From Pteria penguin (Eukaryota > Mollusca > Bivalvia > Pterioida > Pteriidae): a stretch of 64,000 nt of DNA. The DNA is taken from NCBI GenBank assembly GCA_035048485.1, contig CM068589.1:3226501-3290500 (forward strand), read 5' to 3'. The notes beneath the pieces were generated by a model. The model did no database searches. It was given only the letters and a program-made list of their open reading frames with translations, and was not told the origin of the DNA. Within the stretch, counting starts at the first letter, position 1. Each line of letters opens with the position of its first letter. This document shows, piece by piece, positions 1-64,000 of the stretch. The position numbers and the translations under genes are program-made.

Positions 1-560
1 AATAAAAGAGGACTTCAGAAGATTTAAACGACAAAAATGAATTAATATATTTTCATTATTTCTCAGTTTGTACCGAAAATGTTTACCACAGTGATTTGGT
101 ACGAAATTTGAGATAAACAGGTGCTGTACCATTTTGTATTTTATACATTACAGTTAATTTCTTATTTTGCCTGTGGATTTTCAGGGTCTCCCATTCGGTT
201 TAAAAATACAAGGCCTCTCACCTACAATACACTGGAAGACCCAAGACAATCCTGGTTGCTTCTGTTTGGAATTTTTCGGCATCTGTTATTGATATGTTGT
301 CTTATACTTCAGAACCGTATTCAAAAATCCGTCGAATAAAAGTCAAGTATATTCTTGACAAGAAGTCTCTTTCAGTGTGTATTTAAGTTTTCGTAGGACG
401 GAAATGATGTAGTAAACGTGCAGACCACTTGACAACTATTTAAATCAATATCGAAGAAGTACCAAACCGTTAATCATTCTCAAAGTCCAAGGACAGATAC
501 AAAATCGTGTAAGTTTCAAAAAGAAACTTGTGAACCCCGAAATACTGAAAAATTCCTAAG
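1..560. other. No gene recognised at left edge
   Basis: AT-rich sequence. A 72-codon open frame at 121-339 has no recognisable motif and no paralogue elsewhere in the window, so I treat it as chance. Nothing else is supported here. Confidence 0.5.
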
Positions 561-565
561 TGAAA

Positions 566-604
566 CCAGGTGCCCGGGGAGAGTAAGCGTCTCCTGTTTG
601 CAAA
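566..604 (-). repeat. Short fragment of Penelope family-2 3' end repeat
   Basis: It contains the core GTGCCCGGGGAGAGTAAGC, which is nearly identical to the core of the 3' end repeat seen at 8.98, 17.2, 17.5, 36.8 and 37.5 kb. Only about 40 bases match. It could be a chance remnant of an older copy. Confidence 0.45.
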
Positions 605-659
605 TGTTATGCCAAGGTACCTATGGCTGGGGATGGCTCAAATAAGAAAGAAATCTGCT

Positions 660-2713
660 GTTGCAGGACATTATTTGTACTGAGTATGATTTATGTCTTT
701 TTTGGGTTTAACTTAACCAACGATCCCTCTGCCCAACGCTTAATTTCATTAAGATCAAAAATGTTTTCACGTTCATTAATTAATAGGTAATAAGATACAT
801 GGGAATTCGAATTGTCGTCTGCAAAGAATCTCGTCAGTCCTTGCCAAAGGTCATTAATATATACAAGGAACAGCAGAGGTCCTAATACCTACCCTTGTTT
901 CACACCAGCTATGATCCAACAGTTGTAATTGAAGATTTCAACCTCACTTGTTGGATATAGTCAGTTAAATAATCAATAACCGCTCAATTTACCCCCATAC
1001 CCATATTTTATCTATTTATATACAAGCCCATTCAACCACGCCCGGTCAAACGCCTTGCTGACGCCACAGGATGTGAAACAAGCATAATCCTTATTGTACA
1101 TCGAAAGACATATTTTGTGATATATTTCTATTATTTGAGGTACCGTTGACTGATATAACAATGAGTTGGAATGTAGATGATTATAAATGTATTTTAACAT
1201 CACGCGTTCAAAAACTTTCCCTATACAACTTAGAGGCGAGATTGGACAATGATTTGTTGGACATGTTTTTTCGTCCTTTTTGAAGATGGGCAGCACATAG
1301 GCATGTTTACATTGTTTTGGGAACTTTTCCAAAGCAATAAATTTATTAAATAGTATCTTAAGTGGTGCTGATATTTCATTGCACACATTTCTGAGAAGAA
1401 TGCGGCTAATCTCATACGGGCCTTCTTTGGATCTAAATTGCAGATTATGTCAGAAATTTCATTTTCAGTTACTTCATTATGTTCTAAGGTAACGTCAGTT
1501 CGTGTATCAAAGAAAGGTAAATCCTTGTCGTTGTCGTCTAGGTCTGTCACACTACAAAAATATTCATTAAATATGTCGCAGTTATCTTCGTCTGAATGAG
1601 CTCTGTCGTTATTATACGTGCAGGAATAGCACAAGAAGCGTTCTCTCCCCTAATCAAGGATCTAATTAGTTTCCAATAGGATTCGATGCGTTTAAGCTCA
1701 TGGAGCGAATCATTCATACTTTCATACAATTGTTCTTTCAATTTTATCTTCATGTTGTTAACTTTGTTTCTTTGACATTTATATTTGCGCAAGTCCGGCA
1801 TTTTATGCGTTCGTCTGTAAGTCCTTCGAACGTTATCGAATGCGTGTTTGTTTTCTTATGTCAGAGTTAAACCAAGGTCTGCCGGAAGGTCGCACTGTGA
1901 TAGGAATATGTTGCTTTACAAGCTCACTGGTTTTTCTAGAACAAAACATGACTGCTGAGTCTATGTCGTCTGTATCAAATAATGAGATCCAATCGACATC
2001 ATGTATAGTTTGGTGAAACGTTTTAAAAGTAGCATATTTGTATAGCCAGCTAGACTTATGGCGTGTAAGGTTTGTTTACAGAGGACTCGGCATTAAGGAC
2101 AATATAGGTGACGTGATAATATGGGGACTTCAAACGTTCCCGATTCTCCAAAATTACAGAATCTGAGATAATTATGGGGTCTATGCCGGTCGACGAATGA
2201 GCAGTGACACGCGTCGGTTCGTTGATGACATTTGTAAGATTATACAGTTGTAGAGTATTTTGAATTTTAACGGGGAGTTGCGAGGTCAGTGTTTAGGTCT
2301 CCGTTAAGAGACACATCAAAAGCGGCCCGAATGGAACCCCCTAAGCGTTCCCAGAAATCTGCACGCTTGTACTCGGGTCTATACACTGTACCAAATAGTT
2401 TCATCTATGGGGTTTTCAAATTCAATACATCTGGACACATTCACTACACCAAATTCCACCACCATGGTTTGTTCTGTCTTTGCAAAAGGGTGCCTCAAAC
2501 CCTTCAAATAATAACTTTCGGAGCTGAATAAAGGTGTGTCTCAGTGAAACAAATTATGGCACATTCATGGATATAATGCTCAATATCGCACAGTTTATTT
2601 CGGATACTTCACATATTGATATGAAATATTGTGAAACCGTTCACCTCTGTTTTATCGGGACCTGGATTTTCTGCAATTTCATTACACAGAAGTATTATCA
2701 CGACAAGTAACAT
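660..2713 (-). pseudogene. CR1-like LINE ORF2 relic (APE endonuclease + RT)
   Basis: This is a decayed non-LTR retrotransposon reading leftward. A Met at 2713-2711 opens an ORF whose start carries ENPGP (about 2658-2672). Next come endonuclease blocks HIN.SIRNKL and CFTETHL (about 2520-2620), GDLNTD (about 2285) and NEPTRVTAHSSTGIDPIII (about 2165-2225). A linker follows (1634-1430), then RT blocks FERVMLKYIYNHLHSNSLL (about 1150-1215) and SKAFDRAWLNGLVYK (about 1015-1060). GVKQG, a stop and VLGPLLF lie at about 872-912, and FADD at 814-825. Several frameshifts and stops (HIN then TGA, a frame change near 1400, a stop within GxxQGS) make it inactive. The region after FADD is short, so the 3' end is truncated or diverged. 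Clade assignment to CR1/L2/Crack-type elements is from motif memory. Confidence 0.85.
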
Positions 2714-2719
2714 GATGAT

Positions 2720-3271
2720 TTGTTGCCACGTATATTATTCTCACTATGACACATTTCACAAGATAATCTAATCCAGTAGTTCATATCGCGCTGAACAAAA
2801 TGGCGTAAATCATCAAAGAAAAGAAAAACAAAAATCAGCAAGCGTAAATATGTGAAACCTATCAAGCAAGCCGTTTGAATTTCATATTCTGCGAAAAAAG
2901 AATGTAATTCTAAATATTGCTAAAATTATAAAAGAAAATAGTCACAAAATGATAACGTATATATGTTCTAATATTTATCGTTTTAGATATCAAATGTAGT
3001 TATGAAAATCAACAGAAACAAATGAATTATACTTGGGTGGATAAAGCTGATATTGGTGCCTTATTGTGTTTCCTGAAAGTACTGATCAAACAAAATAATA
3101 ATTTCACTCTGGTCTTTTTTTTTCTTCTTTAACTGACCTGTTTTATTTTACAGATGCCTGCAAGAAGACTGTGATTCAAATGCATTAATGACAAAGAATT
3201 ACGCCCAGGCACCCGGCTACAGGACTTTTCAAATAGGATTATATACTGAGAACAATAACATATGCACTTAC
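2720..3271. other. Between CR1-like LINE and TMC copy 1 exon TMb
   Basis: If TMC copy 1 is a whole gene, the cytoplasmic tail exon should lie here or further left on the minus strand. I could not find a convincing one. The LINE at 660-2713 may have displaced it. Confidence 0.4.
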
Positions 3272-3335
3272 GTTTGATTATGACAGATAAAGAAGACGCA
3301 AATGAATAGGGATAATGCAATACTGAGACAGGTAA
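3272..3335 (-). CDS. TMC copy 1, exon TMb: second half of transmembrane helix
   Basis: This is a 64-base exon on the minus strand. It is preceded by a TTTATTTGCAG acceptor and followed by a GTAAGTGC donor. Joined in phase 1 to exon TMa (5946-5908) it reads V then TCLSIALSLFICVFFICHNQ, a strongly hydrophobic membrane helix ending in a polar stop-transfer stretch. The copy 4 equivalent (58489-58555) has the same entry phase and exit phase 2 but a different sequence, with the same hydrophobic character. The family is a putative type I membrane protein. Translation, splice signals and phase are seen directly. Expression is not known. Confidence 0.7.
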
Positions 3336-3599
3336 CTGCAAATAAAATGACATAAATGTTAGATACGTAATTCAATGGTGTAGTGACCAGATGCTTTTTT
3401 CTTTTATTCTAAGTGTTTACAGTATTGTTATTCAGCAAAATCTGTCACACCCTCTCATCTATTTGATTAAATCAAACTTCTCACCAACTTTTCAGTATTT
3501 TATTTAAATATTTAACTTAATTTAATTTCCTATTATTTAAGGTGGATATAAACATGTTGTTAAATTGAACCACTTATATTTTCTAAAAGTAAAGATCTA

Positions 3600-3624
3600 A
3601 CCAACCCCAACCCCAACCCCCCGC
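3600..3624 (+). repeat. Short CCAACCCC tandem run
   Basis: A short run of CCAACCCC-type units ending in a C tract. It is not the canonical animal telomere repeat and is probably a simple sequence. Confidence 0.5.
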
Positions 3625-3680
3625 AAAAAGAATAATAATAGTAGTAATAAATGTAGAACATATAGACCTTTTAATTTTGT

Positions 3681-3724
3681 GCACCATATGCGCATTTCGA
3701 TAAGTTATGTCTCTTCAGTGATGC
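3681..3724 (-). ncRNA. Hammerhead ribozyme-like fold (type I), slightly decayed
   Basis: On the minus strand the order is GCATCA, CTGAAGA, stem II, GAAA, AT-GCGC-AT, A, TGGTGC. GCATCA pairs with TGGTGC as stem I. Stem II is GACA/TATC with one mismatch, where the better copies have GACA/TGTC. Flanking sequence matches the retrozyme-like repeat at 11.9 and 43.1-43.7 kb. The core is seen; cleavage activity is inference and is weaker here because of the stem II mismatch. Confidence 0.6.
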
Positions 3725-4124
3725 TCGTAGCCGAATGATTGGAATACAGGAGAAACAAAACATACCAATAAAACACTTCCGAGACACGTGGACCTTGAGA
3801 CACAGTATATAAACAGGGATATACAAAAGTTAAGTGATTAATCTGCATTACGAAATCTATCCTGGACATACAGTTCGAACTTCGATATTTCGAAGTACGA
3901 GGGACCGTCAAAATCAATTCGAGTTTTAGTTGGTTCGAGTTTCCAGATACAACCAGATAAAGGCAAACTCATGCTTTTCTATTAATGTTTTGACTAATAA
4001 GGGAATTATATGATTTTACAAGTATTTATGTCATTTTAATTACATATATCTAGATAAATTTAATACTTTATTTCCTACATTACTGCTTAAAGTCTTAATG
4101 AATGATCTTAAAGAGATTAAATCT

Positions 4125-4505
4125 AGACCTCTTTATTAGCCAGGACTCTACTAATCAAGCACCTTAGCTTGTTTTCAGACGAAGATGCTTTATATTTATT
4201 ATATAAGAATAGTTTATGTTTTATAACCTTTTAACTTGAGTACCCTAGTGTTTTTTTCTCTCTATATGAAGGGTTATCTATAGATTTTAAATGTGTCTTT
4301 ATTGTGCTGCTTTTAGTAATGAGAGAGAATGTAGGTCCGTAAAACAGGGTAACCACACCAGTTAAGTGGCATTTGTAGTTGCAGTTGATTGCCCTAAAGC
4401 GGTACAAGGGATGCATTATAATCGCATATTTTTGTTGTATGTTTTTGTCTGCTTATTCTGCATGTGTATGACGGCCGTTCTCGCGTAACTGACTCTAATT
4501 ATATA
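4125..4505 (+). repeat. Diverged Penelope family-1 3' end fragment
   Basis: This region resembles the 3' non-coding end of the Penelope-like element at 32080-32510. The same landmarks occur in order: CTTTCAGAC-like block, CCGTAAA followed by GGTTAACCACACCA-like sequence, then a CCTAAG.CGGTA block. No coding portion remains. It is another solo 3' end and probably an old insertion. Confidence 0.6.
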
Positions 4506-4790
4506 TTTTGCACATTTGAAAAGATTTGATCTAATTGGAGTTTTTAACGATCACGAATAAGAACAGGGCTGTAAGGAATTCAGGTCCATTCATAAGATTA
4601 AGGATTTGCTGAAATCAACATCCTGCCAAAGATCTGTGTTGGTGTATTTCGTGGAAGAAGCTGATGATTTGTAAGAAATGAGGAGCAATTTTATCGACAC
4701 ATGAAATATAAATAATAAATACATTTAACGTATTCATTCATCAAGACATTGGAATTGAATTATCACAGTGATGTTGAAATTGACAATATA

Positions 4791-5847
4791 CAGATGGGTG
4801 CAGTCCTAACATAACACACACGTTAACGCGAAAAGCGGTCACGAGGACTGCCTTAGCACACGTGTTAGGAGTGCTCGACAGGACGCGCGTGCGCTCCTCG
4901 CGTTAACGTGGGGGGAGAGAATTCGCGTTAACGCGATTTATTCCCGCGTGCGCTCGGTCCAGTCGCACGTTCACATGTCTATACATGTATTTGTAATTCT
5001 CTATGCAGTACGGATGGAGGAAATAAAACGGATTTAATTAAATTAATGTCGCCTTAAAAACGTGTATTAAATATTATGTTAAAAGGACACCCTGCATTAG
5101 TGATTTCATATGTAATATAACAAAGAAAATTATCGCGCAGACATGCAATAAGGTATTTATGAAAAAAACTTCGTCAGTTTATACTAGCATGATTACTTTC
5201 CAATTTCATTTATTTATTTATTTATTTTTAATTTGTTTATGTATGTATCTATTTCTTATTTGTTGATTCATTTACTAGTACAACAAATTTATTTATGTAT
5301 TAACATGTGTCTCTTATTTACGTATTTATTATTATTTTTCTTTTAATAAAGCTATTTTCTATAATTTATGAATATTATAATCACCATCATTTATTAATTT
5401 TTATTTCATTATTATAATTATTCTTATTATTTTCCTAAAGTAAGAAATTTAATTAAAGTCAACGTTCGGAAATTGCGTTCAATATTTTCAAAAATATCCC
5501 TAAACTCGGAAGGGTTTTATTTAATTCTAAATATTTTACTTACACATTAATATGTTTCTATATTTAAATACACAATGTATCTATTCTCCTTCAAATCTTT
5601 CTAAATGAACATGTTAATACAAGTTTAAAGTTGTAAGCAAGCGAACGTGGCTGTCAAGCACGTTCACGCGGCAGTCGAGCGCGTTAACGCGACAGTCAAG
5701 CGCGTTCACGCGGTCTCTAAATTGAGTTCACGTGGAAGTCTGCGTTAACGCAAACGCGTGTGCTCAGCAGTCCTGAGCGCACGAGGAAAGCAAACTTCAC
5801 GTTAACGCGACGTGAACATAATGTTATGTTAGGACTGCACATCACTG
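4791..5847 (+). mobile_element. A1: TA-flanked non-autonomous element, family A
   Basis: A 1,057-base element with imperfect terminal inverted repeats. The left end begins CAGATGGGTGCAGTCCTAAC and the inverted right end CAGTGATGTGCAGTCCTAAC. It is flanked by TA on both sides (4789-4790, 5848-5849). Both ends are GC-rich and packed with palindromic GTTAACGCG motifs. At 5650-5713 three units of about 21 bases, of the form AGTCAAGCGCGTTAACGCG, are tandem. The middle is AT-rich. There is no transposase ORF. It lies just beyond exon TMa of TMC copy 1. TA target duplication suggests mobilisation by a Tc1/mariner-type (IS630-like) enzyme, which is inference. Copies: 18697-19785, 42412-42853 and a fragment at 29.8 kb. 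Confidence 0.85.
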
Positions 5848-5907
5848 TATGAACAGAATTGATCAATTTTAACCACTGATAGAGAGATATAAATGTATAT
5901 TTCATAC

Positions 5908-5946
5908 CAACAGCGGATATGATGATATGGATTTCTTCTTTTATTT
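5908..5946 (-). CDS. TMC copy 1, exon TMa: juxtamembrane and start of helix
   Basis: A 39-base minus-strand exon, phase 1 to phase 1. The acceptor is TTTTTACAG and the donor GTATGA. With the preceding G it reads E then IKEEIHIIISAV and continues into exon TMb. Copy 4 (55948-55986) has the same length, the same donor and EVTEEIIIIISAV. The acidic stretch followed by a run of Ile marks the outer edge of the membrane helix. Confidence 0.7.
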
Positions 5947-6197
5947 CTGTAAAAAGAATATTTGATTTTAAGTTTTGAATAATAAAGAGCATATACAAAG
6001 CCCTAAAGTAATGAGAAATAAACATCAGTTGCATGAGGCAAAAATGTATATATTCATAACGACAAAAAGAAATCTACATCATTTTCAACATTATTTTTAT
6101 CACTTTGATGACAACCACTAATTACAGAAACAATAAAAATTATTACGTCTGAACAAGCTAAATTTTTACATTAGATTATATATATAGTAAATATTAC

Positions 6198-6241
6198 CGT
6201 ACGACGTCATGTCCATATTGGCGTCCAGACTTTCATGAGTT
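6198..6241 (-). CDS. TMC copy 1, exon W: acidic stalk
   Basis: A 44-base minus-strand exon, acceptor ATTCTAG and donor GTAATATT, phase 2 in and phase 1 out. It encodes THESLDANMDMTSY. The copy 4 exon (55340-55383) has identical length, acceptor core and donor, and encodes TPEYLDEDMDTTSF. The third frame is the only one that satisfies both neighbouring intron phases, and it is open in both copies. Confidence 0.68.
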
Positions 6242-6605
6242 CTAGAATATTTCAAACTAAATGATAATATGTAGTGTGACAGAGGGATGACAGGCGTTCG
6301 TAAGACAGGGAAAACAACATTAACAACTTTCACTTGTCACTTGAATGGATTCCATTTAATAAAGTCTTACTTTCCTCCTTCAATAACGATGCATTTCTAT
6401 AAAACTATTATATTATGGTAATGATATTGCGATTATGGCAATTTCAACAGCATAATATGTATAAAAATTAATGTTTTGTTTACGTTTCAATTATAACCAG
6501 ATTTTCTTTTGGTGATAACCAGTTATATTATGCATTTCTGAGAATATTCATTATCACGTTTACTATTGTCTGGCAAGCTACAACGATGTAAAGTAAGAAA
6601 CGTAC

Positions 6606-6746
6606 ATTGGAATAGTCATCGGAAGCTCCTGTCTGAGAAAACAAGCTGGATCTACAAAGATTATTGCAATATTCTTTAGAAGCGAAATACTTATCGTTAT
6701 ATGCATTCGTGTCCCATTTTTTGTATTAGCTTCCGAGATATGCCAA
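6606..6746 (-). CDS. TMC copy 1, exon Z (5' boundary uncertain)
   Basis: The exon-like block ends at a GTACGT donor in phase 2, which matches exon W. The frame read is IAIIFVDPACFLRQELPMTI, and copy 4 has VCFLRQKLPMAI in the same place. Compared with copy 4, several changes in this frame are synonymous (Ile, Ser, Gln codons), which favours it over the alternative frame. A CCCCCTCAG acceptor lies at 6747-6755, but the distance from it to the conserved core differs between copies by a non-multiple of three. The true 5' boundary, or a small missing exon between Y and Z, is therefore unresolved. A partial copy lies at about 36.14 kb. Confidence 0.5.
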
Positions 6747-7370
6747 CTGAGGGGGAATATAAGAAACCATTTGGGATATGTTACATACATTTTCATATTG
6801 AACTCCGAGGATTAGATGTCCCTATCCCAAGAGAGAAATACATTACCGTTTTATTTTTTCAATAATTAAAATTACTACGCCGTGGGGGTACTAGTGATGA
6901 AAAATTCACACAATGGCGAACATTTCTAAAGTTTATTACATTTCATCAATTCTTCTTTAAGAAAAGGCAAAAAGATTACCAAGAAATCGTAAAACATAGG
7001 AAATGTTTTATAATTTTATATAAAATCATTCGGAGTAATTTTTTGTTTTATATAATTATTACAACGTTCACATTATAGCTAGTGTCACATGTGTTTGTTC
7101 AGAGAACAAGTCAGTCACTATTCGTCTCCCTTTCAACGGGGAATTGTTATGCAATTTTGCCTCTATTTGGTAATTATGAAGGTTATTTCCAGCAAAAAGA
7201 CCTTCCACAGTGTTTTCAGACCTACTTCTACTAAGGGACTGAATTTGCTGCATTACTTATTTCGGTAAAATAGCGATAGTGACGTTTCATCGTGGGACAG
7301 AAAGGGAATTTGTTGAATTGTGTAATTTATTGTTTGAGGGGATGAATTGGCAGACCAAATAAAGATATAG

Positions 7371-7440
7371 CATTTTTATAAGTGTCATTAAGTGTTCTAT
7401 AATTATTTATTGATGCTGGGATTTTTTTTTGGTCCCGTTA
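7371..7440 (-). pseudogene. Crypton tyrosine-recombinase tail fragment in TMC copy 1 intron
   Basis: The minus strand reads IPASINNYRTLNDTYKN. This matches the C-terminal block HKNPASLNNYRALNDHQQHT of the Crypton at 46-47.1 kb, including the catalytic-type Tyr. The same fragment occurs in the corresponding intron of copies 2, 3 and 4, always in the gene's orientation, so it predates the duplications. No upstream recombinase sequence is attached. Confidence 0.65.
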
Positions 7441-7493
7441 AGCAGACGAATACACTAAAAAGCTCTTCCAGTTTGTAAGGTCGCGAGTTCATG

Positions 7494-8192
7494 TGAAGAT
7501 GATGGATTAATTCAAACCGTAAGTCCGAATATCATGAAACCAGAGGACATACAAAATCAGTGAAAATGAAAACCGAAGTAGAAAATAACGAAAAATGTGT
7601 ACTTGAGAAGCATATGTGAACCCCTATGATGGCGGGAGATCAGGGTCCGGCGCCATAAACTGCGAATATACTTAAGTCAAAAATTTCATTTTAATTCATT
7701 CCATTATCAAACGTTCAAATAATTTTTAATGCAGAATGGTTTAGTTCTATTTATTGGTGGAATAAAACTAAATAAAATCCAAATCCCAGTTATTAATTCA
7801 TTGATAAACAGAAGAATATGAATTTTTGACTTAAGTATGTTCTCAGTTTATGGCGCCGGACCCTGATACACGGGGAGAGTGAGCATCTCCTTCTTGCTAG
7901 AAACACCCGTGACATATACCCAGTAGAATGCGTCAAATCATGTTAATTCCATATATATCTATACCGAGCAGTCAAAGTAGGTAACCTTCTAGTATAGAAG
8001 GTGTCAAATCTGTGTAAAATGATCGGAATCGGTCTCAGTCCAGAGTATCATTTCAAAGTCTGGATAACAAGATATCATATTGAGTAATAAGAGTCTCGTA
8101 ACGACCATAGAATTTCCTCGGTGACGTTGATAGTCTAGTACATATATAACCCTTGTTGAGTGGCGTATCTGAAAGTCATTGTAATACATTGA
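7494..8192 (-). pseudogene. Penelope-like family-2: RT C-terminus fragment plus 3' end, MITE inside
   Basis: The coding remnant (about 8192-8012) matches the end of the family-2 proteins at 16690-17052 and 38140-37659: Leu-Leu-Asn-Gln-like and YDISLSRLLNDIL positions, with substitutions and frame breaks. The shared non-coding 3' end follows down to the terminal block at 7494. A 225-base MITE (7641-7865) splits the 3' end. The element lies in the Y-Z intron of TMC copy 1. Confidence 0.7.
7641..7865. mobile_element. Small MITE with near-perfect terminal inverted repeats
   Basis: The left end CAGGGTCCGGCGCCATAAAC is exactly repeated in inverted orientation at the right end, and similarity continues inward to about 45 bases (ACTTAAGTCAAAAATT block). 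The interior is AT-rich and has no ORF. It interrupts the family-2 3' end repeat, which is intact in other copies. The CAGGG terminus resembles hAT-type MITEs, but I see no 8-base duplication; the flanks are GAT and AT. Superfamily is undecided. Confidence 0.85.
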
Positions 8193-8611
8193 TATGGGAA
8201 ACTCTTAAGGGGCTTTCTCACAAGGAAGAATCCTATCTGGCATCAGTGTGCAAGTGGCTTGTCCTTAGATATAAGCCGTTTTGTTTAACTTAAGCAATAA
8301 AATAGCATAGAGAGACACAAGTTATTAAAATAACTATGTCATTGCACATTACAATGAATGATGTGTTGATAAGATAAATTAAGACACTCTGAAACATACG
8401 ATCCAGCTTACGTATGTTTTGACTTCAGTCTTTACAGGTGTACGTAAATACTGAATTTATGCGTCCTTTTGAATTAGTAAACATTTAATTGAATTCAAAG
8501 AATAAAACAATATCAGATGATTTTTTTTTGAAAATGAACTGCATATATGGTGATTATCTGACACAAGTTAGTATTGTTAGTACTCTATTTTAAGAGAATA
8601 AGTTAACTTAC

Positions 8612-8749
8612 ATTTGTACAGTTCATTTGATAAGTATGACGTCTTCGGAATGTCTTGGTCTCTGCATATACTACCATTCCACCGTATATTATATTTGCAA
8701 TTCCACAATTCAAAGTCAGATGTTTCGGTAATATCAAAAATAGGGCAAT
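8612..8749 (-). CDS. TMC copy 1, exon Y: cysteine-rich ectodomain
   Basis: A 138-base exon, phase 1 to phase 1, with acceptor CTTTCATTTCAG and donor GTAAGTTA. It reads CPIFDITETSDFELWNC, then a YNIRWNGSIC block, then PKTSYLSNELYK. Three cysteines and the YLSNELYK end are conserved in copies 2, 3 and 4, all of which stay open with in-frame indels only. The pattern recalls an uncharacterised Cys-rich domain in bivalve membrane proteins (memory only). The protein is probably a cell-surface receptor-like molecule. Confidence 0.8.
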
Positions 8750-8831
8750 CTGAAATGAAAGACTCGATCTACCCATGTAAGAATTCATTTCATATCGTTC
8801 ATCAGACATACTCACATCCCATGTATAACAA

Positions 8832-9100
8832 TGTAAAGATGATGGATAAATCCAAACCACAAGTCCAAAAATCATGAAACCATAGGACAAACAAAATCAG
8901 TGAAAATGAAAAACAAATGGAAAATAACAAAATATGTCTACTTGAAGAGCATATGTGAACCCCTGTGATGGAGTGAGATCAGGTGCCCGGGGAGAGTGAG
9001 CATCTGCTGCTTACTAGCAACACCCGTCACATATACCCCGTAGAAAGAGTCAAATCGTGTGAATTCCATATGTATTTACATATGGAGAAGTCGAAGTGTA
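8832..9100 (-). repeat. Penelope family-2 3' end, solo copy
   Basis: This has the same non-coding block as at 17053-17668 and 36648-36905, inverted, including GTGCCCGGGGAGAGTGAGC and the terminal GATGATGGATAAATCC. No coding portion is attached, so it is a 5'-truncated solo end. It lies in the X-Y intron of TMC copy 1, just upstream of exon Y. Confidence 0.8.
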
Positions 9101-10480
9101 TTTAAACCTTTAATATTGAAAGACATAATTCATAAATAGACGACGAGATGTACACCAGAAAGACACAGTCACAGGGCAGACCTGTGCAGGAGGGGGACAC
9201 ATCCTACAATAGCAGCCTTACCCCAGACTGATTAAGTGTCAGAAGAACATTGTAACAGATTATTAATATTAAAATTTTTACTACTAAATACCACTTAGCC
9301 ACTGCTACTGGACAGCACGTTCATGTAGACAGGGTTAGTTTCTATTGCTGCATCGTGTCAGGGTCATTATAGTATTAAAGATATCTTACGTGTAGACACC
9401 TTTGGCTTGATGTTTAGATGATTTATGAGTGTTTCTTACCCGATCCATCATGCATGAACATATCAAAGCTTTTCTCTATATCGAAATGACACTTTGTTCT
9501 TTGAAGCCCGAATAGCGTAACGAGTGGATGCAAATATAACAGAATATAGTTATCATGTGATGGCAAGGACATCAGGTAAACTTTTGGAACGTAACTCAGA
9601 TTATCTCTGCTTAATGAATGTCTCTAAATTCTAAGTCTTATTATATAAAATATCAATTCCCTTTCATTAAACAGAAGTACACCGAATACATATACGCGTG
9701 AATGCAAATATACCAAGACTCATTTATCTCTGCTGACTGAATGTCTCTAAACTTACAATTGAAAATATCAAATCCCTCTCATGAAACAAAAATACAAGAC
9801 AAAACATCAAATGATAATCAATGTTAAACTCAACTTATAATTCACACATTTATTTCAAATTGTTTGAATTATATGCATAAAACAAAATCTAAGGCTCATT
9901 ATAATTATCATAATAATTAACAGACAACAGCGCCAATATAAGTTCTTAAATATGACATATCAAAATCTAAATAATCTTTTAAATCATCATTGAAACTTAA
10001 TTGTCCTGAGCTGAATGTCAGGAGTCCTCAATATGAAAGACTATCATCTAGAATATTCCAGTATGAAATGCAGTGAGAGGTTAAAGTAAACGCAAATTTA
10101 CTTTTTGTTTTAGTCACAATTGCGACGTCATAAAATTATTGTTTAAATCTACAACAACACGACATAAAATCTACATTTGTTTCATGTCGCTTTGCATACA
10201 CCCCTAAATTACCCGGACATCATGTACCCAACAACCCGAAGTATATTCTTTAGTTCAGAGAGTATTATCATCTCATATGTCATTAAAGAAAGGCGTGCAG
10301 ATATAAAGCGTCGACTATATCCATGTGTAAGTAAATGTTTTGTTTTTTAAGCAAGCTCTTAAGTACATAGTCAACATACTACAAAATATAATTTCATAGG
10401 TATGATTATCAAATTGCAAACCTTTCGTGACAATCTCAACCCTATCCCTCTTAATTAAATTCATACGGAAAAACTCTTAC

Positions 10481-10609
10481 AATTTGCTTTTATTGCACGC
10501 AGTATGAAACAAAACTCCTCCACTATTCCATGATATGTTAATCCGCAATGATACGTTAACGGGGCTGTGCAATTATGTAGAGAACTTCTCTTCATCCATG
10601 ACGATTCAT
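10481..10609 (-). CDS. TMC copy 1, exon X: first recognised ectodomain exon
   Basis: A minus-strand exon ending at a GTAAGAG donor in phase 1. It reads ESSWMKRSSLHNC, TAPLTYHC and GIVEEFC in order, then KAN. The nearest acceptor is GTGTCCAACAG at 10610. An alternative acceptor further upstream would add APVFSCPTD, which supplies a Cys-Pro I would expect before the Trp, so the 5' boundary is open. Copy 4 (48182-48310) has the same length and nearly the same protein. Joining to exon Y puts Tyr before CPIF. The expected upstream signal-peptide exon was not identified. Confidence 0.72.
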
Positions 10610-11929
10610 CTGTTGGACACGAGAAAACAGGAGCATCCTTTATGAAGATATAAATGAAATAAATTTTACAGACATATGCATGGCGATGTAGTTCGAAACT
10701 CAACATTTTCTTCTCATGATAGAATGCTTTCTGCTTTCTATAACTAATACTAACACGGAAATGGTGCTGCAATACAAGTGTTTTTGGTTCAGCGTTTCCA
10801 ATTTTGATTTATTTTTTCCTTAATTGTGCAATTAAGAGACAATGACGCGGACCTTAAATACGTCCGCATGTACCAGAACGTATTGAATCACAATAGGAAT
10901 AGTTACTACAACGTCCTGCTGCATACAGACACGTTTTAATCGGATATCATGATAACTGTCATGTCTGACGCCTATTAATGTGTCATATAAAAATATATTT
11001 GGCTTTTCTGTATAAATATTCTGTAAAAAGAATGGGGAATTACACCATTGTATATACACTTGGGAAAAGGTTGTAATTACACAGACAATCGGATAAAAAT
11101 GTTCAATTACACAACAACGATTATATCGACTTTGAATATTCAATCACCATGCAGTCAATAAGTGAGATAAGACAAGGTAGAATACAGTTATGGAACCCTG
11201 TATAAAAACGTTGAATTTAGATTTTTTTTAATCGATAAGATTTAGTGGTGTGTATTAGTTTCTTAATTCGTTGTATAGTCTTTGCGCATTTACACACAGC
11301 CACACAGGAAAAGATGGGGTAACAGAACTCACGTTATCCTCTATTCAGAATGAACTGAATAAAATAGTATTATAACAAAGATTTCAATAAATCCGAGTTC
11401 ATTTTATTGAACTAAAACCCCCGACACGTAGTATAAACGTTATTACGAATCTAAGAGGAAAGGGAAAGACATACGACTTAGCTGTAGGGCAGAAATCATC
11501 AGCAATCTTAAAGCTTCATAGGATGTTGAATTTTTTTATCATAATTTTTTCTCATATTGATGGCTTGTATGTGGCAGGAAGTGTCCATATGATCGTCAAA
11601 GATTGTTCATCGGCAAACTCCTCTTGTCGAGTATGCTATTCAACATTAAATTCACATTAAAAGTGAGACCCGCCTCGATCTGCCGGTACCGAGCTTGTCT
11701 AACCTGTGCCTTTTCATTGCCTTGTGTTTAAGACTAGTAAAAACTAAAAATGTAGGTGTTTATGTACATCGCGGCCACCACATATATGCAAGTGAAGTAA
11801 TTTTTACATGATATAAATAATTCTTACATGGTGTAAACCAAAATACAAAATATACAGTAATAAATTACTATAAAAGAGGGTTTTTCCCTGACTATAATTG
11901 CACTCTTTGTAAAATTGATTGAATGCAGT

Positions 11930-12345
11930 AATAAATATAGAATATATATACCTTTTAATTTTGTGCACCATATGCGCATTTCGACAAGTTATGTCTCTTC
12001 AGTGATGCTCGTAGCCGAATGATTGGAATTCTCTAAATATATAAGAATATGAAGAGTAATGTTGAAGCTAAAATGACCGAAAAGTGAACCAAAGAATCTA
12101 TCTAAGGACAGAGCTATGCATGAGGGAGATACTCCTTAGTTTTAGAGTGATTTACCTAATTTAATGACTGAAAATTTGAAGTATACATTTCATGTCAGTA
12201 CAAAAGCACTGAAAACTAGACTTATGATGCCCTCGGGGACTATCAGTCCACCAGCAGTGACACCGGCCTAGAGGTTATAATAAATATAGAACATATATAC
12301 CTTTTAATTTTGTGCAGCATATGCACATTTCGACAAGTTATATAT
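11930..12345 (-). mobile_element. Retrozyme-like repeat, one monomer plus partial second
   Basis: A hammerhead fold at 11965-12008 is followed by a body, and the same start (AATATAGAACATATATACC) recurs at about 12285 with a truncated second hammerhead. The two predicted cleavage positions are about 349 bases apart. The body (12040-12280) is repeated at 43190-43437. Short tandem monomers delimited by hammerheads are typical of metazoan retrozymes described in mussels (established knowledge). There is no ORF, so copying would depend on another element's enzymes. Confidence 0.72.
11965..12008 (-). ncRNA. Type I hammerhead ribozyme, full core
   Basis: Minus strand: stem I GCATCA pairs with TGGTGC (6 pairs with one G-U). 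The core CTGAAGA is followed by stem II GACA-TAACT-TGTC, then GAAA. Stem III is the minimal AT-GCGC-AT with A15.1-U16.1 pairing. The cleavage-site A lies directly before TGGTGC. All conserved core positions of the hammerhead consensus are present. The very short stem III is characteristic of Penelope and retrozyme hammerheads. Confidence 0.75.
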
Positions 12346-13319
12346 TACACAACAAATATTTAAATTTGACTTTTACCCGTTTTTGACAAAGTTTATTTGA
12401 ACGAATAAATCATTACGGCATAAATCAATCATTTAAGTACTTGGATCGCTTCTGCGCGGGTATTTCAGATAATACAGTAAAGACGACTAGACACGCAAAA
12501 GATTCTGCACTGCCTCAGGTGAATCCATTTGAAATGTTTTAATCGGCCTTTTTTTTCGAAAATATGATCCAGTTCATCAATATCATTGATGGAAGAAGTT
12601 TTTAATCACAATTAGTTATTTTTAATTTACAACAGCTTCTCGCAGAAATTCTCTACTTTCTTGTTAGAAACAAAACAATTCTCTCCTTCACAGTCCATTT
12701 TCTCTTCATAAGACTTGGATCCTCGAATTAAAAATATCAATAATGTAAAAGCATATTTACATAAAAAGTACCTACTTGTATATTTTCAACTCTGATATCT
12801 TAGCACATTTCTGTATCAATTGTATTTATTTTGAACATTTATTAGCAACTAACAAGATTAATAAAGGGATAGAATTATTATTAAAACGCAATTAAGAAAT
12901 ACATGCAGTGCTTCTCATATCAACTATTAGCACATGACACCACTATATTCAGCATGAATAAAATATGAGTGGACTAAATATACTGCATCAAGAAATGTAT
13001 TTTAGTTTCAATACTGCTCTTCAAATATTTATCTATGAGAATTCCAACCATTCCGCTTCTTGGAGTATGTATAAAATTCCATAAAGCTTTGCATTTTATT
13101 CTGTTTTCTGTAACGATGAAAATTAACTAACCGCATATACATTAATAGTATACAGTTTCTGATTTATAATAAATTTCTCTGGGTATTTCAATGGATATTT
13201 ATGTCCAATTTTGATGAAATTGATCATCGTTTGTTTGTGTCAATTTCTACATGTCAATAAAACTTGAATGAAGACGACATAAAGTATGACTTTGAAATGA
13301 CACCAACACCTTTTTTCAG

Positions 13320-14074
13320 AAATTCCTTCTCTTTCTAGATACGATTAATTTTTTCTGAATACATTTTCTCAGATCTGTCATTTTATGGTTTGCTTTTACA
13401 TTTTGTCACCTTTCCAACAGGATGCTGCATTTTATCATATTCTATTGGAATGACTCATTGTAATATTCACAGCCATTTCCTTATCACCACCCAATCTCAA
13501 TAAAAGAGCACAAACGGAGTCGTCCCATATATTGCTCGGAAAATCTATTTCAATTAGAGACTTATAATATCTACACGCAGACCATGTGTATGTCTACATA
13601 AAACGTACATAGTGTGTTCCACGGACGACTTCATTACAAAGGATGAGGTTTAAAATACATGGGTTTTAAAGTGCACGTTACTATCGCTGAAGCAATTTCA
13701 ATGGATAATGTCAATTTTACAATAAATAACAGACCTCGAATAGTTTCATTTCAATTTCTTTGATAGTATTTCGAAATGTACAATACCATGTAAATTGTAA
13801 GAAGCGATCACGTCTGGAGTTATGCAACATTTCTGTATGTTTTCACGCGGGATAGTCTGTATTATCCAGACTCTTGACTCCGATCCTCTCGCCTACTGTA
13901 CAAAAAATATCAGGATTTTGATAAACGCGCTGATTGGCTACTCAAAAGTGTCATGGCTGCGCCGATGGAAGATATTGTGCGACGAGCCGTCAGCTCGATA
14001 GAGTTGGGTTAAGTGTATAAACGCCTTATTAAACAAAACAGACGTGTTAGCCATTTACCTACGGGGTACGGGAA
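13320..14074. other. No gene recognised
   Basis: Ordinary AT-rich sequence. It has a short GC-richer block at about 13840-14010, including an inverted CCAAT (GATTGGC), upstream of TMC copy 1 on the minus strand. Promoter function is unproven and no coding exon is visible. Confidence 0.4.

Positions 14075-14168
<94 letters not shown>
14075..14168. repeat. (TA)n microsatellite
   Basis: About 94 bases of almost pure TA dinucleotide, interrupted once by TTTA near the right end. Confidence 0.97.
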
Positions 14169-14564
14169 GCAATCTTGCCAAAGCGATTTGTGGAAGAACT
14201 TGTGTTACTAGTAGGCAGTCATTGTAGTTGTACTACGTGTTGTCTAGTGCTGGTCATCTCTCCGTTGGATTCTTTAATGAAATACCATCACATAAATCAG
14301 CCAGGCCATTCATTGTTGATGTTTTAAATTTTGACTATAATTATATTCTCCTGATCATGGTTATTGAACTTCAGTACATAGAATGTGTACAATTGACAAA
14401 ACTGAATAGATTAATGGTCAGAGGATCAGTGCTTAAAGGAGGGGGGGGGGTAGTGGTTCAAATCCACTTTCATTGTCACTTGGTACCTTCCATTTACGAC
14501 TAGTTGCCAGTAACATGTAATAAATATAATTCCATTGCATCAACATCTGTTTTCCTGATATAAG

Positions 14565-14720
14565 TAATGATGCAGAAATTTGCACCTTTGCCACGGACCC
14601 ACCCAAAGCAGAGAGGGGTCTTTTTCATGCTACAGGACCTCAGTTTTTAAACTCTCATAAAAAAGCACCACAGGGTTCGAACATGCAAGCCCTGACCTCC
14701 GACATTCCGGCTTTATTCTC
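14565..14720 (-). repeat. tRNA-derived SINE, partial
   Basis: On the minus strand it has a B-box-like GGTTCGAACATG region reading from the right. The body contains the counterpart of TTTGCCACGGACCCACCC, GGTCTTTTTCATGC and GGACCTCAGTTTTTA, in the same order as the SINE at 61676-61955. It is diverged and lacks the 3' tail. Confidence 0.6.
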
Positions 14721-15870
14721 GTTGAGATTTAGATATTCCTTGAATTGCATTCATACAGACAAATCTTGACATTGGTTGAGATCCAATGCATGTGCTATCT
14801 TTTTTCAAAGCGAATGAACATGATTAGAAATGGACAGATTCCATTGATATTGATGAGTCCAGAGATTCTTTATTTCGGTAATTGGAGAGATCTGATAATG
14901 ACGGATCCATATCAACAACATTTACATACAAGTCATAGATGAATGTCACTGTGTTGAACAATGGTTGGTAATCTGCTAAATATTGTTTTGTGTGTTATGC
15001 TAGAAAAAATTAAATTGCATAAGAACATATTGGATTTTTTTTATTTGTTTTTGTTTTGTCTTTGACCGCCATTTCAATATATCAGGGTGAAAAACAAGGT
15101 GCATACATTTCCTCAAGCTTCCATTTGTAAGGCATGTTACAATATGTTCTACTATTTTGTGACTAATTTTGATGTATTGGTAGACTTCTTTGCGCTTAGA
15201 TTTTGAGGGACTCACATTTTTTTTTGCATTTGAATTGCTGATACATTTGAAGTCTAAGCCTCACAGGGGAGACTGTATGTCAAAGAAAATAAATAAAGTT
15301 CTAAAAGTCATAATATAGTACATGTAAGGGCATATTGTATTTAAAATAAAAGTTGAGGATGTCTTTGTAAATCTTAAAATCACTTTGAATGCCACTAGGA
15401 CTTGAACCTCTGTTTTTCATTGTAAGGAAAAATATGCAAAACACTATTGACTAGTTACACTACAACCGAGTCAATTTTTTATAACACATCATTTGCCACA
15501 TTCAGACTACATCAATTGCAAAGAAAATCTTAATAAATAAATTATGAAGTAATAAACGCAGAAGTACCGAAGGGTAAACCATATCTCATAATCCATGGAA
15601 TAAAAAGACAATATCGGGTATAATGTCATATTCAGACAAATGCGAAAATAATATTGTTTGACAGTATATATGTTTTAATTTGCATCAAATTTGCCATTTG
15701 TCCGAAATATCTTACCCTATACCCCTCCCTTTTGAGTTGTTTGGACAGGGTAGGTCGTAATCGGTCAAGGGGCAGTGTATAGGGTCAGATAATTAGGATT
15801 AATTTGGCATTTATTCGATTTGTCTTTCTTGTTTTGAATGGTATTTTTTAATTTATTTTATTGATTTATA
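14721..15870. other. No gene recognised; weak palindromic block
   Basis: AT-rich. At about 15700-15800 the block ACCCTATACCCC is followed after a short spacer by TGTATAGGGT, which could form an imperfect hairpin. Otherwise nothing is supported. Confidence 0.45.
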
Positions 15871-15894
15871 TAACATAATGATATGCCATAATCT

Positions 15895-16150
15895 TTCATG
15901 TGCGACAATGCCCCACAAGGAGCCCGGCACATTAACGACAGAAGAAGAAGAAGAAGAATCTTGCCACCCTCTCCGGGATTTAAACCTGGGTCTTTTTATA
16001 CAAGATAAAATGTGCTTTCATTACACTAAGAAGGTTCAGAAATGGTTCGTCTTATTAATCAAATAATTGTATAATACAAACTAGAATGTGCTATCATTAC
16101 ACTAAGTAGGTTAAGAAACTGTTCGTTTCATTAATCAAATAATTGTATAA
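15895..16150 (-). repeat. tRNA-related SINE-like fragment with tandem duplication
   Basis: On the minus strand GGTTTAAATCCCGG resembles a B box, and TTAGTGTAATGA about 40 bases earlier resembles an A box. The block CATTACACTAAG through ATCAAATAATTGTATAA is present twice in tandem (about 16018-16075 and 16095-16150) with a few differences. A short GAA run lies at 15940-15956. Confidence 0.5.
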
Positions 16151-16358
16151 AAATATATACATGTATGAAGCAGATGACAGTTGTAGTTCTAAAGATTCCA
16201 TTTTCTCAGGTGTATCAGTTTCCCTGGCTCGCTTACCTTTGGCTATGCTGTTGTTTTGATGTAGGCGTTGTCACCCTCATTGTCTTACTTTTGTATTTAA
16301 CAAGTTTTTGGTATTGATTTGCCAACTTTCTTACTCAGTGTTTCACTCTTGTTTCATT

Positions 16359-16640
16359 TTATTGACTCTTTGCAACATTCTGTTGAAACGGGTTGAGTTT
16401 AACAGAGAAAACTGAAGAAAAGTTCAAATCGGGATAAAATATCCTGAGCGGGATGAAAAACCCCGATCGTAATAAAAACAAATGAAGTTTTTCTTCTCGA
16501 AAATTTCTATATTCATCCAAATCTTTACCAGAGTAATGAAATTGGAGAAACAGATTTTCATACGACATCAGATTTGAACATTTGCTTTATCTAACTTTGG
16601 TACAGATAAGAATTTTAAAGTTCATACACAAACGTTTCTT
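16359..16640. other. No gene recognised
   Basis: A 69-codon minus-strand open frame here has no recognisable motif. It lies directly before the Penelope family-2 fragment and is probably chance. Confidence 0.4.
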
Positions 16641-16689
16641 TTTTATGATCTGATATGACCTGCAATTACTTTTATAATCTCATATATTT

Positions 16690-17052
16690 CATACTATTGG
16701 ACCGAGACCGAGTCCGATCATTGTACAATGGTCAATTGAACACCTCACTCTATGACAAACGTGACGATTTCAATTTCGCTATCACAAACTTTCCTGTGAT
16801 AAGTAGCAACATTCCATCATCGCCCGCATACGGCGTATTCATATCTCAGTTAATATGTTATTCCAGAGCATGTTCAAATTACAATGACTTTGTTCTGAGG
16901 GCTAGGCGACTTTCAGGTAAGCTGCTCAACCAGGGTTATATATGTGCTAGACTAGCATCGTCACTGAGGAAGTTCTACGGTCGTTACGAGACTCCTATTA
17001 CTCCATATGATATCTCGTTATCCAGACTTTTAAATGATATTCTGGACTGAGA
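16690..17052 (+). pseudogene. Penelope-like family-2 RT C-terminal region, 5'-truncated
   Basis: An open frame of about 120 residues reads GQLNTSLYDKRDDFNF, PSSPAYGVFISQLI, SNYNDFVLRARRLS, LLNQGYI and YDISLSRLLNDILD then stop. This is the region after the RT catalytic domain in Penelope-like proteins of this type. The minus-strand copy at 38140-37659 extends further upstream. No RT motifs A-C remain here. No GIY-YIG endonuclease follows; the protein stops and the 3' non-coding end begins at once. Confidence 0.8.
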
Positions 17053-17365
17053 CCGATTCCGATCACTTTACACAGATTTGACACCTTAGAAGGTTACCTA
17101 CTTCGACTTCTCCATATATAGATACATATGGAATTCACACGATTTGACTCTTTCTACGGGGTATATGTGACGGGTGTTGCTAGCAAGCAGGAGATGCTCA
17201 CTCTCCCCGGGCACCTGATCTCACTCCATCACAGGGGTTCACATATGCTCTTCAAGTAGACATATTTTGTTATTTTCCATTTGTTTTTCATTTTCACTGA
17301 TTTTGTATGTCCTATGGTTTCATGATTTTTGGATTTTGGTTTGGATTTATCCATCATCTTTACAC
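17053..17365 (+). repeat. Penelope family-2 3' non-coding end, first copy
   Basis: It follows the RT C-terminus directly. Landmarks in order are ACACCTT.GAAGGTTACC, the CCATATATAGATACATATGG palindrome-like block, TGCTAGCAAGCAGGAGATGC and CACTCTCCCCGGGCACC. The terminal block is TTTGGATTTATCCATC. Confidence 0.88.
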
Positions 17366-17668
17366 ATTTGACACCTTCTGTACTAGAAGGTTGCTTACTT
17401 TGACTTCTCCATATATAAATATATATGGAATTTACACGATTTGACTCTATCTACTGGGTGTATGTGATGGGTGTTGCTAGCAAGCAGGAGATGCTCACTC
17501 TCCCCGAGCACCTGATCTCAATCCATCAAAAGGGGTTCACATATGCTCTTCAAGACATTTTTCGTTATTTTTTTCTTGGTTTTCATTTTTACTGATTTTC
17601 TATCTCCTCTGGTTTCATGAATATCGGACTTGTGGTTTGGATTTATCCATCATCTTTACATTGTTAAG
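17366..17668 (+). repeat. Penelope family-2 3' non-coding end, tandem second copy
   Basis: A second copy of the same block begins immediately where the first ends, in the same orientation and without the coding portion. The two differ at scattered sites, so this is either an old tandem duplication or two insertions at the same position. Tandem arrangement is common in Penelope-like elements. Confidence 0.85.
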
Positions 17669-17825
17669 AATTATGCTACCCCGGGGTATTTATACACACA
17701 TCGGGAAAATGATCTCTAGCATTTACAACATTCATGCTCGGCCCTTCATCTCCCTTTCTCTTTATCTATAATACCAAGAGAAAATAGACTTTGCCACTCA
17801 GAACATTCTAGAGAATAAAGAATAG

Positions 17826-17892
17826 AAAGATATATTATTGTTTTACGTCGCGCCGGGAATATTTCACCCATATGTCGACGGTTACAAGTTAA
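17826..17892 (-). repeat. SINE 3' end fragment
   Basis: Inverted, it reads GTGAAATATTCCCGGCGCGA followed by CGTAAAACAAT. This matches the 3' part of the SINE at 55631-55907 (GTGAAATATACGTGGAGTGA then CGTAAAACAAT). The tRNA-like part is missing. Confidence 0.6.
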
Positions 17893-18352
17893 CATTGAAC
17901 GAATCTAATTATAAAGAGCAATTAAAAATATCTAGGAAAGACCAGCTTTCATTATATACATAAATGATATTACTAAAATGGACATGTATACCCAATTAAA
18001 ATATGTTATATTTCAATATATTATATTTTATTATATAAATTAACTTCTTTTAAAAATTACAGAACTTTTCAAATACTGACATTCTCAAATAACTAATTCA
18101 TAGTTTTTACAGTATAATTCTGATTTCGAATGTGTGCTGTGTCTGCACATTCTAACAATATATGTTTAATACTTTATAGACATCAGTATGGGATACACTC
18201 TGGAGGAGGCTCTTCCTTTAAAAGGCAGGAATGAACTTCATCTCGACGATTACTATGATTACAATGAAGTTTACATTTAAAAATTGGCTTGAAACCATGA
18301 AGTTGATTGTTAACTTGATCCGAAGCTTCTTGTCTTAAATTCTCAATATAAT

Positions 18353-18694
18353 CTAATATACAAGATTTAAAGTCGGAATATGGAATTTTACCTGCAGTAT
18401 TAAATATATATATACGGCTTCTTTTGCTGCTTTATCAGCTCTAATATTACCAACCAAACCCATATGTTCTGGAACCCAACGAAATGCAATCTCCGATTTT
18501 TTAACAACAGATACTTTCTCTAAAATTTTCAGAACATACAGATTACTTGTATTAAAATATTTAATAGCCTGAAGACACGATAAAGAATCAGAATAAATTA
18601 TGTTCTTGGAATATTTCTTTCTTTCGATGTGATTAAGGGCTAGAAGTATAGCTTTAGCCTCAGCAGTAAATATAGAGCTTTTATCAAGTAAACG
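18353..18694 (-). pseudogene. LINE RNase H domain, distal part
   Basis: It reads RLLDKSSIFTAEAKAILLAL, YSDSLSCLQAIKYF, RWVPEHMGLVGNIRADKAAK. These correspond to the Glu helix (TAEAKAI), the Asp (YSDS) and the C-terminal region (WVPEHxGxxGNxxAD) of retrotransposon RNase H. Here the usual WVPGH has Glu for Gly. The N-terminal portion (YYTDDSK, then HRNAAAAVTDND) lies beyond A2, at about 19860-19788. It holds the first Asp, at the position of the usual TDGSK. Confidence 0.85.
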
Positions 18695-18696
18695 TA

Positions 18697-19320
18697 CAGA
18701 TGGGTGCAGTCCTAACATAACATTCACGTTAACGCGAAAAGCAGTCGCGAGGACTGCTTTAGCACACGTGCCAGGACTGCTCGACCGGACGCGCGTGCGC
18801 TCCCTGCGTTAACGCGGGAGGGAATTCGCGTTAACGCGATTTATTCCCGCGTGCGCTCGGTCCGTCGCACGTTCACATGTCTATATTTGTAATTCTCTAT
18901 GCAGTGCAGACGGAGAAAATAAAATGGATCTAATTAAATTACCGCGAATGTTGCCGTAAAAACGTGTATTAAATGTTATTTTAAAATGACACCCTGCATT
19001 AAGGATTTCATATGTAATATAGCAAAGGAAATTATCGAGTAGACATGCAATAAGGTATTTATGAAAAAAAAAAACTTCGTCATTTTATACTAGCATGATT
19101 ACTTTCTAATTTCATTTATTTATTTATTTATTTTTTATTAATTTATTTATGTATCTTTTTCTTATTTGTTGATTCATTTATAACTAATTTATGTATTTAC
19201 ATGTGTTTCTTATTTATGTATTTATTATTATTAATTTTGATAAAGCTATTTTCTTATTTATAAATATAGTACTTATCATCATTATTATTATCTTTATTGA
19301 TTTTAATTTCATAATTATTT

Positions 19321-19361
<41 letters not shown>

Positions 19362-19492
19362 TTCCTAAAGTAAGAGTTTAATTAAAGTCATTGTTCGGAA
19401 ATTCTGTTCAGTGTTTTTAAAAATATCCCTTAACTCGGAAGGGTTTTATTTATTTCTAAATATTTTATTTATATGTTTTAATATTTATATAC

Positions 19493-19526
<34 letters not shown>

Positions 19527-19785
19527 CCTTCAAATTCTTCTATATGAACATTTAATACAAGTTATAAGTTGTAAGCAAGCGAACGTGGCTGTCAAGCACG
19601 TTCACGCGGCAGTCAAGCGCGTTAACGCCGCAGTCAAGCGCGTTCACGCGGTCTCGAAATTAAGTTCACGTAGAAATCTGCGTTAACGCAAACGCGTGTG
19701 CCCAGCAGTCCTGAGCGCACGAGGAAAGCAAACTTCACGTTAACGCGACGTGAACATAATGTTATGTTAGGACTGCACCTCACTG
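18697..19785 (+). mobile_element. A2: family A element inside the LINE RNase H domain
   Basis: 1,089 bases, same architecture as A1: ends CAGATGGGTGCAGTCCTAAC and, inverted, CAGTGAGGTGCAGTCCTAAC. TA flanks (18695-18696, 19786-19787). Subterminal GTTAACGCG palindromes and three tandem AGTCAAGCGCGTT-type units lie at about 19590-19653. An (ATT)n run sits at 19315-19362. Removing the element with one TA joins NDVSLSV directly to RLLDKSS in frame on the minus strand, so insertion was clean and the boundaries are exact. Confidence 0.93.
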
Positions 19786-20024
19786 TACAGATAGAGAAAC
19801 GTCGTTATCAGTTACTGCCGCAGCTGCATTTCTGTGATCAGCCTTAGAATCATCTGTATAGTATGATATATAATCGGAGTACAAAGACGCAATCTCCGAA
19901 AACAGATGTTGATATTGGGGTATCAAGTTTCTTATAATCTGTTAACGTAAGTATGACTGTACGTCTCTTGAAGATATTTTGTATTTATCTATATCAGATA
20001 GCGTGATAAGTGGTTTAACACGTA

Positions 20025-20465
20025 CAGTTAGGTACAGTCCTAACCTTACATAAAGTGCACTTCAAGTTAACTTTATGACTGCTTTTCAAGTTTACTTGGT
20101 GACAACAGAATAAATTGATTCCAAGTTTACTCCAAGTGCACTTCAAGTTTAGTTTACTTTCTATATACAAGTACATTTACTATAGTTTTCTGTTAAAATA
20201 ATTTTTTATATGTAAAATATGCAATTGTACATAATAAGACAATTATTTCTATCGTGTGAAACGAAACTGGATAATTGTAATAATAAACATGAAAAGTAAA
20301 CTTGGTGTCACGTGATAGTGAACTTAATGACGGAATTACTTTCAAGTAAACTTGATATCAAGTGCACTTGACTAAACTTTATGACTGGAATTCAGGACGA
20401 AAAACAAAACTTGAAGTGCACTTGTCAAGTGCACTTGAATGTAAGGTTAGGACTGCACCCAACTG
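20025..20465 (+). mobile_element. B1: family B TA-flanked element inside the LINE
   Basis: 441 bases with ends CAGTTAGGTACAGTCCTAAC and, inverted, CAGTTGGGTGCAGTCCTAAC. TA flanks at 20023-20024 and 20466-20467. The interior is full of short palindromic or near-palindromic motifs (AAGTGCACTT, AAGTTTACTT, AAGTAAACTT) near both ends. There is no ORF for a transposase. Removing it with one TA joins NIKTIGL to RVKPLITLSD in frame in the LINE's RT-RNase H linker. It shares GGTGCAGTCCTAAC with family A but differs otherwise. The second copy is 41814-42289. Confidence 0.92.
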
Positions 20466-20875
20466 TAAGCCTATAGTTTTAATGTTATTTGGTTTATTAA
20501 TATATTGTATTTCATATTTCGGCTTAAATACACAATTAAATGCAGGAGTTGATGATATATTGTAATGTTAATGTAACTCTTCTCTCATTCAAAAGATGCA
20601 TATAAACGTTGTACAGGCGAAGTGATGAAAGCACCAAGACTTAATCACAAACCCTGGTGGTGTCCAGAAGCTGTGAATAAGACTTTCTGGCCGAACCATA
20701 AACAATACAACCATAGTCCAACTTCGATCGCACCAGCGATCTATAAAGCTGAAGCAACGTTGTACTTTCAGCATCCCACTTTGTACTAGATAAAACTTTC
20801 AAAATTTAAACATTTGACTTTTAAAGATTTCATATGACACCAAGAAATTTCACTTCATTTACTACATTTACCCTA

Positions 20876-21902
20876 TTACCATCCATAAAAAAGTTCAGGG
20901 CCATTGTGTATTCGCGTATTTTGGCAGAAATGAACGCAAGCAGTTTTATTTTTCGAAAATTTAAAGCCGTTTTCTATAGACCACTGAAATATATCATTGA
21001 GGCAAAGCTGTGATTTTCTCTCGATTAGATTCCTATTTTTTACCGCGACAACATATAAAAAAGTCATCAACATAAAGTAATCCATCTAAAACATATTTCA
21101 AAACCTGTGCTAAGCTGTTTATTTTGATACTAAAAAGGGTAACCGACAATGTACTTTCCCGAGAAATTCCCATCTCCTGCTCAAAAGAATCAGAAACATG
21201 AGAGCCAAGTCGAACATTAAAACGTCTATCTTTAAGAAAATTTGAAATAAATATTGGCAAACTACCTCTTAAACCCATATCATATAAATACTTTAAAATA
21301 CCAAATTTCCAGGTAGCATCATACGCTTTCTCCAAATACAAAAATATAGAGACGACATGTTCCTTATCGACAAAGGCATCACGTATATACGTTTCAAGGC
21401 GCACAAGATGTTCCATGATGCTCCTCTGCTTTCTGAAACCACACTGAATATCATTGAGAAAATTGTTGTGTTCCAGGTACCAGACAAGACGTTCGTTGAC
21501 CATTCTTACAAAAGTTTTACAAACGCAGCTCGTTAATGATATTGGGCGATAATTTAACATAATCAGTATGATCCTTTATAGATTTTGGAATTACAGTAGA
21601 CTCTCTCCACGACTCTGGAAAATCACCATTCAACCAAATGTAATTAAAAATATAAAGTAAAATATTCAAAGATTCTAACGGAAGATGTTTTAAAATTGAT
21701 AATGTACTTCATCCGGACCAGTTGCAGTATCATTTAATTTTTGCAAAGACATTTGTAATTCTTCAATCGAGAACGGTTCATTATAATCTTCCTGATTATT
21801 CGACGAAAATTTCAATTTTAATTTTTCAGATTTTTGTTTTAAACGACGAAATTGAGGAAGACAATTATCAGACGAAGAATTCCTTGAAAAAGTATTTCCC
21901 AA
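20876..21902 (-). pseudogene. LINE reverse transcriptase domain
   Basis: It includes the linker (EDYNEPFSIEELQMSLQKLN, about 21790-21730), YRPISLTSCVCK, CGFRKQRS, motif A region FLYLEKAYDATW and motif B region GISRESTLSVTLFSIKINSL. Motif C, LLYVDD, is at about 21064-21080. The thumb follows with FSKNKTACVHFC. Motif A is normally FDLEKAYD; here the first catalytic Asp is replaced by Tyr, so the enzyme is dead even apart from the frameshifts. YVDD is intact. Confidence 0.88.
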
Positions 21903-22112
21903 ACAACTGGCAATATCTGGTTTTGGATGTTAAACCATGGTGAAGACGTTTAACATTATTTGAAGTACCTTTACCTTTTATATTATTTATCATTTTCAAA
22001 ACCTTATTTGTAGGTGTATGAGTATAAACCCTGGAGACGTACTTTCTCCAGGATAAACGTTTGCTGCTATTAATGCTTTGTCTGGCAACGGCTCTAAGTT
22101 GACGAACTTTAT

Positions 22113-23000
22113 TTAAATTTGACGTAATGGGATGTCGTCTGAATTCTTTTTCGGCCTTTTTGCGATCTTTGATGACACTTTTACAGTAATCATGAAACCA
22201 TGGGTTGTATTTAAATTTTTGAAAAAAAAACCAGAGGGTTTAGGAATGTTTTGTTCACAAATCTGAACTAATGTATTTGTAAAATTAAGAATAGGGTCGT
22301 TTTCCGTTAAATGATTAATTTGATTCAGATTCGTCAGACAATCAGATTGAAATTGACACCAGTCAGCTTTATTAAGTTTCCATTGTGGAATACAATTATT
22401 ATTAAACGATACATTGCTATTTAAGTAGAAAATGCTCACTCCCACAAAAATCGTCATGAACTGATCATAAAAAGTTCGTAAAAAGCGATGGATCAGTTAG
22501 AGTAAGATCTATTAAAGTATTGAAGTACTGTCCTGGATGTGAGTAGGTACTGGACCATCATTAAAGGCACATAAATTATGTTTTGATATAAAATCTTTAA
22601 TTATTTTACCTTTGGTATCAACACTGTCACTGCCCCACAATATATTATGAGCATTTAAGTCACCTAATAAAATATACGGTTTAGGTCACTGCTGAATAAG
22701 TTTGTCCAATTCAGTGCAATCTAAACTTGAACCAGGCGGAAGATACACTGAACAAAACGTGATCGTTTTATGCAGTGTGTAAAGCTGTATATATATAATA
22801 TTACTATGTAAAAAGGAATTTCTAACAAAAAGGGATGAACCACCTGCAAGTTCTTTCATCAGTACTATAAATATTATATTGAAAAAAATTCTTCAATAAA
22901 AGAGAATCTATGTCATTAAGATGGGTTTCCTGTAAACAAAAAATTGTTGTCGTCAAAACAGTGAATACTGCTGATCATGTAGGTGTAATTCATTGATATT
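22113..23000 (-). pseudogene. LINE APE-type endonuclease
   Basis: The strongest block is LLGDLNAHNILWGSDS at about 22625-22670, the conserved GDxN catalytic motif of AP endonucleases. The C-terminal part continues through a frameshifted region near 22440-22570. Stops and frame changes break it. Confidence 0.82.
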
Positions 23001-23029
23001 AACTTTTACATTTACTGCGCTCCCTTGAT

Positions 23030-24250
23030 GTGATTGGTACCTCATCTGCAGAAATACTACAAGAAATATCGTGTTTTGAAGAAGATGTGGATAGTGAATC
23101 CTCCATTACTACATCAAGTACGTCGTATTTGTTCATTGTGATCGCATCGGAACTACACGATTTGCTCTATGAAACAGGTTTAGATGATTTTGTAACTTGT
23201 TTTTTTTTTTACTGGTCGTTTGTTTAGAAGTCGGAAGATTTATTTGAAATCACTACGTTATGTGAAGATGAGGTCTTAGAAGATGATGTTGACACCGATA
23301 TTGATGCCGGCGAAAAGCCAGAAAAAGAACAGAGTTCTGTGTTCATTCCTGAAATAACAATTTGACATGCAACAGACACACTGTCTTTTAGGGACTACAG
23401 ATGCGTAATTATTTGTAGGGACAGGTCGTACATGAGTACTACTATATACATTTCTGGCTTCCTAAAACGAGATGTTTCTTTCAACTTTCATTTTAATGTT
23501 TATTTCTTTGTGATAAACCGGGCATTCTTTCGACGATATATGATGGTTATCTTCGCAATTTGCACACCTTACTTCTGCACAGCAAGGTCCAGAAAAAGCA
23601 AAATGATCGTCATACTCGTCAATATCAGTATCAATGTGTCCACAGCGATCACATGTTTTACGACCTCTACAATTACGTTCAGTATGGCCAAACTTTTAAC
23701 AGGCAAAGCAACGAAGAGGTGAAGGGTAATACAATTCCATCTTGGCTTTGCCATATCCTAATTTAATAAAGGATGGAACTGTTGGAGTGCTATACGTCAA
23801 AAGAAAAGTTCGAAATTTTATTTCTTTTCCATCTTTCCTTATAATGAAACGTTTAATACCGATTACCTTTTGACGTTTTAGTTTGTTTTAAATGACATCA
23901 TCAGCTAAAAGTGCTAAATTCCTATCTTTGTCTCTTAAAATTTCTCCGATCTCCGATGTGATCACAGGTCAGCAAGTTGAGACTTTGTTGCTTTTTTGCA
24001 CATTCTACAATCAAATTACCATTTGGCTGTTTATATATTTTTAACTGTTCAAGCGATGGATTGGATGGTTTTATCCACAAGAAATGGAGAACCTTTTGTT
24101 AATGCATTATCTTCTGATGTTATGACCAAAAATTTGTTCCAGTCGTCGTCTCGCTCAAAAATTTGTTCCAGTCGTCTTCTGGCTCAGAAGTCTCAACACA
24201 TTCTGCTACACGCTTTCGTAAGTGGGGAATCCATAAGAATATAATAAAAT
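23030..24250 (-). pseudogene. LINE ORF1, gag-like with CCHC zinc knuckles
   Basis: On the minus strand, near 23685-23730, a CX2CX4HX4C knuckle reads CFAC, stop, KFGHTERNC. A second cysteine cluster follows (CDRCGH, then CCAEVRCANC and KECPVYH). The N-terminal region (EDDWNKFLVITSEDNALTKG) is at about 24090-24170. An internal short duplication occurs there: AAAATTTGTTCCAGTCGTC appears twice about 33 bases apart (near 24130 and 24160). ORF1 probably binds the element RNA. The stop inside the knuckle shows decay. Confidence 0.8.
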
Positions 24251-24529
24251 TCATTCTCACAACCACTCGCCCACCAGGGAATGTCTAAAATGATCACGCA
24301 ATACACTGTGGGTCTCCATCAGCAATGCACCGGAGTGATTGTGAGAGTATACTCGACCATAAATAGAAGAAATGCATTTAACTGCCCAAAAAGCTCACTC
24401 GGGAACCAGTCGAGAAAACACTTAGGTACAGTCAAAAATATGAAAATACTTTTCATCTACAATCGATTGGCCCATAAGCCACTACAAAAATACAAATTAT
24501 GATGTAAAGTAAAATTTCCACTGATACTT

Positions 24530-24930
24530 ATGTTATAGAAAGTGAAAGCACGCGACACATGATGAGGGCTTGGCATGACAAAGCCTGTTGATCAGGATTG
24601 GGCCCATCCAACCGCCTGTCTAACTGAAGTAAAGGCAGAAGTGTAGTGTTAGACACAAACAAAACGCAGTTGACGATACTGTCAACCACCAGGATCCCGT
24701 CCTCCAGCGACACGGGTCCATCCCACGGCAAACAGGATAACTCATTTGATCTATAACCGCGACCAGCAAGAGGGTGTTTGGGAATCTTTAATAAGAAATC
24801 CCCGGGTGCCTCATTTACTCGCCTCATACGACACGCAAGTGGTACGGAGGTCCTATTCTTATCACCCTGGGGACCCCACGAGGGATGTGAAGAGCATTTT
24901 CTTTTTAACTGACAAGGATTTCTTTTAATA
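24530..24930. repeat. GC-rich block, probable repeat of unknown type
   Basis: About 400 bases markedly richer in GC than the surroundings. A 138-codon minus-strand frame covers most of it, but I recognise no domain. Landmarks include ATACGACACGCAAGTGGTAC and GGTGCCTCATTTACTCGCC. The sharp composition edge suggests an inserted repeat. It could equally be a fragment of a host gene. Confidence 0.4.
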
Positions 24931-24949
24931 TAGAAAATCTTCAATTGTA

Positions 24950-26340
24950 TAATTACACTTAATTTATTTTATAATACTTATAGTATAATGTATTATATAA
25001 CTTATATATTATTGTATCTTATATCAACTTCTAAGTATTATGAACTACATGTACAACTGTATCTTGATCAATATATGAAGTCCCTAATTATTCATGCATC
25101 CACATACATGATACAGGCATACATTTCTCATGCTTATAATAATACTATACGGGTGGTCTCTGCTATATATCTCTAAGATTTATGCCTTTAAAAATATAAA
25201 ATGTAGTTATTTTATAATTATGAAATATCAATGTATAGTATACGGTCTATGAATAGCAGAGTCAGAGAGACAATATTATATTTTAAATATCATAATAACT
25301 ATGTTCATAATTGTCTAAATATTTTGTTTTGTATATACACACATATATTTGTCTATACTAATGAATGTCAGAGTAGTCTGATAATTCGTTGTTTTGTATC
25401 TACATGTATGGCTTACGACTATGGTATGGTGTTGGTCAATAAAGAAATGAATCCCCCTCTCTTTACGTAATAGCGTTGTTTAGAGTCTCGGCAACACACA
25501 GATGTATTCGGCACAATGGCATAAGTGTGACATTTAATGGGCGTCGCCATTTCGTTTCACGCCACCTAGTGAGCAAATTTGTTTTCTATAGAAGGCGTCC
25601 AGACGGATGATACAGACTACACGCGGGAGAGTTCAGTTGATGCTACATTTAGAAACTGAGAAAGCTCATATTTGTCGTATAAAACAGAATTTAGATACAA
25701 AAGAAAAGGTGTGTATCGTACGTTGCTTTATAATCAATTATGAAATTAAGATATAAAAAGGATAATGTTTGTATCTAAGTGTTAATTCGCTTCATAGTGT
25801 CTTAGAATGAATGTTCAACATGTGGTTTGCTTGTATGGCGTTTTCGTTTTCGAACATTTAGTTATAAATCTGATGAAATGTACGTTACATTAGGTAACGT
25901 ACAATTCAGTATTTCGAAGGCATAATATGTTATGGTAACTGCCATGCAGAATTTAACAATATGTGTAACAATAAAACACCTTACGATGAAACAGTATATT
26001 ATATACAAGTACATGTTTAATGACATCAAAAAGAACAAGAAATGTATACACATTAATTACCAAACACGTCATTTGGAAAGAAAGTGTTTCACCTTTTAGT
26101 TAGTTTTATTTTATCAGCCATTATTTATTTGTAATTTTTAACTTGAGCATCCACACGTTTCTATAATTATCAAGTAGATAATATAAAAGAGAGTATATTT
26201 TTATTGGTAAAGTACATTTCATTATTACATTATTATACCAAATATTCGATCGAGATATATATCTAGTCGTTTGTCACCGCGGTAGTGTTTTCTTAATTAT
26301 GTCAGTTCAGATTAGATATTTTAAAGTAATGCTGATACGC
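24950..26340. other. No gene recognised
   Basis: Very AT-rich. Short open frames lack motifs and paralogues. Nothing is supported. Confidence 0.5.
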
Positions 26341-26352
26341 TTAATTTTACAG

Positions 26353-27110
26353 ATGGCGAAATGTAGAGCAGAGACTTAGAAAGCCTACAACGAGAGAAAA
26401 AACAAGCTGAAAAGGAAACATAACTTGCAAAAGAACGAAAAAGAAGAATGACATATTACAAACCAAGCAGCGAATAATCAAAAAGAGAGGAGATTAAGAG
26501 AAATATGAAAAACAGTGAAAATTTACGGAAGTGGTGACAAAAGAAAAAGGGAGAAGAAACCCGTCAAGCAGCAGAGAACAATTCAGAGATAGAGAGTATG
26601 GACACAAGTGGTTATGAAGGTGTGTCGTCTTAACAGTATGGTATGCTACAGTTACGTATGAACTTCCAGAATCAAAAACGGAATGCGTCAAGAGTGAGGA
26701 TCAGCAGGGTCCTATGTAAGAGAACCAAAACACTCTAAAAGCGTCTGGAAAGGATGAGGAAAAAGACACAAACTTAATCTTTTAGAATCAGCGCAAATAA
26801 GTTAATCAAGGAGGCCAGCTTGTCTAAATCAGGGAGACAAAATTAGAAAACTGCTTATACTTGGAAATACCATTCTTGTTAAGGTAAAGGAAACTTATCA
26901 AGAAATAAAAATGGTCGTGTAGCAACTTTGAGCAGCAATATATCTGGCAAGGTTGTAAGGAAGTATAGAGGAAAACATTGGCTGAGCAGCCAGACGTACC
27001 AAAGACAGGAAAGAGGCAAGGAAAGGTATGTGAAATGGATCTACGAAGTGGGAAGTCAGTATATGTCATGTAAGAAAAAGGGCATGGAAAATATATTCAG
27101 GGACTTTTAA
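26353..27110 (+). pseudogene. Decayed ORF with basic, coiled-coil-like start, unidentified
   Basis: An ATG directly follows TTAATTTTACAG, a possible splice acceptor. Reading through stops and frameshifts gives MAKCRAE, then a Lys/Arg/Glu-rich run (for example KKKREKKPVKQQ). An acidic segment (EIESMDTSGYEGVSS) and a later basic block (KVVRKYRGKHWLSSQ) follow. The style recalls the N-terminus of an uncharacterised transposon-associated protein family in invertebrates, but the match is from memory. At least five breaks rule out function. Confidence 0.4.
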
Positions 27111-27369
27111 AACGCCTATCTAATATCATTATAGTTTAATCAACAACTAGGGTAAATAATTGCATCAAACTTGATTTATTTCGAAAATTTGAATTATATT
27201 TGACAATATGATTTATACTATCACACGTTTCTTTTAAAAAATGATTTGATTTCATCAGTTATGTATACACGTACAAACTTTCGTGTTTTGTTTAGTAACG
27301 TGTATAACCCCCCCCCCCCCCCACCCCCCCATTTGCTTTAACGCATGCACACAATCTGGACCGCATGGA
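27111..27369. repeat. AT-rich spacer ending in a C homopolymer
   Basis: No gene. A run of 15 C, one A and seven C lies at about 27308-27330, next to the 3' boundary of the Tc1-like fragment. Confidence 0.8.
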
Positions 27370-27375
27370 TTGATA

Positions 27376-28075
27376 TCAAGTTCGAATTTTTCTCATAGGA
27401 ATATTATTCCACTCTTCTTGAAGAGCACGTGCCAACTCATCCACAGTTCTTGGTTGACGGTGACATTTACGTAAGCGTCTCCCTAACTCATCCCACATGT
27501 GCTCTATAGGATTGAGGTCGGGTGAACGTGCTGGGAAATCCATTACATTCATTCCCTGGATGTTTAGAAAGTTTAAGGTGATTCTATCCGTGTGCGGACG
27601 TGCTTTGTCTTGTTGAAACGTCAACGGATTGTTGACAGTTTGATGACGTTGAATGGAAGGAGCTAAGGCTGTAAAACGTCATCGATGTAGCGCCTTGCAG
27701 TAAGAGCGTTCCTCAAAATAACCAGTGATGACTGGAAATGGTGACTGATGGTTACCCAAACCATGACGACACCACCGCCAAATTTGTCACGCTCAATTAT
27801 GCAGTTTGCGGCAAAACGTTCATTGCGTAACCTATAAATGCGCTGTCTTCCGTCAACCATGGAGAAATTGAATCTTGATTCGTCGCTGAACACTACGTCA
27901 TGCCAATTACGTCGATTAGCAAGCATGTCCCGGGACCAGATCAGACGATGTCTTCGGTGGTGAGGAGTTAGGATCAAGCCATTCAATGGGCGACGGCATA
28001 GCAAACCTTGCTCTTTTAATCGTCGGCGTACTGTACTGGGTTGGATTTGCCTACCGTGACGACCTATCACATCTC
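27376..28075 (-). pseudogene. Tc1-like transposase (DDE), N-terminus missing
   Basis: Two collinear frames form most of a Tc1/mariner transposase. The first (28070-27663) has QPSTVRRRLKEQGLLCRRP (second helix-turn-helix region), HDVVFSDESRFNF (first catalytic Asp) and GGGVVMVWVTIS. The second (27624-27376) has MTFQQDKARPH (second Asp) and SPDLNPIEHMWDELGRRLR (third acidic position). A frameshift separates them near 27624-27663. The first DNA-binding domain is absent: sequence before 28075 changes abruptly to the TMC-duplication repeat. No inverted repeats were found around it, so it is a truncated, inactive copy lying inside TMC copy 2. Confidence 0.92.
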
Positions 28076-28390
28076 TTGACGTTTCATAATTTTATATAAA
28101 TTCCTTGGTACTATTTTGTTTAGTAATTACAACGTTCACATTAAAGCAAGTGTCACACTATTTATTCTGATTTTTAAAGCAATCACCATTCGTCTCCCTG
28201 TCAATAATGGAGTGTTATGTAACTATTTTGCAGTTGTTGATGTTATTTTCAGCAAAACGACCCCTAAATTTTCTAAAAGTAATTGATTATTTCGGTAATA
28301 AAGCGACAGTGGCGTTTCAGTGTGGGAGTGAAATATGTTTTTTTTTTTCTTTTTTTTTGTTTGAAAAGGTATCGGCAGGAAAGATAGAAT

Positions 28391-28470
28391 ATACAGTATG
28401 TTTATGAGTGTCATTCAGTGTTCTATAATTATTCAGTGATGCTGGATTTTTGTGTCTAGTTACGTAAACT
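28391..28470 (-). pseudogene. Crypton tyrosine-recombinase tail in TMC copy 2
   Basis: It reads VTRHKNPASLNNYRTLNDTH, very close to VNRHKNPASLNNYRALNDHQ in the Crypton at 46.8 kb. It is the best preserved of the four intronic fragments, with His and Tyr both kept. No other recombinase parts are attached. Confidence 0.75.
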
Positions 28471-29013
28471 TGTTTGTAAACAAAGCAGACGAATACAATA
28501 AAAGTACTTCCGGTGTATAATGGCATGTGTCCATGTGAGATAGGAAACTTTCGCGGGGTTTTCTCATATGGAAAAAGTCTTTCTCACATGGGCGCCTATG
28601 AAATGCCATCTGGTAACAAGAGTGCAAGTGACTTGTCCTTTGATATCAGCCGTTACAGTTAACTTAAATAAAAGAAATCACAATAAAATACCATTGTAAG
28701 GCACAAGTTATTAAAATAACAATGTCATTGTTTATACAATGAATAGTGTGTCGATAAGATAACAATATGAAAATCAGAATATACGATCCAGCTTACGTAT
28801 GTTTTGAGAACAGTCCTCACAAAGGTGCATGGAATTACTGAATTTTGTATATATTGTATAAACATTTATGATTAAATTTGTAAACATCCAACTGAATTCA
28901 AATAACAAATCAATATAACATGATAATTAATTTATGAACAGCATTTATGCTAAGAGTATCTAACATAAGCTGTTTTTGTTGGAATTCCATTTCAACAAAT
29001 CAACTTAACTTAC

Positions 29014-29133
29014 ATATGTAGAGTTCATTTGATAAGTAAGGCTTTTTCGGAATTTCTTTGTCTCTGCATATATTATGTGTGCAGTTCCACAATTCAGAAT
29101 GAGATGTTTTGCTGATATTAAAAATAGGGCAGT
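29014..29133 (-). CDS. TMC copy 2, exon Y
   Basis: A 120-base exon with intact acceptor GCATTTCAG and donor GTAAGTTA, phases as in the other copies. It reads CPIFNISKTSHSELWNC, then THNIC and PKKPYLSNELYI. Compared with copies 1 and 4 it lacks six codons between the second and third Cys (the WNGSI region). It stays in frame although the rest of this copy is broken. It could be used as an exon only if neighbouring exons exist elsewhere. Confidence 0.65.
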
Positions 29134-29308
29134 CTGAAATGCAAGATTCCACCTACCAACGTTTTTGACAAAAGAATTCATGCATGGAAGACATTAATCA
29201 TATACATTTTTCATCAGACATCCTTACATTCAATATCATAAATATCAAAAGTGTAGTTAAACCTTTCATACTGAAAGATAAAATGAATAAATAACGTATA
29301 AATTCAGT

Positions 29309-29351
29309 GCCCCTTATGCGTATTTCGACAACTATATCTCTTCAGAGATGC
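29309..29351 (-). ncRNA. Hammerhead-like fold in TMC copy 2 intron
   Basis: Minus strand: GCATCT, CTGAAGA, stem II GATA-TAGT-TGTC, GAAA, short stem III (TACGCATA) and AGGGGC. Stem I has one mismatch. The corresponding sites in copies 3 (about 34388-34430) and 4 (about 52085-52130) have lost the CTGANGA core, so this is the best of an ancestral retrozyme insert in the X-Y intron. Confidence 0.5.
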
Positions 29352-29806
29352 TTAATGCTGAAAAAATGAAATCCAAATTATAAATAAGAAACTAACTTCA
29401 AAACTGATCTAATAGTAAGAGCGACAGAAGAAATCTTGCATAAAGGAGATAAATATCCTAAAATAGCAGCCCCTTTCTCGGACTAAATAAAGTAAACATT
29501 AGAAGAACATGTATTAGTAACAGATTGTTAATATGTACAAGTGGACAAGTTTAATATCTATTGATGCATGAATATCTAGGCCATTATATTAAAGATAAAT
29601 AACGTTTTGCAATTTATAAATTTTGTGTTGATCTGTACCATCCTCCCTATACTCACATACTGTCTACGATTTACTGGTTTCAGGCATTTGTATTATACCT
29701 TGTTAAGCATTAGTATGATCTGAGTGTTTCTTACCCGATCATTACATGCATGAACTTATCAAACCTTTTCTCTCTATCGAAGTGATAGTGAAGTTCGAAT
29801 ACATAC

Positions 29807-30403
29807 ATACGGGTGTAATCCAACAATAACAAAACGTGCTTTTCTCCTGGGCTCAAGTCTGCTGGGTATACGCGTTTATCATTCGCAGATTTCCACGTAA
29901 GACTGCGTTGACACGCCTGACTGCCGCGTGAACGTGCTTGACAGCCACGTTCGCTTGCTTACTACTTAAAATTTATATTAACATGTACATATGGAAGTAT
30001 TTAGAGGAGGACCGCTATATTCATTGTATATTTAAATATAATAACATAAAAATGTGTAAATAAAATATTTAAAATTAATTAAAACCCTTACATCTTATGG
30101 GATAAATTTTAAGCATATTTAACGCAATTTTTGAATATTGAATATATATATTCACAGCAATAATAATAGTAATAATAATAATTATAATGGTAATGAAATT
30201 TTGAAAAAAAAGATGATAATAATATTCATAGACACTAAAAAGAACTATATTACAAATAATGATAAAACGATGAAATAAGGAATAAATACATAAAAAAAAA
30301 AATAATAAAAGTAAGTAAAATAAAATTTAAAAAGTGATTATGCTGGTTTTTACACAGTATAATCTGACGAAAAATTTCATAAATACCTTATTGCATGTTA
30401 TAA
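29807..30403 (-). mobile_element. A4: family A element, truncated
   Basis: It matches the right-hand part of A1 and A2 inverted, including TTCACGCGGCAGTC-type units and CATAAATACCTTATTGCATG near its inner edge. The GTTAACGCG palindromes are mutated. It stops at about 30403, where the Penelope-like ORF begins, so the other end was lost or overwritten. Confidence 0.75.
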
Positions 30404-32510
30404 CGCTGTTATTTCAACAGCCTAATACATTGACGGCAAATTCTATTAAAAAGAAGATAGCTGACTTACATGCTAAATATGTCTTTGTTCCTGCTGATAC
30501 AGCAGGTAATAACATAATAGTTATTTGAAAACTATATTATATTGAAGTACTTAAAAACGAATTAAACTCCACTCATACATATGTGAAAAGCCCTACCTCA
30601 AAAGACAGCACCTTGCACAATCACCTCATGACCATGTTCGACTTCAAAATTAAACAGATAAATCTGATCTACCAACGATGTATTGGCTCCCAAAACTACA
30701 CAAAAGTCCATATAAATCACGTTTCATATCTAATTCTAGCCACTGCTCTACTATGGTACTATTGAGGCATATTACGTCTGCTCTAACTGCTATAAAAGAT
30801 CATATTATCAAATATTGTGATGTCGCATTTTATAATAGAAACATCAATTACTTTTGGTCAATTAAAAATTCTCATGAAGTTATAGACAAACTTCTTTCAC
30901 TAAATTTCAAAGCGACTCAAATTTCTACATTTGATTTATCTACACTTTATACATCTCTGCCTCATGATTTGATTAAAAGCAAGTTGCTGTCTCTTATACA
31001 ATGGTGTTTTCACAGAGAATCTAAAACGTACATATGTACTTCCAATAACTCCGGATTCTTTTCCAACAAACAATATACTTCATATAAATACTGGACTTGC
31101 AAGGAATTATGTAAAGCACTAGATTTTCTCATGAATAATATTTTTGTGCAATTTGATGGCAAGATATATCAACAAATAGTTGGGATTCCTATGGGTACTA
31201 ACTGTGCGCCTCTGATAGCGGATTTATTTCTTTATTGTTATGAGAGGGATTTTATGCTTTCTATTCAAAAATCAAAACGTTTTGACCTCATTGACAAATT
31301 TAATAATACTTGTAGATATCTGAATGACATTTTGGTTATCGACAACCCTGAATGCGAACAATTTATATCAGAAATATATCCACCAGAGCTCACATTGAAT
31401 AAAGCTAATACTTGAGATAAATCTACACCTTTCTTAGATTTAAACATCAAAATTATCAACCACCTAATATATACTAATATTTATGATAAACGTGAGGATT
31501 TTGGATTTCCTATTGTAAATTTCCCTTACTTGGATGGCGATGTCCCTTGACTCCCATTATTTGGTATCTATATATCTCAATTAGTTCGATTTGTCAGAGG
31601 CTGCACCGATGTTTTGGACTTTCATAAATGAAATTTACAAATTTCTACTAAACTTTTAACTCAGGGTTACAGATATCACAAGCTAAGAAAAACATTCGGC
31701 AAATTCTTCAGATCTTATTCAGAACTTCTATCTAAATTTGGAAATATTTCTTTTCCACAGTATGTACCCAATGGAATTTCCCATCCTAATTTTTACGGTG
31801 ATCTCGTATATAAACTAAGGAAAGTAAAAGGCTCCGATAACGTTATTTTATCATGTAATAAAATAGTCAAACGTCTTCTAAATAGACAATATGATATTGA
31901 GATCATCAAAAAGACTATAGGTCTTGTATTTGGTCCCTCTACAGCCTTATGCAGACTTTTACTTGAACGTTGCACGCTGACTAGCAGGGCGAGGGGGACT
32001 ATATGACGGGCCTTGTCCAAACCGCTTTCAGAGGAGACATGGTCCTGAACCTCGTCCCCTCTGATTGTTAATCGGGACTCCTACAGATCTAAGGTCTTAG
32101 CTCGCTTTCAGACTGGCAGAGCACGGTTTATCATGTTGATGTCGCATATGTTGTTATACCATTATGTGTTTTACAATACCTTACGTGTTTTTATTATTTA
32201 TGACCTCTCAATATGCGATACCTGTTGACCCTTGTTCTTTACATGGAGGATTATTTATAAATTTTTAAATGTACGTCCTTTGATTGTTCTGCTGTTACGG
32301 TGAGTGGGAAGGTGGGCCCGTAAACCGGTTAACCACACCATTTGTTTGGCTTTTGTCAAATTAAATGACCGTCCTAAGTCGGTATCGTAATTGCACTACA
32401 ATCAAATATTTTTTGTAATATGTTATATGTTCTAGTATATTATTTATATTCATGTATTGTATAGCTCCATGGTAACTTCTGCCACATAACTGAGCCAGTA
32501 ACACCTCTTT
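30404..32510 (+). pseudogene. Penelope-like element family 1, RT and 3' end
   Basis: The N-terminal part reads ADLHAKYVFVPADTAGNN, with a stop. Next MYWLPKLHKSPYKSRFI, the hallmark of Penelope-like RTs; motif A STFDLSTLYTSLPHDL; motif B QIVGIPMGTNCAPLIADLF; and motif C CRYLNDILVID (about 31310-31345). Motif C has Asn in place of the first catalytic Asp; the copy at 52.5-53.7 kb has YLDD. An in-frame TGA at 31413-31415 and later CGA-to-TGA changes break the frame. The C-terminal region (YGDLVYKLRKVKGSDN, TIGLVFGPSTALCRLLLERC) ends near 32005. No GIY-YIG domain is visible. A 3' non-coding end runs to about 32510. Confidence 0.88.
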
Positions 32511-32524
32511 TTTCTTTTAAATAT

Positions 32525-33005
32525 TCCAAATGTTTAAATGCTTTACTAAAGATTTATGGATTTCGTTTATTGTATGTTGAAACAAATGCTAATGGATTTT
32601 TAGAGTCTTTCATTTTAGTTTGTCGTAGAATAGATATCGGTATGGCTTTGGCCATCTCGAATCCCTTACTTATTAATGTTATGGGATATCTGCGATGTAT
32701 TATAGAACTGCGTAATTCTTTTAATCTAGATCTTTTTAATTGAGACGGTTTAATTATTGTGCATATACGTCTTGCAAGAGTGTATGGTATTGAGTTTATA
32801 CAAGATTTAGGAGGATGACTCTTAAAGTGTAAATATTGTTGCGTATCGGTTGGTTTGCGATAAATATCTGTGATAATTTTATTACCATCTTTTTTAATCA
32901 TTGTATCTAAAAAGGTAATTCTTTAACGTTTGTTTCCATTGTGAATTTTATATAAAGATGTAAGTCTTGTAATATATTATGTAAATGTTTAGATTTCACG
33001 AAAGG
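32525..33005 (-). pseudogene. Second Penelope-like RT type, thumb-region fragment
   Basis: It reads LPFLDTMIKKDGNKIITDIY across the frame start, then RKPTDTQQYLHFKSHPPKSC, INSIPYTLARRICTI, RRYPITLISKGFEMA and KNPLAFVSTYNK. This is the conserved region downstream of the YxDD motif in Penelope-like RTs, of a lineage different from families 1 and 2. It is open for 115 codons but has neither RT core nor GIY-YIG. Confidence 0.82.
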
Positions 33006-34596
33006 CTTGCAGCAACTTTACTATATCTATAAGATTTCCTTTAGTTACATATTAACATGTGACACATTAATTCACTTATTTGGTAGTATGATGACTACTT
33101 ACATAAGAGTGTACCTTAAAACCCCAAAACAGAGTTTTTTCATATGAATTTAATTAAGAGGGATAGGGTGTAGATTGTCACGAAACGTTTGCAATTTGAT
33201 AATCATACCTATAAAATTATATTTTGTAGTATGTTAACTATGTACATAAGAGCTTACTTACAAAACAAAACATTTACTTACACATGGATATAGTCGACCT
33301 TTTATATCTGCACGCCTTAGTTTATTGACATATGAGATGATAATACCCTCTGAACTAAAGAATATACTTCAGGTTGTTGGGCACGTGATCTCCGGGTAAT
33401 TTCGGGAGGTATGCAAATCGACATGAAAGACAAGAAAAAAATTGTAGATTATAGACAATAATTCGAAGTATGACGTAGCAATTTTGACTAAAACACGAAG
33501 TAAATTTGCGTTTATTTTAACTTCTTCTCCCTGCATATTATATTGGAATATTCATATACAGGACTCATGACACTCAGGACAATTTAGTTTCAATGATAAA
33601 ATGATTTAAGAGACTATTTAGATTTTCCTATGTCATATTCAAGAAGCTATAATGGCGTCATTGTCTGTTAATTATTAAGACTTTTTTTTTTATTCATCTT
33701 TAGATTTTGTTTTATGCATATAAATCAGATAATTTGTGATAAATGTGTAGAATATCCAGTTTACTTTAACATTGATTATCATTTGATGTTTTCTCTTGTA
33801 TTTTTGTTTCATTTGAGGGAATTGATAATTTCTATTGTAAGGCTTTTTAAGTTTTAGAGACATTTATTGAGCAGAGATAATCCGAGTTTCGTTCCAAAGG
33901 TTTATCTGTCGTCCTTACCATTACATGATATATATATCGTGTTGTATTTGCATTCACGCGTATATGTATTCGGGCTTCAAATAACAATTTCGATAGAGAG
34001 AAAAGTTTTGATATATTCATGCAAGATAGATCTTGTAAAAACACAAATCATCCAAAAATCAACCCAAAGTTTTCAAAACGTTAGATATAATATAATTACC
34101 CTGAGATTGATGCAGCAATAGAAACTAACCTCGTCCACTTGTACGTGCTGTCCAGTAGCAGTGACTAAGTGGTATTTAGTGGTAAAAGTTTTAATATTAT
34201 AAATCTCTTACAGTATGTTCCTCTGACATTTATTTAGTCTGGGGTAGGGCTGCTATTGTAGGATTATCTCCCTCATGCATAGTTCTGCCCTGAGATTGTT
34301 TCTTTCAATCTTAGTTTTAGGTCCATTTTAAAGTTACTTTCTTTTTTATTGTTTATAACTTGGATTACCATAGTTTCGACCCAGAGCATCTCTGAGAAAG
34401 TTGTCGAAATACGAACAAGGCGCATAAATTTAACACTGTATACAATGTATCTCTTCTTAACTTTCAGTTTTCGCTTTTGATATTTTATTACATTGAATGT
34501 AAGGATGTCTGATGAACAATATAAAATGAATACATATTTCATTAAATAAATACTTTTCTTGTCAAACACATGGGTACATCGAATCTTTCGTTTCAG

Positions 34597-34725
34597 ATTG
34601 CCCTATTTTCAATGTCAACGAAACATCTGACTTTGAATTGTGGAACTGCACAAACAATATGCAATCGAATCATAGTATATGCAGAGACCATAAGAAGTCA
34701 TACTTAACAAATGAACTTTACAAAT
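34597..34725 (+). CDS. TMC copy 3, exon Y
   Basis: A 129-base exon, acceptor CTTTCGTTTCAG, donor GTAAGTTA. It reads CPIFNVNETSDFELWNC, then NHSIC, and KKSYLTNELYK. It is shorter than copies 1 and 4 by three codons, in frame. Splice sites and all three cysteines are kept. Confidence 0.68.
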
Positions 34726-35294
34726 GTAAGTTAACTTGATTTATTAAAATGGAATACCAACAATAATAGCTTGTGTCAGATAATCAGCATAAATGCAGTT
34801 CATAAATAAGTTTTCAAAAGTATTGATCTGTATCATGTGGTATTGTTTTATTCCCTGAATTAAATTATCAAAATTTAACAAGCCGCTCATATAGGTTTAT
34901 ACAATATAAACAAACTTCAATATATCCATACACCTTTTGTAAGTAAGGACTGCTGTCAAAATATACGTTGACTAGATCATATGTTTCAGATTGTCATTTG
35001 TTCATGTTATCAACACATCATTCATTGTAATATGTAATAGCATTGTTATTTTAATAACTTAATGTTTTACTATGGTATTTTATTGTTAAGTTAAACAACG
35101 GTTAATATGAAAGGACAAGCCACTTGCACTCTTGATACCAGATGGCGTTAAATTTTCTCCTATAGACACTGAAGTTAGATACGATTATTCCTTTTGAGAA
35201 AGCCCCACGAAAGTTTCCTATATCACATGAACACGCGACCTTATAGACAGGAAGAAATTTTAGTGTATTCGTCTGCCTTGTTTACAAACATCAG

Positions 35295-35372
35295 ACATGT
35301 TTATATAAAGGACACAACCATCCAACATCACTAGGTAATTAAAGAACACTTAATGACACGCATAAACATGTT
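35295..35372 (+). pseudogene. Crypton tail in TMC copy 3
   Basis: It reads NHPTSLGN, stop, RTLNDTHKHV. The catalytic-type Tyr codon has become TAA. Position and orientation are as in the other copies. Confidence 0.65.
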
Positions 35373-36137
35373 CTATCTTCTATCCGGTCTGCCAATACAT
35401 CTCTTCAAGCAATGAATAACACAAGTCCACAAAGTCATTTTACGTCCCATTCCGAAACTATTATCGAAATAATCAGGAAGAAGTAGGTCTAACAAAATTG
35501 GGGAGGGTCTTTTTGCTGATAATAATATTCACAACTGCCAAATATAGACAAAAATGCATAACAAACCCCGACTGACAGGGAGACGAATGATGACCAACTT
35601 GGACTCTGAATAAGCACGTGTTACACTTTCTACAATATGAACATTGAAGTGATTACACAAAACAAAATAGTTCAGAGTGATTTTTGTAAGATTATGAAAC
35701 ATTTCTTTTGCTTTACGATTTCTTGCTAATCTTATTTCCTTTTCGTAATAATGGGATGAAATATAATAAGTTGTCGAAATCTTCGCCACTGTGTAAATAA
35801 TTCATCACTAGTATCCCCATGGCGTAGTAATTTGAATTACTGTAAAATAAAACGGTAATATTTTACTCCCTCTTGGCTGTACTCGTCCTTTATCTCTCCA
35901 GTTCATACACTAGGTAAAATACCATTTCTTAAAGAAAATGACATTTAACACTAAATGTTAAAATTTTCAAGATTTTCTATGAATATTTGAAATAAGGTAA
36001 AATAACATTTAAGGAGAGGAATATAATTCATCAACTCTTATCCCTTTGCGATAAGGAAATCTAATCCTCGGGGTTCAATATGTAAATGTATGTAACATTT
36101 GTATGACATATTCCAACAAAGTGCAGGACTTGACATC

Positions 36138-36173
36138 AGTGTTTATAACGATAAGGATCTCAGTTCTAATGAG
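36138..36173 (+). pseudogene. TMC copy 3, truncated exon Z
   Basis: GTTTATAACGATAAGGATCT and the following TTCTAATGAGTA match the first half of exon Z in copies 1 and 4. The match stops at GAGTAC, and unrelated sequence follows. Confidence 0.55.
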
Positions 36174-36180
36174 TACCCAA

Positions 36181-36647
36181 CACACGTTTAGTCCACTGAA
36201 CACTTAATGTAATTGGTTTAAGCAGTGGTAGCCTCTTCTACTTATTAAACACACTAACGAGTATGAGATGCGTCTAATAAAAGTATATTGTCTGATGAAA
36301 ATAAACGAAGTTTAGTGACAGGCATTGAATGCAGAACAAAATAAAATAAACAGTCCAGAACATCTAATGAATTGAATGATTTATCATTATAGAGATCGGC
36401 ACTATCAAATAAATTAAAATGAAATCATTTATAATCGCTGAGATGGATCAACACGAACACGAATAACACTACAAGAATGTCAAGTAGGGAGCAATGGAAC
36501 ATTTGCTTCACTTGAACATATGACGTCCCACAAATGTGTATGGTAAAAGGCTGCAAAGAAAACAAAATACAATGTAGAACTATACCTGAAACAGGTTTCC
36601 ATAGAAAAATCTGATAAAACAGTATGACACATTATATATATTCTAAT
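36181..36647. other. No gene recognised
   Basis: AT-rich sequence beyond the truncated end of TMC copy 3. Nothing is supported. Confidence 0.5.
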
Positions 36648-36905
36648 GTAAAGATGATGGATAAATCCAAACCACAAGTCCAAAAATCATGAAACCATAG
36701 GACATACAAAATCAGTGAAAATGAAAAACAAATGGAAAATAACAAAATATGTCTACTTGAAGAGCATATGTGAACCCCTGTGATGGAGTGAGATCAGGTG
36801 CCCGGGGAGAGTGAGCATCTCCTGCTTGCTAGCAACACCCGCCACATATACCCCGTAGAAAGAGTCAAATCGTGTGAATTCCATATGTGTCTATATATGG
36901 AGAAT
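36648..36905 (-). repeat. Penelope family-2 3' end, solo copy
   Basis: Nearly identical to 8832-9100 and to 37340-37655, in the same inverted orientation. It is truncated at CTATATATGGAGAA, at nearly the same point as the 8.8-kb solo copy. Confidence 0.85.
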
Positions 36906-37339
36906 ACCATTGCAAACTGATATGAAGCAAATGAAATGCACACATTACTTGTGTAACAGTTTAAATTAGAATCTTATACAAGTTCCACATTGTAAATAAG
37001 AGTAAACCCTCTCAGAAATATGACAAAATAGCTGAATGTCAAACAATGCGATTATAGATTCATCGCTTATACTCAAAAACACACATTTAATACAAAAAAT
37101 GGAACATAGTAGACATTTGTAACATTACATAATTATTTGCAATACAAACTTACACAGTTGACAGCTAAACTACCAGAGAAATGAGAAGTTTGACAACAGC
37201 AGATAGATATCGAGGTTTGTAGCCAACGCGTGCGATTACGTGATAGCAGAAGAGTTCCAACATAAAAACAACTAACTGCTCTATATTATATGAAAATACA
37301 GCGTGAAAAGAAAGATAATTTTAGAATATTTAACAAATG
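36906..37339. other. No gene recognised
   Basis: A spacer between two Penelope family-2 ends. No motif is seen. Confidence 0.5.
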
Positions 37340-38140
37340 TAAAGATGATGGATAAATCCAAACCACAAGTCCAAAAATCATGAAACCAGAGGACATACAA
37401 AATCAGTGAAAATGAAAAACAAATAGAAAATAACAAAATATGTCTACTTGAAGAGCATATGTGAACCCCTGTGATGGAGTGAGATTAGGTGCCCGGGGAG
37501 AGTGAGCATCTCCTGCTTGCTAGCAACACCCGTCACATTTACCCAGTAGAAAGAGTCAAATTGTGTGAATTCCACATGTATTTATATATGGAGAAGTCGA
37601 AGTAGGCAACCTTCTAGTATAGAAGGTGTCAAATCTGTGTAAAATTACGGAATCGGTCTCAGTCCAGAATATCATTTAAAAGTCTGGATAACGAGATATC
37701 ATATGGAGTAATAAGAGTCTCGTAAGAACTCTCGTAGAACTTCCTCAGTGACGTTGGTAGTCTAGCATATATATAACCCTGGTTGAGCAGCTTAACTGAA
37801 AGTCGCCTAGCCCTCAGAACAAAGTCATTGTAATTTGAACATGCTCTGGAATAACGTATTAACTGAGATATGAATACGCCGTATGCGGGCGATGATGGAA
37901 TGTTGCTACTTAAGAAAGGAAAGTTTGTGATAGCGAAATTGAAATCGCTACGTTTGTCATAGAGTGAGGTGTTCAATTGACCATTAATGTCGAAAGACAA
38001 CATAATATCTAAATACGAAGTAGAATTACTACTTTCTGTGGTTTCTTTGACCTCCAGTTCACTTGGATAGATGGTGCTAAGGTAATCCGCGAATGAAGGA
38101 TTATTAATTGAAAACAGTCATATTTGATGTTCACAACACT
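37340..38140 (-). pseudogene. Penelope-like family-2: RT C-terminus plus 3' end
   Basis: The coding part (38140-37659) starts directly after the expected position of RT motif C with INNPSFADYLSTIYPSELEV. It then has TSYLDIMLSFDINGQLNT and continues through YGVFISQLIRYSRACSNY to RLLNDILD and stop, with no internal break. The 3' non-coding end (37655-37340) follows. Absence of the RT core shows 5' truncation. Confidence 0.85.
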
Positions 38141-41100
38141 CGGTCTTTACTGTATTATCCGAGAGATTGGCAATAGTCTGGTTCCCGGGACCCTTTGAAT
38201 TTTTGCTGTTTTAGATGGGTCAAGTAACACTCGGACTCCATATATTGTTTTCTGCTGTGTATTACATGGCGGAATTGCTGCAATTTCAGCAGGAACGTAC
38301 AAATTGAGATACTAGTTAATACGTGGGATGACAGCTGTAACGGATTGTAGGAACTGTTGCAGATGATGTTTGTTCTGAAGCCATAACTTTGCCATACAAT
38401 GCGTATTTAGATAGTTTTGGCGCTGTTTCCATTGTAAACACTTGCCAATTTTATACCCCCTTGCCCATTCTGGCGACTGTTTGTGTTTGATCTAGGCGCG
38501 ACATGGTAGGGAGGCCCAAACTCTTTCCTTAAAAACACATGAGATACACTTTTTAGATACCTTTAGATAATTTATTTGTATCACAATATACCAGAGAATA
38601 AGTAAGTTACAAAGCATGTTTTATAGTCAACAAACTCTGAAAATTTCACGGGTTTTTCTCGATATTGCATTTTTACACCTTTTTCAAGCAAATGAAAATG
38701 CACAACCTCGCAATTTTATGAGCGTATAACTTAATCAGCTATGCATAAAATTTGTGATTTATTTATATTAATCTACTCTATGTACTACAGGTATTACGAA
38801 AAAAGATAAAAACATTGGTTGTAAGTCTTATTATCTCAAATATAATCTCTTAAACTTGACGAAGAATGGTTTTTTACTTTGATGAAAATGACGAAGTCCA
38901 AATGTCCAAGGTCATTTTTCTAAAAACTTATACAAGGATTCATAATAATGTAAAAACTTATTTAAAATGGTTACTTATGAGGATATTTGAAGGAATTTAG
39001 ATTGTATGACAAAAAATAAGCTCTGTATAAGCAAAAACATTTTTACCTAAATCAGGGGCGGATAACTCTTTTAAAAAAATGTGAAAAATATCACATACCT
39101 TTTAATTTATCATAGTATAGCTTAGTGTTTTATATTAATCTACTATATGTATTATATTCATTATTTTAAAAACATAAAAACTTTTATTAAAAATTGTCGT
39201 AAAGTTTGGTTGATTTCAATTCCTGTTCTTTATGTCTCCTTCATGATAATCTTTCACAATTAACAGGAAACCTGATAATTAGTCCTTGTCTTTCATTAAT
39301 ATGAATACCCAGTTTATTAAGATCGCTAATTAATATCTTGAAAGCTGTTGAAATGTACGAAATGAAGGTTGATATTTGCTGGGTCAAACAGCCGGTTGAG
39401 GTGATATTACGTAATAATTTAGCCGCACAGGTGACAGGTGATCGCCCTAGACGGCGTTACCTCGATATACCCTCGATATATTGAAAATATTGCAACTTGA
39501 TTAGGAAGTCAACTATTGAAGATATCATAGAATTCGTCTTGGGACTGGCCATCTGAATGCACATGACGAAGAGTCAACGCTGTCGCTGGTGTTTTCGTGC
39601 GAGCTGTACTGAAAAACACACTTTTTCGAGTGCCAATTACAGGTATATCGGGAATATTGAAATTAATTAGAATTATTTTCTATAAAGTCTTCAATACACA
39701 GTTATCTAAATAAAAAATTATAAATTAAAAACCTTTATTTCTTTTTTTTCGTGAATCACGCGACGATTGGCGTTTCGTAGTACCTTAACATAACTTGTTT
39801 CTCATTGTTATATACTTGTTCTCTCATATTAATATCTACAGTGGCGAATTTATAGGGATCGCTCCCCCTTTTTGCCACAATTATGAGCAAATCTTCTGAT
39901 TTCGCCCCTAAATTGGCAGAGTATTTTGGTTTATATTGGACTTTCACTTGTGCGCCTCCCCCCCCCCTCCCATTTCGGAAATTCTGGATTTGCCACTGAT
40001 ATAAATACCAAAATTAATTAAAGAGGATTAAAACCAAATCATTTGAATCAAAATAGGCTGTTAGTCTCGTCATTTTTCCATTAACAAAAAATGTCTTCCT
40101 TAAATATGAAGAAATTATCCCCCCCCCCTTTCCTTTCGCAGAGGTCTAGACTTATCTGCAATTAAAATGTAAGTCTGAAGTTCTAAACAGTGGGGTCAAT
40201 GTAAACTAAATGATGAAATGATGTCTTATTTTATCGCACAATATATGTCTTGGTATTTATTACATTGAAATGTGTATTTCTGTACATAATTCTATACGAC
40301 AATACTTGGAGGTCGCCCCGAGTCAGAGAAAACTCGTGCAAAATCGTATTAATAGAGCTACAAAATTTCAATAAACTATATGAAATCGTCAAATATTTAA
40401 TTAATGTAAATACCAATAATTTTCAATTCAAATGTAAAAATCGTTCACGGTAAGTATTAACCCACGCGCCTACGCCGTTCTTCAAATTACATCATCAATG
40501 ATGAAATGAAACTTTTGAGAAATAAAACTTTGTAAATAATAGCTACGGGGTAATTTTTTCACAAACAGGATAATCATAATTACTTCTATAGACATTGCTT
40601 TCGTTATGTGTTCTCTTATTTGAGAACTTCATAATGTACGATTGTTTAATATGTATATCGATGTAATCAAATGACTCGTGAAACAATATGGCGGACCGTT
40701 GTTTTGGCAAAGAGGAAGACGCTATCTTTTTATTTTTAAATGTTTGTAGTCATTTCTAGGTATATTTTCATAAAAATGGTATCAAATGAATCGGGGGAAA
40801 CATACTTATCGCATATTATGGGCCGGTAGAAATAAATTAAAAACTGAAAATTATATATTTAAAAAACTGATTTGTGCCCGCATCGTACATCGTTTTTGCT
40901 TCGGCGATCAGCTGTTTACAGGTAATGGACGTATCTACCTGTAAAACCTCACTTCACTGGATTTGATACAACCGTGACCCCGAACAACGCCAGTGAACAT
41001 ATCGCTTTTATGCTCATTGATTCTAAGCGCGCCGTCAATTATAAGGCAAAATAAACATCTCGCTGTACCGCCGCGGTATCGTTAGATATTTTAATGATTT

Positions 41101-41811
41101 TAGCTATTTTCAAATTGCCCTAATTTCTTTATTTCTACTCCAAAGGAGATGAAATTTAAGAAATGAGAAGAAAACAAAATGAATATTCTAATAATATGAT
41201 TTTGATTTACATGTTAAAAATATTTCCCGGTAAATTATTGATGCGAAAATTGCAAACAACGCATTTTGATTAATTTTAACTTAGTCATTTGCGATGGGCC
41301 TCACTAGACATGGGTTTTATTTTTTTATTTAGCACTTCTCCTCGAATTTACTCCAGATTTTAGATGCATGGTTTGCTTTACGCTATTTGATGCAGTTTAA
41401 TCATTATGGTAGCTTTAATTTGCTCTCACGTGTATCATTTACCATTCTATCCATCAATGTTGCCTTTAATTTATTTCTACATCAGAATTTATAACCCTAT
41501 TAATATAACATCTATCATGCTTCCCAAAATGTCCTGCATGTATATTTTTGGTGTTGGGTCCAACTTTTCTATATGCAGTTGATTCTCATTTGTATGTTGC
41601 AGATACTAAAATCTGCCATGCCGAGTAATATATTGAAGGCATTGTCGGACTGATTTGATATTTAAATCCAAAATCAGCAGTCATGGCCTGCTTAGTATGG
41701 CATGACAAATGCATCAACATCTGATTTAATGATGCGGATTATAAACAGGAAATGCATGTTTCCAGTATGATATTTTGGCGTTGAAAGCGCATATATATAG
41801 AATAAGTGTCT
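38141..41811. other. Long stretch with no recognised gene
   Basis: AT-rich, with short C/T homopolymer tracts (39957-39968, 40118-40127). At 40690 an ATG in good context opens MADRCFGKEEDAIFLFLNVC, followed by a stop and with no convincing donor; a first exon is possible but unsupported. The remaining frames lack motifs. Confidence 0.45.
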
Positions 41812-41813
41812 TA

Positions 41814-42289
41814 CAGTTAGGTGCAGTCCTAACCTTACATTCAAGTGTACTTCAAGTTTTGTTTTTCGTCCTGAAAACCAGTCATAAAGTTTAGTCAAGT
41901 GCACTTCATATCAAGTTTACTTTAAAGTAATTCCGTCTTCAAGTTTACTATCCCGTGACACCAAGTTTACTTTTCACGTGTGTTTATTACAATTGTCCAG
42001 TTTCATATAACACGATCGAAATAATTGTCTTATTATGTACAATTGTATATTTTACATAAAAAATTGTTTTAATAGAAAAATATAGTAAATGTACATGTAT
42101 ATAGAAAGTAAACTAAACTTGAAGTGCACTTCGGGTAAACTTGGAATCAAGTTTAGTACTAAACTTGGAATCCAGTTTACTACTGAACTTTATTCCAAGT
42201 TTACTCTGTTGTCGCCAAGTAAACTTGAAAAGCAGTCATAAAGTTAACTTGAAGAGCACTTTATGTAAGGTTAGGACTGCACCTAACTG
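41814..42289 (-). mobile_element. B2: family B TA-flanked element
   Basis: 476 bases with ends CAGTTAGGTGCAGTCCTAAC on the left and the same sequence inverted on the right. TA flanks at 41812-41813 and 42290-42291. It is inverted relative to B1, with which it shares the subterminal AAGTGCACTT and AAGTTTACTT motifs and the AT-rich middle. It has an extra internal repeat of CTAAACTTGGAATC type (about 42140-42200). No ORF. Confidence 0.9.
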
Positions 42290-42291
42290 TA

Positions 42292-42374
42292 TTTTGTGTT
42301 TTCATGCAGGAATAAATTAGCGCATTATATCTAATAAACGCCATTGTAATTTATTCCTGCACGAAAACACAAAA
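42292..42374. repeat. Inverted repeat (hairpin) between B2 and A3
   Basis: The left arm TTTTGTGTTTTC.TGCAGGAATAAATT (42292-42319) pairs with the right arm (42348-42374), with one or two mismatches and a loop of 28 bases. The arms begin immediately after the TA of B2. It may be a very small fold-back element or a target for these elements. Confidence 0.85.
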
Positions 42375-42411
42375 CAAGACTCTTATTCTACGTATAAAAT
42401 TAATTATAATA

Positions 42412-42853
42412 CAGTGAGGTGCAGTTCTAACATAATATTATGTGAACGTGAAGTTTGCTTTCCTCGTGTGCCCAGGACTGTTGTACACACGCGTTTGCGT
42501 TAACGCAGATTTCCACGTAAACTTAATTTCGGAACCGCATTAACGCGCTTGATTGCCGCATGAACGTGCTAGACAGCCATGTTCGCTTGTTATATTAACA
42601 TGTAGAATAGAGGGATTTAAAGGAGAATCGCATTGTATATTGAAATATATCAATGTATAAATAAAATATTTAGACTTAAATTAAGAGATTTTAAAAATAC
42701 TGAACGGAGTGCAAGCGGGAATAGAATTCCCTCCCGAATTAAAGGGAGGACCGCACGCGCGTCCGGTCGAGCAGTCCTGGCACTTGTGCTATAGCAGTCC
42801 TCGTGACCGTTTTCGCGTTAACTTGAATGTTATGTTAGGACTGCGTCCATCTG
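42412..42853 (-). mobile_element. A3: family A element with internal deletion
   Basis: 442 bases with ends CAGTGAGGTGCAGTTCTAAC and, inverted, CAGATGGACGCAGTCCTAAC. TA flanks at 42410-42411 and 42854-42855. It is inverted relative to A1 and A2. About 600 internal bases are missing, with a junction near 42708. Terminal GC-rich parts are retained, although many GTTAACGCG motifs are mutated. It is the most diverged full-ended A copy. Confidence 0.88.
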
Positions 42854-42855
42854 TA

Positions 42856-43079
42856 CCTTTAAATTCAACCTAGTATGTACATGTTGCGTCACTGCCAGCA
42901 AACCTTTTTGCTGTACATGTGTATCGTTCTTAATTGTAACGGAGACACTGTCCTGAACCATAAAATTTGCTGTTTAATTTTAATTTATTTCTTTGGATAA
43001 CTAAACATATTTCACATATTTACATATATATAGTGTATATCTGAAAGAGCATTCTTATGGGTTTACATGCTTTTTGTTT
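42856..43079. other. Spacer, nothing recognised
   Basis: A short AT-rich stretch between A3 and the retrozyme-like repeat. Confidence 0.5.
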
Positions 43080-43440
43080 CATAATAAATATAGAACATAT
43101 ATACCTTTTAATTTAGAACACCAAATGCGCATTTCGACAAGTTGTATCTCTTCAGTGATGCTCGTGGCCTAATAATAGGAATTTTCAAAATATATAAAAA
43201 TATGAAGAGCAGTGTTGAAGCCAAACTGACCGAAAAGTGAACCAAAGTATCTATCTAAGGACGGAGCTATGCATGAGGGAGATACTCCTTAGTTTTAGAT
43301 TGATTTACTTAATTTGATGACTGAAAATTTGAAGTATACATTTCATGTCAGTACAAAAGCACTGATAACTAGACTCATGATGCCCTCGGGTACTATCACT
43401 CCACCAGCAGTGACACCGGCCTAGTGGTTATATAAAATAT
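43080..43440 (-). mobile_element. Retrozyme-like monomer
   Basis: It carries a hammerhead at 43118-43161 and the same body as 12040-12280, including ATGCATGAGGGAGATACTCC and GTGACACCGGCCTA. It starts with AATAAATATAGAACATATAT, like the other copies. One monomer length is present. A separate hammerhead-only copy follows at 43.66 kb. Confidence 0.7.
43118..43161 (-). ncRNA. Hammerhead ribozyme-like fold
   Basis: Stem I GCATCA with TGGTGT (G-U closing), CTGAAGA, stem II GATA-CAACT-TGTC, GAAA, stem III AT-GCGC-AT, cleavage-site T. Substitutions relative to the 11.97-kb copy keep pairing in stems I and II, which supports the fold. Confidence 0.7.
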
Positions 43441-43619
43441 TTCAGAACACAGATCTACAGCTTTACCAACAGCTACAACTATTGGTATTGCGGGCAACAT
43501 AAAACAAGATGGAGGCTTTCATTAGAGGTATTTTTAACTCAAAGTAGATTTATTTATTGTAAATGTACGTGTGCAATGAAATATGCAATCTGCATGTTTT
43601 AGTCAATGTTTTAAAAATT

Positions 43620-43960
43620 GCAGTAATAAATATAGAACATATATACCTTTTAATTTTGTGCACCATATGCGCATTTCGACAAGTTATGTCTCTTCAGTGA
43701 TGCTCGTAGCCGAATGATTGGAAATCTCAAAATATATAAAAATATGAAAAGCATGTAGGTCATGAATATGTAATGTAAATATTACTAAATAAAAGTATAG
43801 TGCAATAAAAAGAAGGAAGCCAGAAGTTATTTGTGACCTACATACAGCAAGTCACCTGACTCGCCAGTTGTAAACTGTGATGTCAAATAATCTTTTACAT
43901 TATCTATCATCATTACATCACAAAATTAAAAGGTATATATGTTTTATATTTATCATACCA
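43620..43960 (-). repeat. Further hammerhead repeat copy and inverted tail
   Basis: A full hammerhead lies at 43660-43703 on the minus strand with the usual AATATAGAACATATATACC start. A short inverted match to the same start (AAAAGGTATATATG, then TTTATATTTATCAT) lies at about 43927-43957. The body between is not the usual one. Confidence 0.6.
43660..43703 (-). ncRNA. Type I hammerhead ribozyme, full core
   Basis: Identical in all core and stem positions to the copy at 11965-12008: GCATCA/TGGTGC, CTGAAGA, GACA/TGTC, GAAA, AT-GCGC-AT. Confidence 0.75.
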
Positions 43961-43969
43961 TTCAAAGTA

Positions 43970-45710
43970 CATCTGAAATAATACCATTTGAAGAAAAAAA
44001 GACATTTAAGTTTGGTGGTCGCCTGTACAATGAATGTGATACCCAAAGTAAATAGAACAGTCACAATAAGAGAAGGAACAATATAGTGTTGGGGTCAATT
44101 TCAAAGTCAAGCTTTATGTCGTCTGCATTCAGGTTTTATTGACAAGTAGAAATTGATACAAACAACTGATGATCAATTTCATCAAGATTGAACATTAATA
44201 TCCATTGACATATCCAGAGAAATTACAAAATCAGTTACTATTTATGTATATGCTGAAAGCGAATTTTCCTCATTACAGAAAACAGGATAAAATGCCAAAT
44301 TTTATGGAATTTCTTCCATACTCCAAGAAGCGGATTCAAAGCATGTCTTCTCCGACTGGGAAGACTCAAAAGCAGTTGATTAAAAGCAAATTGTCTTCTC
44401 GGGTACCTTTGAAGATTAAAAAAATAATATACTTTAGCCAACCAAATTTGCAAATTAAATTGTCTGTCACATGTTCCCCACCTGTGTGTCTACAGTCAAT
44501 TGTTAAAAGCTTAATTTACCATATATTCGGAGGGAAAGTATTTTTAATTAGCAGGCATGACACTTACGATATTTCTTCAAACAGTATACTAAGCCCACTA
44601 ATATTTCATTCATGCTGAATATAGAAGTGTCATGTGCTGATACTGGATATGAGAAAAGTGCATGTATTTCTTAATCATATGTTAATAATAACTGTATCTC
44701 TTCATTCACCTTGTCAGTTGCTAATAAATGTTCAAAATAAATAAAATTAATACCGGAATGTGCTAAAATATCAAAGTTGAGAATATTCGAGTATGTAAAT
44801 ATGCCTTTACATTTATTACTATTCTAATTAATACTATTTCAAAGGATCCAAGTCTTATGAAGAGAAAAAGGACTGTGGAGGAGAGAATGTTTGGAAGAAG
44901 AATGTATTCAGAAAAACTGAAATATTTCTAGCACGACAGTAGAGAAGTTCTGTAAAAAGAAATATTGCAAACTAGAAATAACTGTGATTAAAAGATCTTT
45001 CATCAAAGATATGGATGAATTGGATCATATTTTCGAAAAAAGGGTCGAATAAGACATTTCAAATAGATTCACATGAAGCAGTGCAGAATCTTTAGCGTGC
45101 CTAGTCGTCTGCAACGGATCTTGGTCTTTACTGTAATTTCCGAAAAATCCGCTCAATAGCAATCCAAGCACTTAAATGATTGATTTACGCTGTAATGCCG
45201 TGATGATTTGTTCGTTCATATAAACTTAGTCAAAACTTGTAAAAGTCGAATTTAATATTTTTTTGTGTAATATTACTACATTCAATCAACTTTACAAAAA
45301 GTACAATCAAAATCATGGCAAAAACCTCTTTTTTAGTTATTTATTACTGTATATTTTGGTTTACGCCATGTAAGAAGTATGTACGCCATTTAAGGATTAT
45401 TTCACTTACATATGTGGTGGCCGCCATGTACATAGTACATTGTACATAGACACCCACATCTGAAACACCATGACGAGGCACAGGTCATACAAGCTCGGTA
45501 CTGGCAGATGAAACTCACTTTTCATTTAATGTTAAATACCATTCTAGACGAGGATTTCAAGAATCGAAACGTCATTATCACACACTGGCCTCAACCATTT
45601 TTATGTAACAGTTTCTTAAGCTTACAGATTACTGATGATTCATTACATCTCCCCGGTGACTTCTGTCCTACAGCTAAGTAATATGTCTTTCCCTTCCCTC
45701 TTACTCCTGC
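43970..45710. repeat. 5' arm of TMC copy 4, inverted match to 11.4-13.3 kb
   Basis: Matches the region upstream of copy 1 in inverted order (see 10610-13320). A 137-codon plus-strand frame at 44205-44618 is not conserved as protein in the copy 1 counterpart and is probably chance. A promoter or first exon may be here but is not identifiable. Confidence 0.6.
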
Positions 45711-45959
45711 ATGGCACCTGATCCCACTTCTGTTTTGACAGAGGTTTGTGATTGCTAATATTTTATTTACATCGTGAACAACCTAGACCTACAACACAAC
45801 CTCTGATTACCCAGTCGCTCTCGACTTACCCGGCCGAATCCCTAAAAACTGTGACAACACGCTTCGTTCCAGTTGACGAAAATGATGTAAAAGTTTATTC
45901 ATGAGAATGAGAACCAAAAAATTTTACGAAAAACCCTTGGTTATTTTAAACTTTTCCAA

Positions 45960-47095
45960 TCAGTCTTGCTCCACAATGACGAACGTAGAGATTTCCATAC
46001 CATACCCCCAATTGATCTAGATCCTCTGCTGTCAAAGTGTATCTTGTCAATTCGTCGAAAAGTATGGGGCGAATATGAACCGAGCTACATTTGGGGTATC
46101 ATTGGATCTATCCAGAGATATCTTAGGAGACATCGATACGAAACTCTCATATTAAGAAGGCTTGCATTCATCCAAACACAGGAAACGATGAAAAGTCAGC
46201 AAAAATTCTTAAAAATAAAAGATGGGAAAAGGAAATCGTCTTCGGGCAGCTGATGCGATCGCTGATAGTGAGATAGATAAATTGTATGAGGTCGGTCAGC
46301 TGGGAGCGCACAATCCGACAGCACTAATAAATACACTCTGAATAAATGACACAATCCACTTCGGGATAAGAGGTGGGCTGAAAAGCACCGTGACCTTTGT
46401 CTTGGAGATTTCAAGTTGTGTTACGACGACGAACTTCAATTAGAATATATCGCATTTAATGAAAGACAAACCAAGAAAAAGACCGGTATTGATATCAATA
46501 ATATAAGAGACAAACCGCCGAGAATATAAGCGACCGATAACAACAGGTGTCGTGTTAAAACATTTAAAACATATCGAGAAAAGGCCACAGCAAATGAAAA
46601 GCCAAAATTATCCTCTTTACATTTCTGCCATCACTTATAATATAAATCCGGGAGAACATGAACAATGGTTTCTTAGCCTATCCATGGGGAAATATAAGCT
46701 ATATAAAATAATGCAAAAATGGTGGAAGCTGCCGGTTTAAACCAGAAAAACGTTTGACAAACACTAGCGCTAGGAAGTATCTATGTCAAAAACTTCTAGA
46801 CAATAATATACTGGACACTCGGGCAGTACATGTCAATAGGCACAAAAATCCTGCTTCATTAAACAACTACAGGGCCCTCAACGATCATCAGCAACACACT
46901 TTGTCATCTCTATTATCTAGGTCATCGCCATTGAATGCAAAAAGTTCTTCAAAAGTTCTTACTTCGTCAGCTTCACGTTCCTCGTCGTCAGTCTCGGGCA
47001 GTACATATGAATTTTCCCAAAGAATATTAGAAATCCAATACACAATATCTTCCATAACACATCAATTCACAGAGGCAGTTTCAATATCGTCATAA
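45960..47095 (+). pseudogene. Crypton-type tyrosine recombinase (DUF3504-like), frameshifted
   Basis: In order: IPPIDLDPLLSKCILSIRRK and IQRYLRRHRYETLI (N-terminal core-binding region), RAADAIADSEIDKLYEVGQL after a frameshift near 46220, then the catalytic region. The latter includes LYISAITYNINPGEHEQWFL, LTNTSARKYLCQKLLDNNIL and VHVNRHKNPASLNNYRALND. The Arg of TSARK, the His of RHK (usually GHK) and the Tyr of NNY correspond to catalytic positions of tyrosine recombinases. Frame changes at about 46220, 46375 and 46740 and a stop in NTL, stop, IND inactivate it. Copy 1 lacks it at the equivalent place, so it entered copy 4 after the duplication. Confidence 0.85.
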
Positions 47096-48181
47096 ATTAT
47101 CACAATGAATACAAGCGTAAAATATCTCAAGTTAGCGATGAAGAAGAATGATCACTGTGTAACACGTCTTAACATGCGGTGTGTATCTGCATGTTCAAAT
47201 AAGTGTGCGTTATGTACGTTTGTCAGCGGAATATTCTTATTTTTTGTTTGTTTGTGCAACATGACCAAAATTATATAGAAATACTCTCTGAATTCTTTCT
47301 TAATAACCTAACTGTTACGGAAAATCTGTATGCTGTTTATATTTGTCAATAAAAGGTAACTTGAATAAGGACTTCTGTTTCTTGCGTAAGGTATTGGGCA
47401 GAATTTGTCTGTATTTATTGAAGTTGTCTTTCTTTGCCGACAAATTATAAACAGTGAAAAGGGGGATATGTGAGAAAAAGGATGAAAACACCATGTTCCG
47501 GGGGGGGGGGGATGAAGATGGATATCAATAGGCATGGGCACTCGGATTGAGATTTCTTTGTCCCTCCCGGAACATGGTGTTAGATCCTATTAATCTTATC
47601 ACATTGACTGAATGGTGATTAAGTCGATACAACCGTTACTGTGTAATTGAACATTTTCATCCATTTCCTTGTGTATTTTTTCAATTTTTCACAGCTTTCC
47701 ATAGTGTATATTCTATGGTGTAATTCCCCATTCTTTTCACAAAAAATGTATATAGAAAAGACAGATCTTTTTGTTATATGATATCTTAACGACAAAATCG
47801 CTGCAAATAAATACATATTAATAGGCGTCAGAGATGACAATTATCGTGATATCCGATTAAAACGTGTCTGTATGCAGCAGAACGTTGTATCAACTATTCC
47901 TATTGTGATTCAATACGTCTGGTACATGCGGACGTACTTAAGCTCTGCGTCATTGTCTCTATTGCACAATTAAGGGAAAAATAAATCAAAATCGGAAACG
48001 CTGAACCAAAAACTTGTATTGCAGCACAATTTCCGTGTTAGTATTATTTATTGAAAGCAGAGAACATTTTATCATGAGAAGAAAATGTTGGGTTTCGAAT
48101 TACATCACTACGCACATGTCTGTGGAATTTATTTGATTTGTATTTTGATAAAGTATTCTCCTGTTTTCTCGTGTCCAACAG
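47096..48181. other. Spacer, then duplicated sequence upstream of exon X
   Basis: From about 47585 the sequence matches copy 1 (11.17 to 10.64 kb inverted). A G run lies at 47502-47511. GGAACATGGTGTT, its inverse and AACACCATGTTCC flank that run at 47480-47585, forming an inverted repeat. No exon is recognised. Confidence 0.5.
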
Positions 48182-48310
48182 ATGAATCGTCATGGATGAA
48201 GAGAAGTTCTCTACATAATTGCACGGCCCCGTTAACGTATCATTGCGGATTAACATATCATGGAATAGTGGAGGAGTTTTGTTTCACACAACGTGCAAGA
48301 AAAGCAAATT
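48182..48310 (+). CDS. TMC copy 4, exon X
   Basis: A 129-base exon ending at a GTAAGAG donor in phase 1. It reads ESSWMKRSSLHNC, TAPLTYHC, GIVEEFC and RARKAN. Only a few residues differ from copy 1, all in the last third. The acceptor is probably GTGTCCAACAG; a longer exon starting further upstream would add YSPVFSCPTD. Near identity over 3 cysteines in two separate copies supports it as real coding sequence. Confidence 0.75.
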
Positions 48311-48405
48311 GTAAGAGTTGTTTTCCCTATGAATTTGATTAAGAGGGGTTGAGATTGTCACGATTTATTTTATGTGATTTGATAATCATACCTATGAAAT
48401 TATAT

Positions 48406-51105
48406 ATATATATATATATTTTTTTTTTCCATACTTTATTTTCATTCAGTCACATCACAAAAACATCACAGATTAATATAAACATTGTAAGTATAAGTGT
48501 ATACAACACTACTATTTGGCATGTATCATATATTTTACATTAATAAGCTGTATTTTGATAGTGTTTTTATAGTGTAATAAAATTTAATCGAAAGAACTAG
48601 GAGATTTCATACAGGCATTCATATTAGTAGTTCAAAAAGTACATTGAAAAATCATAGTTTTTAAATAATTCTGATAATGAGTATAGAAAAAGTATCCTGA
48701 TCACTCAAGATTAAAAATGTTTGTCCACACACTCCACTCCTTTTCAAAGGAAGGAAGATTGCTATTATTTACTGCTAGCATTTTTTCACTAATGATATAG
48801 TTTTTTAATTCTATTCTGAAAGCATTTATATTCAAAACTCTTTCTTGCATTTTGCATTTAAAAATATAAAATCTTGCAATCAGTAATATAAAATTTTTTG
48901 GAAGTTCTATTGAATTTGAAGTTTTACCAAATATTGCTGTTTTCATGTTTATATCTAAAAGAACATTTGTATTATCATAAATGTATTTGGTAATATTTTC
49001 CCAGAAATCTTGAACTATTGGACAAAAATAAAAAATATGAATTATACTCTCAGGTGCAGCTTTGCAAAAATAGCAAGTTTCATTTTCAGTAATTCCTAAT
49101 TTCTTCATGTATGTATTTGTGCCTAGGATTCTATGATTAATTCTGAATTGAAACCATTGTAATTTTGTTGAAGCACAAATTTTGAAAGGGTTATTATATA
49201 TAAAATTCCAATCTATATCATTAAGGAGTATAATATCATTCCATTTTTTTCATACTACCTGGACTAGATATATTTTCAGAAACACTTAAAAGTGAGTAAT
49301 AATATTTACAACCACTCTCGTTATTATAAAAAAGTTTAATTATAGGAGGCAAGGACAGATTATTCAAGATACATTCATTATTGTCAATAATAGTTTTGTA
49401 CTTTATACAATATGCTTCAATACTATGTTTTATATTGTAGTATTCAATAAAATTAGTTCTCAAGTTGAACTTTCCCTTCAATTCATTTTGACTCAAGATT
49501 TCAAAATTATTATTCATAATATCTCTGATCGTATAAATATTTGCTCTAAACCAATTCCCAAAGAAAAATGGTTTATCTGCTATACATAAATCAGTATTAT
49601 TCCAGATACGAGTGTTTATGATTTCATCTAGAGAATTTATTTTCACTTTTTTCAACATAGTTTTCCATGCATTGAGTGTATCCACCCAAAACGTATTGTC
49701 TGTATTCTGTATTAGTATATCTAAGTAATTGTCCCCCCTGTTAACCAAATTGTGAATTGTACAGACTGTACTTTCAAAAAGATGAACGCATTCCGCATTT
49801 TTTGATAAGAGCTTTTTTATCCATGTTAGTTTTATAGCCATAATATGTTTTTGTATATCTATCATTTTTAAACCACCTTTGTTTTAATTTTGCACCATAA
49901 CATCTCTCTTGATTTTACCAGGTTTTCCATCCCAAACAAAATTATAAAACATCTTATTTATTTCCTTAAGTATGTGCATTGGGGTGTTAGGAAGAGATGA
50001 GAACAAATGATTCATTTTGGATAGAAATAATGATTTGATTAATGTGATTTTTCCTATAGGTGTAATGTTTCTGTGTCTCCATTTGCTCATTTCATTTTTA
50101 ATATATTCAATTTTGTCATCGTAATTTATCTTAACAATTGAATTAAGATCTATGGAAAATTTTATACCCAAAACATCAAAATCTTTTTGACTCCAGTCTA
50201 ACTTTAGTCGATGGTGGAATACTTCTTTACTGAACTTTTTATTACCTATCCAGATAGCTTTAGTCTTAGTGTCATTAAGTTTTAAACCAGAAAGAGAAGA
50301 AAAACCGTCCAAGATGTACATAGTGGCATTAAACGACTCAGTTGTGCCATCCAGCATTAAGCTGGTATCATCAGCGAATTGAGATATTAAGTACTCTGTA
50401 TTCTTGATATTTATCCCTTTGATATTCTGATAACTTTTAATCATTAAAGCAAGTATTTCTGCACACAGTATAAAGATGTAAGACGAAATGGGATCACCCT
50501 GTCTACAGCCACGACCAATTTTAAAGAATTTAGATAAAAAACCACATTGAGTTATTGCCGTATATATGTTGGTATTAAAAAGATTTATCCACCTTTTTAT
50601 TTGGTGTTCAAATTTAAAAAAAATCTAAGACTTCATTAATAAATGTCCATGATATAGAGTCGTATGTTTTTTCAAAATCCAATAACAAAATTAGTCCTGG
50701 CATATTCTTTATCTGAGTATAATTAATTATGTCATAAATTATCCGTGTGTTTTCTCCAATAAATCTGTCCTTAATAAATCCAGTTTGACTTGGAGAAATT
50801 ATTTCATTTAATACATTTTTAAGCCTGTCTGCTATACATGAGGATCCTATTTTATATATAACGTTTAACAAAGTTATAGGTCGCCAGTTTTTTAAATAAA
50901 GTTTTGATTTATTTCCTTTAGGAATGCATATTATTATTCCTTCTCTCTGAGTTTGTGAAAGCTGATTTGAATGAAACCCATGGTTTAATGATCTCAATAT
51001 AAAGTCATCGAAGTCTTTAACAAAGAACTTAAAAAACTCTACAGTATATCCATCTGATCCCGGACTCTTATTATTCTTCATCTTTTTTAGAGCGTAGTGT
51101 ATTTC
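48406..51105 (-). pseudogene. L1/Tx1-like LINE, 5'-truncated, in the X-Y intron of TMC copy 4
   Basis: It starts inside ORF2 (YEIHYALKKMKNNKSPGSDG), then YLKNWRPITLLNVIYK, TGFIKDRFIGENTRII, motif A LLLDFEKTYDSISW and motif C SQFADDTSLMLDG. Then come the C-terminal domain and CYFCKAAPESIIHIFYFCP, a CCHC-type zinc knuckle of the zf-RVT kind. The 3' end has AATAAA and a poly-A tract (poly-T on the plus strand, about 48411-48428). The endonuclease is missing, which is typical 5' truncation. Four or more frame breaks are present. The empty site is visible in copy 1 near 10.39 kb, so insertion followed the duplication. Confidence 0.9.
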
Positions 51106-52275
51106 ATATTTTGTAGTATGTTGACTATATACATAAGAGCTTACTTATAAAGCGAAATATTTACTTACACATGGATATAGTCGACTCTTTATATCTGCAC
51201 GCCTTAGTTTAATGACATATGAGATAATACTCTCTGAACTAAAAATATACTTCGGATTGTTGGGTACATGATGTCCGGGTAATTTCGTGGTGTATACAAA
51301 GCGACCCAAAAGACAAGAAAAAAATGTAGATTTTATGTCAAATCGTTTTAGATACAGATAATAATTCGAATTATGACGTCGCATTTGTGACTAAAACACA
51401 AAGTTAATTTGCGTTTATTTTAACTTCTTCTCCCTGCATATTATACTGGAATATTCTAGATTATAGTCTTTCATGTTGGAGGACTCGTGACATTCAGGTC
51501 AGAACAATTAAGTTCAATGATAAAATTATTAAAAATACCATTTAGATTTTGCTATGCCGTATTTAAGAACATATACTGGCGTTGTTGTCTGTTAATTATT
51601 ATGACTTTTTTTATTCACCGTTAGATTTTGTTTTATGCATATAATTCACATAATTTGTAAAGTGACACTTTCTTCTTTGAAGCTTGAATACATCTACGCG
51701 TGAATACAAATATAACATATTTATCATATGCTGGCAAGGGCGTTCGGTAAACCTTTTCAACGTAACTCTGATTATCTCTGCTTAATGAATGTCTCTAAGA
51801 CTCTAAGCCTTATAACAGAAAGTATCAATTCCCTCTCATGAAACAAATGTACAAGACAAAACATCAAATGATAATCAATGTTAAAGTCAACTTGATATTT
51901 CACACATATAGTGGTAAAACTCTATTTCTATGTTCCTCTGATGTTTATTTAGTTTGGGGTAGGGCTGCTATTATGGGATGTATCTCCCTCATGCATAGTT
52001 CTGTGACTGTTTCTTTCACACTTACTTTTAGGTTAGTTTCCTCTTTAATTTGTTATAACTTGGATTACCATAGTTTCGGCCCCTGAGCATCTCTGAGATG
52101 TAGTTGTCGACATACGCACCATTGTGTATATCTCGTCTTCTATTTATGAATTATGTCTCTTAGTATTAAAGGTTTACATAAACTTCTGATGAACAATATG
52201 AAATGAATGATATCTTTCATTACATGAATTCTTTTCTTGTCAAACATATGGGTAGATCGAATCTTTCATTTCAGA

Positions 52276-52413
52276 TTGCCCTATTTTTAATATCAACGAA
52301 GCATCTTACGTTGCATCGTGGAACTGCACATATAATATGCAGTGGAATGGTAGTATATGCAAAGACCAAGAAATTCCGAAAAAATCATACTTATCAAATG
52401 AACTGTACAAGTG
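52276..52413 (+). CDS. TMC copy 4, exon Y
   Basis: A 138-base exon, acceptor CTTTCATTTCAG, donor GTAAGTTA, phase 1 to 1. It reads CPIFNINEASYVASWNC, NMQWNGSIC and PKKSYLSNELYK. Same length and cysteine spacing as copy 1. Exon Y is the best-supported exon because four copies can be compared. Confidence 0.8.
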
Positions 52414-52480
52414 TAAGTTAACTTCATTTGTTAAAATGGAATACCATCAATATCTTGTGTCAGATAATCACTATAAAAGA

Positions 52481-53711
52481 AAAAAGAGGAGTTACTGGCT
52501 CAGTTATGTGGCAGAAGTCACCATAGAGCTATACAATATATGGATATAAATAATATACTAGAACATATATCACATTACAAAAATATTTGATTGTAGTGCA
52601 ATTACGATACCGACTTAGGACGGTCATTTAATTTGACAAAAGCCAAACAAATGGTGTGGTTAACCGATTTACGGGCCCACCTTCCCACTCACCGTAACAG
52701 CAGAACAATCAAAGGACGTACATTTAAAAATCTATAAATAATCCTCCATGTAAAGAACAAGGGTCAACAGGTATCGCATATTGAGAGGTCATAAAAATAT
52801 AAACACGTAAGGTATTGTAAAATACATAATGGTATAAAAATATATGCGACATCAACATGATAAACCGTGCTCTGCCAGTCTGAAAGCGAGCTAAGACCCT
52901 AGATCTGTAGGAGTCCCGACTAACAGTCAGAGGGGACGAGGTTCAGGACCATGTCTCCTCTGAAAGAGGTTTGGACAAGGCCCGTCATATAGTCCCCACC
53001 GCCCTGTTAGTCAGCGTGCAACGTTCAAGTAAAAGTCTGCATAAGGCTGTAGAGGGGCCAAATACAAGACCTATAGTCTTTTTGATGATCTCAATATCAT
53101 ATTGTCTATTTATAAGACGTTTGATTATTTTATTACATGATAAAATAACGTTATCGGAGCCTTTTACTTTCCTTAGTTTATATACGAGATCACCGTAAAA
53201 AAAGGGATGGGAAATTCCATTGGATACATACTGTTGAAAAGAAATATTTCCAAATTTAGATAGAAGTTCTGAATAAGATCTGAAGAATTTGCCGAATGTT
53301 TTTCTTAACTTGTGATATCTGTAACCCTGAGTTAAAAGTTTAGTAGTAATTTGTAAATTTCGTTTATGAAAGTCCAAAACATCGGTGCAGCCTCTGACAA
53401 ATCGAACTAATTGAGATATATAGATACCATATGATGGGAGTCGAGGAACATCGCCATCCAAGTAAGGGAAATTTACAATAGGAAATCCAAAATCCTCACG
53501 TTTATCATAAATATTCGTATATATTAGGTGGTTGATAATTTTGATGTTTAAATCTAAGAAAGGTGTAGATTTATCTCAAGTATTAGCTTTATTCAATGTG
53601 AGTTCTGGTGGATAAATTTCTGATATAAATTGTTCGAATTCAGGGTTGTCGATAACCAAAATATCATCCAGATATCTACAAGTATTATTGAATTTGTCAA
53701 TGAGGTCAAAA
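52481..53711 (-). pseudogene. Penelope-like family 1, 5'-truncated, in TMC copy 4 Y-Z intron
   Basis: Coding begins near motif C (CRYLDDILVID, about 53660-53690, catalytic Asp pair intact). It continues with the C-terminal region: GDVPRLPSYGIYISQL, TTKLLTQGYRYHKLRKTFGK and TIGLVFGPSTALCRLLLERC. A TGA at 53578-53576 corresponds exactly to that in the 30.4-kb element. The 3' non-coding end (52481-52980) matches 32020-32510. The empty site in copies 1 and 3 reads ATAATCA followed by the host GTTC sequence, so insertion is recent relative to duplication. Confidence 0.88.
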
Positions 53712-53860
53712 CTACTGTTCGTATATAAGTTTTCAAAAGCATTTATGATGCGATATTGGTTGATTGATAACGGCTGATAACAAAGACACTTTAAACTGGC
53801 GACCTTAGAGACAGGAAGAACTTTTAGTGTACTCGTCTGGTTTCTTTACAAACATCAAAC

Positions 53861-53938
53861 AAGTTTACTTTAAAGGACAAAATAATCCAGCGTCAATAAA
53901 TAATTAAAGAACATTTATGACACTCACAAACATGCCAT
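53861..53938 (+). pseudogene. Crypton tail in TMC copy 4
   Basis: It reads VYFKGQNNPASINN, stop, RTF, after which the frame shifts. The Tyr codon is TAA, as in copy 3. Same place and orientation as in the other copies. Confidence 0.62.
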
Positions 53939-54780
53939 ATCTTCTATCCGGTCTAAGAATACATCTCTTCAAACAAGAAATAACACAAATCCACAAATTC
54001 CCTTTCCGCCCCACAAAGAAATGTCAATGTCGCTTCTTTACCGAAATAATCAAGTACTGCAGCAAATTCATTCGGTTAGTAGAAGTAGGTCTGAAAACAC
54101 TATGGTGGGTCTTTTTGCTGGAAATAACATTCACAATTGCCAAATAGAGGCGAAAATGCGTAACAATTCCTCAACTGACGGAGATGGATGATGACCGACT
54201 TGGACTCGGAAGAATCACGTGTGACACTTGCTGTAATGTGAACGTTGTAGTGGTTATACAAAACAAAAACTTTCCGAATGATTTATATAAAATTATGAAA
54301 CATGTCCTTTGCTTTATAATATCTCGGTATTCTTTTTGCCTTTTCTTAAATACATTAGATGAAATACAATAATTATTAGAAATTTTCGCCACTGTGTGAA
54401 TTTTTCATCACTAGTAACTCTATGGCGCAGTAATTTTAATTATTGAAAAAAGAAAATAAAACGGTAATATATTTTTCTCTCTTGGCTGTACTCGTCCTTT
54501 ATCTTTCTAGTTCATACGCTAGGTTTGTATTTTTAAAAATACGATCTCTTAAGGAAAATTTCTTTAAACACTCAATATTAAAATTTTTAAGATTTTCTAT
54601 GAGTGTTTGAAATAAAGTAAAAAGAAAATTTAAGGTGAGAAATGTAATGCAACAGTCAACAGTCAATCCCTTTGGGATGTTGAAATCTAATCCTCGGTGT
54701 TCAATATAAAAATGCATGTAAAATATATATGACATAATCCATAATGTATACTAATGACGGATTCTTATATTCCCACTCAG

Positions 54781-54896
54781 CTGGACCTGACATCAATACA
54801 TATATTGATAAGGATCTCACTTCTAATGAGTATTGCAATAATTTTTGTAGATCCAGTTTGTTTTCTCAGACAAAAGCTTCCGATGGCTATTACAAT
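54781..54896 (+). CDS. TMC copy 4, exon Z (5' boundary uncertain)
   Basis: It follows a TTCCCACTCAG acceptor and ends at a GTAAGTTT donor. The frame consistent with exon W (exit phase 2) reads IAIIFVDPVCFLRQKLPMAI. Entry phase from this acceptor would be 0, while exon Y exits in phase 1, so either a small exon is missing between Y and Z or the real acceptor differs. The alternative frame (EYCNNFC) is open too but breaks phase with W and contains a stop in copy 1. Confidence 0.5.
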
Positions 54897-55339
54897 GTAA
54901 GTTTGTTACTTTACAATGTTGTAGCGTGGCAGAAAATATGAAATGGTAAATGAAATAATGAAAATTCTTAACAAAACTACATAGTGTATTTGATTTTTGA
55001 CCAAAAGAAACAAAAATAAGGTTAAACTTGAAAAAGATTTTTTTTTTGGTCACACTGGCAAATCATGACCATAATACAAAAAGCCATATAGAAATGCATG
55101 CATGTAGTCACAAGATAATTTAAAGAAAGAAAGTAAAGTCTATGAAATATTCAACTGAATCCATCCAAGTAAAGAGTAAAAGTATTCAATGTTGCAAGAG
55201 ATGTATAACAGCAAACAGCAAACAATTTGCCGAAAAAAAAAAAGATGAAGACAATAGTGTTTTCTTATGAACGCCTATCATCCCTCTGACATATTATCAA
55301 TTCAACTACACATTATCATTTGGTTTGAAATATTTCTAG

Positions 55340-55383
55340 AACTCCTGAATATTTGGACGAAGACATGGACACGACATCCTTCG
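55340..55383 (+). CDS. TMC copy 4, exon W: acidic stalk
   Basis: 44 bases, acceptor ATTTCTAG, donor GTAATATT, phase 2 in and 1 out; encodes TPEYLDEDMDTTSF. Acidic and Thr-rich, consistent with an extracellular stalk before the membrane helix. Same length and splice signals as copy 1. Confidence 0.7.
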
Positions 55384-55630
55384 GTAATATTTACTATACA
55401 TAATCTTTTGTACAGATTTAATGTGTTCAGAAGTATTGATTCTTATTGTTTCTCTAATCATTAGTTTTAAATGTGATAGCAATTATATTGAAAATAATGT
55501 AACATGTTGATGTAAGATATTTTAACTTCATGTATATATCCATGACCATTTCCGATTTCTGCGGATAAAACTCATGTTTATTTCTGGTTCATTACTCCAG
55601 GGTTTTGCATATTTTATTCACTGAACATAA

Positions 55631-55907
55631 AGCCGGTGTGGCCCAATGGATAAAGTGCTCGGCTCGTGATTGAGAGGTCCCGGGTTCGACTCCCTCCCTG
55701 GGCGCACCGGTGTTCTCTCTTCCGGATGAGACAGTAAAAACCGAGGTGCCATGTCACGGTATGTGTGGCACGTAAAAGATCTCTCACTGCTTCGGGTAGG
55801 ACCATTGCAAAAGTCTACATTTATATGCCATGCATCAGTGAGATGCTGTCACCATAAACGTGAAATATACGTGGAGTGACGTAAAACAATATTCAATCGA
55901 TCAATTT
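55631..55907 (+). mobile_element. tRNA-derived SINE with target duplication
   Basis: The head resembles a tRNA: A box TGGCCCAATGG (55639-55649) and B box GGTTCGACTCC (55683-55693). The body and a CAATATTCAATCGATCAA tail follow. The flanks carry the 11-base duplication ACTGAACATAA (55620-55630 and 55908-55918). It lies in the W-TMa intron of copy 4. The copy 1 intron is about 250 bases and lacks it, which accounts for the size difference. Confidence 0.92.
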
Positions 55908-55947
55908 ACTGAACATAACTCTGAAATTGGATGTCATTCCTTTACAG

Positions 55948-55986
55948 AAGTAACAGAAGAAATCATTATCATCATATCTGCTGTTG
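55948..55986 (+). CDS. TMC copy 4, exon TMa
   Basis: 39 bases, acceptor CCTTTACAG, donor GTATGA, phase 1 to 1. With the preceding G it reads EVTEEIIIIISAV, the start of the membrane helix. Same length and donor as copy 1. Confidence 0.72.
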
Positions 55987-56087
55987 GTATGAAATATTTA
56001 TATAAATCTCTCTTTCAGTGACTAAAATTATTTTATTTGGTTGATATGTTCTTTCATTTTCATTATAACCGCGGTACTTTTGTTTCA

Positions 56088-56228
56088 AAGAAAAAAGAGG
56101 AGTTACCGGCTCAGTTATGTGACAGAAGTCACCATGGAGCTATACAATACATGAATATAAATAATATAATAGAACATTTAACACATTACAAAAATATTTG
56201 ATTGTAGTGCAATTACGATACCGATTGG
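56088..56228 (-). repeat. Penelope family-1 3' end, solo fragment
   Basis: It matches the extreme 3' end at 52481-52620 (GAGGAGTTACCGGCTCAG, GAAGTCACCATGGAGC). Only about 140 bases are present, in the TMa-TMb intron of copy 4. Confidence 0.8.
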
Positions 56229-58488
56229 AAAGTATTTCTTTCAATTATCGTCTCAAGTATTGATAAAATAATAGACAAAATTCGTCCACATGTCCTGTAA
56301 GTACATAACATCAACTTCTTGTAAAATATACACTTACAAAGAATTTTTGCACTGAATTGATACCAGCAATACCTCTCATACTCAATATTATTAATTGCTC
56401 CGATTTCGTTGCGGGCTTGTTATGACTCAGTTATGTGAACAAGGTTGTCAAAGACGTAGAGATAATGATAAAGAAAACAGAAGACATCTGACAAAGCTGT
56501 TTGACACCAATCTGCAAGGACCTGCATACAAAAAATGATAATAGTAGAATATACACAGAACATTACAAAAATATAAATAATTTAAACAGAATAAACATTC
56601 AAATTTATACGTTATAATATTCGATTGCATTGGTTAAGGACAGTCAATTGAAGTGACATTTATCAATAAAGTGATGTGGTACACGGCTTCCCACTCATTA
56701 CAAAAATCTATAAATAATCCTTCATATAGAGAAAAAGGATCCACAGGCTACTCATCATGAAAATAAACAAAATATTGTTATAAAATGAGTATGAACATAA
56801 AACATGCCAGTCTCAAAGCGAAATAGTATCCCTAATATGTATTTGTCTGACATACAGAGTAGTTGAGGTTTAGGATATAATCTCATAAGACCGTTTACAT
56901 AAGACCCGTCATAGAAAGTGAACGCTAAATGAAGAGTCGACACAAGGTTGTAGAGATGGTCTTATGGTTATATTTTATGTGTTAATGCGTTTCAGTCATT
57001 TTTCAACCCGATCAAATTAAATCTTCGGAATCTTGTTCCTTTCTGATTTTTTAATATACATTATAATGTCACTGTAGAAATGAGGATAAGATATTGCTGT
57101 AGTCATTTAAATCTATATATTTTTGCAAAGTGTTACGAAGATTATGCTATCGTCACGTATATCTTAATTGCAAGTATATTGTAACACTTTTCGAATTTAT
57201 CAAATTCATTTGAGTATTTGGATGAAAAAAGTATACAAGGTACGAGGCACTGTTAACATACGGAAACCCTTACAAAGTTCAAAGAACTAACATGAATCCA
57301 CGAGGACTATATCATTACAACAGTAAATAGTGCTGCATATAATTATAGATTTAAATGTATGGAAATTATTATGTTCCATTACTGTAATTCTACAAATGCT
57401 GCAGCGAGTTTTTCTTTTTCAGAAGGTGACTGACCACAATAACTCTGTTCTCACCACGTTTAGTACTGACATCAAGTAAATTTGATTAAGATTTCACTAA
57501 TTTGTGTTGTATTCCCAAGAGACTAAACATCTCTAGTAACAATGCCATACTGCTGGTTACTCTAAAATCTACATGGAACGGACTTAGAAACTTTTGATTG
57601 AAAATTAAATCTTACCGTCATGAGCACTAAGAAATATTAGACTGTAATAGTGGTATCGAGATCAAATCAATATCGAAGAAATACCAAACCGTTAATGGAT
57701 CCTGAAGTTTGTGGATTCTAAAGTTAGTGGATCCTAAAGATAAAACGCTTCCGATTAAAATCTTTAATTCTGTTAGCATTGCCTTTCCAAATAAACCGGG
57801 AAACCACATACAACGGCAATTCTATTACATAGTATTTTGTATTATGACATTTCTGTTATCTGATCACGTCACGTAATGAAGATAATGTCTTCATCACATG
57901 TTCTCTCTATATGAGTTGCAGTATATTTTGCCTATGGCGTTGCCACATCAACAACTTAAAATTTCAATGACTTTGTTCTGGAGATGATTCGACTGTCAAG
58001 TTTACTGCTCGACCAGCAATATGTGGATGGTAGAAAACAAATCGATAGTACACACGAAACTCTCGTCATACAATATTACATATTCATGTCAGAAATAAAT
58101 TCTCATCTGAATTTTTTTTAACCACTGAGATAGTTATATCCATCAGGTTATGATCAGATCATATGTATGGTTATGTTATTCATTGCGCTAAGACTTATAA
58201 TTTATAGATATATAACATTTATTCACCATTTCTGTCGACTAAGGATCCAATGAATTGTATCAGTCAAATGGCTACATTTAGTCTACTATCTTTATAAAAA
58301 CCGACTCAAACAAATGTTATATTTATATACGATTTTATAAATGTTTATACATTTCAGAACAATATCTAAGACAAAACACTGTGAAAACTAACAAAGGTGA
58401 TGGAAAAGAATTGTACTAAACTACGATAAAACTTACTTGTACAATTGATCCGAGATAAGTAATGCCTATCATATTATTTTCATTGTAG
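56229..58488. other. Remainder of TMa-TMb intron, copy 4
   Basis: Mostly AT-rich. The segment 56620-56950 resembles the Penelope family-1 3' region but is strongly diverged. No exon is seen. Confidence 0.5.
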
Positions 58489-58555
58489 TTGCCTTTCTGA
58501 TTATTGTATTATCAGCAAACATCCTCGTCTTTGCGTGCATTCGTCGCAACAAGAA
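58489..58555 (+). CDS. TMC copy 4, exon TMb: transmembrane helix
   Basis: 67 bases, acceptor TTTTCATTGTAG, donor GTAAGTGT, phase 1 in and 2 out. It reads V then AFLIIVLSANILVFACIRRN, followed by KK. Together with TMa this gives an uninterrupted hydrophobic helix of about 27 residues followed by RRNKK, a typical stop-transfer signal, which places the cysteine-rich part outside the cell. Confidence 0.78.
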
Positions 58556-59038
58556 GTAAGTGTACAAAATACTATATTGTCTCATGTTGAATGCCTGATT
58601 GCCTAACATTTCCATACACAGGGCAAACAAATGAATATGTGAATATAAGAATTTGATTAAATTCCCTCGATCGACGTAGTACACCGGTTTAAAGTTTACC
58701 TATTTATTCGCTGCAACCTCGGGACATTACAAGAGCACCTAACAATAAAATTTTTCATAACATCCAAACCGAAACTGAAAAGAGATCAAAATAGCTTTAT
58801 TTTAGTTTTATGTAAGATTCACGTAAACAAATTGATTAGTTAAAGCGTCGTTGAGGTAGTGAATGGCTTCAATTAAAGTTCAGGAAATTTCTGAAGTAGG
58901 ATGTAAACGATGGCATTTGTTATCAATAAAGTATTGATCAGGAAATTCCGAAACATATGCAGTACACATCTATATATGATAAAATTCATTATTTGATTGA
59001 GGATATAGATATATAGTTAGTGCATTCTTATTTTCCAG

Positions 59039-59270
59039 AGGTAAATATAACAACGGTCAAGATCTCGAACAAATTTCAAATATAGAAGCGGTGGATGCAG
59101 AGCAGTACAATGATGTGACCGTATACGATGAAATTTTAGATGGCCATTCTATAGACAACTGCTCAACCGCAGCTATCAAGGATAAAAATAAATATAAAAT
59201 GCCAAAGGGCGGAATTGAGAGTAATGGAGCACGTAATGTAAACATGGACGTCACTGACAATGATATTTAG
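59039..59270 (+). CDS. TMC copy 4, terminal exon: cytoplasmic tail
   Basis: The acceptor is TTATTTTCCAG and phase 2 fits exon TMb. The open frame of 76 residues starts GKYNNGQDLEQISNIEAV and contains EQYNDVTVYDEILDG, followed by a Lys-rich part, then NGARNVNMDVTDNDI and TAG. YNDV and YDEI are YxxV/I motifs of the sort bound by SH2 domains when phosphorylated. After the TAG the frame stays open and repeats the pattern (NRPRDIDIDVNDLV), so the stop may have shortened an older tail. Signalling is inference. Confidence 0.72.
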
Positions 59271-59509
59271 AATAACAGGCCACGTGATATAGACATCGAT
59301 GTTAATGATCTTGTAACTGAGAAACAAGGACCATGCAATGTCAACATGTAGGTTGAAATGAAAACCGGGAGGTGTATTCATTGAAAATATATGTTGGGGT
59401 ATTGTTTTGGAGAAATATTTCTTTTAGCGAAATGTAATTAGCAGAAATATACTCAATTGGACGTGGTACACATGTATACGGTATAAATTAAAACTATATG
59501 CATTTAAAT

Positions 59510-59705
59510 ATATTGAGGATTATTTATAAATTTTTAAATTTGTGTCCTTTGATTGTGCTACTTTTGGGTGAGTGGGAAGGTGGACGCCTGTAAACCAGTT
59601 AACGACACCAACTGAGTGACGTTTGTTATTTCAGTTGACCGTCCTAAGTCGGTATCGTAACCGCAGCACAATCGAATACTTTTGTAATGTCGTTTTTCCT
59701 GGTAT
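59510..59705 (+). repeat. Penelope family-1 3' end, solo fragment
   Basis: It begins GAGGATTATTTATAAATTTT and continues with AGTGGGAAGGTGG and GACCGTCCTAAGTCGGTATC, as at 32240-32420. No coding part. Confidence 0.82.
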
Positions 59706-60771
59706 TTTCCACTATTATTATGTTTTGTGTGCATATCCCTGGTGATTTGTGTAATACAGATTTGTCAGATGTTTTCTGTTTTCTCTTGTAATAAATTGTT
59801 GTGTGTGCAGACAGAAACCATGTCATTTCATTAATACTTTATTATTATTTTCAATCTCCTTTTCCATTATTCTGTCTTCCATGTGGATTTTACCTAAATG
59901 ATATCTACATTTTTGTATTCATTTTTTCTCTTATATTAAAGCATAAGCCTAAAATGTTATTAATATCTCCTTTCAAACATTATTCATCTTATTATAACAT
60001 CCTTTTTATCTAGTTCACATTAAAGTTAGTGCCGAATTAAACAGGAGACGCTTACTCTCCGTCTCGCCCCATTGGCATATGGTCTTCCATCTTATTTGAT
60101 TAAAACCATAAATAATTGGACACTGGTGGCTATAATCACAGAGCAACACCTCTCAATGTATTTTACATTGTGGTATGTATATGACAAAATTGCTTTCGTT
60201 TTATACATTGATTCAGTGTTTGTCAGTACCACAGTTCCTTTCTTTCCTGTTGCTGCGAATTCTACGGTGACAAAAAAAAAGTAGTTACTAAGTTGCATAT
60301 ATGTGTATATATGCAACAGGAATATGTAATGTGGATAACACATATTTCTTTCTTTCTCTATACATGTCAATGCTATCGATGGACAGTCACGTTAAGAAGA
60401 TTTATCTATGTATATATTATCTATGTATCTATTCTATGTTTTACTTACATTTGATTCATAGACGTATACGTCATGCAATTTAGCATTTAACTTTATATCA
60501 TGCTAAACTATAATTTTTGATATATAATGCCACGAAGTACCGGAAGATAAAATGTTGCAATGGTGCTGGTTTGAGCAAGATTTTCGATTTCAAAATGGAA
60601 TGATGTCAGAAGCACATGTGTCATTGTAGTTCAAAATCCCCTCATGTTATGATGCAATAAATAAAACAAGATTATTTTCAGACTTCCTCTCCATAGATGT
60701 CTGGTATCAAATCTGGTTTTCAAGGTCAATTCGCATCGCAGTGTTTAACTACCGTAGGTTACATAGGCATG
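59706..60771. other. No gene recognised
   Basis: AT-rich. A weak match to the Penelope family-2 core (GGAGACGCTTACTCTCC) lies at about 60042-60060. Open frames here lack motifs. Confidence 0.45.
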
Positions 60772-60925
60772 TTGTTTTGAGTTACCACATGGGCATAGCA
60801 CCTGTTGTTTTCATAGTTGCACCTTGTTTAGAGTATCACAGTGAAATAGCACCTGTTGTTTTCATAGTTGCATGTTGTTTTGAGTACCAAGAGGACATAA
60901 CACCAGTTGATTTCGTATTTTACAT
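60772..60925 (+). repeat. Three-copy tandem repeat, unit about 51 bases
   Basis: Units share ATAGCACCTGTTGTTTTCAT and TTGCA(C/T).TTGTTT. The third unit is more diverged. The 65-codon frame across it (APVVFIVA repeated) is a by-product of the 51-base period, which is a multiple of three. Confidence 0.85.
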
Positions 60926-61663
60926 TCTGTCAGCTTAACATTACCCCCATTGTGCATTTGCATTATTGGTGGACAATTTGGTTCCCGAGTGCACTAGTTC
61001 GGCAGTTCTCACCATATACTGACACTGGTAAAAAAAAACCCCAAAGAGACTGTTGTATATGTGGACAAAAGAACTTCGAACACGAGTTTCAGGTCATAGG
61101 TCCGAAACATACTGTGATGTCCGTAATGAATATTGGTTGTTTCAATACGTAGATGAGATGGCACAGAAAATCGTTGCATTCGGCAGTTTTCTATTAAATG
61201 TTTATTAAATGGTCAAACGATCAGTTTATTTGTCAGAATATTGAATCCACGCCATGCTTGTAGCAAGTGACCGATATCAATCTAGATAATAAAAATATAC
61301 GTCCAATGATACTTCATCAGAAACAAAGATTTATATCTCCTACAGGAAGAGCCAATGTCATTAAAAGAGTTTATTTGTGTTTCAAAGTTTACCAATGCTC
61401 GATTAAAACAGAAAAAAAGAACAAAGAAACTAAAAATCAAACTTAAATTTATAAGGACAGAAGGTGGGATAGAATAATAGTTGTACAATCGCACGATAGA
61501 GAAGGGCTGTGCATGGTAAGTTTGAAGGTCAAAATTGTAATTAAATAATGTTTAATTGACATCCTCTGTAGCTGCTAATAATACAATATACCAGGGACTG
61601 AAGATTTAAGACGTTTGAAATGCATCCACGGTCACACGGTGTGTTCATCAGGTCTGCAGATGA
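60926..61663. other. No gene recognised
   Basis: No supported gene. The right end (about 61560-61663) may continue the BEL/Pao relic across the SINE insertion, but protein similarity is not clear to me. Confidence 0.45.
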
Positions 61664-61675
61664 TGATCAGATTGG

Positions 61676-61955
61676 TTTTTGATTGATTGATTGATTTTTG
61701 TTTAACTTCACACCACGAATGTTTCACGAATATGGTGACGGCATCTGCCTGATGCGGAGCATACAAATTTTGACCTTTGCAACGGACCCACTCGAAGCAG
61801 TGAGAGATCTTTATAATGCCATGCATACCACGACACGGGGCCTCGGTTTTTACTGTCTCATCCGAAAGACAGGACACCGGCATGACCAGAGTGGGACTCT
61901 AACCTCGGCCTCCCGATCAGGAGGCGAGCGCGATACCACTAAGCCTCGCCGGCTT
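61676..61955 (-). mobile_element. tRNA-derived SINE inserted in BEL/Pao relic
   Basis: Minus orientation. At the right end the head is GCCGGCGAGGCTTAGTGGTA (tRNA-like A box region), and the body holds CCGAGGTTAGAGTCCCACTC (B box region). A (TGAT)n-type tail lies at 61680-61700 on the plus strand. The 12-base duplication TGATCAGATTGG flanks it at 61664-61675 and 61956-61967. It is related to, but distinct from, the SINE at 55.6 kb. Confidence 0.92.
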
Positions 61956-61967
61956 TGATCAGATTGG

Positions 61968-63430
61968 ACCATCAGTGGAAGATGAGGAGTTAGTGCATAT
62001 GATGGATAAGGAGTTCTGCAGTCATGTAGTCTAGTTTAGGAATAACAGACATTTCAGAATCCTTCACATGAATGTTGTATTGACAAGGTTTAAAAACAGT
62101 GCCACGTCGATCGCTCATCACACATGTTTTGTTTACGTTCAAAGTGTCCGACCTTTGCACTCGACTAAGACTTCTCCGATACAGACCAACCTAAAGCAAG
62201 TCTCTGCACGAATGGCGTGTATTTTGGTCGTATTATCTGTTCCTTGGCGTGAGGAGCTTCTTAAAGATATATGCCGATCAGCAACTGAATGTCAATGTGC
62301 TCGTCAAGTAGGTGGATAGATGACGCTATGAACTGCAAATGTGGATAAGACATTGCGACTTCCTGTGTATCAATTTCTGATGTCTCAATTGGAATGTCAT
62401 CACACTCGATAACTAAGGGTAATTCAAATGCATCACTATTATTGACACATTGTACCACAAGTCATCAGGCTCGTCTACCGACCATGGTCGTCTCACCAGA
62501 ACGCGAGTACGATTTCCGTCCATCATCCATTCCGAGAGTGTCGAAGAGTTCCAATTTGCCGAGAGTCTCGTATACACGAACGACCTTCTCGGCAAGTCCT
62601 TTAGGACACGTCTACCAACAGAGGTTTCCCGCACGATCGACGTGGGAAAACCTGACCACATAATTTAGGATATTTTGGGACGACGGTGTCGCTGGCACTG
62701 TCACCCTGCCCGCCATACCATGCCCTACTCTTTCACTTAGATTCCTCCGCGTGCATAGCTGAGGCTTAACATCCACACCACAGCTCTTCGAGACATGTTT
62801 TTCTGACAAGCAACACTGGAAACGTTCCTCTTTAGTCTTCATCTTAAAGCCACGGCACCGATTAAGGGTATGATCAGCACTGTGAATCGGACAGAGTTTC
62901 AAACCCTCACCTTCGTACACATCGATTTTACGTAAAACGACAGCGGGACGTTCCTTTTTCTGCACTTGTAATCTGATGTCCTTGATGAAATTCACAAAGA
63001 CTGAGAATGGTGGGTTTGACACATTGTGACTCCTTTCATACTTATAAGCTTGGGTCTTCCATTTCTCTTCGAGACCATACGGCAGTTTCTACAGAATCTG
63101 ACCAACACATGAATACGAATCGAAGTAAGCCAATACGGTAGAGTACACTGAATTGGCCATTGCAGAATGCATTTCTGTAAGTATACCAGGCAAATCGTAC
63201 AGCTTTCCAGAGTCTTTGTTGGTAAGCTGCGGAAAGGCACTCAACGTTTTCTTTAGAGCCGACTCTACTATTTCCGTTTGCTCCTAACGTTCATCCAAGC
63301 GTTCCCATATAGACTGCATTAGAATTCGCAGCACCGATGCATCGAATAAACTTTGACGAACTCGGACCGATCAACTTGTCTACCAAATGTATCTAGGTAT
63401 GGTTGCACACATGGCCTTGGAGACGTTGTA
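61968..63430 (-). pseudogene. BEL/Pao-type LTR retrotransposon, gag and protease region
   Basis: Decayed and reading leftward. The gag part includes LMQSIWERLDER, stop, then ALKKTLSAFPQLTNKDSGKL, DLPGILTEMHSAMANSVYST, KLPYGLEEKWKTQAYKY and NPPFSVFVNFIKDI. A Cys/His cluster follows (LCPIHSADHTLNRCRGFK, FQCCLSEKHVSKSCG). The protease region of the DUF1758 type has LPLVIECDDIPIE, YPHLQFIASSIHLLDEH, IQLLIG, then TPFVQRLALGWSVSEKS. Frameshifts near 63010 and 62240 and stops inactivate it. The RT lies outside or is lost. No LTRs were recognised. Its SINE insertion is at the left edge. Confidence 0.82.
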
Positions 63431-63665
63431 CGGTACAAATTACGTGTTTGTGACGTATTATTGCATCGCCACACATGCTTTCAACATACCTCCTAGTATA
63501 GTCAGAACGATCAAAAGGTTCCTTTTGATCCGCAAAGTCATTATCACCCAGCTCAAATCCGTGATTTCTGAGATCACGAACACGCTTTCCCGGTTCTATG
63601 ACCACTGGAGCAGTGTCAGGTTCCGACACCGTAGAGTAGATCCCAAATGAAACTGGTTGGTCCAC
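63393..63665 (-). pseudogene. Possible N-terminal extension of the BEL/Pao gag
   Basis: A 90-codon frame, MDQPVSFGIYSTVSEPDTAP onward, lies upstream of the recognised gag in the same direction. No family motif is visible to me. Adjacency is the only reason to link them. Confidence 0.35.
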
Positions 63666-64000
63666 AATCCTTTTACTATTCTGCCTAGACTGCGAATAGC
63701 TAACTAAGATGTATTGGTAAAAGGCTGTAACAAAATAAACACAGGAATAATTTCAATAATGCAAAATGCTACAAAAGTAATCCTAGGTACGTAAAAATTA
63801 CTTCACAATTATGACCCATTATGCTTTCCATAGATTTTCCAGTCAAGGAAAACCTTAAAACCTTGTTTACAAATTACATGATTAGGAATTTATAATCTCA
63901 AAAATTGCACCTAATTATATACAAAAACATATTCAACATGATAATATACATGCAAATAAAATGTTTACACTTACACTGTGAGCGGGCATACAAATTCCAT
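63666..64000. other. No gene recognised at right edge
   Basis: AT-rich sequence without supported features. An LTR of the BEL/Pao element could lie here but cannot be recognised from one end. Confidence 0.4.

Follow-up and report, generated by a model that had tools for sequence, protein, structure and literature searches.

Predicted surface-receptor genes of a very large unnamed family with oyster relatives in Pteria penguin

Introduction

A stretch of 64,000 nucleotides of the Pteria penguin genome, the window analysed here, carries repeated exons, which raises the question of what protein they encode and to which family it belongs. As read from the sequence, the window harbours two complete-looking genes (copies 1 and 4) and two fragments consisting of exon Y only (copies 2 and 3). 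The family is unnamed and very large, and has relatives in oysters. Copies 1 and 4 are read as genes for single-pass (type I) surface receptors that belong to a large family arranged in clusters. Identity as a surface receptor is very probable, while the full reading, with ligand recognition and signalling through the tail, is evenly balanced.

Gene models in the window

Copy 4 (48085-59270, plus strand) is a complete-looking gene for a type I membrane protein, with the following exons:

48085..48310, plus strand, exon X: start codon, signal peptide and ectodomain C1-C4, exit phase 1; top match to the oyster profile among 1838 window ORFs
52275..52412, plus strand, exon Y: ectodomain C5-C7, phase 1-1
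54851..54896, plus strand, exon W: YPVC (C8) and start of the stalk, phase 1-2
55340..55383, plus strand, exon S: acidic stalk TPEYLDEDMDTTSF, phase 2-1
58489..58555, plus strand, exon TM: membrane helix and RRNK, phase 1-2
59039..59270, plus strand, tail exon: TVYDEILDG motif and stop codon

Copy 1 runs from 10706 down to 3272 on the minus strand, and its tail exon lies just beyond the window:

10481..10706, minus strand, exon X: second match to the oyster profile among 1838 window ORFs
8612..8749, minus strand, exon Y
6606..6651, minus strand, exon W: donor gtacgt
6198..6241, minus strand, exon S (stalk)
3272..3335, minus strand, exon TM
contig C10:3225310-3224977, left of the window, tail exon: NVYEEIND motif

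The remaining two loci are fragments:

29014..29133, minus strand, copy 2: a lone exon Y with an open frame, 18 nt shorter
34597..34725, plus strand, copy 3: likewise a lone exon Y with an open frame, 9 nt shorter, ending just before W

In copies 1 and 4 the exon order X-Y-W-S-TM-tail has compatible phases, and the script-joined ORFs encode 283 residues in copy 1 and 250 in copy 4. The joined proteins start with a signal peptide; their ectodomain has eight cysteines and leads through a short acidic stalk to a single hydrophobic membrane helix followed by RRNKK.

The initial annotation is partly confirmed in its observations and partly supported in its interpretation. The cysteine-rich ectodomain, acidic stalk, membrane helix and tail that it described were all recovered in the joined proteins, and exon Y is indeed present four times, each copy open and with in-frame length differences. 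However, the four gene copies reduce to two genes and two exon Y fragments, the supposedly split transmembrane helix is contained in one exon, and exon X, taken for an internal exon, is the first coding exon and includes the signal peptide. The boundary of exon W was also corrected to a start at 54851 with phase 1-2.

Other exon candidates were rejected. A start of W from the acceptor at 54780 was ruled out by a phase clash, and a Z exon between Y and W was discarded. No extra exon was found between X and Y, and X joined straight to Y aligns across the whole domain. The conserved stretches at about 53.9-54.2 kb and 35.3-35.6 kb contain stops, and frameshifts between copies. The Y exons of copies 2 and 3 are not cassettes of copies 1 and 4: each shares the strand of the gene concerned but is situated upstream of its exon X.

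Relatives in oysters

The first joined model of copy 4, which included the wrong W, gave no protein hit at E 10 or better (141 candidates). The protein search for the family gave 78 hits. Fourteen of them carry a name and all 14 are from oysters, in agreement with the proposed occurrence in bivalves. These are described as 'uncharacterized protein' and include LOC128163341 of Crassostrea angulata, LOC117692007 of C. gigas, LOC111136263 of C. virginica and LOC134274189 of Saccostrea cucullata, among others. The profile and alignments cover 51 of the 78 proteins (omitted were P0005, P0009, P0014, P0020, P0023, P0033, P0053, P0057 and P0060-P0078).

Searched with this oyster-only profile, exon X of the two genes took the first two ranks among the window ORFs, with E values of 8.4e-7 and 1.4e-5 for exon X alone, and the X exons of the six genes of the array top 4564 ORFs. 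Exon Y alone was not significant against the same profile (E 0.19 or worse). Joined ectodomains score 22-38 bits, against at most 13.4 in 3000 plain shuffles; the best of 3000 cysteine-preserving shuffles reaches 20.1 bits, near array gene G5 at 22.4.

The oyster proteins share a signal peptide, a CP-x5-[WF] start, NC, YxC, EFC, a later cysteine, and ELYK or EIYK with YPxC. The alignments show the cysteine framework C1-C8 with CP...W, YxC, EFC and YKYPxC in the window branch. Like the window genes, the oyster family combines the signal peptide with one helix after the ectodomain, and a hydrophobic helix in this place is present in 42 of 46 oyster-type members (those among P0001-P0059 with at least 170 residues, which form the base of the helix and tail counts). 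Two intron places, both in phase 1, may also be common to the two groups, judging by matching breaks in oyster ORFs that run into introns (P0057, P0064, P0066, P0067).

Nevertheless, identity between the window branch and the oyster family is about 25-30%. The window branch lacks CP before ELYK, possesses an insertion between C6 and ELYK, and has different tails. The last cysteine pair of the oyster family, C9-C10 (CFLAExxC), is absent from copies 1 and 4, and close membership is therefore not supported. Since both X exons head the ranking of the oyster-only profile, the window genes are, as judged from sequence, a divergent branch of the unnamed oyster family and not close members of it.

Some oyster relatives carry ankyrin, NADAR or weak GTPase-like tails. 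In the P. penguin genome, 150 of 245 NADAR candidates were scored, on many contigs, which suggests that this domain is dispersed and perhaps mobile; the NADAR fusions of oysters may therefore be captures.

Ectodomain without a recognised domain

Pfam detected no ectodomain domain in the first model of copy 4, only two weak, chance-like matches. Among the 51 oyster members no Pfam family was common to more than three, and the best shared one had E 0.03. Ectodomain types familiar from other receptors, such as Ig, lectin, EGF or TNFR, were not recognised by Pfam in these sequences. The fold of two oyster members was predicted with high confidence; a PDB search with both models gave no convincing match to a solved structure, although a relation may yet exist. 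A description of the family was not found in the literature searched, which consisted mostly of abstract openings and passages, and one may be in print. Six locus names of the family were likewise not mentioned there.

Tail motif and possible function

The best kept feature of the tail is a tyrosine motif, Y-x-[EK]-I (Y[DEY][EK]I, as YEEI, YDEI, YYEI or YEKI), present in all eight tails examined, which come from contigs C10 and C5. This count is partly circular, because the tails were found through their resemblance to that of copy 4, and the one on C5 through the motif. Acidic residues occupy positions +1 and +2 in six of the eight tails, and the oyster member P0028 also carries YEEI. The sequence pYEEI is a classic ligand of Src-family SH2 domains.

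The best reading is a recognition receptor with putative phosphotyrosine signalling, the signalling part being an even call. The disulphide-bonded ectodomain would bind an extracellular ligand, and its divergence among paralogues (40-75% identity) would widen the repertoire. Ligand binding would cluster the receptors, a kinase would phosphorylate the tail tyrosine, and the pYEEI-like site would recruit an SH2 protein, preferably of the Src family.

Bivalves are not known to have antibodies and rely on large germline repertoires. The most likely use of the receptor is recognition of microbes or non-self, and we hold immune recognition at slightly below even confidence. Roles in gamete recognition, allorecognition, chemosensation or developmental cell contact, reached through tandem expansion, are unlikely by comparison, although clustered expanded families play such roles in other animals and the sequence indicates no microbe ligand; the ankyrin, NADAR and weak GTPase-like tails of the oyster relatives recall defence proteins, only loosely. 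An endocytic or scavenger receptor, whose tail tyrosine would be a YxxPhi sorting signal for cargo uptake and not an SH2 docking site, is improbable. YEEI and Y-x-x-I also fit such a signal, most tails hold a single motif, and the tails are short and lack a catalytic domain. However, with its acidic residues at +1 and +2 the motif is closer to pYEEI than to the usual AP-2 signals, and YEEI recurs in the oyster member.

Genome-wide repertoire and selection

The window sits inside a cluster of the family on contig C10, and the repertoire, read from sequence, comprises well over 100 loci. Exon Y has 111 matches in the genome, all of them without a stop. Exon X has 367 candidates and 150 scored matches on four contigs, 149 of the latter without a stop. 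By comparison, a 47-codon frame taken at random from the array has an 8.1% chance of being open. Matches were located by similarity, a procedure that would miss badly decayed copies. The initial annotation's reading of an expanded receptor-like family is supported. Among the six array genes, W was located in five and the stalk exon in two, copies 1 and 4 only.

Purifying selection acts on the X ectodomain, Y and the tail (first 38 aligned codons), with omega of 0.34-0.40; for Y with the two fragments included, omega is 0.40 and 2dlnL 16.3. Kappa was gridded from 1.2 to 3.2; the omega-1 optimum lies at the upper grid edge for three parts (TM, X ectodomain and signal peptide), and their 2dlnL may be slightly too high. 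Values clearly below 1 between copies, together with the oyster relatives, differ from the omega of 1 without bivalve homologues that would have spoken against a receptor family. Averaged over whole regions, omega is well below 1 and hence gives no sign of positive selection, which is a frequent mark of immune receptors.

That the segments are decayed or driven by mobile elements, with no protein product and open frames surviving from recent duplication, is very improbable. In its favour are the many mobile-element remains in the window, the duplication of whole segments together with their introns, and the fragmentary state of copies 2 and 3, but the matches are almost all stop-free, omega is below 1 and no frame-shifting indel occurs in 454 exonic bp.

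Comparison with other systems and meaning

The PTC1/PTC2-like polymorphic membrane clusters of gastropods resemble the family in organisation, as clusters of single-pass membrane genes in a mollusc, with an ectodomain without known domain. Polymorphism and a link to parasite resistance are known for PTC1/PTC2, and the PTC2 study reported no homologues beyond gastropods. Expanded oyster immune receptors such as TLRs (PMC4346834) share the lineage-specific tandem expansion in a bivalve, whereas those families have recognised domains and the window ectodomain has no Pfam domain.

In its fullest form the proposal is tentative and rather unlikely to hold as a whole. It would comprise a new extracellular recognition domain with a fold unseen in solved structures, one of the larger bivalve receptor repertoires (150 scored, 367 candidates), non-self receptors acting through a pYEEI-type site on Src-family signalling, and oyster branches with NADAR or ankyrin outputs. 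With no Pfam model and no convincing PDB relative found, a sizeable repertoire has been missed by domain libraries. The family offers a defined domain, a predicted fold of high confidence to solve and a concrete signalling motif, and many 'uncharacterized' oyster genes could be annotated at once through it.

Segmental layout and gene models

Self-comparison of the window revealed four segments that are homologous to one another and lie nested and inverted; the duplication takes in introns as well as exons.

Homologous segments in the window
about 5.7-13.4 kb, minus strand, segment c1
28.0-29.9 kb, minus strand, segment c2
33.1-36.2 kb, plus strand, segment c3
44.0-56.1 kb, plus strand, segment c4

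As the initial annotation had stated, exon Y occurs four times, always open and in phase 1-1; each segment has one, and every length is divisible by three. The exon search of c2 and c3 gave none beyond Y, and c3 stops immediately upstream of exon W. Exons X, Y and W (ectodomain), S (acidic stalk) and TM (membrane helix) are all present in c1 and c4; the tail exon lies within the window for c4 and ~1.2 kb past its left edge for c1.

Two exon boundaries, those of X and W, were revised relative to the first models. X had been modelled as an internal exon with the acceptor CAG before ATGAATCG; the paralogues G1, L006 and L007 lack this CAG but retain CPTD and a hydrophobic frame for the signal peptide, which makes X the first coding exon. 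The first W start, 54781, was rejected, as its phase 0 clashes with stalk phase 2. The motif TTTRTAG/ATCCAG, common to 5/6 array genes, places the start at 54851 (phase 1-2), and with this change the phases are compatible throughout: X (start-1), Y (1-1), W (1-2), S (2-1), TM (1-2) and tail (2-stop). Joined by script, the c4 protein has 250 residues and the c1 protein 283, and each ends at a stop codon. The c4 ectodomain possesses cysteines at residues 30, 46, 54, 66, 77, 93, 104 and 125; sequons are at 45, 92 and 100. Residues from about 148 to 170 make up the hydrophobic helix. The helix falls in one exon, and the split membrane helix initially proposed is abandoned.

The window also harbours mobile elements and repeats.

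Mobile elements and repeats in the window
27376-28091, minus strand, Tc1/mariner-type DNA transposon remains (Pfam HTH_Tnp_Tc3_2 and DDE_3, two frames)
48701-51144, minus strand, element with a reverse transcriptase (49884-50624, Pfam RVT_1), located in intron 1 of copy 4 directly after exon X
16649-17047, 30654-32006, 37659-38117 and 52985-53575, related retroelement ORF fragments, which we take to be Penelope-like; the Pfam scan of 16649-17047 and 30654-31415 gave zero family matches
4789-5849, 18695-19787 and 42409-42861, copies of a dispersed repeat rich in GTTAACGCG-type words

Selection and divergence

Over 4129 aligned bp, which leave out TM and tail, c1 and c4 differ by 568 substitutions (13.8%) and by 66 indels, of which 14 have a length divisible by three. 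Exons X, Y, W and S (454 bp) have the same length in both copies, where 6.4 frame-shifting indels are expected; exon conservation in c1 and c4 is not chance. In the dN/dS comparison proposed by the initial annotation, codon-model fits gave omega below 1 for the X ectodomain (0.40, 2dlnL 21.1 vs omega 1, 11 genes) and exon Y (0.34, 2dlnL 19.5, 6 genes), but the signal peptide (0.84) was indistinguishable from 1, as was TM (0.59). The first 38 tail codons gave 0.39 (2dlnL 12.2, 6 genes).

Within X, a core of 38 residues has the same sequence in c1 and c4. The X ectodomain part (10482-10619 vs 48172-48309) shows 5/138 nucleotide differences, and the alignable DNA around it ~14%; this near-identity may reflect strong constraint (selection) or gene conversion.

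Relatives in oysters

The first protein query, a consensus, matched three existing proteins, with the name Crassostrea angulata attached to one of them. An alignment search found 78 proteins, and the 14 named ones were all oysters. A profile built on 51 of the 78, without any window sequence, ranked exon X of c4 first (E 8.4e-7) and of c1 second (1.4e-5) among 1838 window ORFs, the next being 0.19. Among 4564 ORFs, six array X exons were on top (9e-7 to 3.7e-4; next 0.054). This profile gave no significant match to exon Y by itself. Joined ectodomains scored 22-38 bits; the best shuffle controls reached 13.4 bits in 3000 plain shuffles and 20.1 bits in 3000 with cysteines held in place, so that the paralogue G5 (22.4 bits) barely exceeds the latter.

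Ectodomain cysteines C1-C8 are common to the oyster members and the window branch, whereas C9-C10 are extra in the oyster members. Oyster ORFs that seem to read into introns break at the matching two places, in phase 1, judging from the proteins. AlphaFold2 models of the oyster proteins P0042 and P0010 (domain pLDDT mostly 89-97) agree in the predicted succession of elements, which runs from a strand through a helix that follows CP to four strands and, at EIYKYP, one short helix. Foldseek against PDB gave no match below E 1.5 for either model, and the BFVD search with the first of the two none below 0.12; these nulls alone are too little for a claim of a new fold, and we make none.

Genome-wide repertoire

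In the assembly (838 Mb, 49 contigs), match counts for exons X and Y are lower bounds. The exon X DNA query gave 22 matches, 21 on C10 (3.14-3.94 Mb) and one on contig C5; the window itself occupies C10:3226501-3290500. The exon Y protein query gave at least 111, none with a stop: 31 on C10 by our own count (3.14-4.11 Mb) and 80 on C5 (22.6-59.1 Mb). With the C5 exon X as query, 150 matches were scored among 367 candidates, located on C5, C10, C6 and C11; 149 of the 150 lack a stop and one has TAG. X, Y, TM and tail recur in order in G1, G2, G5 and G6 (260 kb of array) and in the compact gene L032 (C10:4.0427 Mb). In the C5 gene, X and Y have the phases of the array genes, a candidate TM exon has phase 1-2, and the tail has SAVYDEINDI; exons W and stalk were not located at this locus. 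The C11 locus possesses a Y-like ORF with DGCPKEGYFSNELYRC, nearer to the oyster motif.

Cytoplasmic tails

From outside inwards, the predicted protein would consist of ectodomain, acidic stalk, helix, RRNKK and tail. The motif Y-x-[EK]-I is present in 8/8 tails examined, a count biased towards the motif because tails were located by similarity to the c4 tail; their location behind the membrane exon is independent support.

Tail motifs
NVYEEI, c1 and L032
NIYEEI, G5
NAYEEI, G6
TVYDEI, c4
AVYDEI, C5 gene
NVYYEI, G1
NVYEKI, G2

YEEI also follows the helix in oyster member P0028. pYEEI is a Src-family SH2 ligand, ITAMs are tyrosine motifs at characteristic spacing, and YxxPhi is a sorting signal. 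A second tyrosine lies ten residues upstream in 2/8 tails, G2 and G6 (YxxV-x6-YxxI), an ITAM-like spacing that may be chance.

In the oyster-type relatives P0005 (E 3.2e-46) and P0014 (9.5e-47), a cytoplasmic NADAR domain follows the same ectodomain and helix, and both are predicted membrane-anchored NADAR proteins. Ankyrin repeats occur in the tails of P0033 and P0053, weakly in P0027, and a GTPase-like match in the P0013 tail was under the cut-off. Genome-wide, 150 NADAR matches were scored among 245 candidates on many contigs, a spread that suggests a dispersed, perhaps mobile domain.

Known and new features

As far as our searches extend, the databases list the family under 'uncharacterized' names. 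In kind it is similar to the polymorphic transmembrane clusters of snails (PMC7494358, PMC10875847). The receptor has a familiar architecture but an unfamiliar ectodomain.
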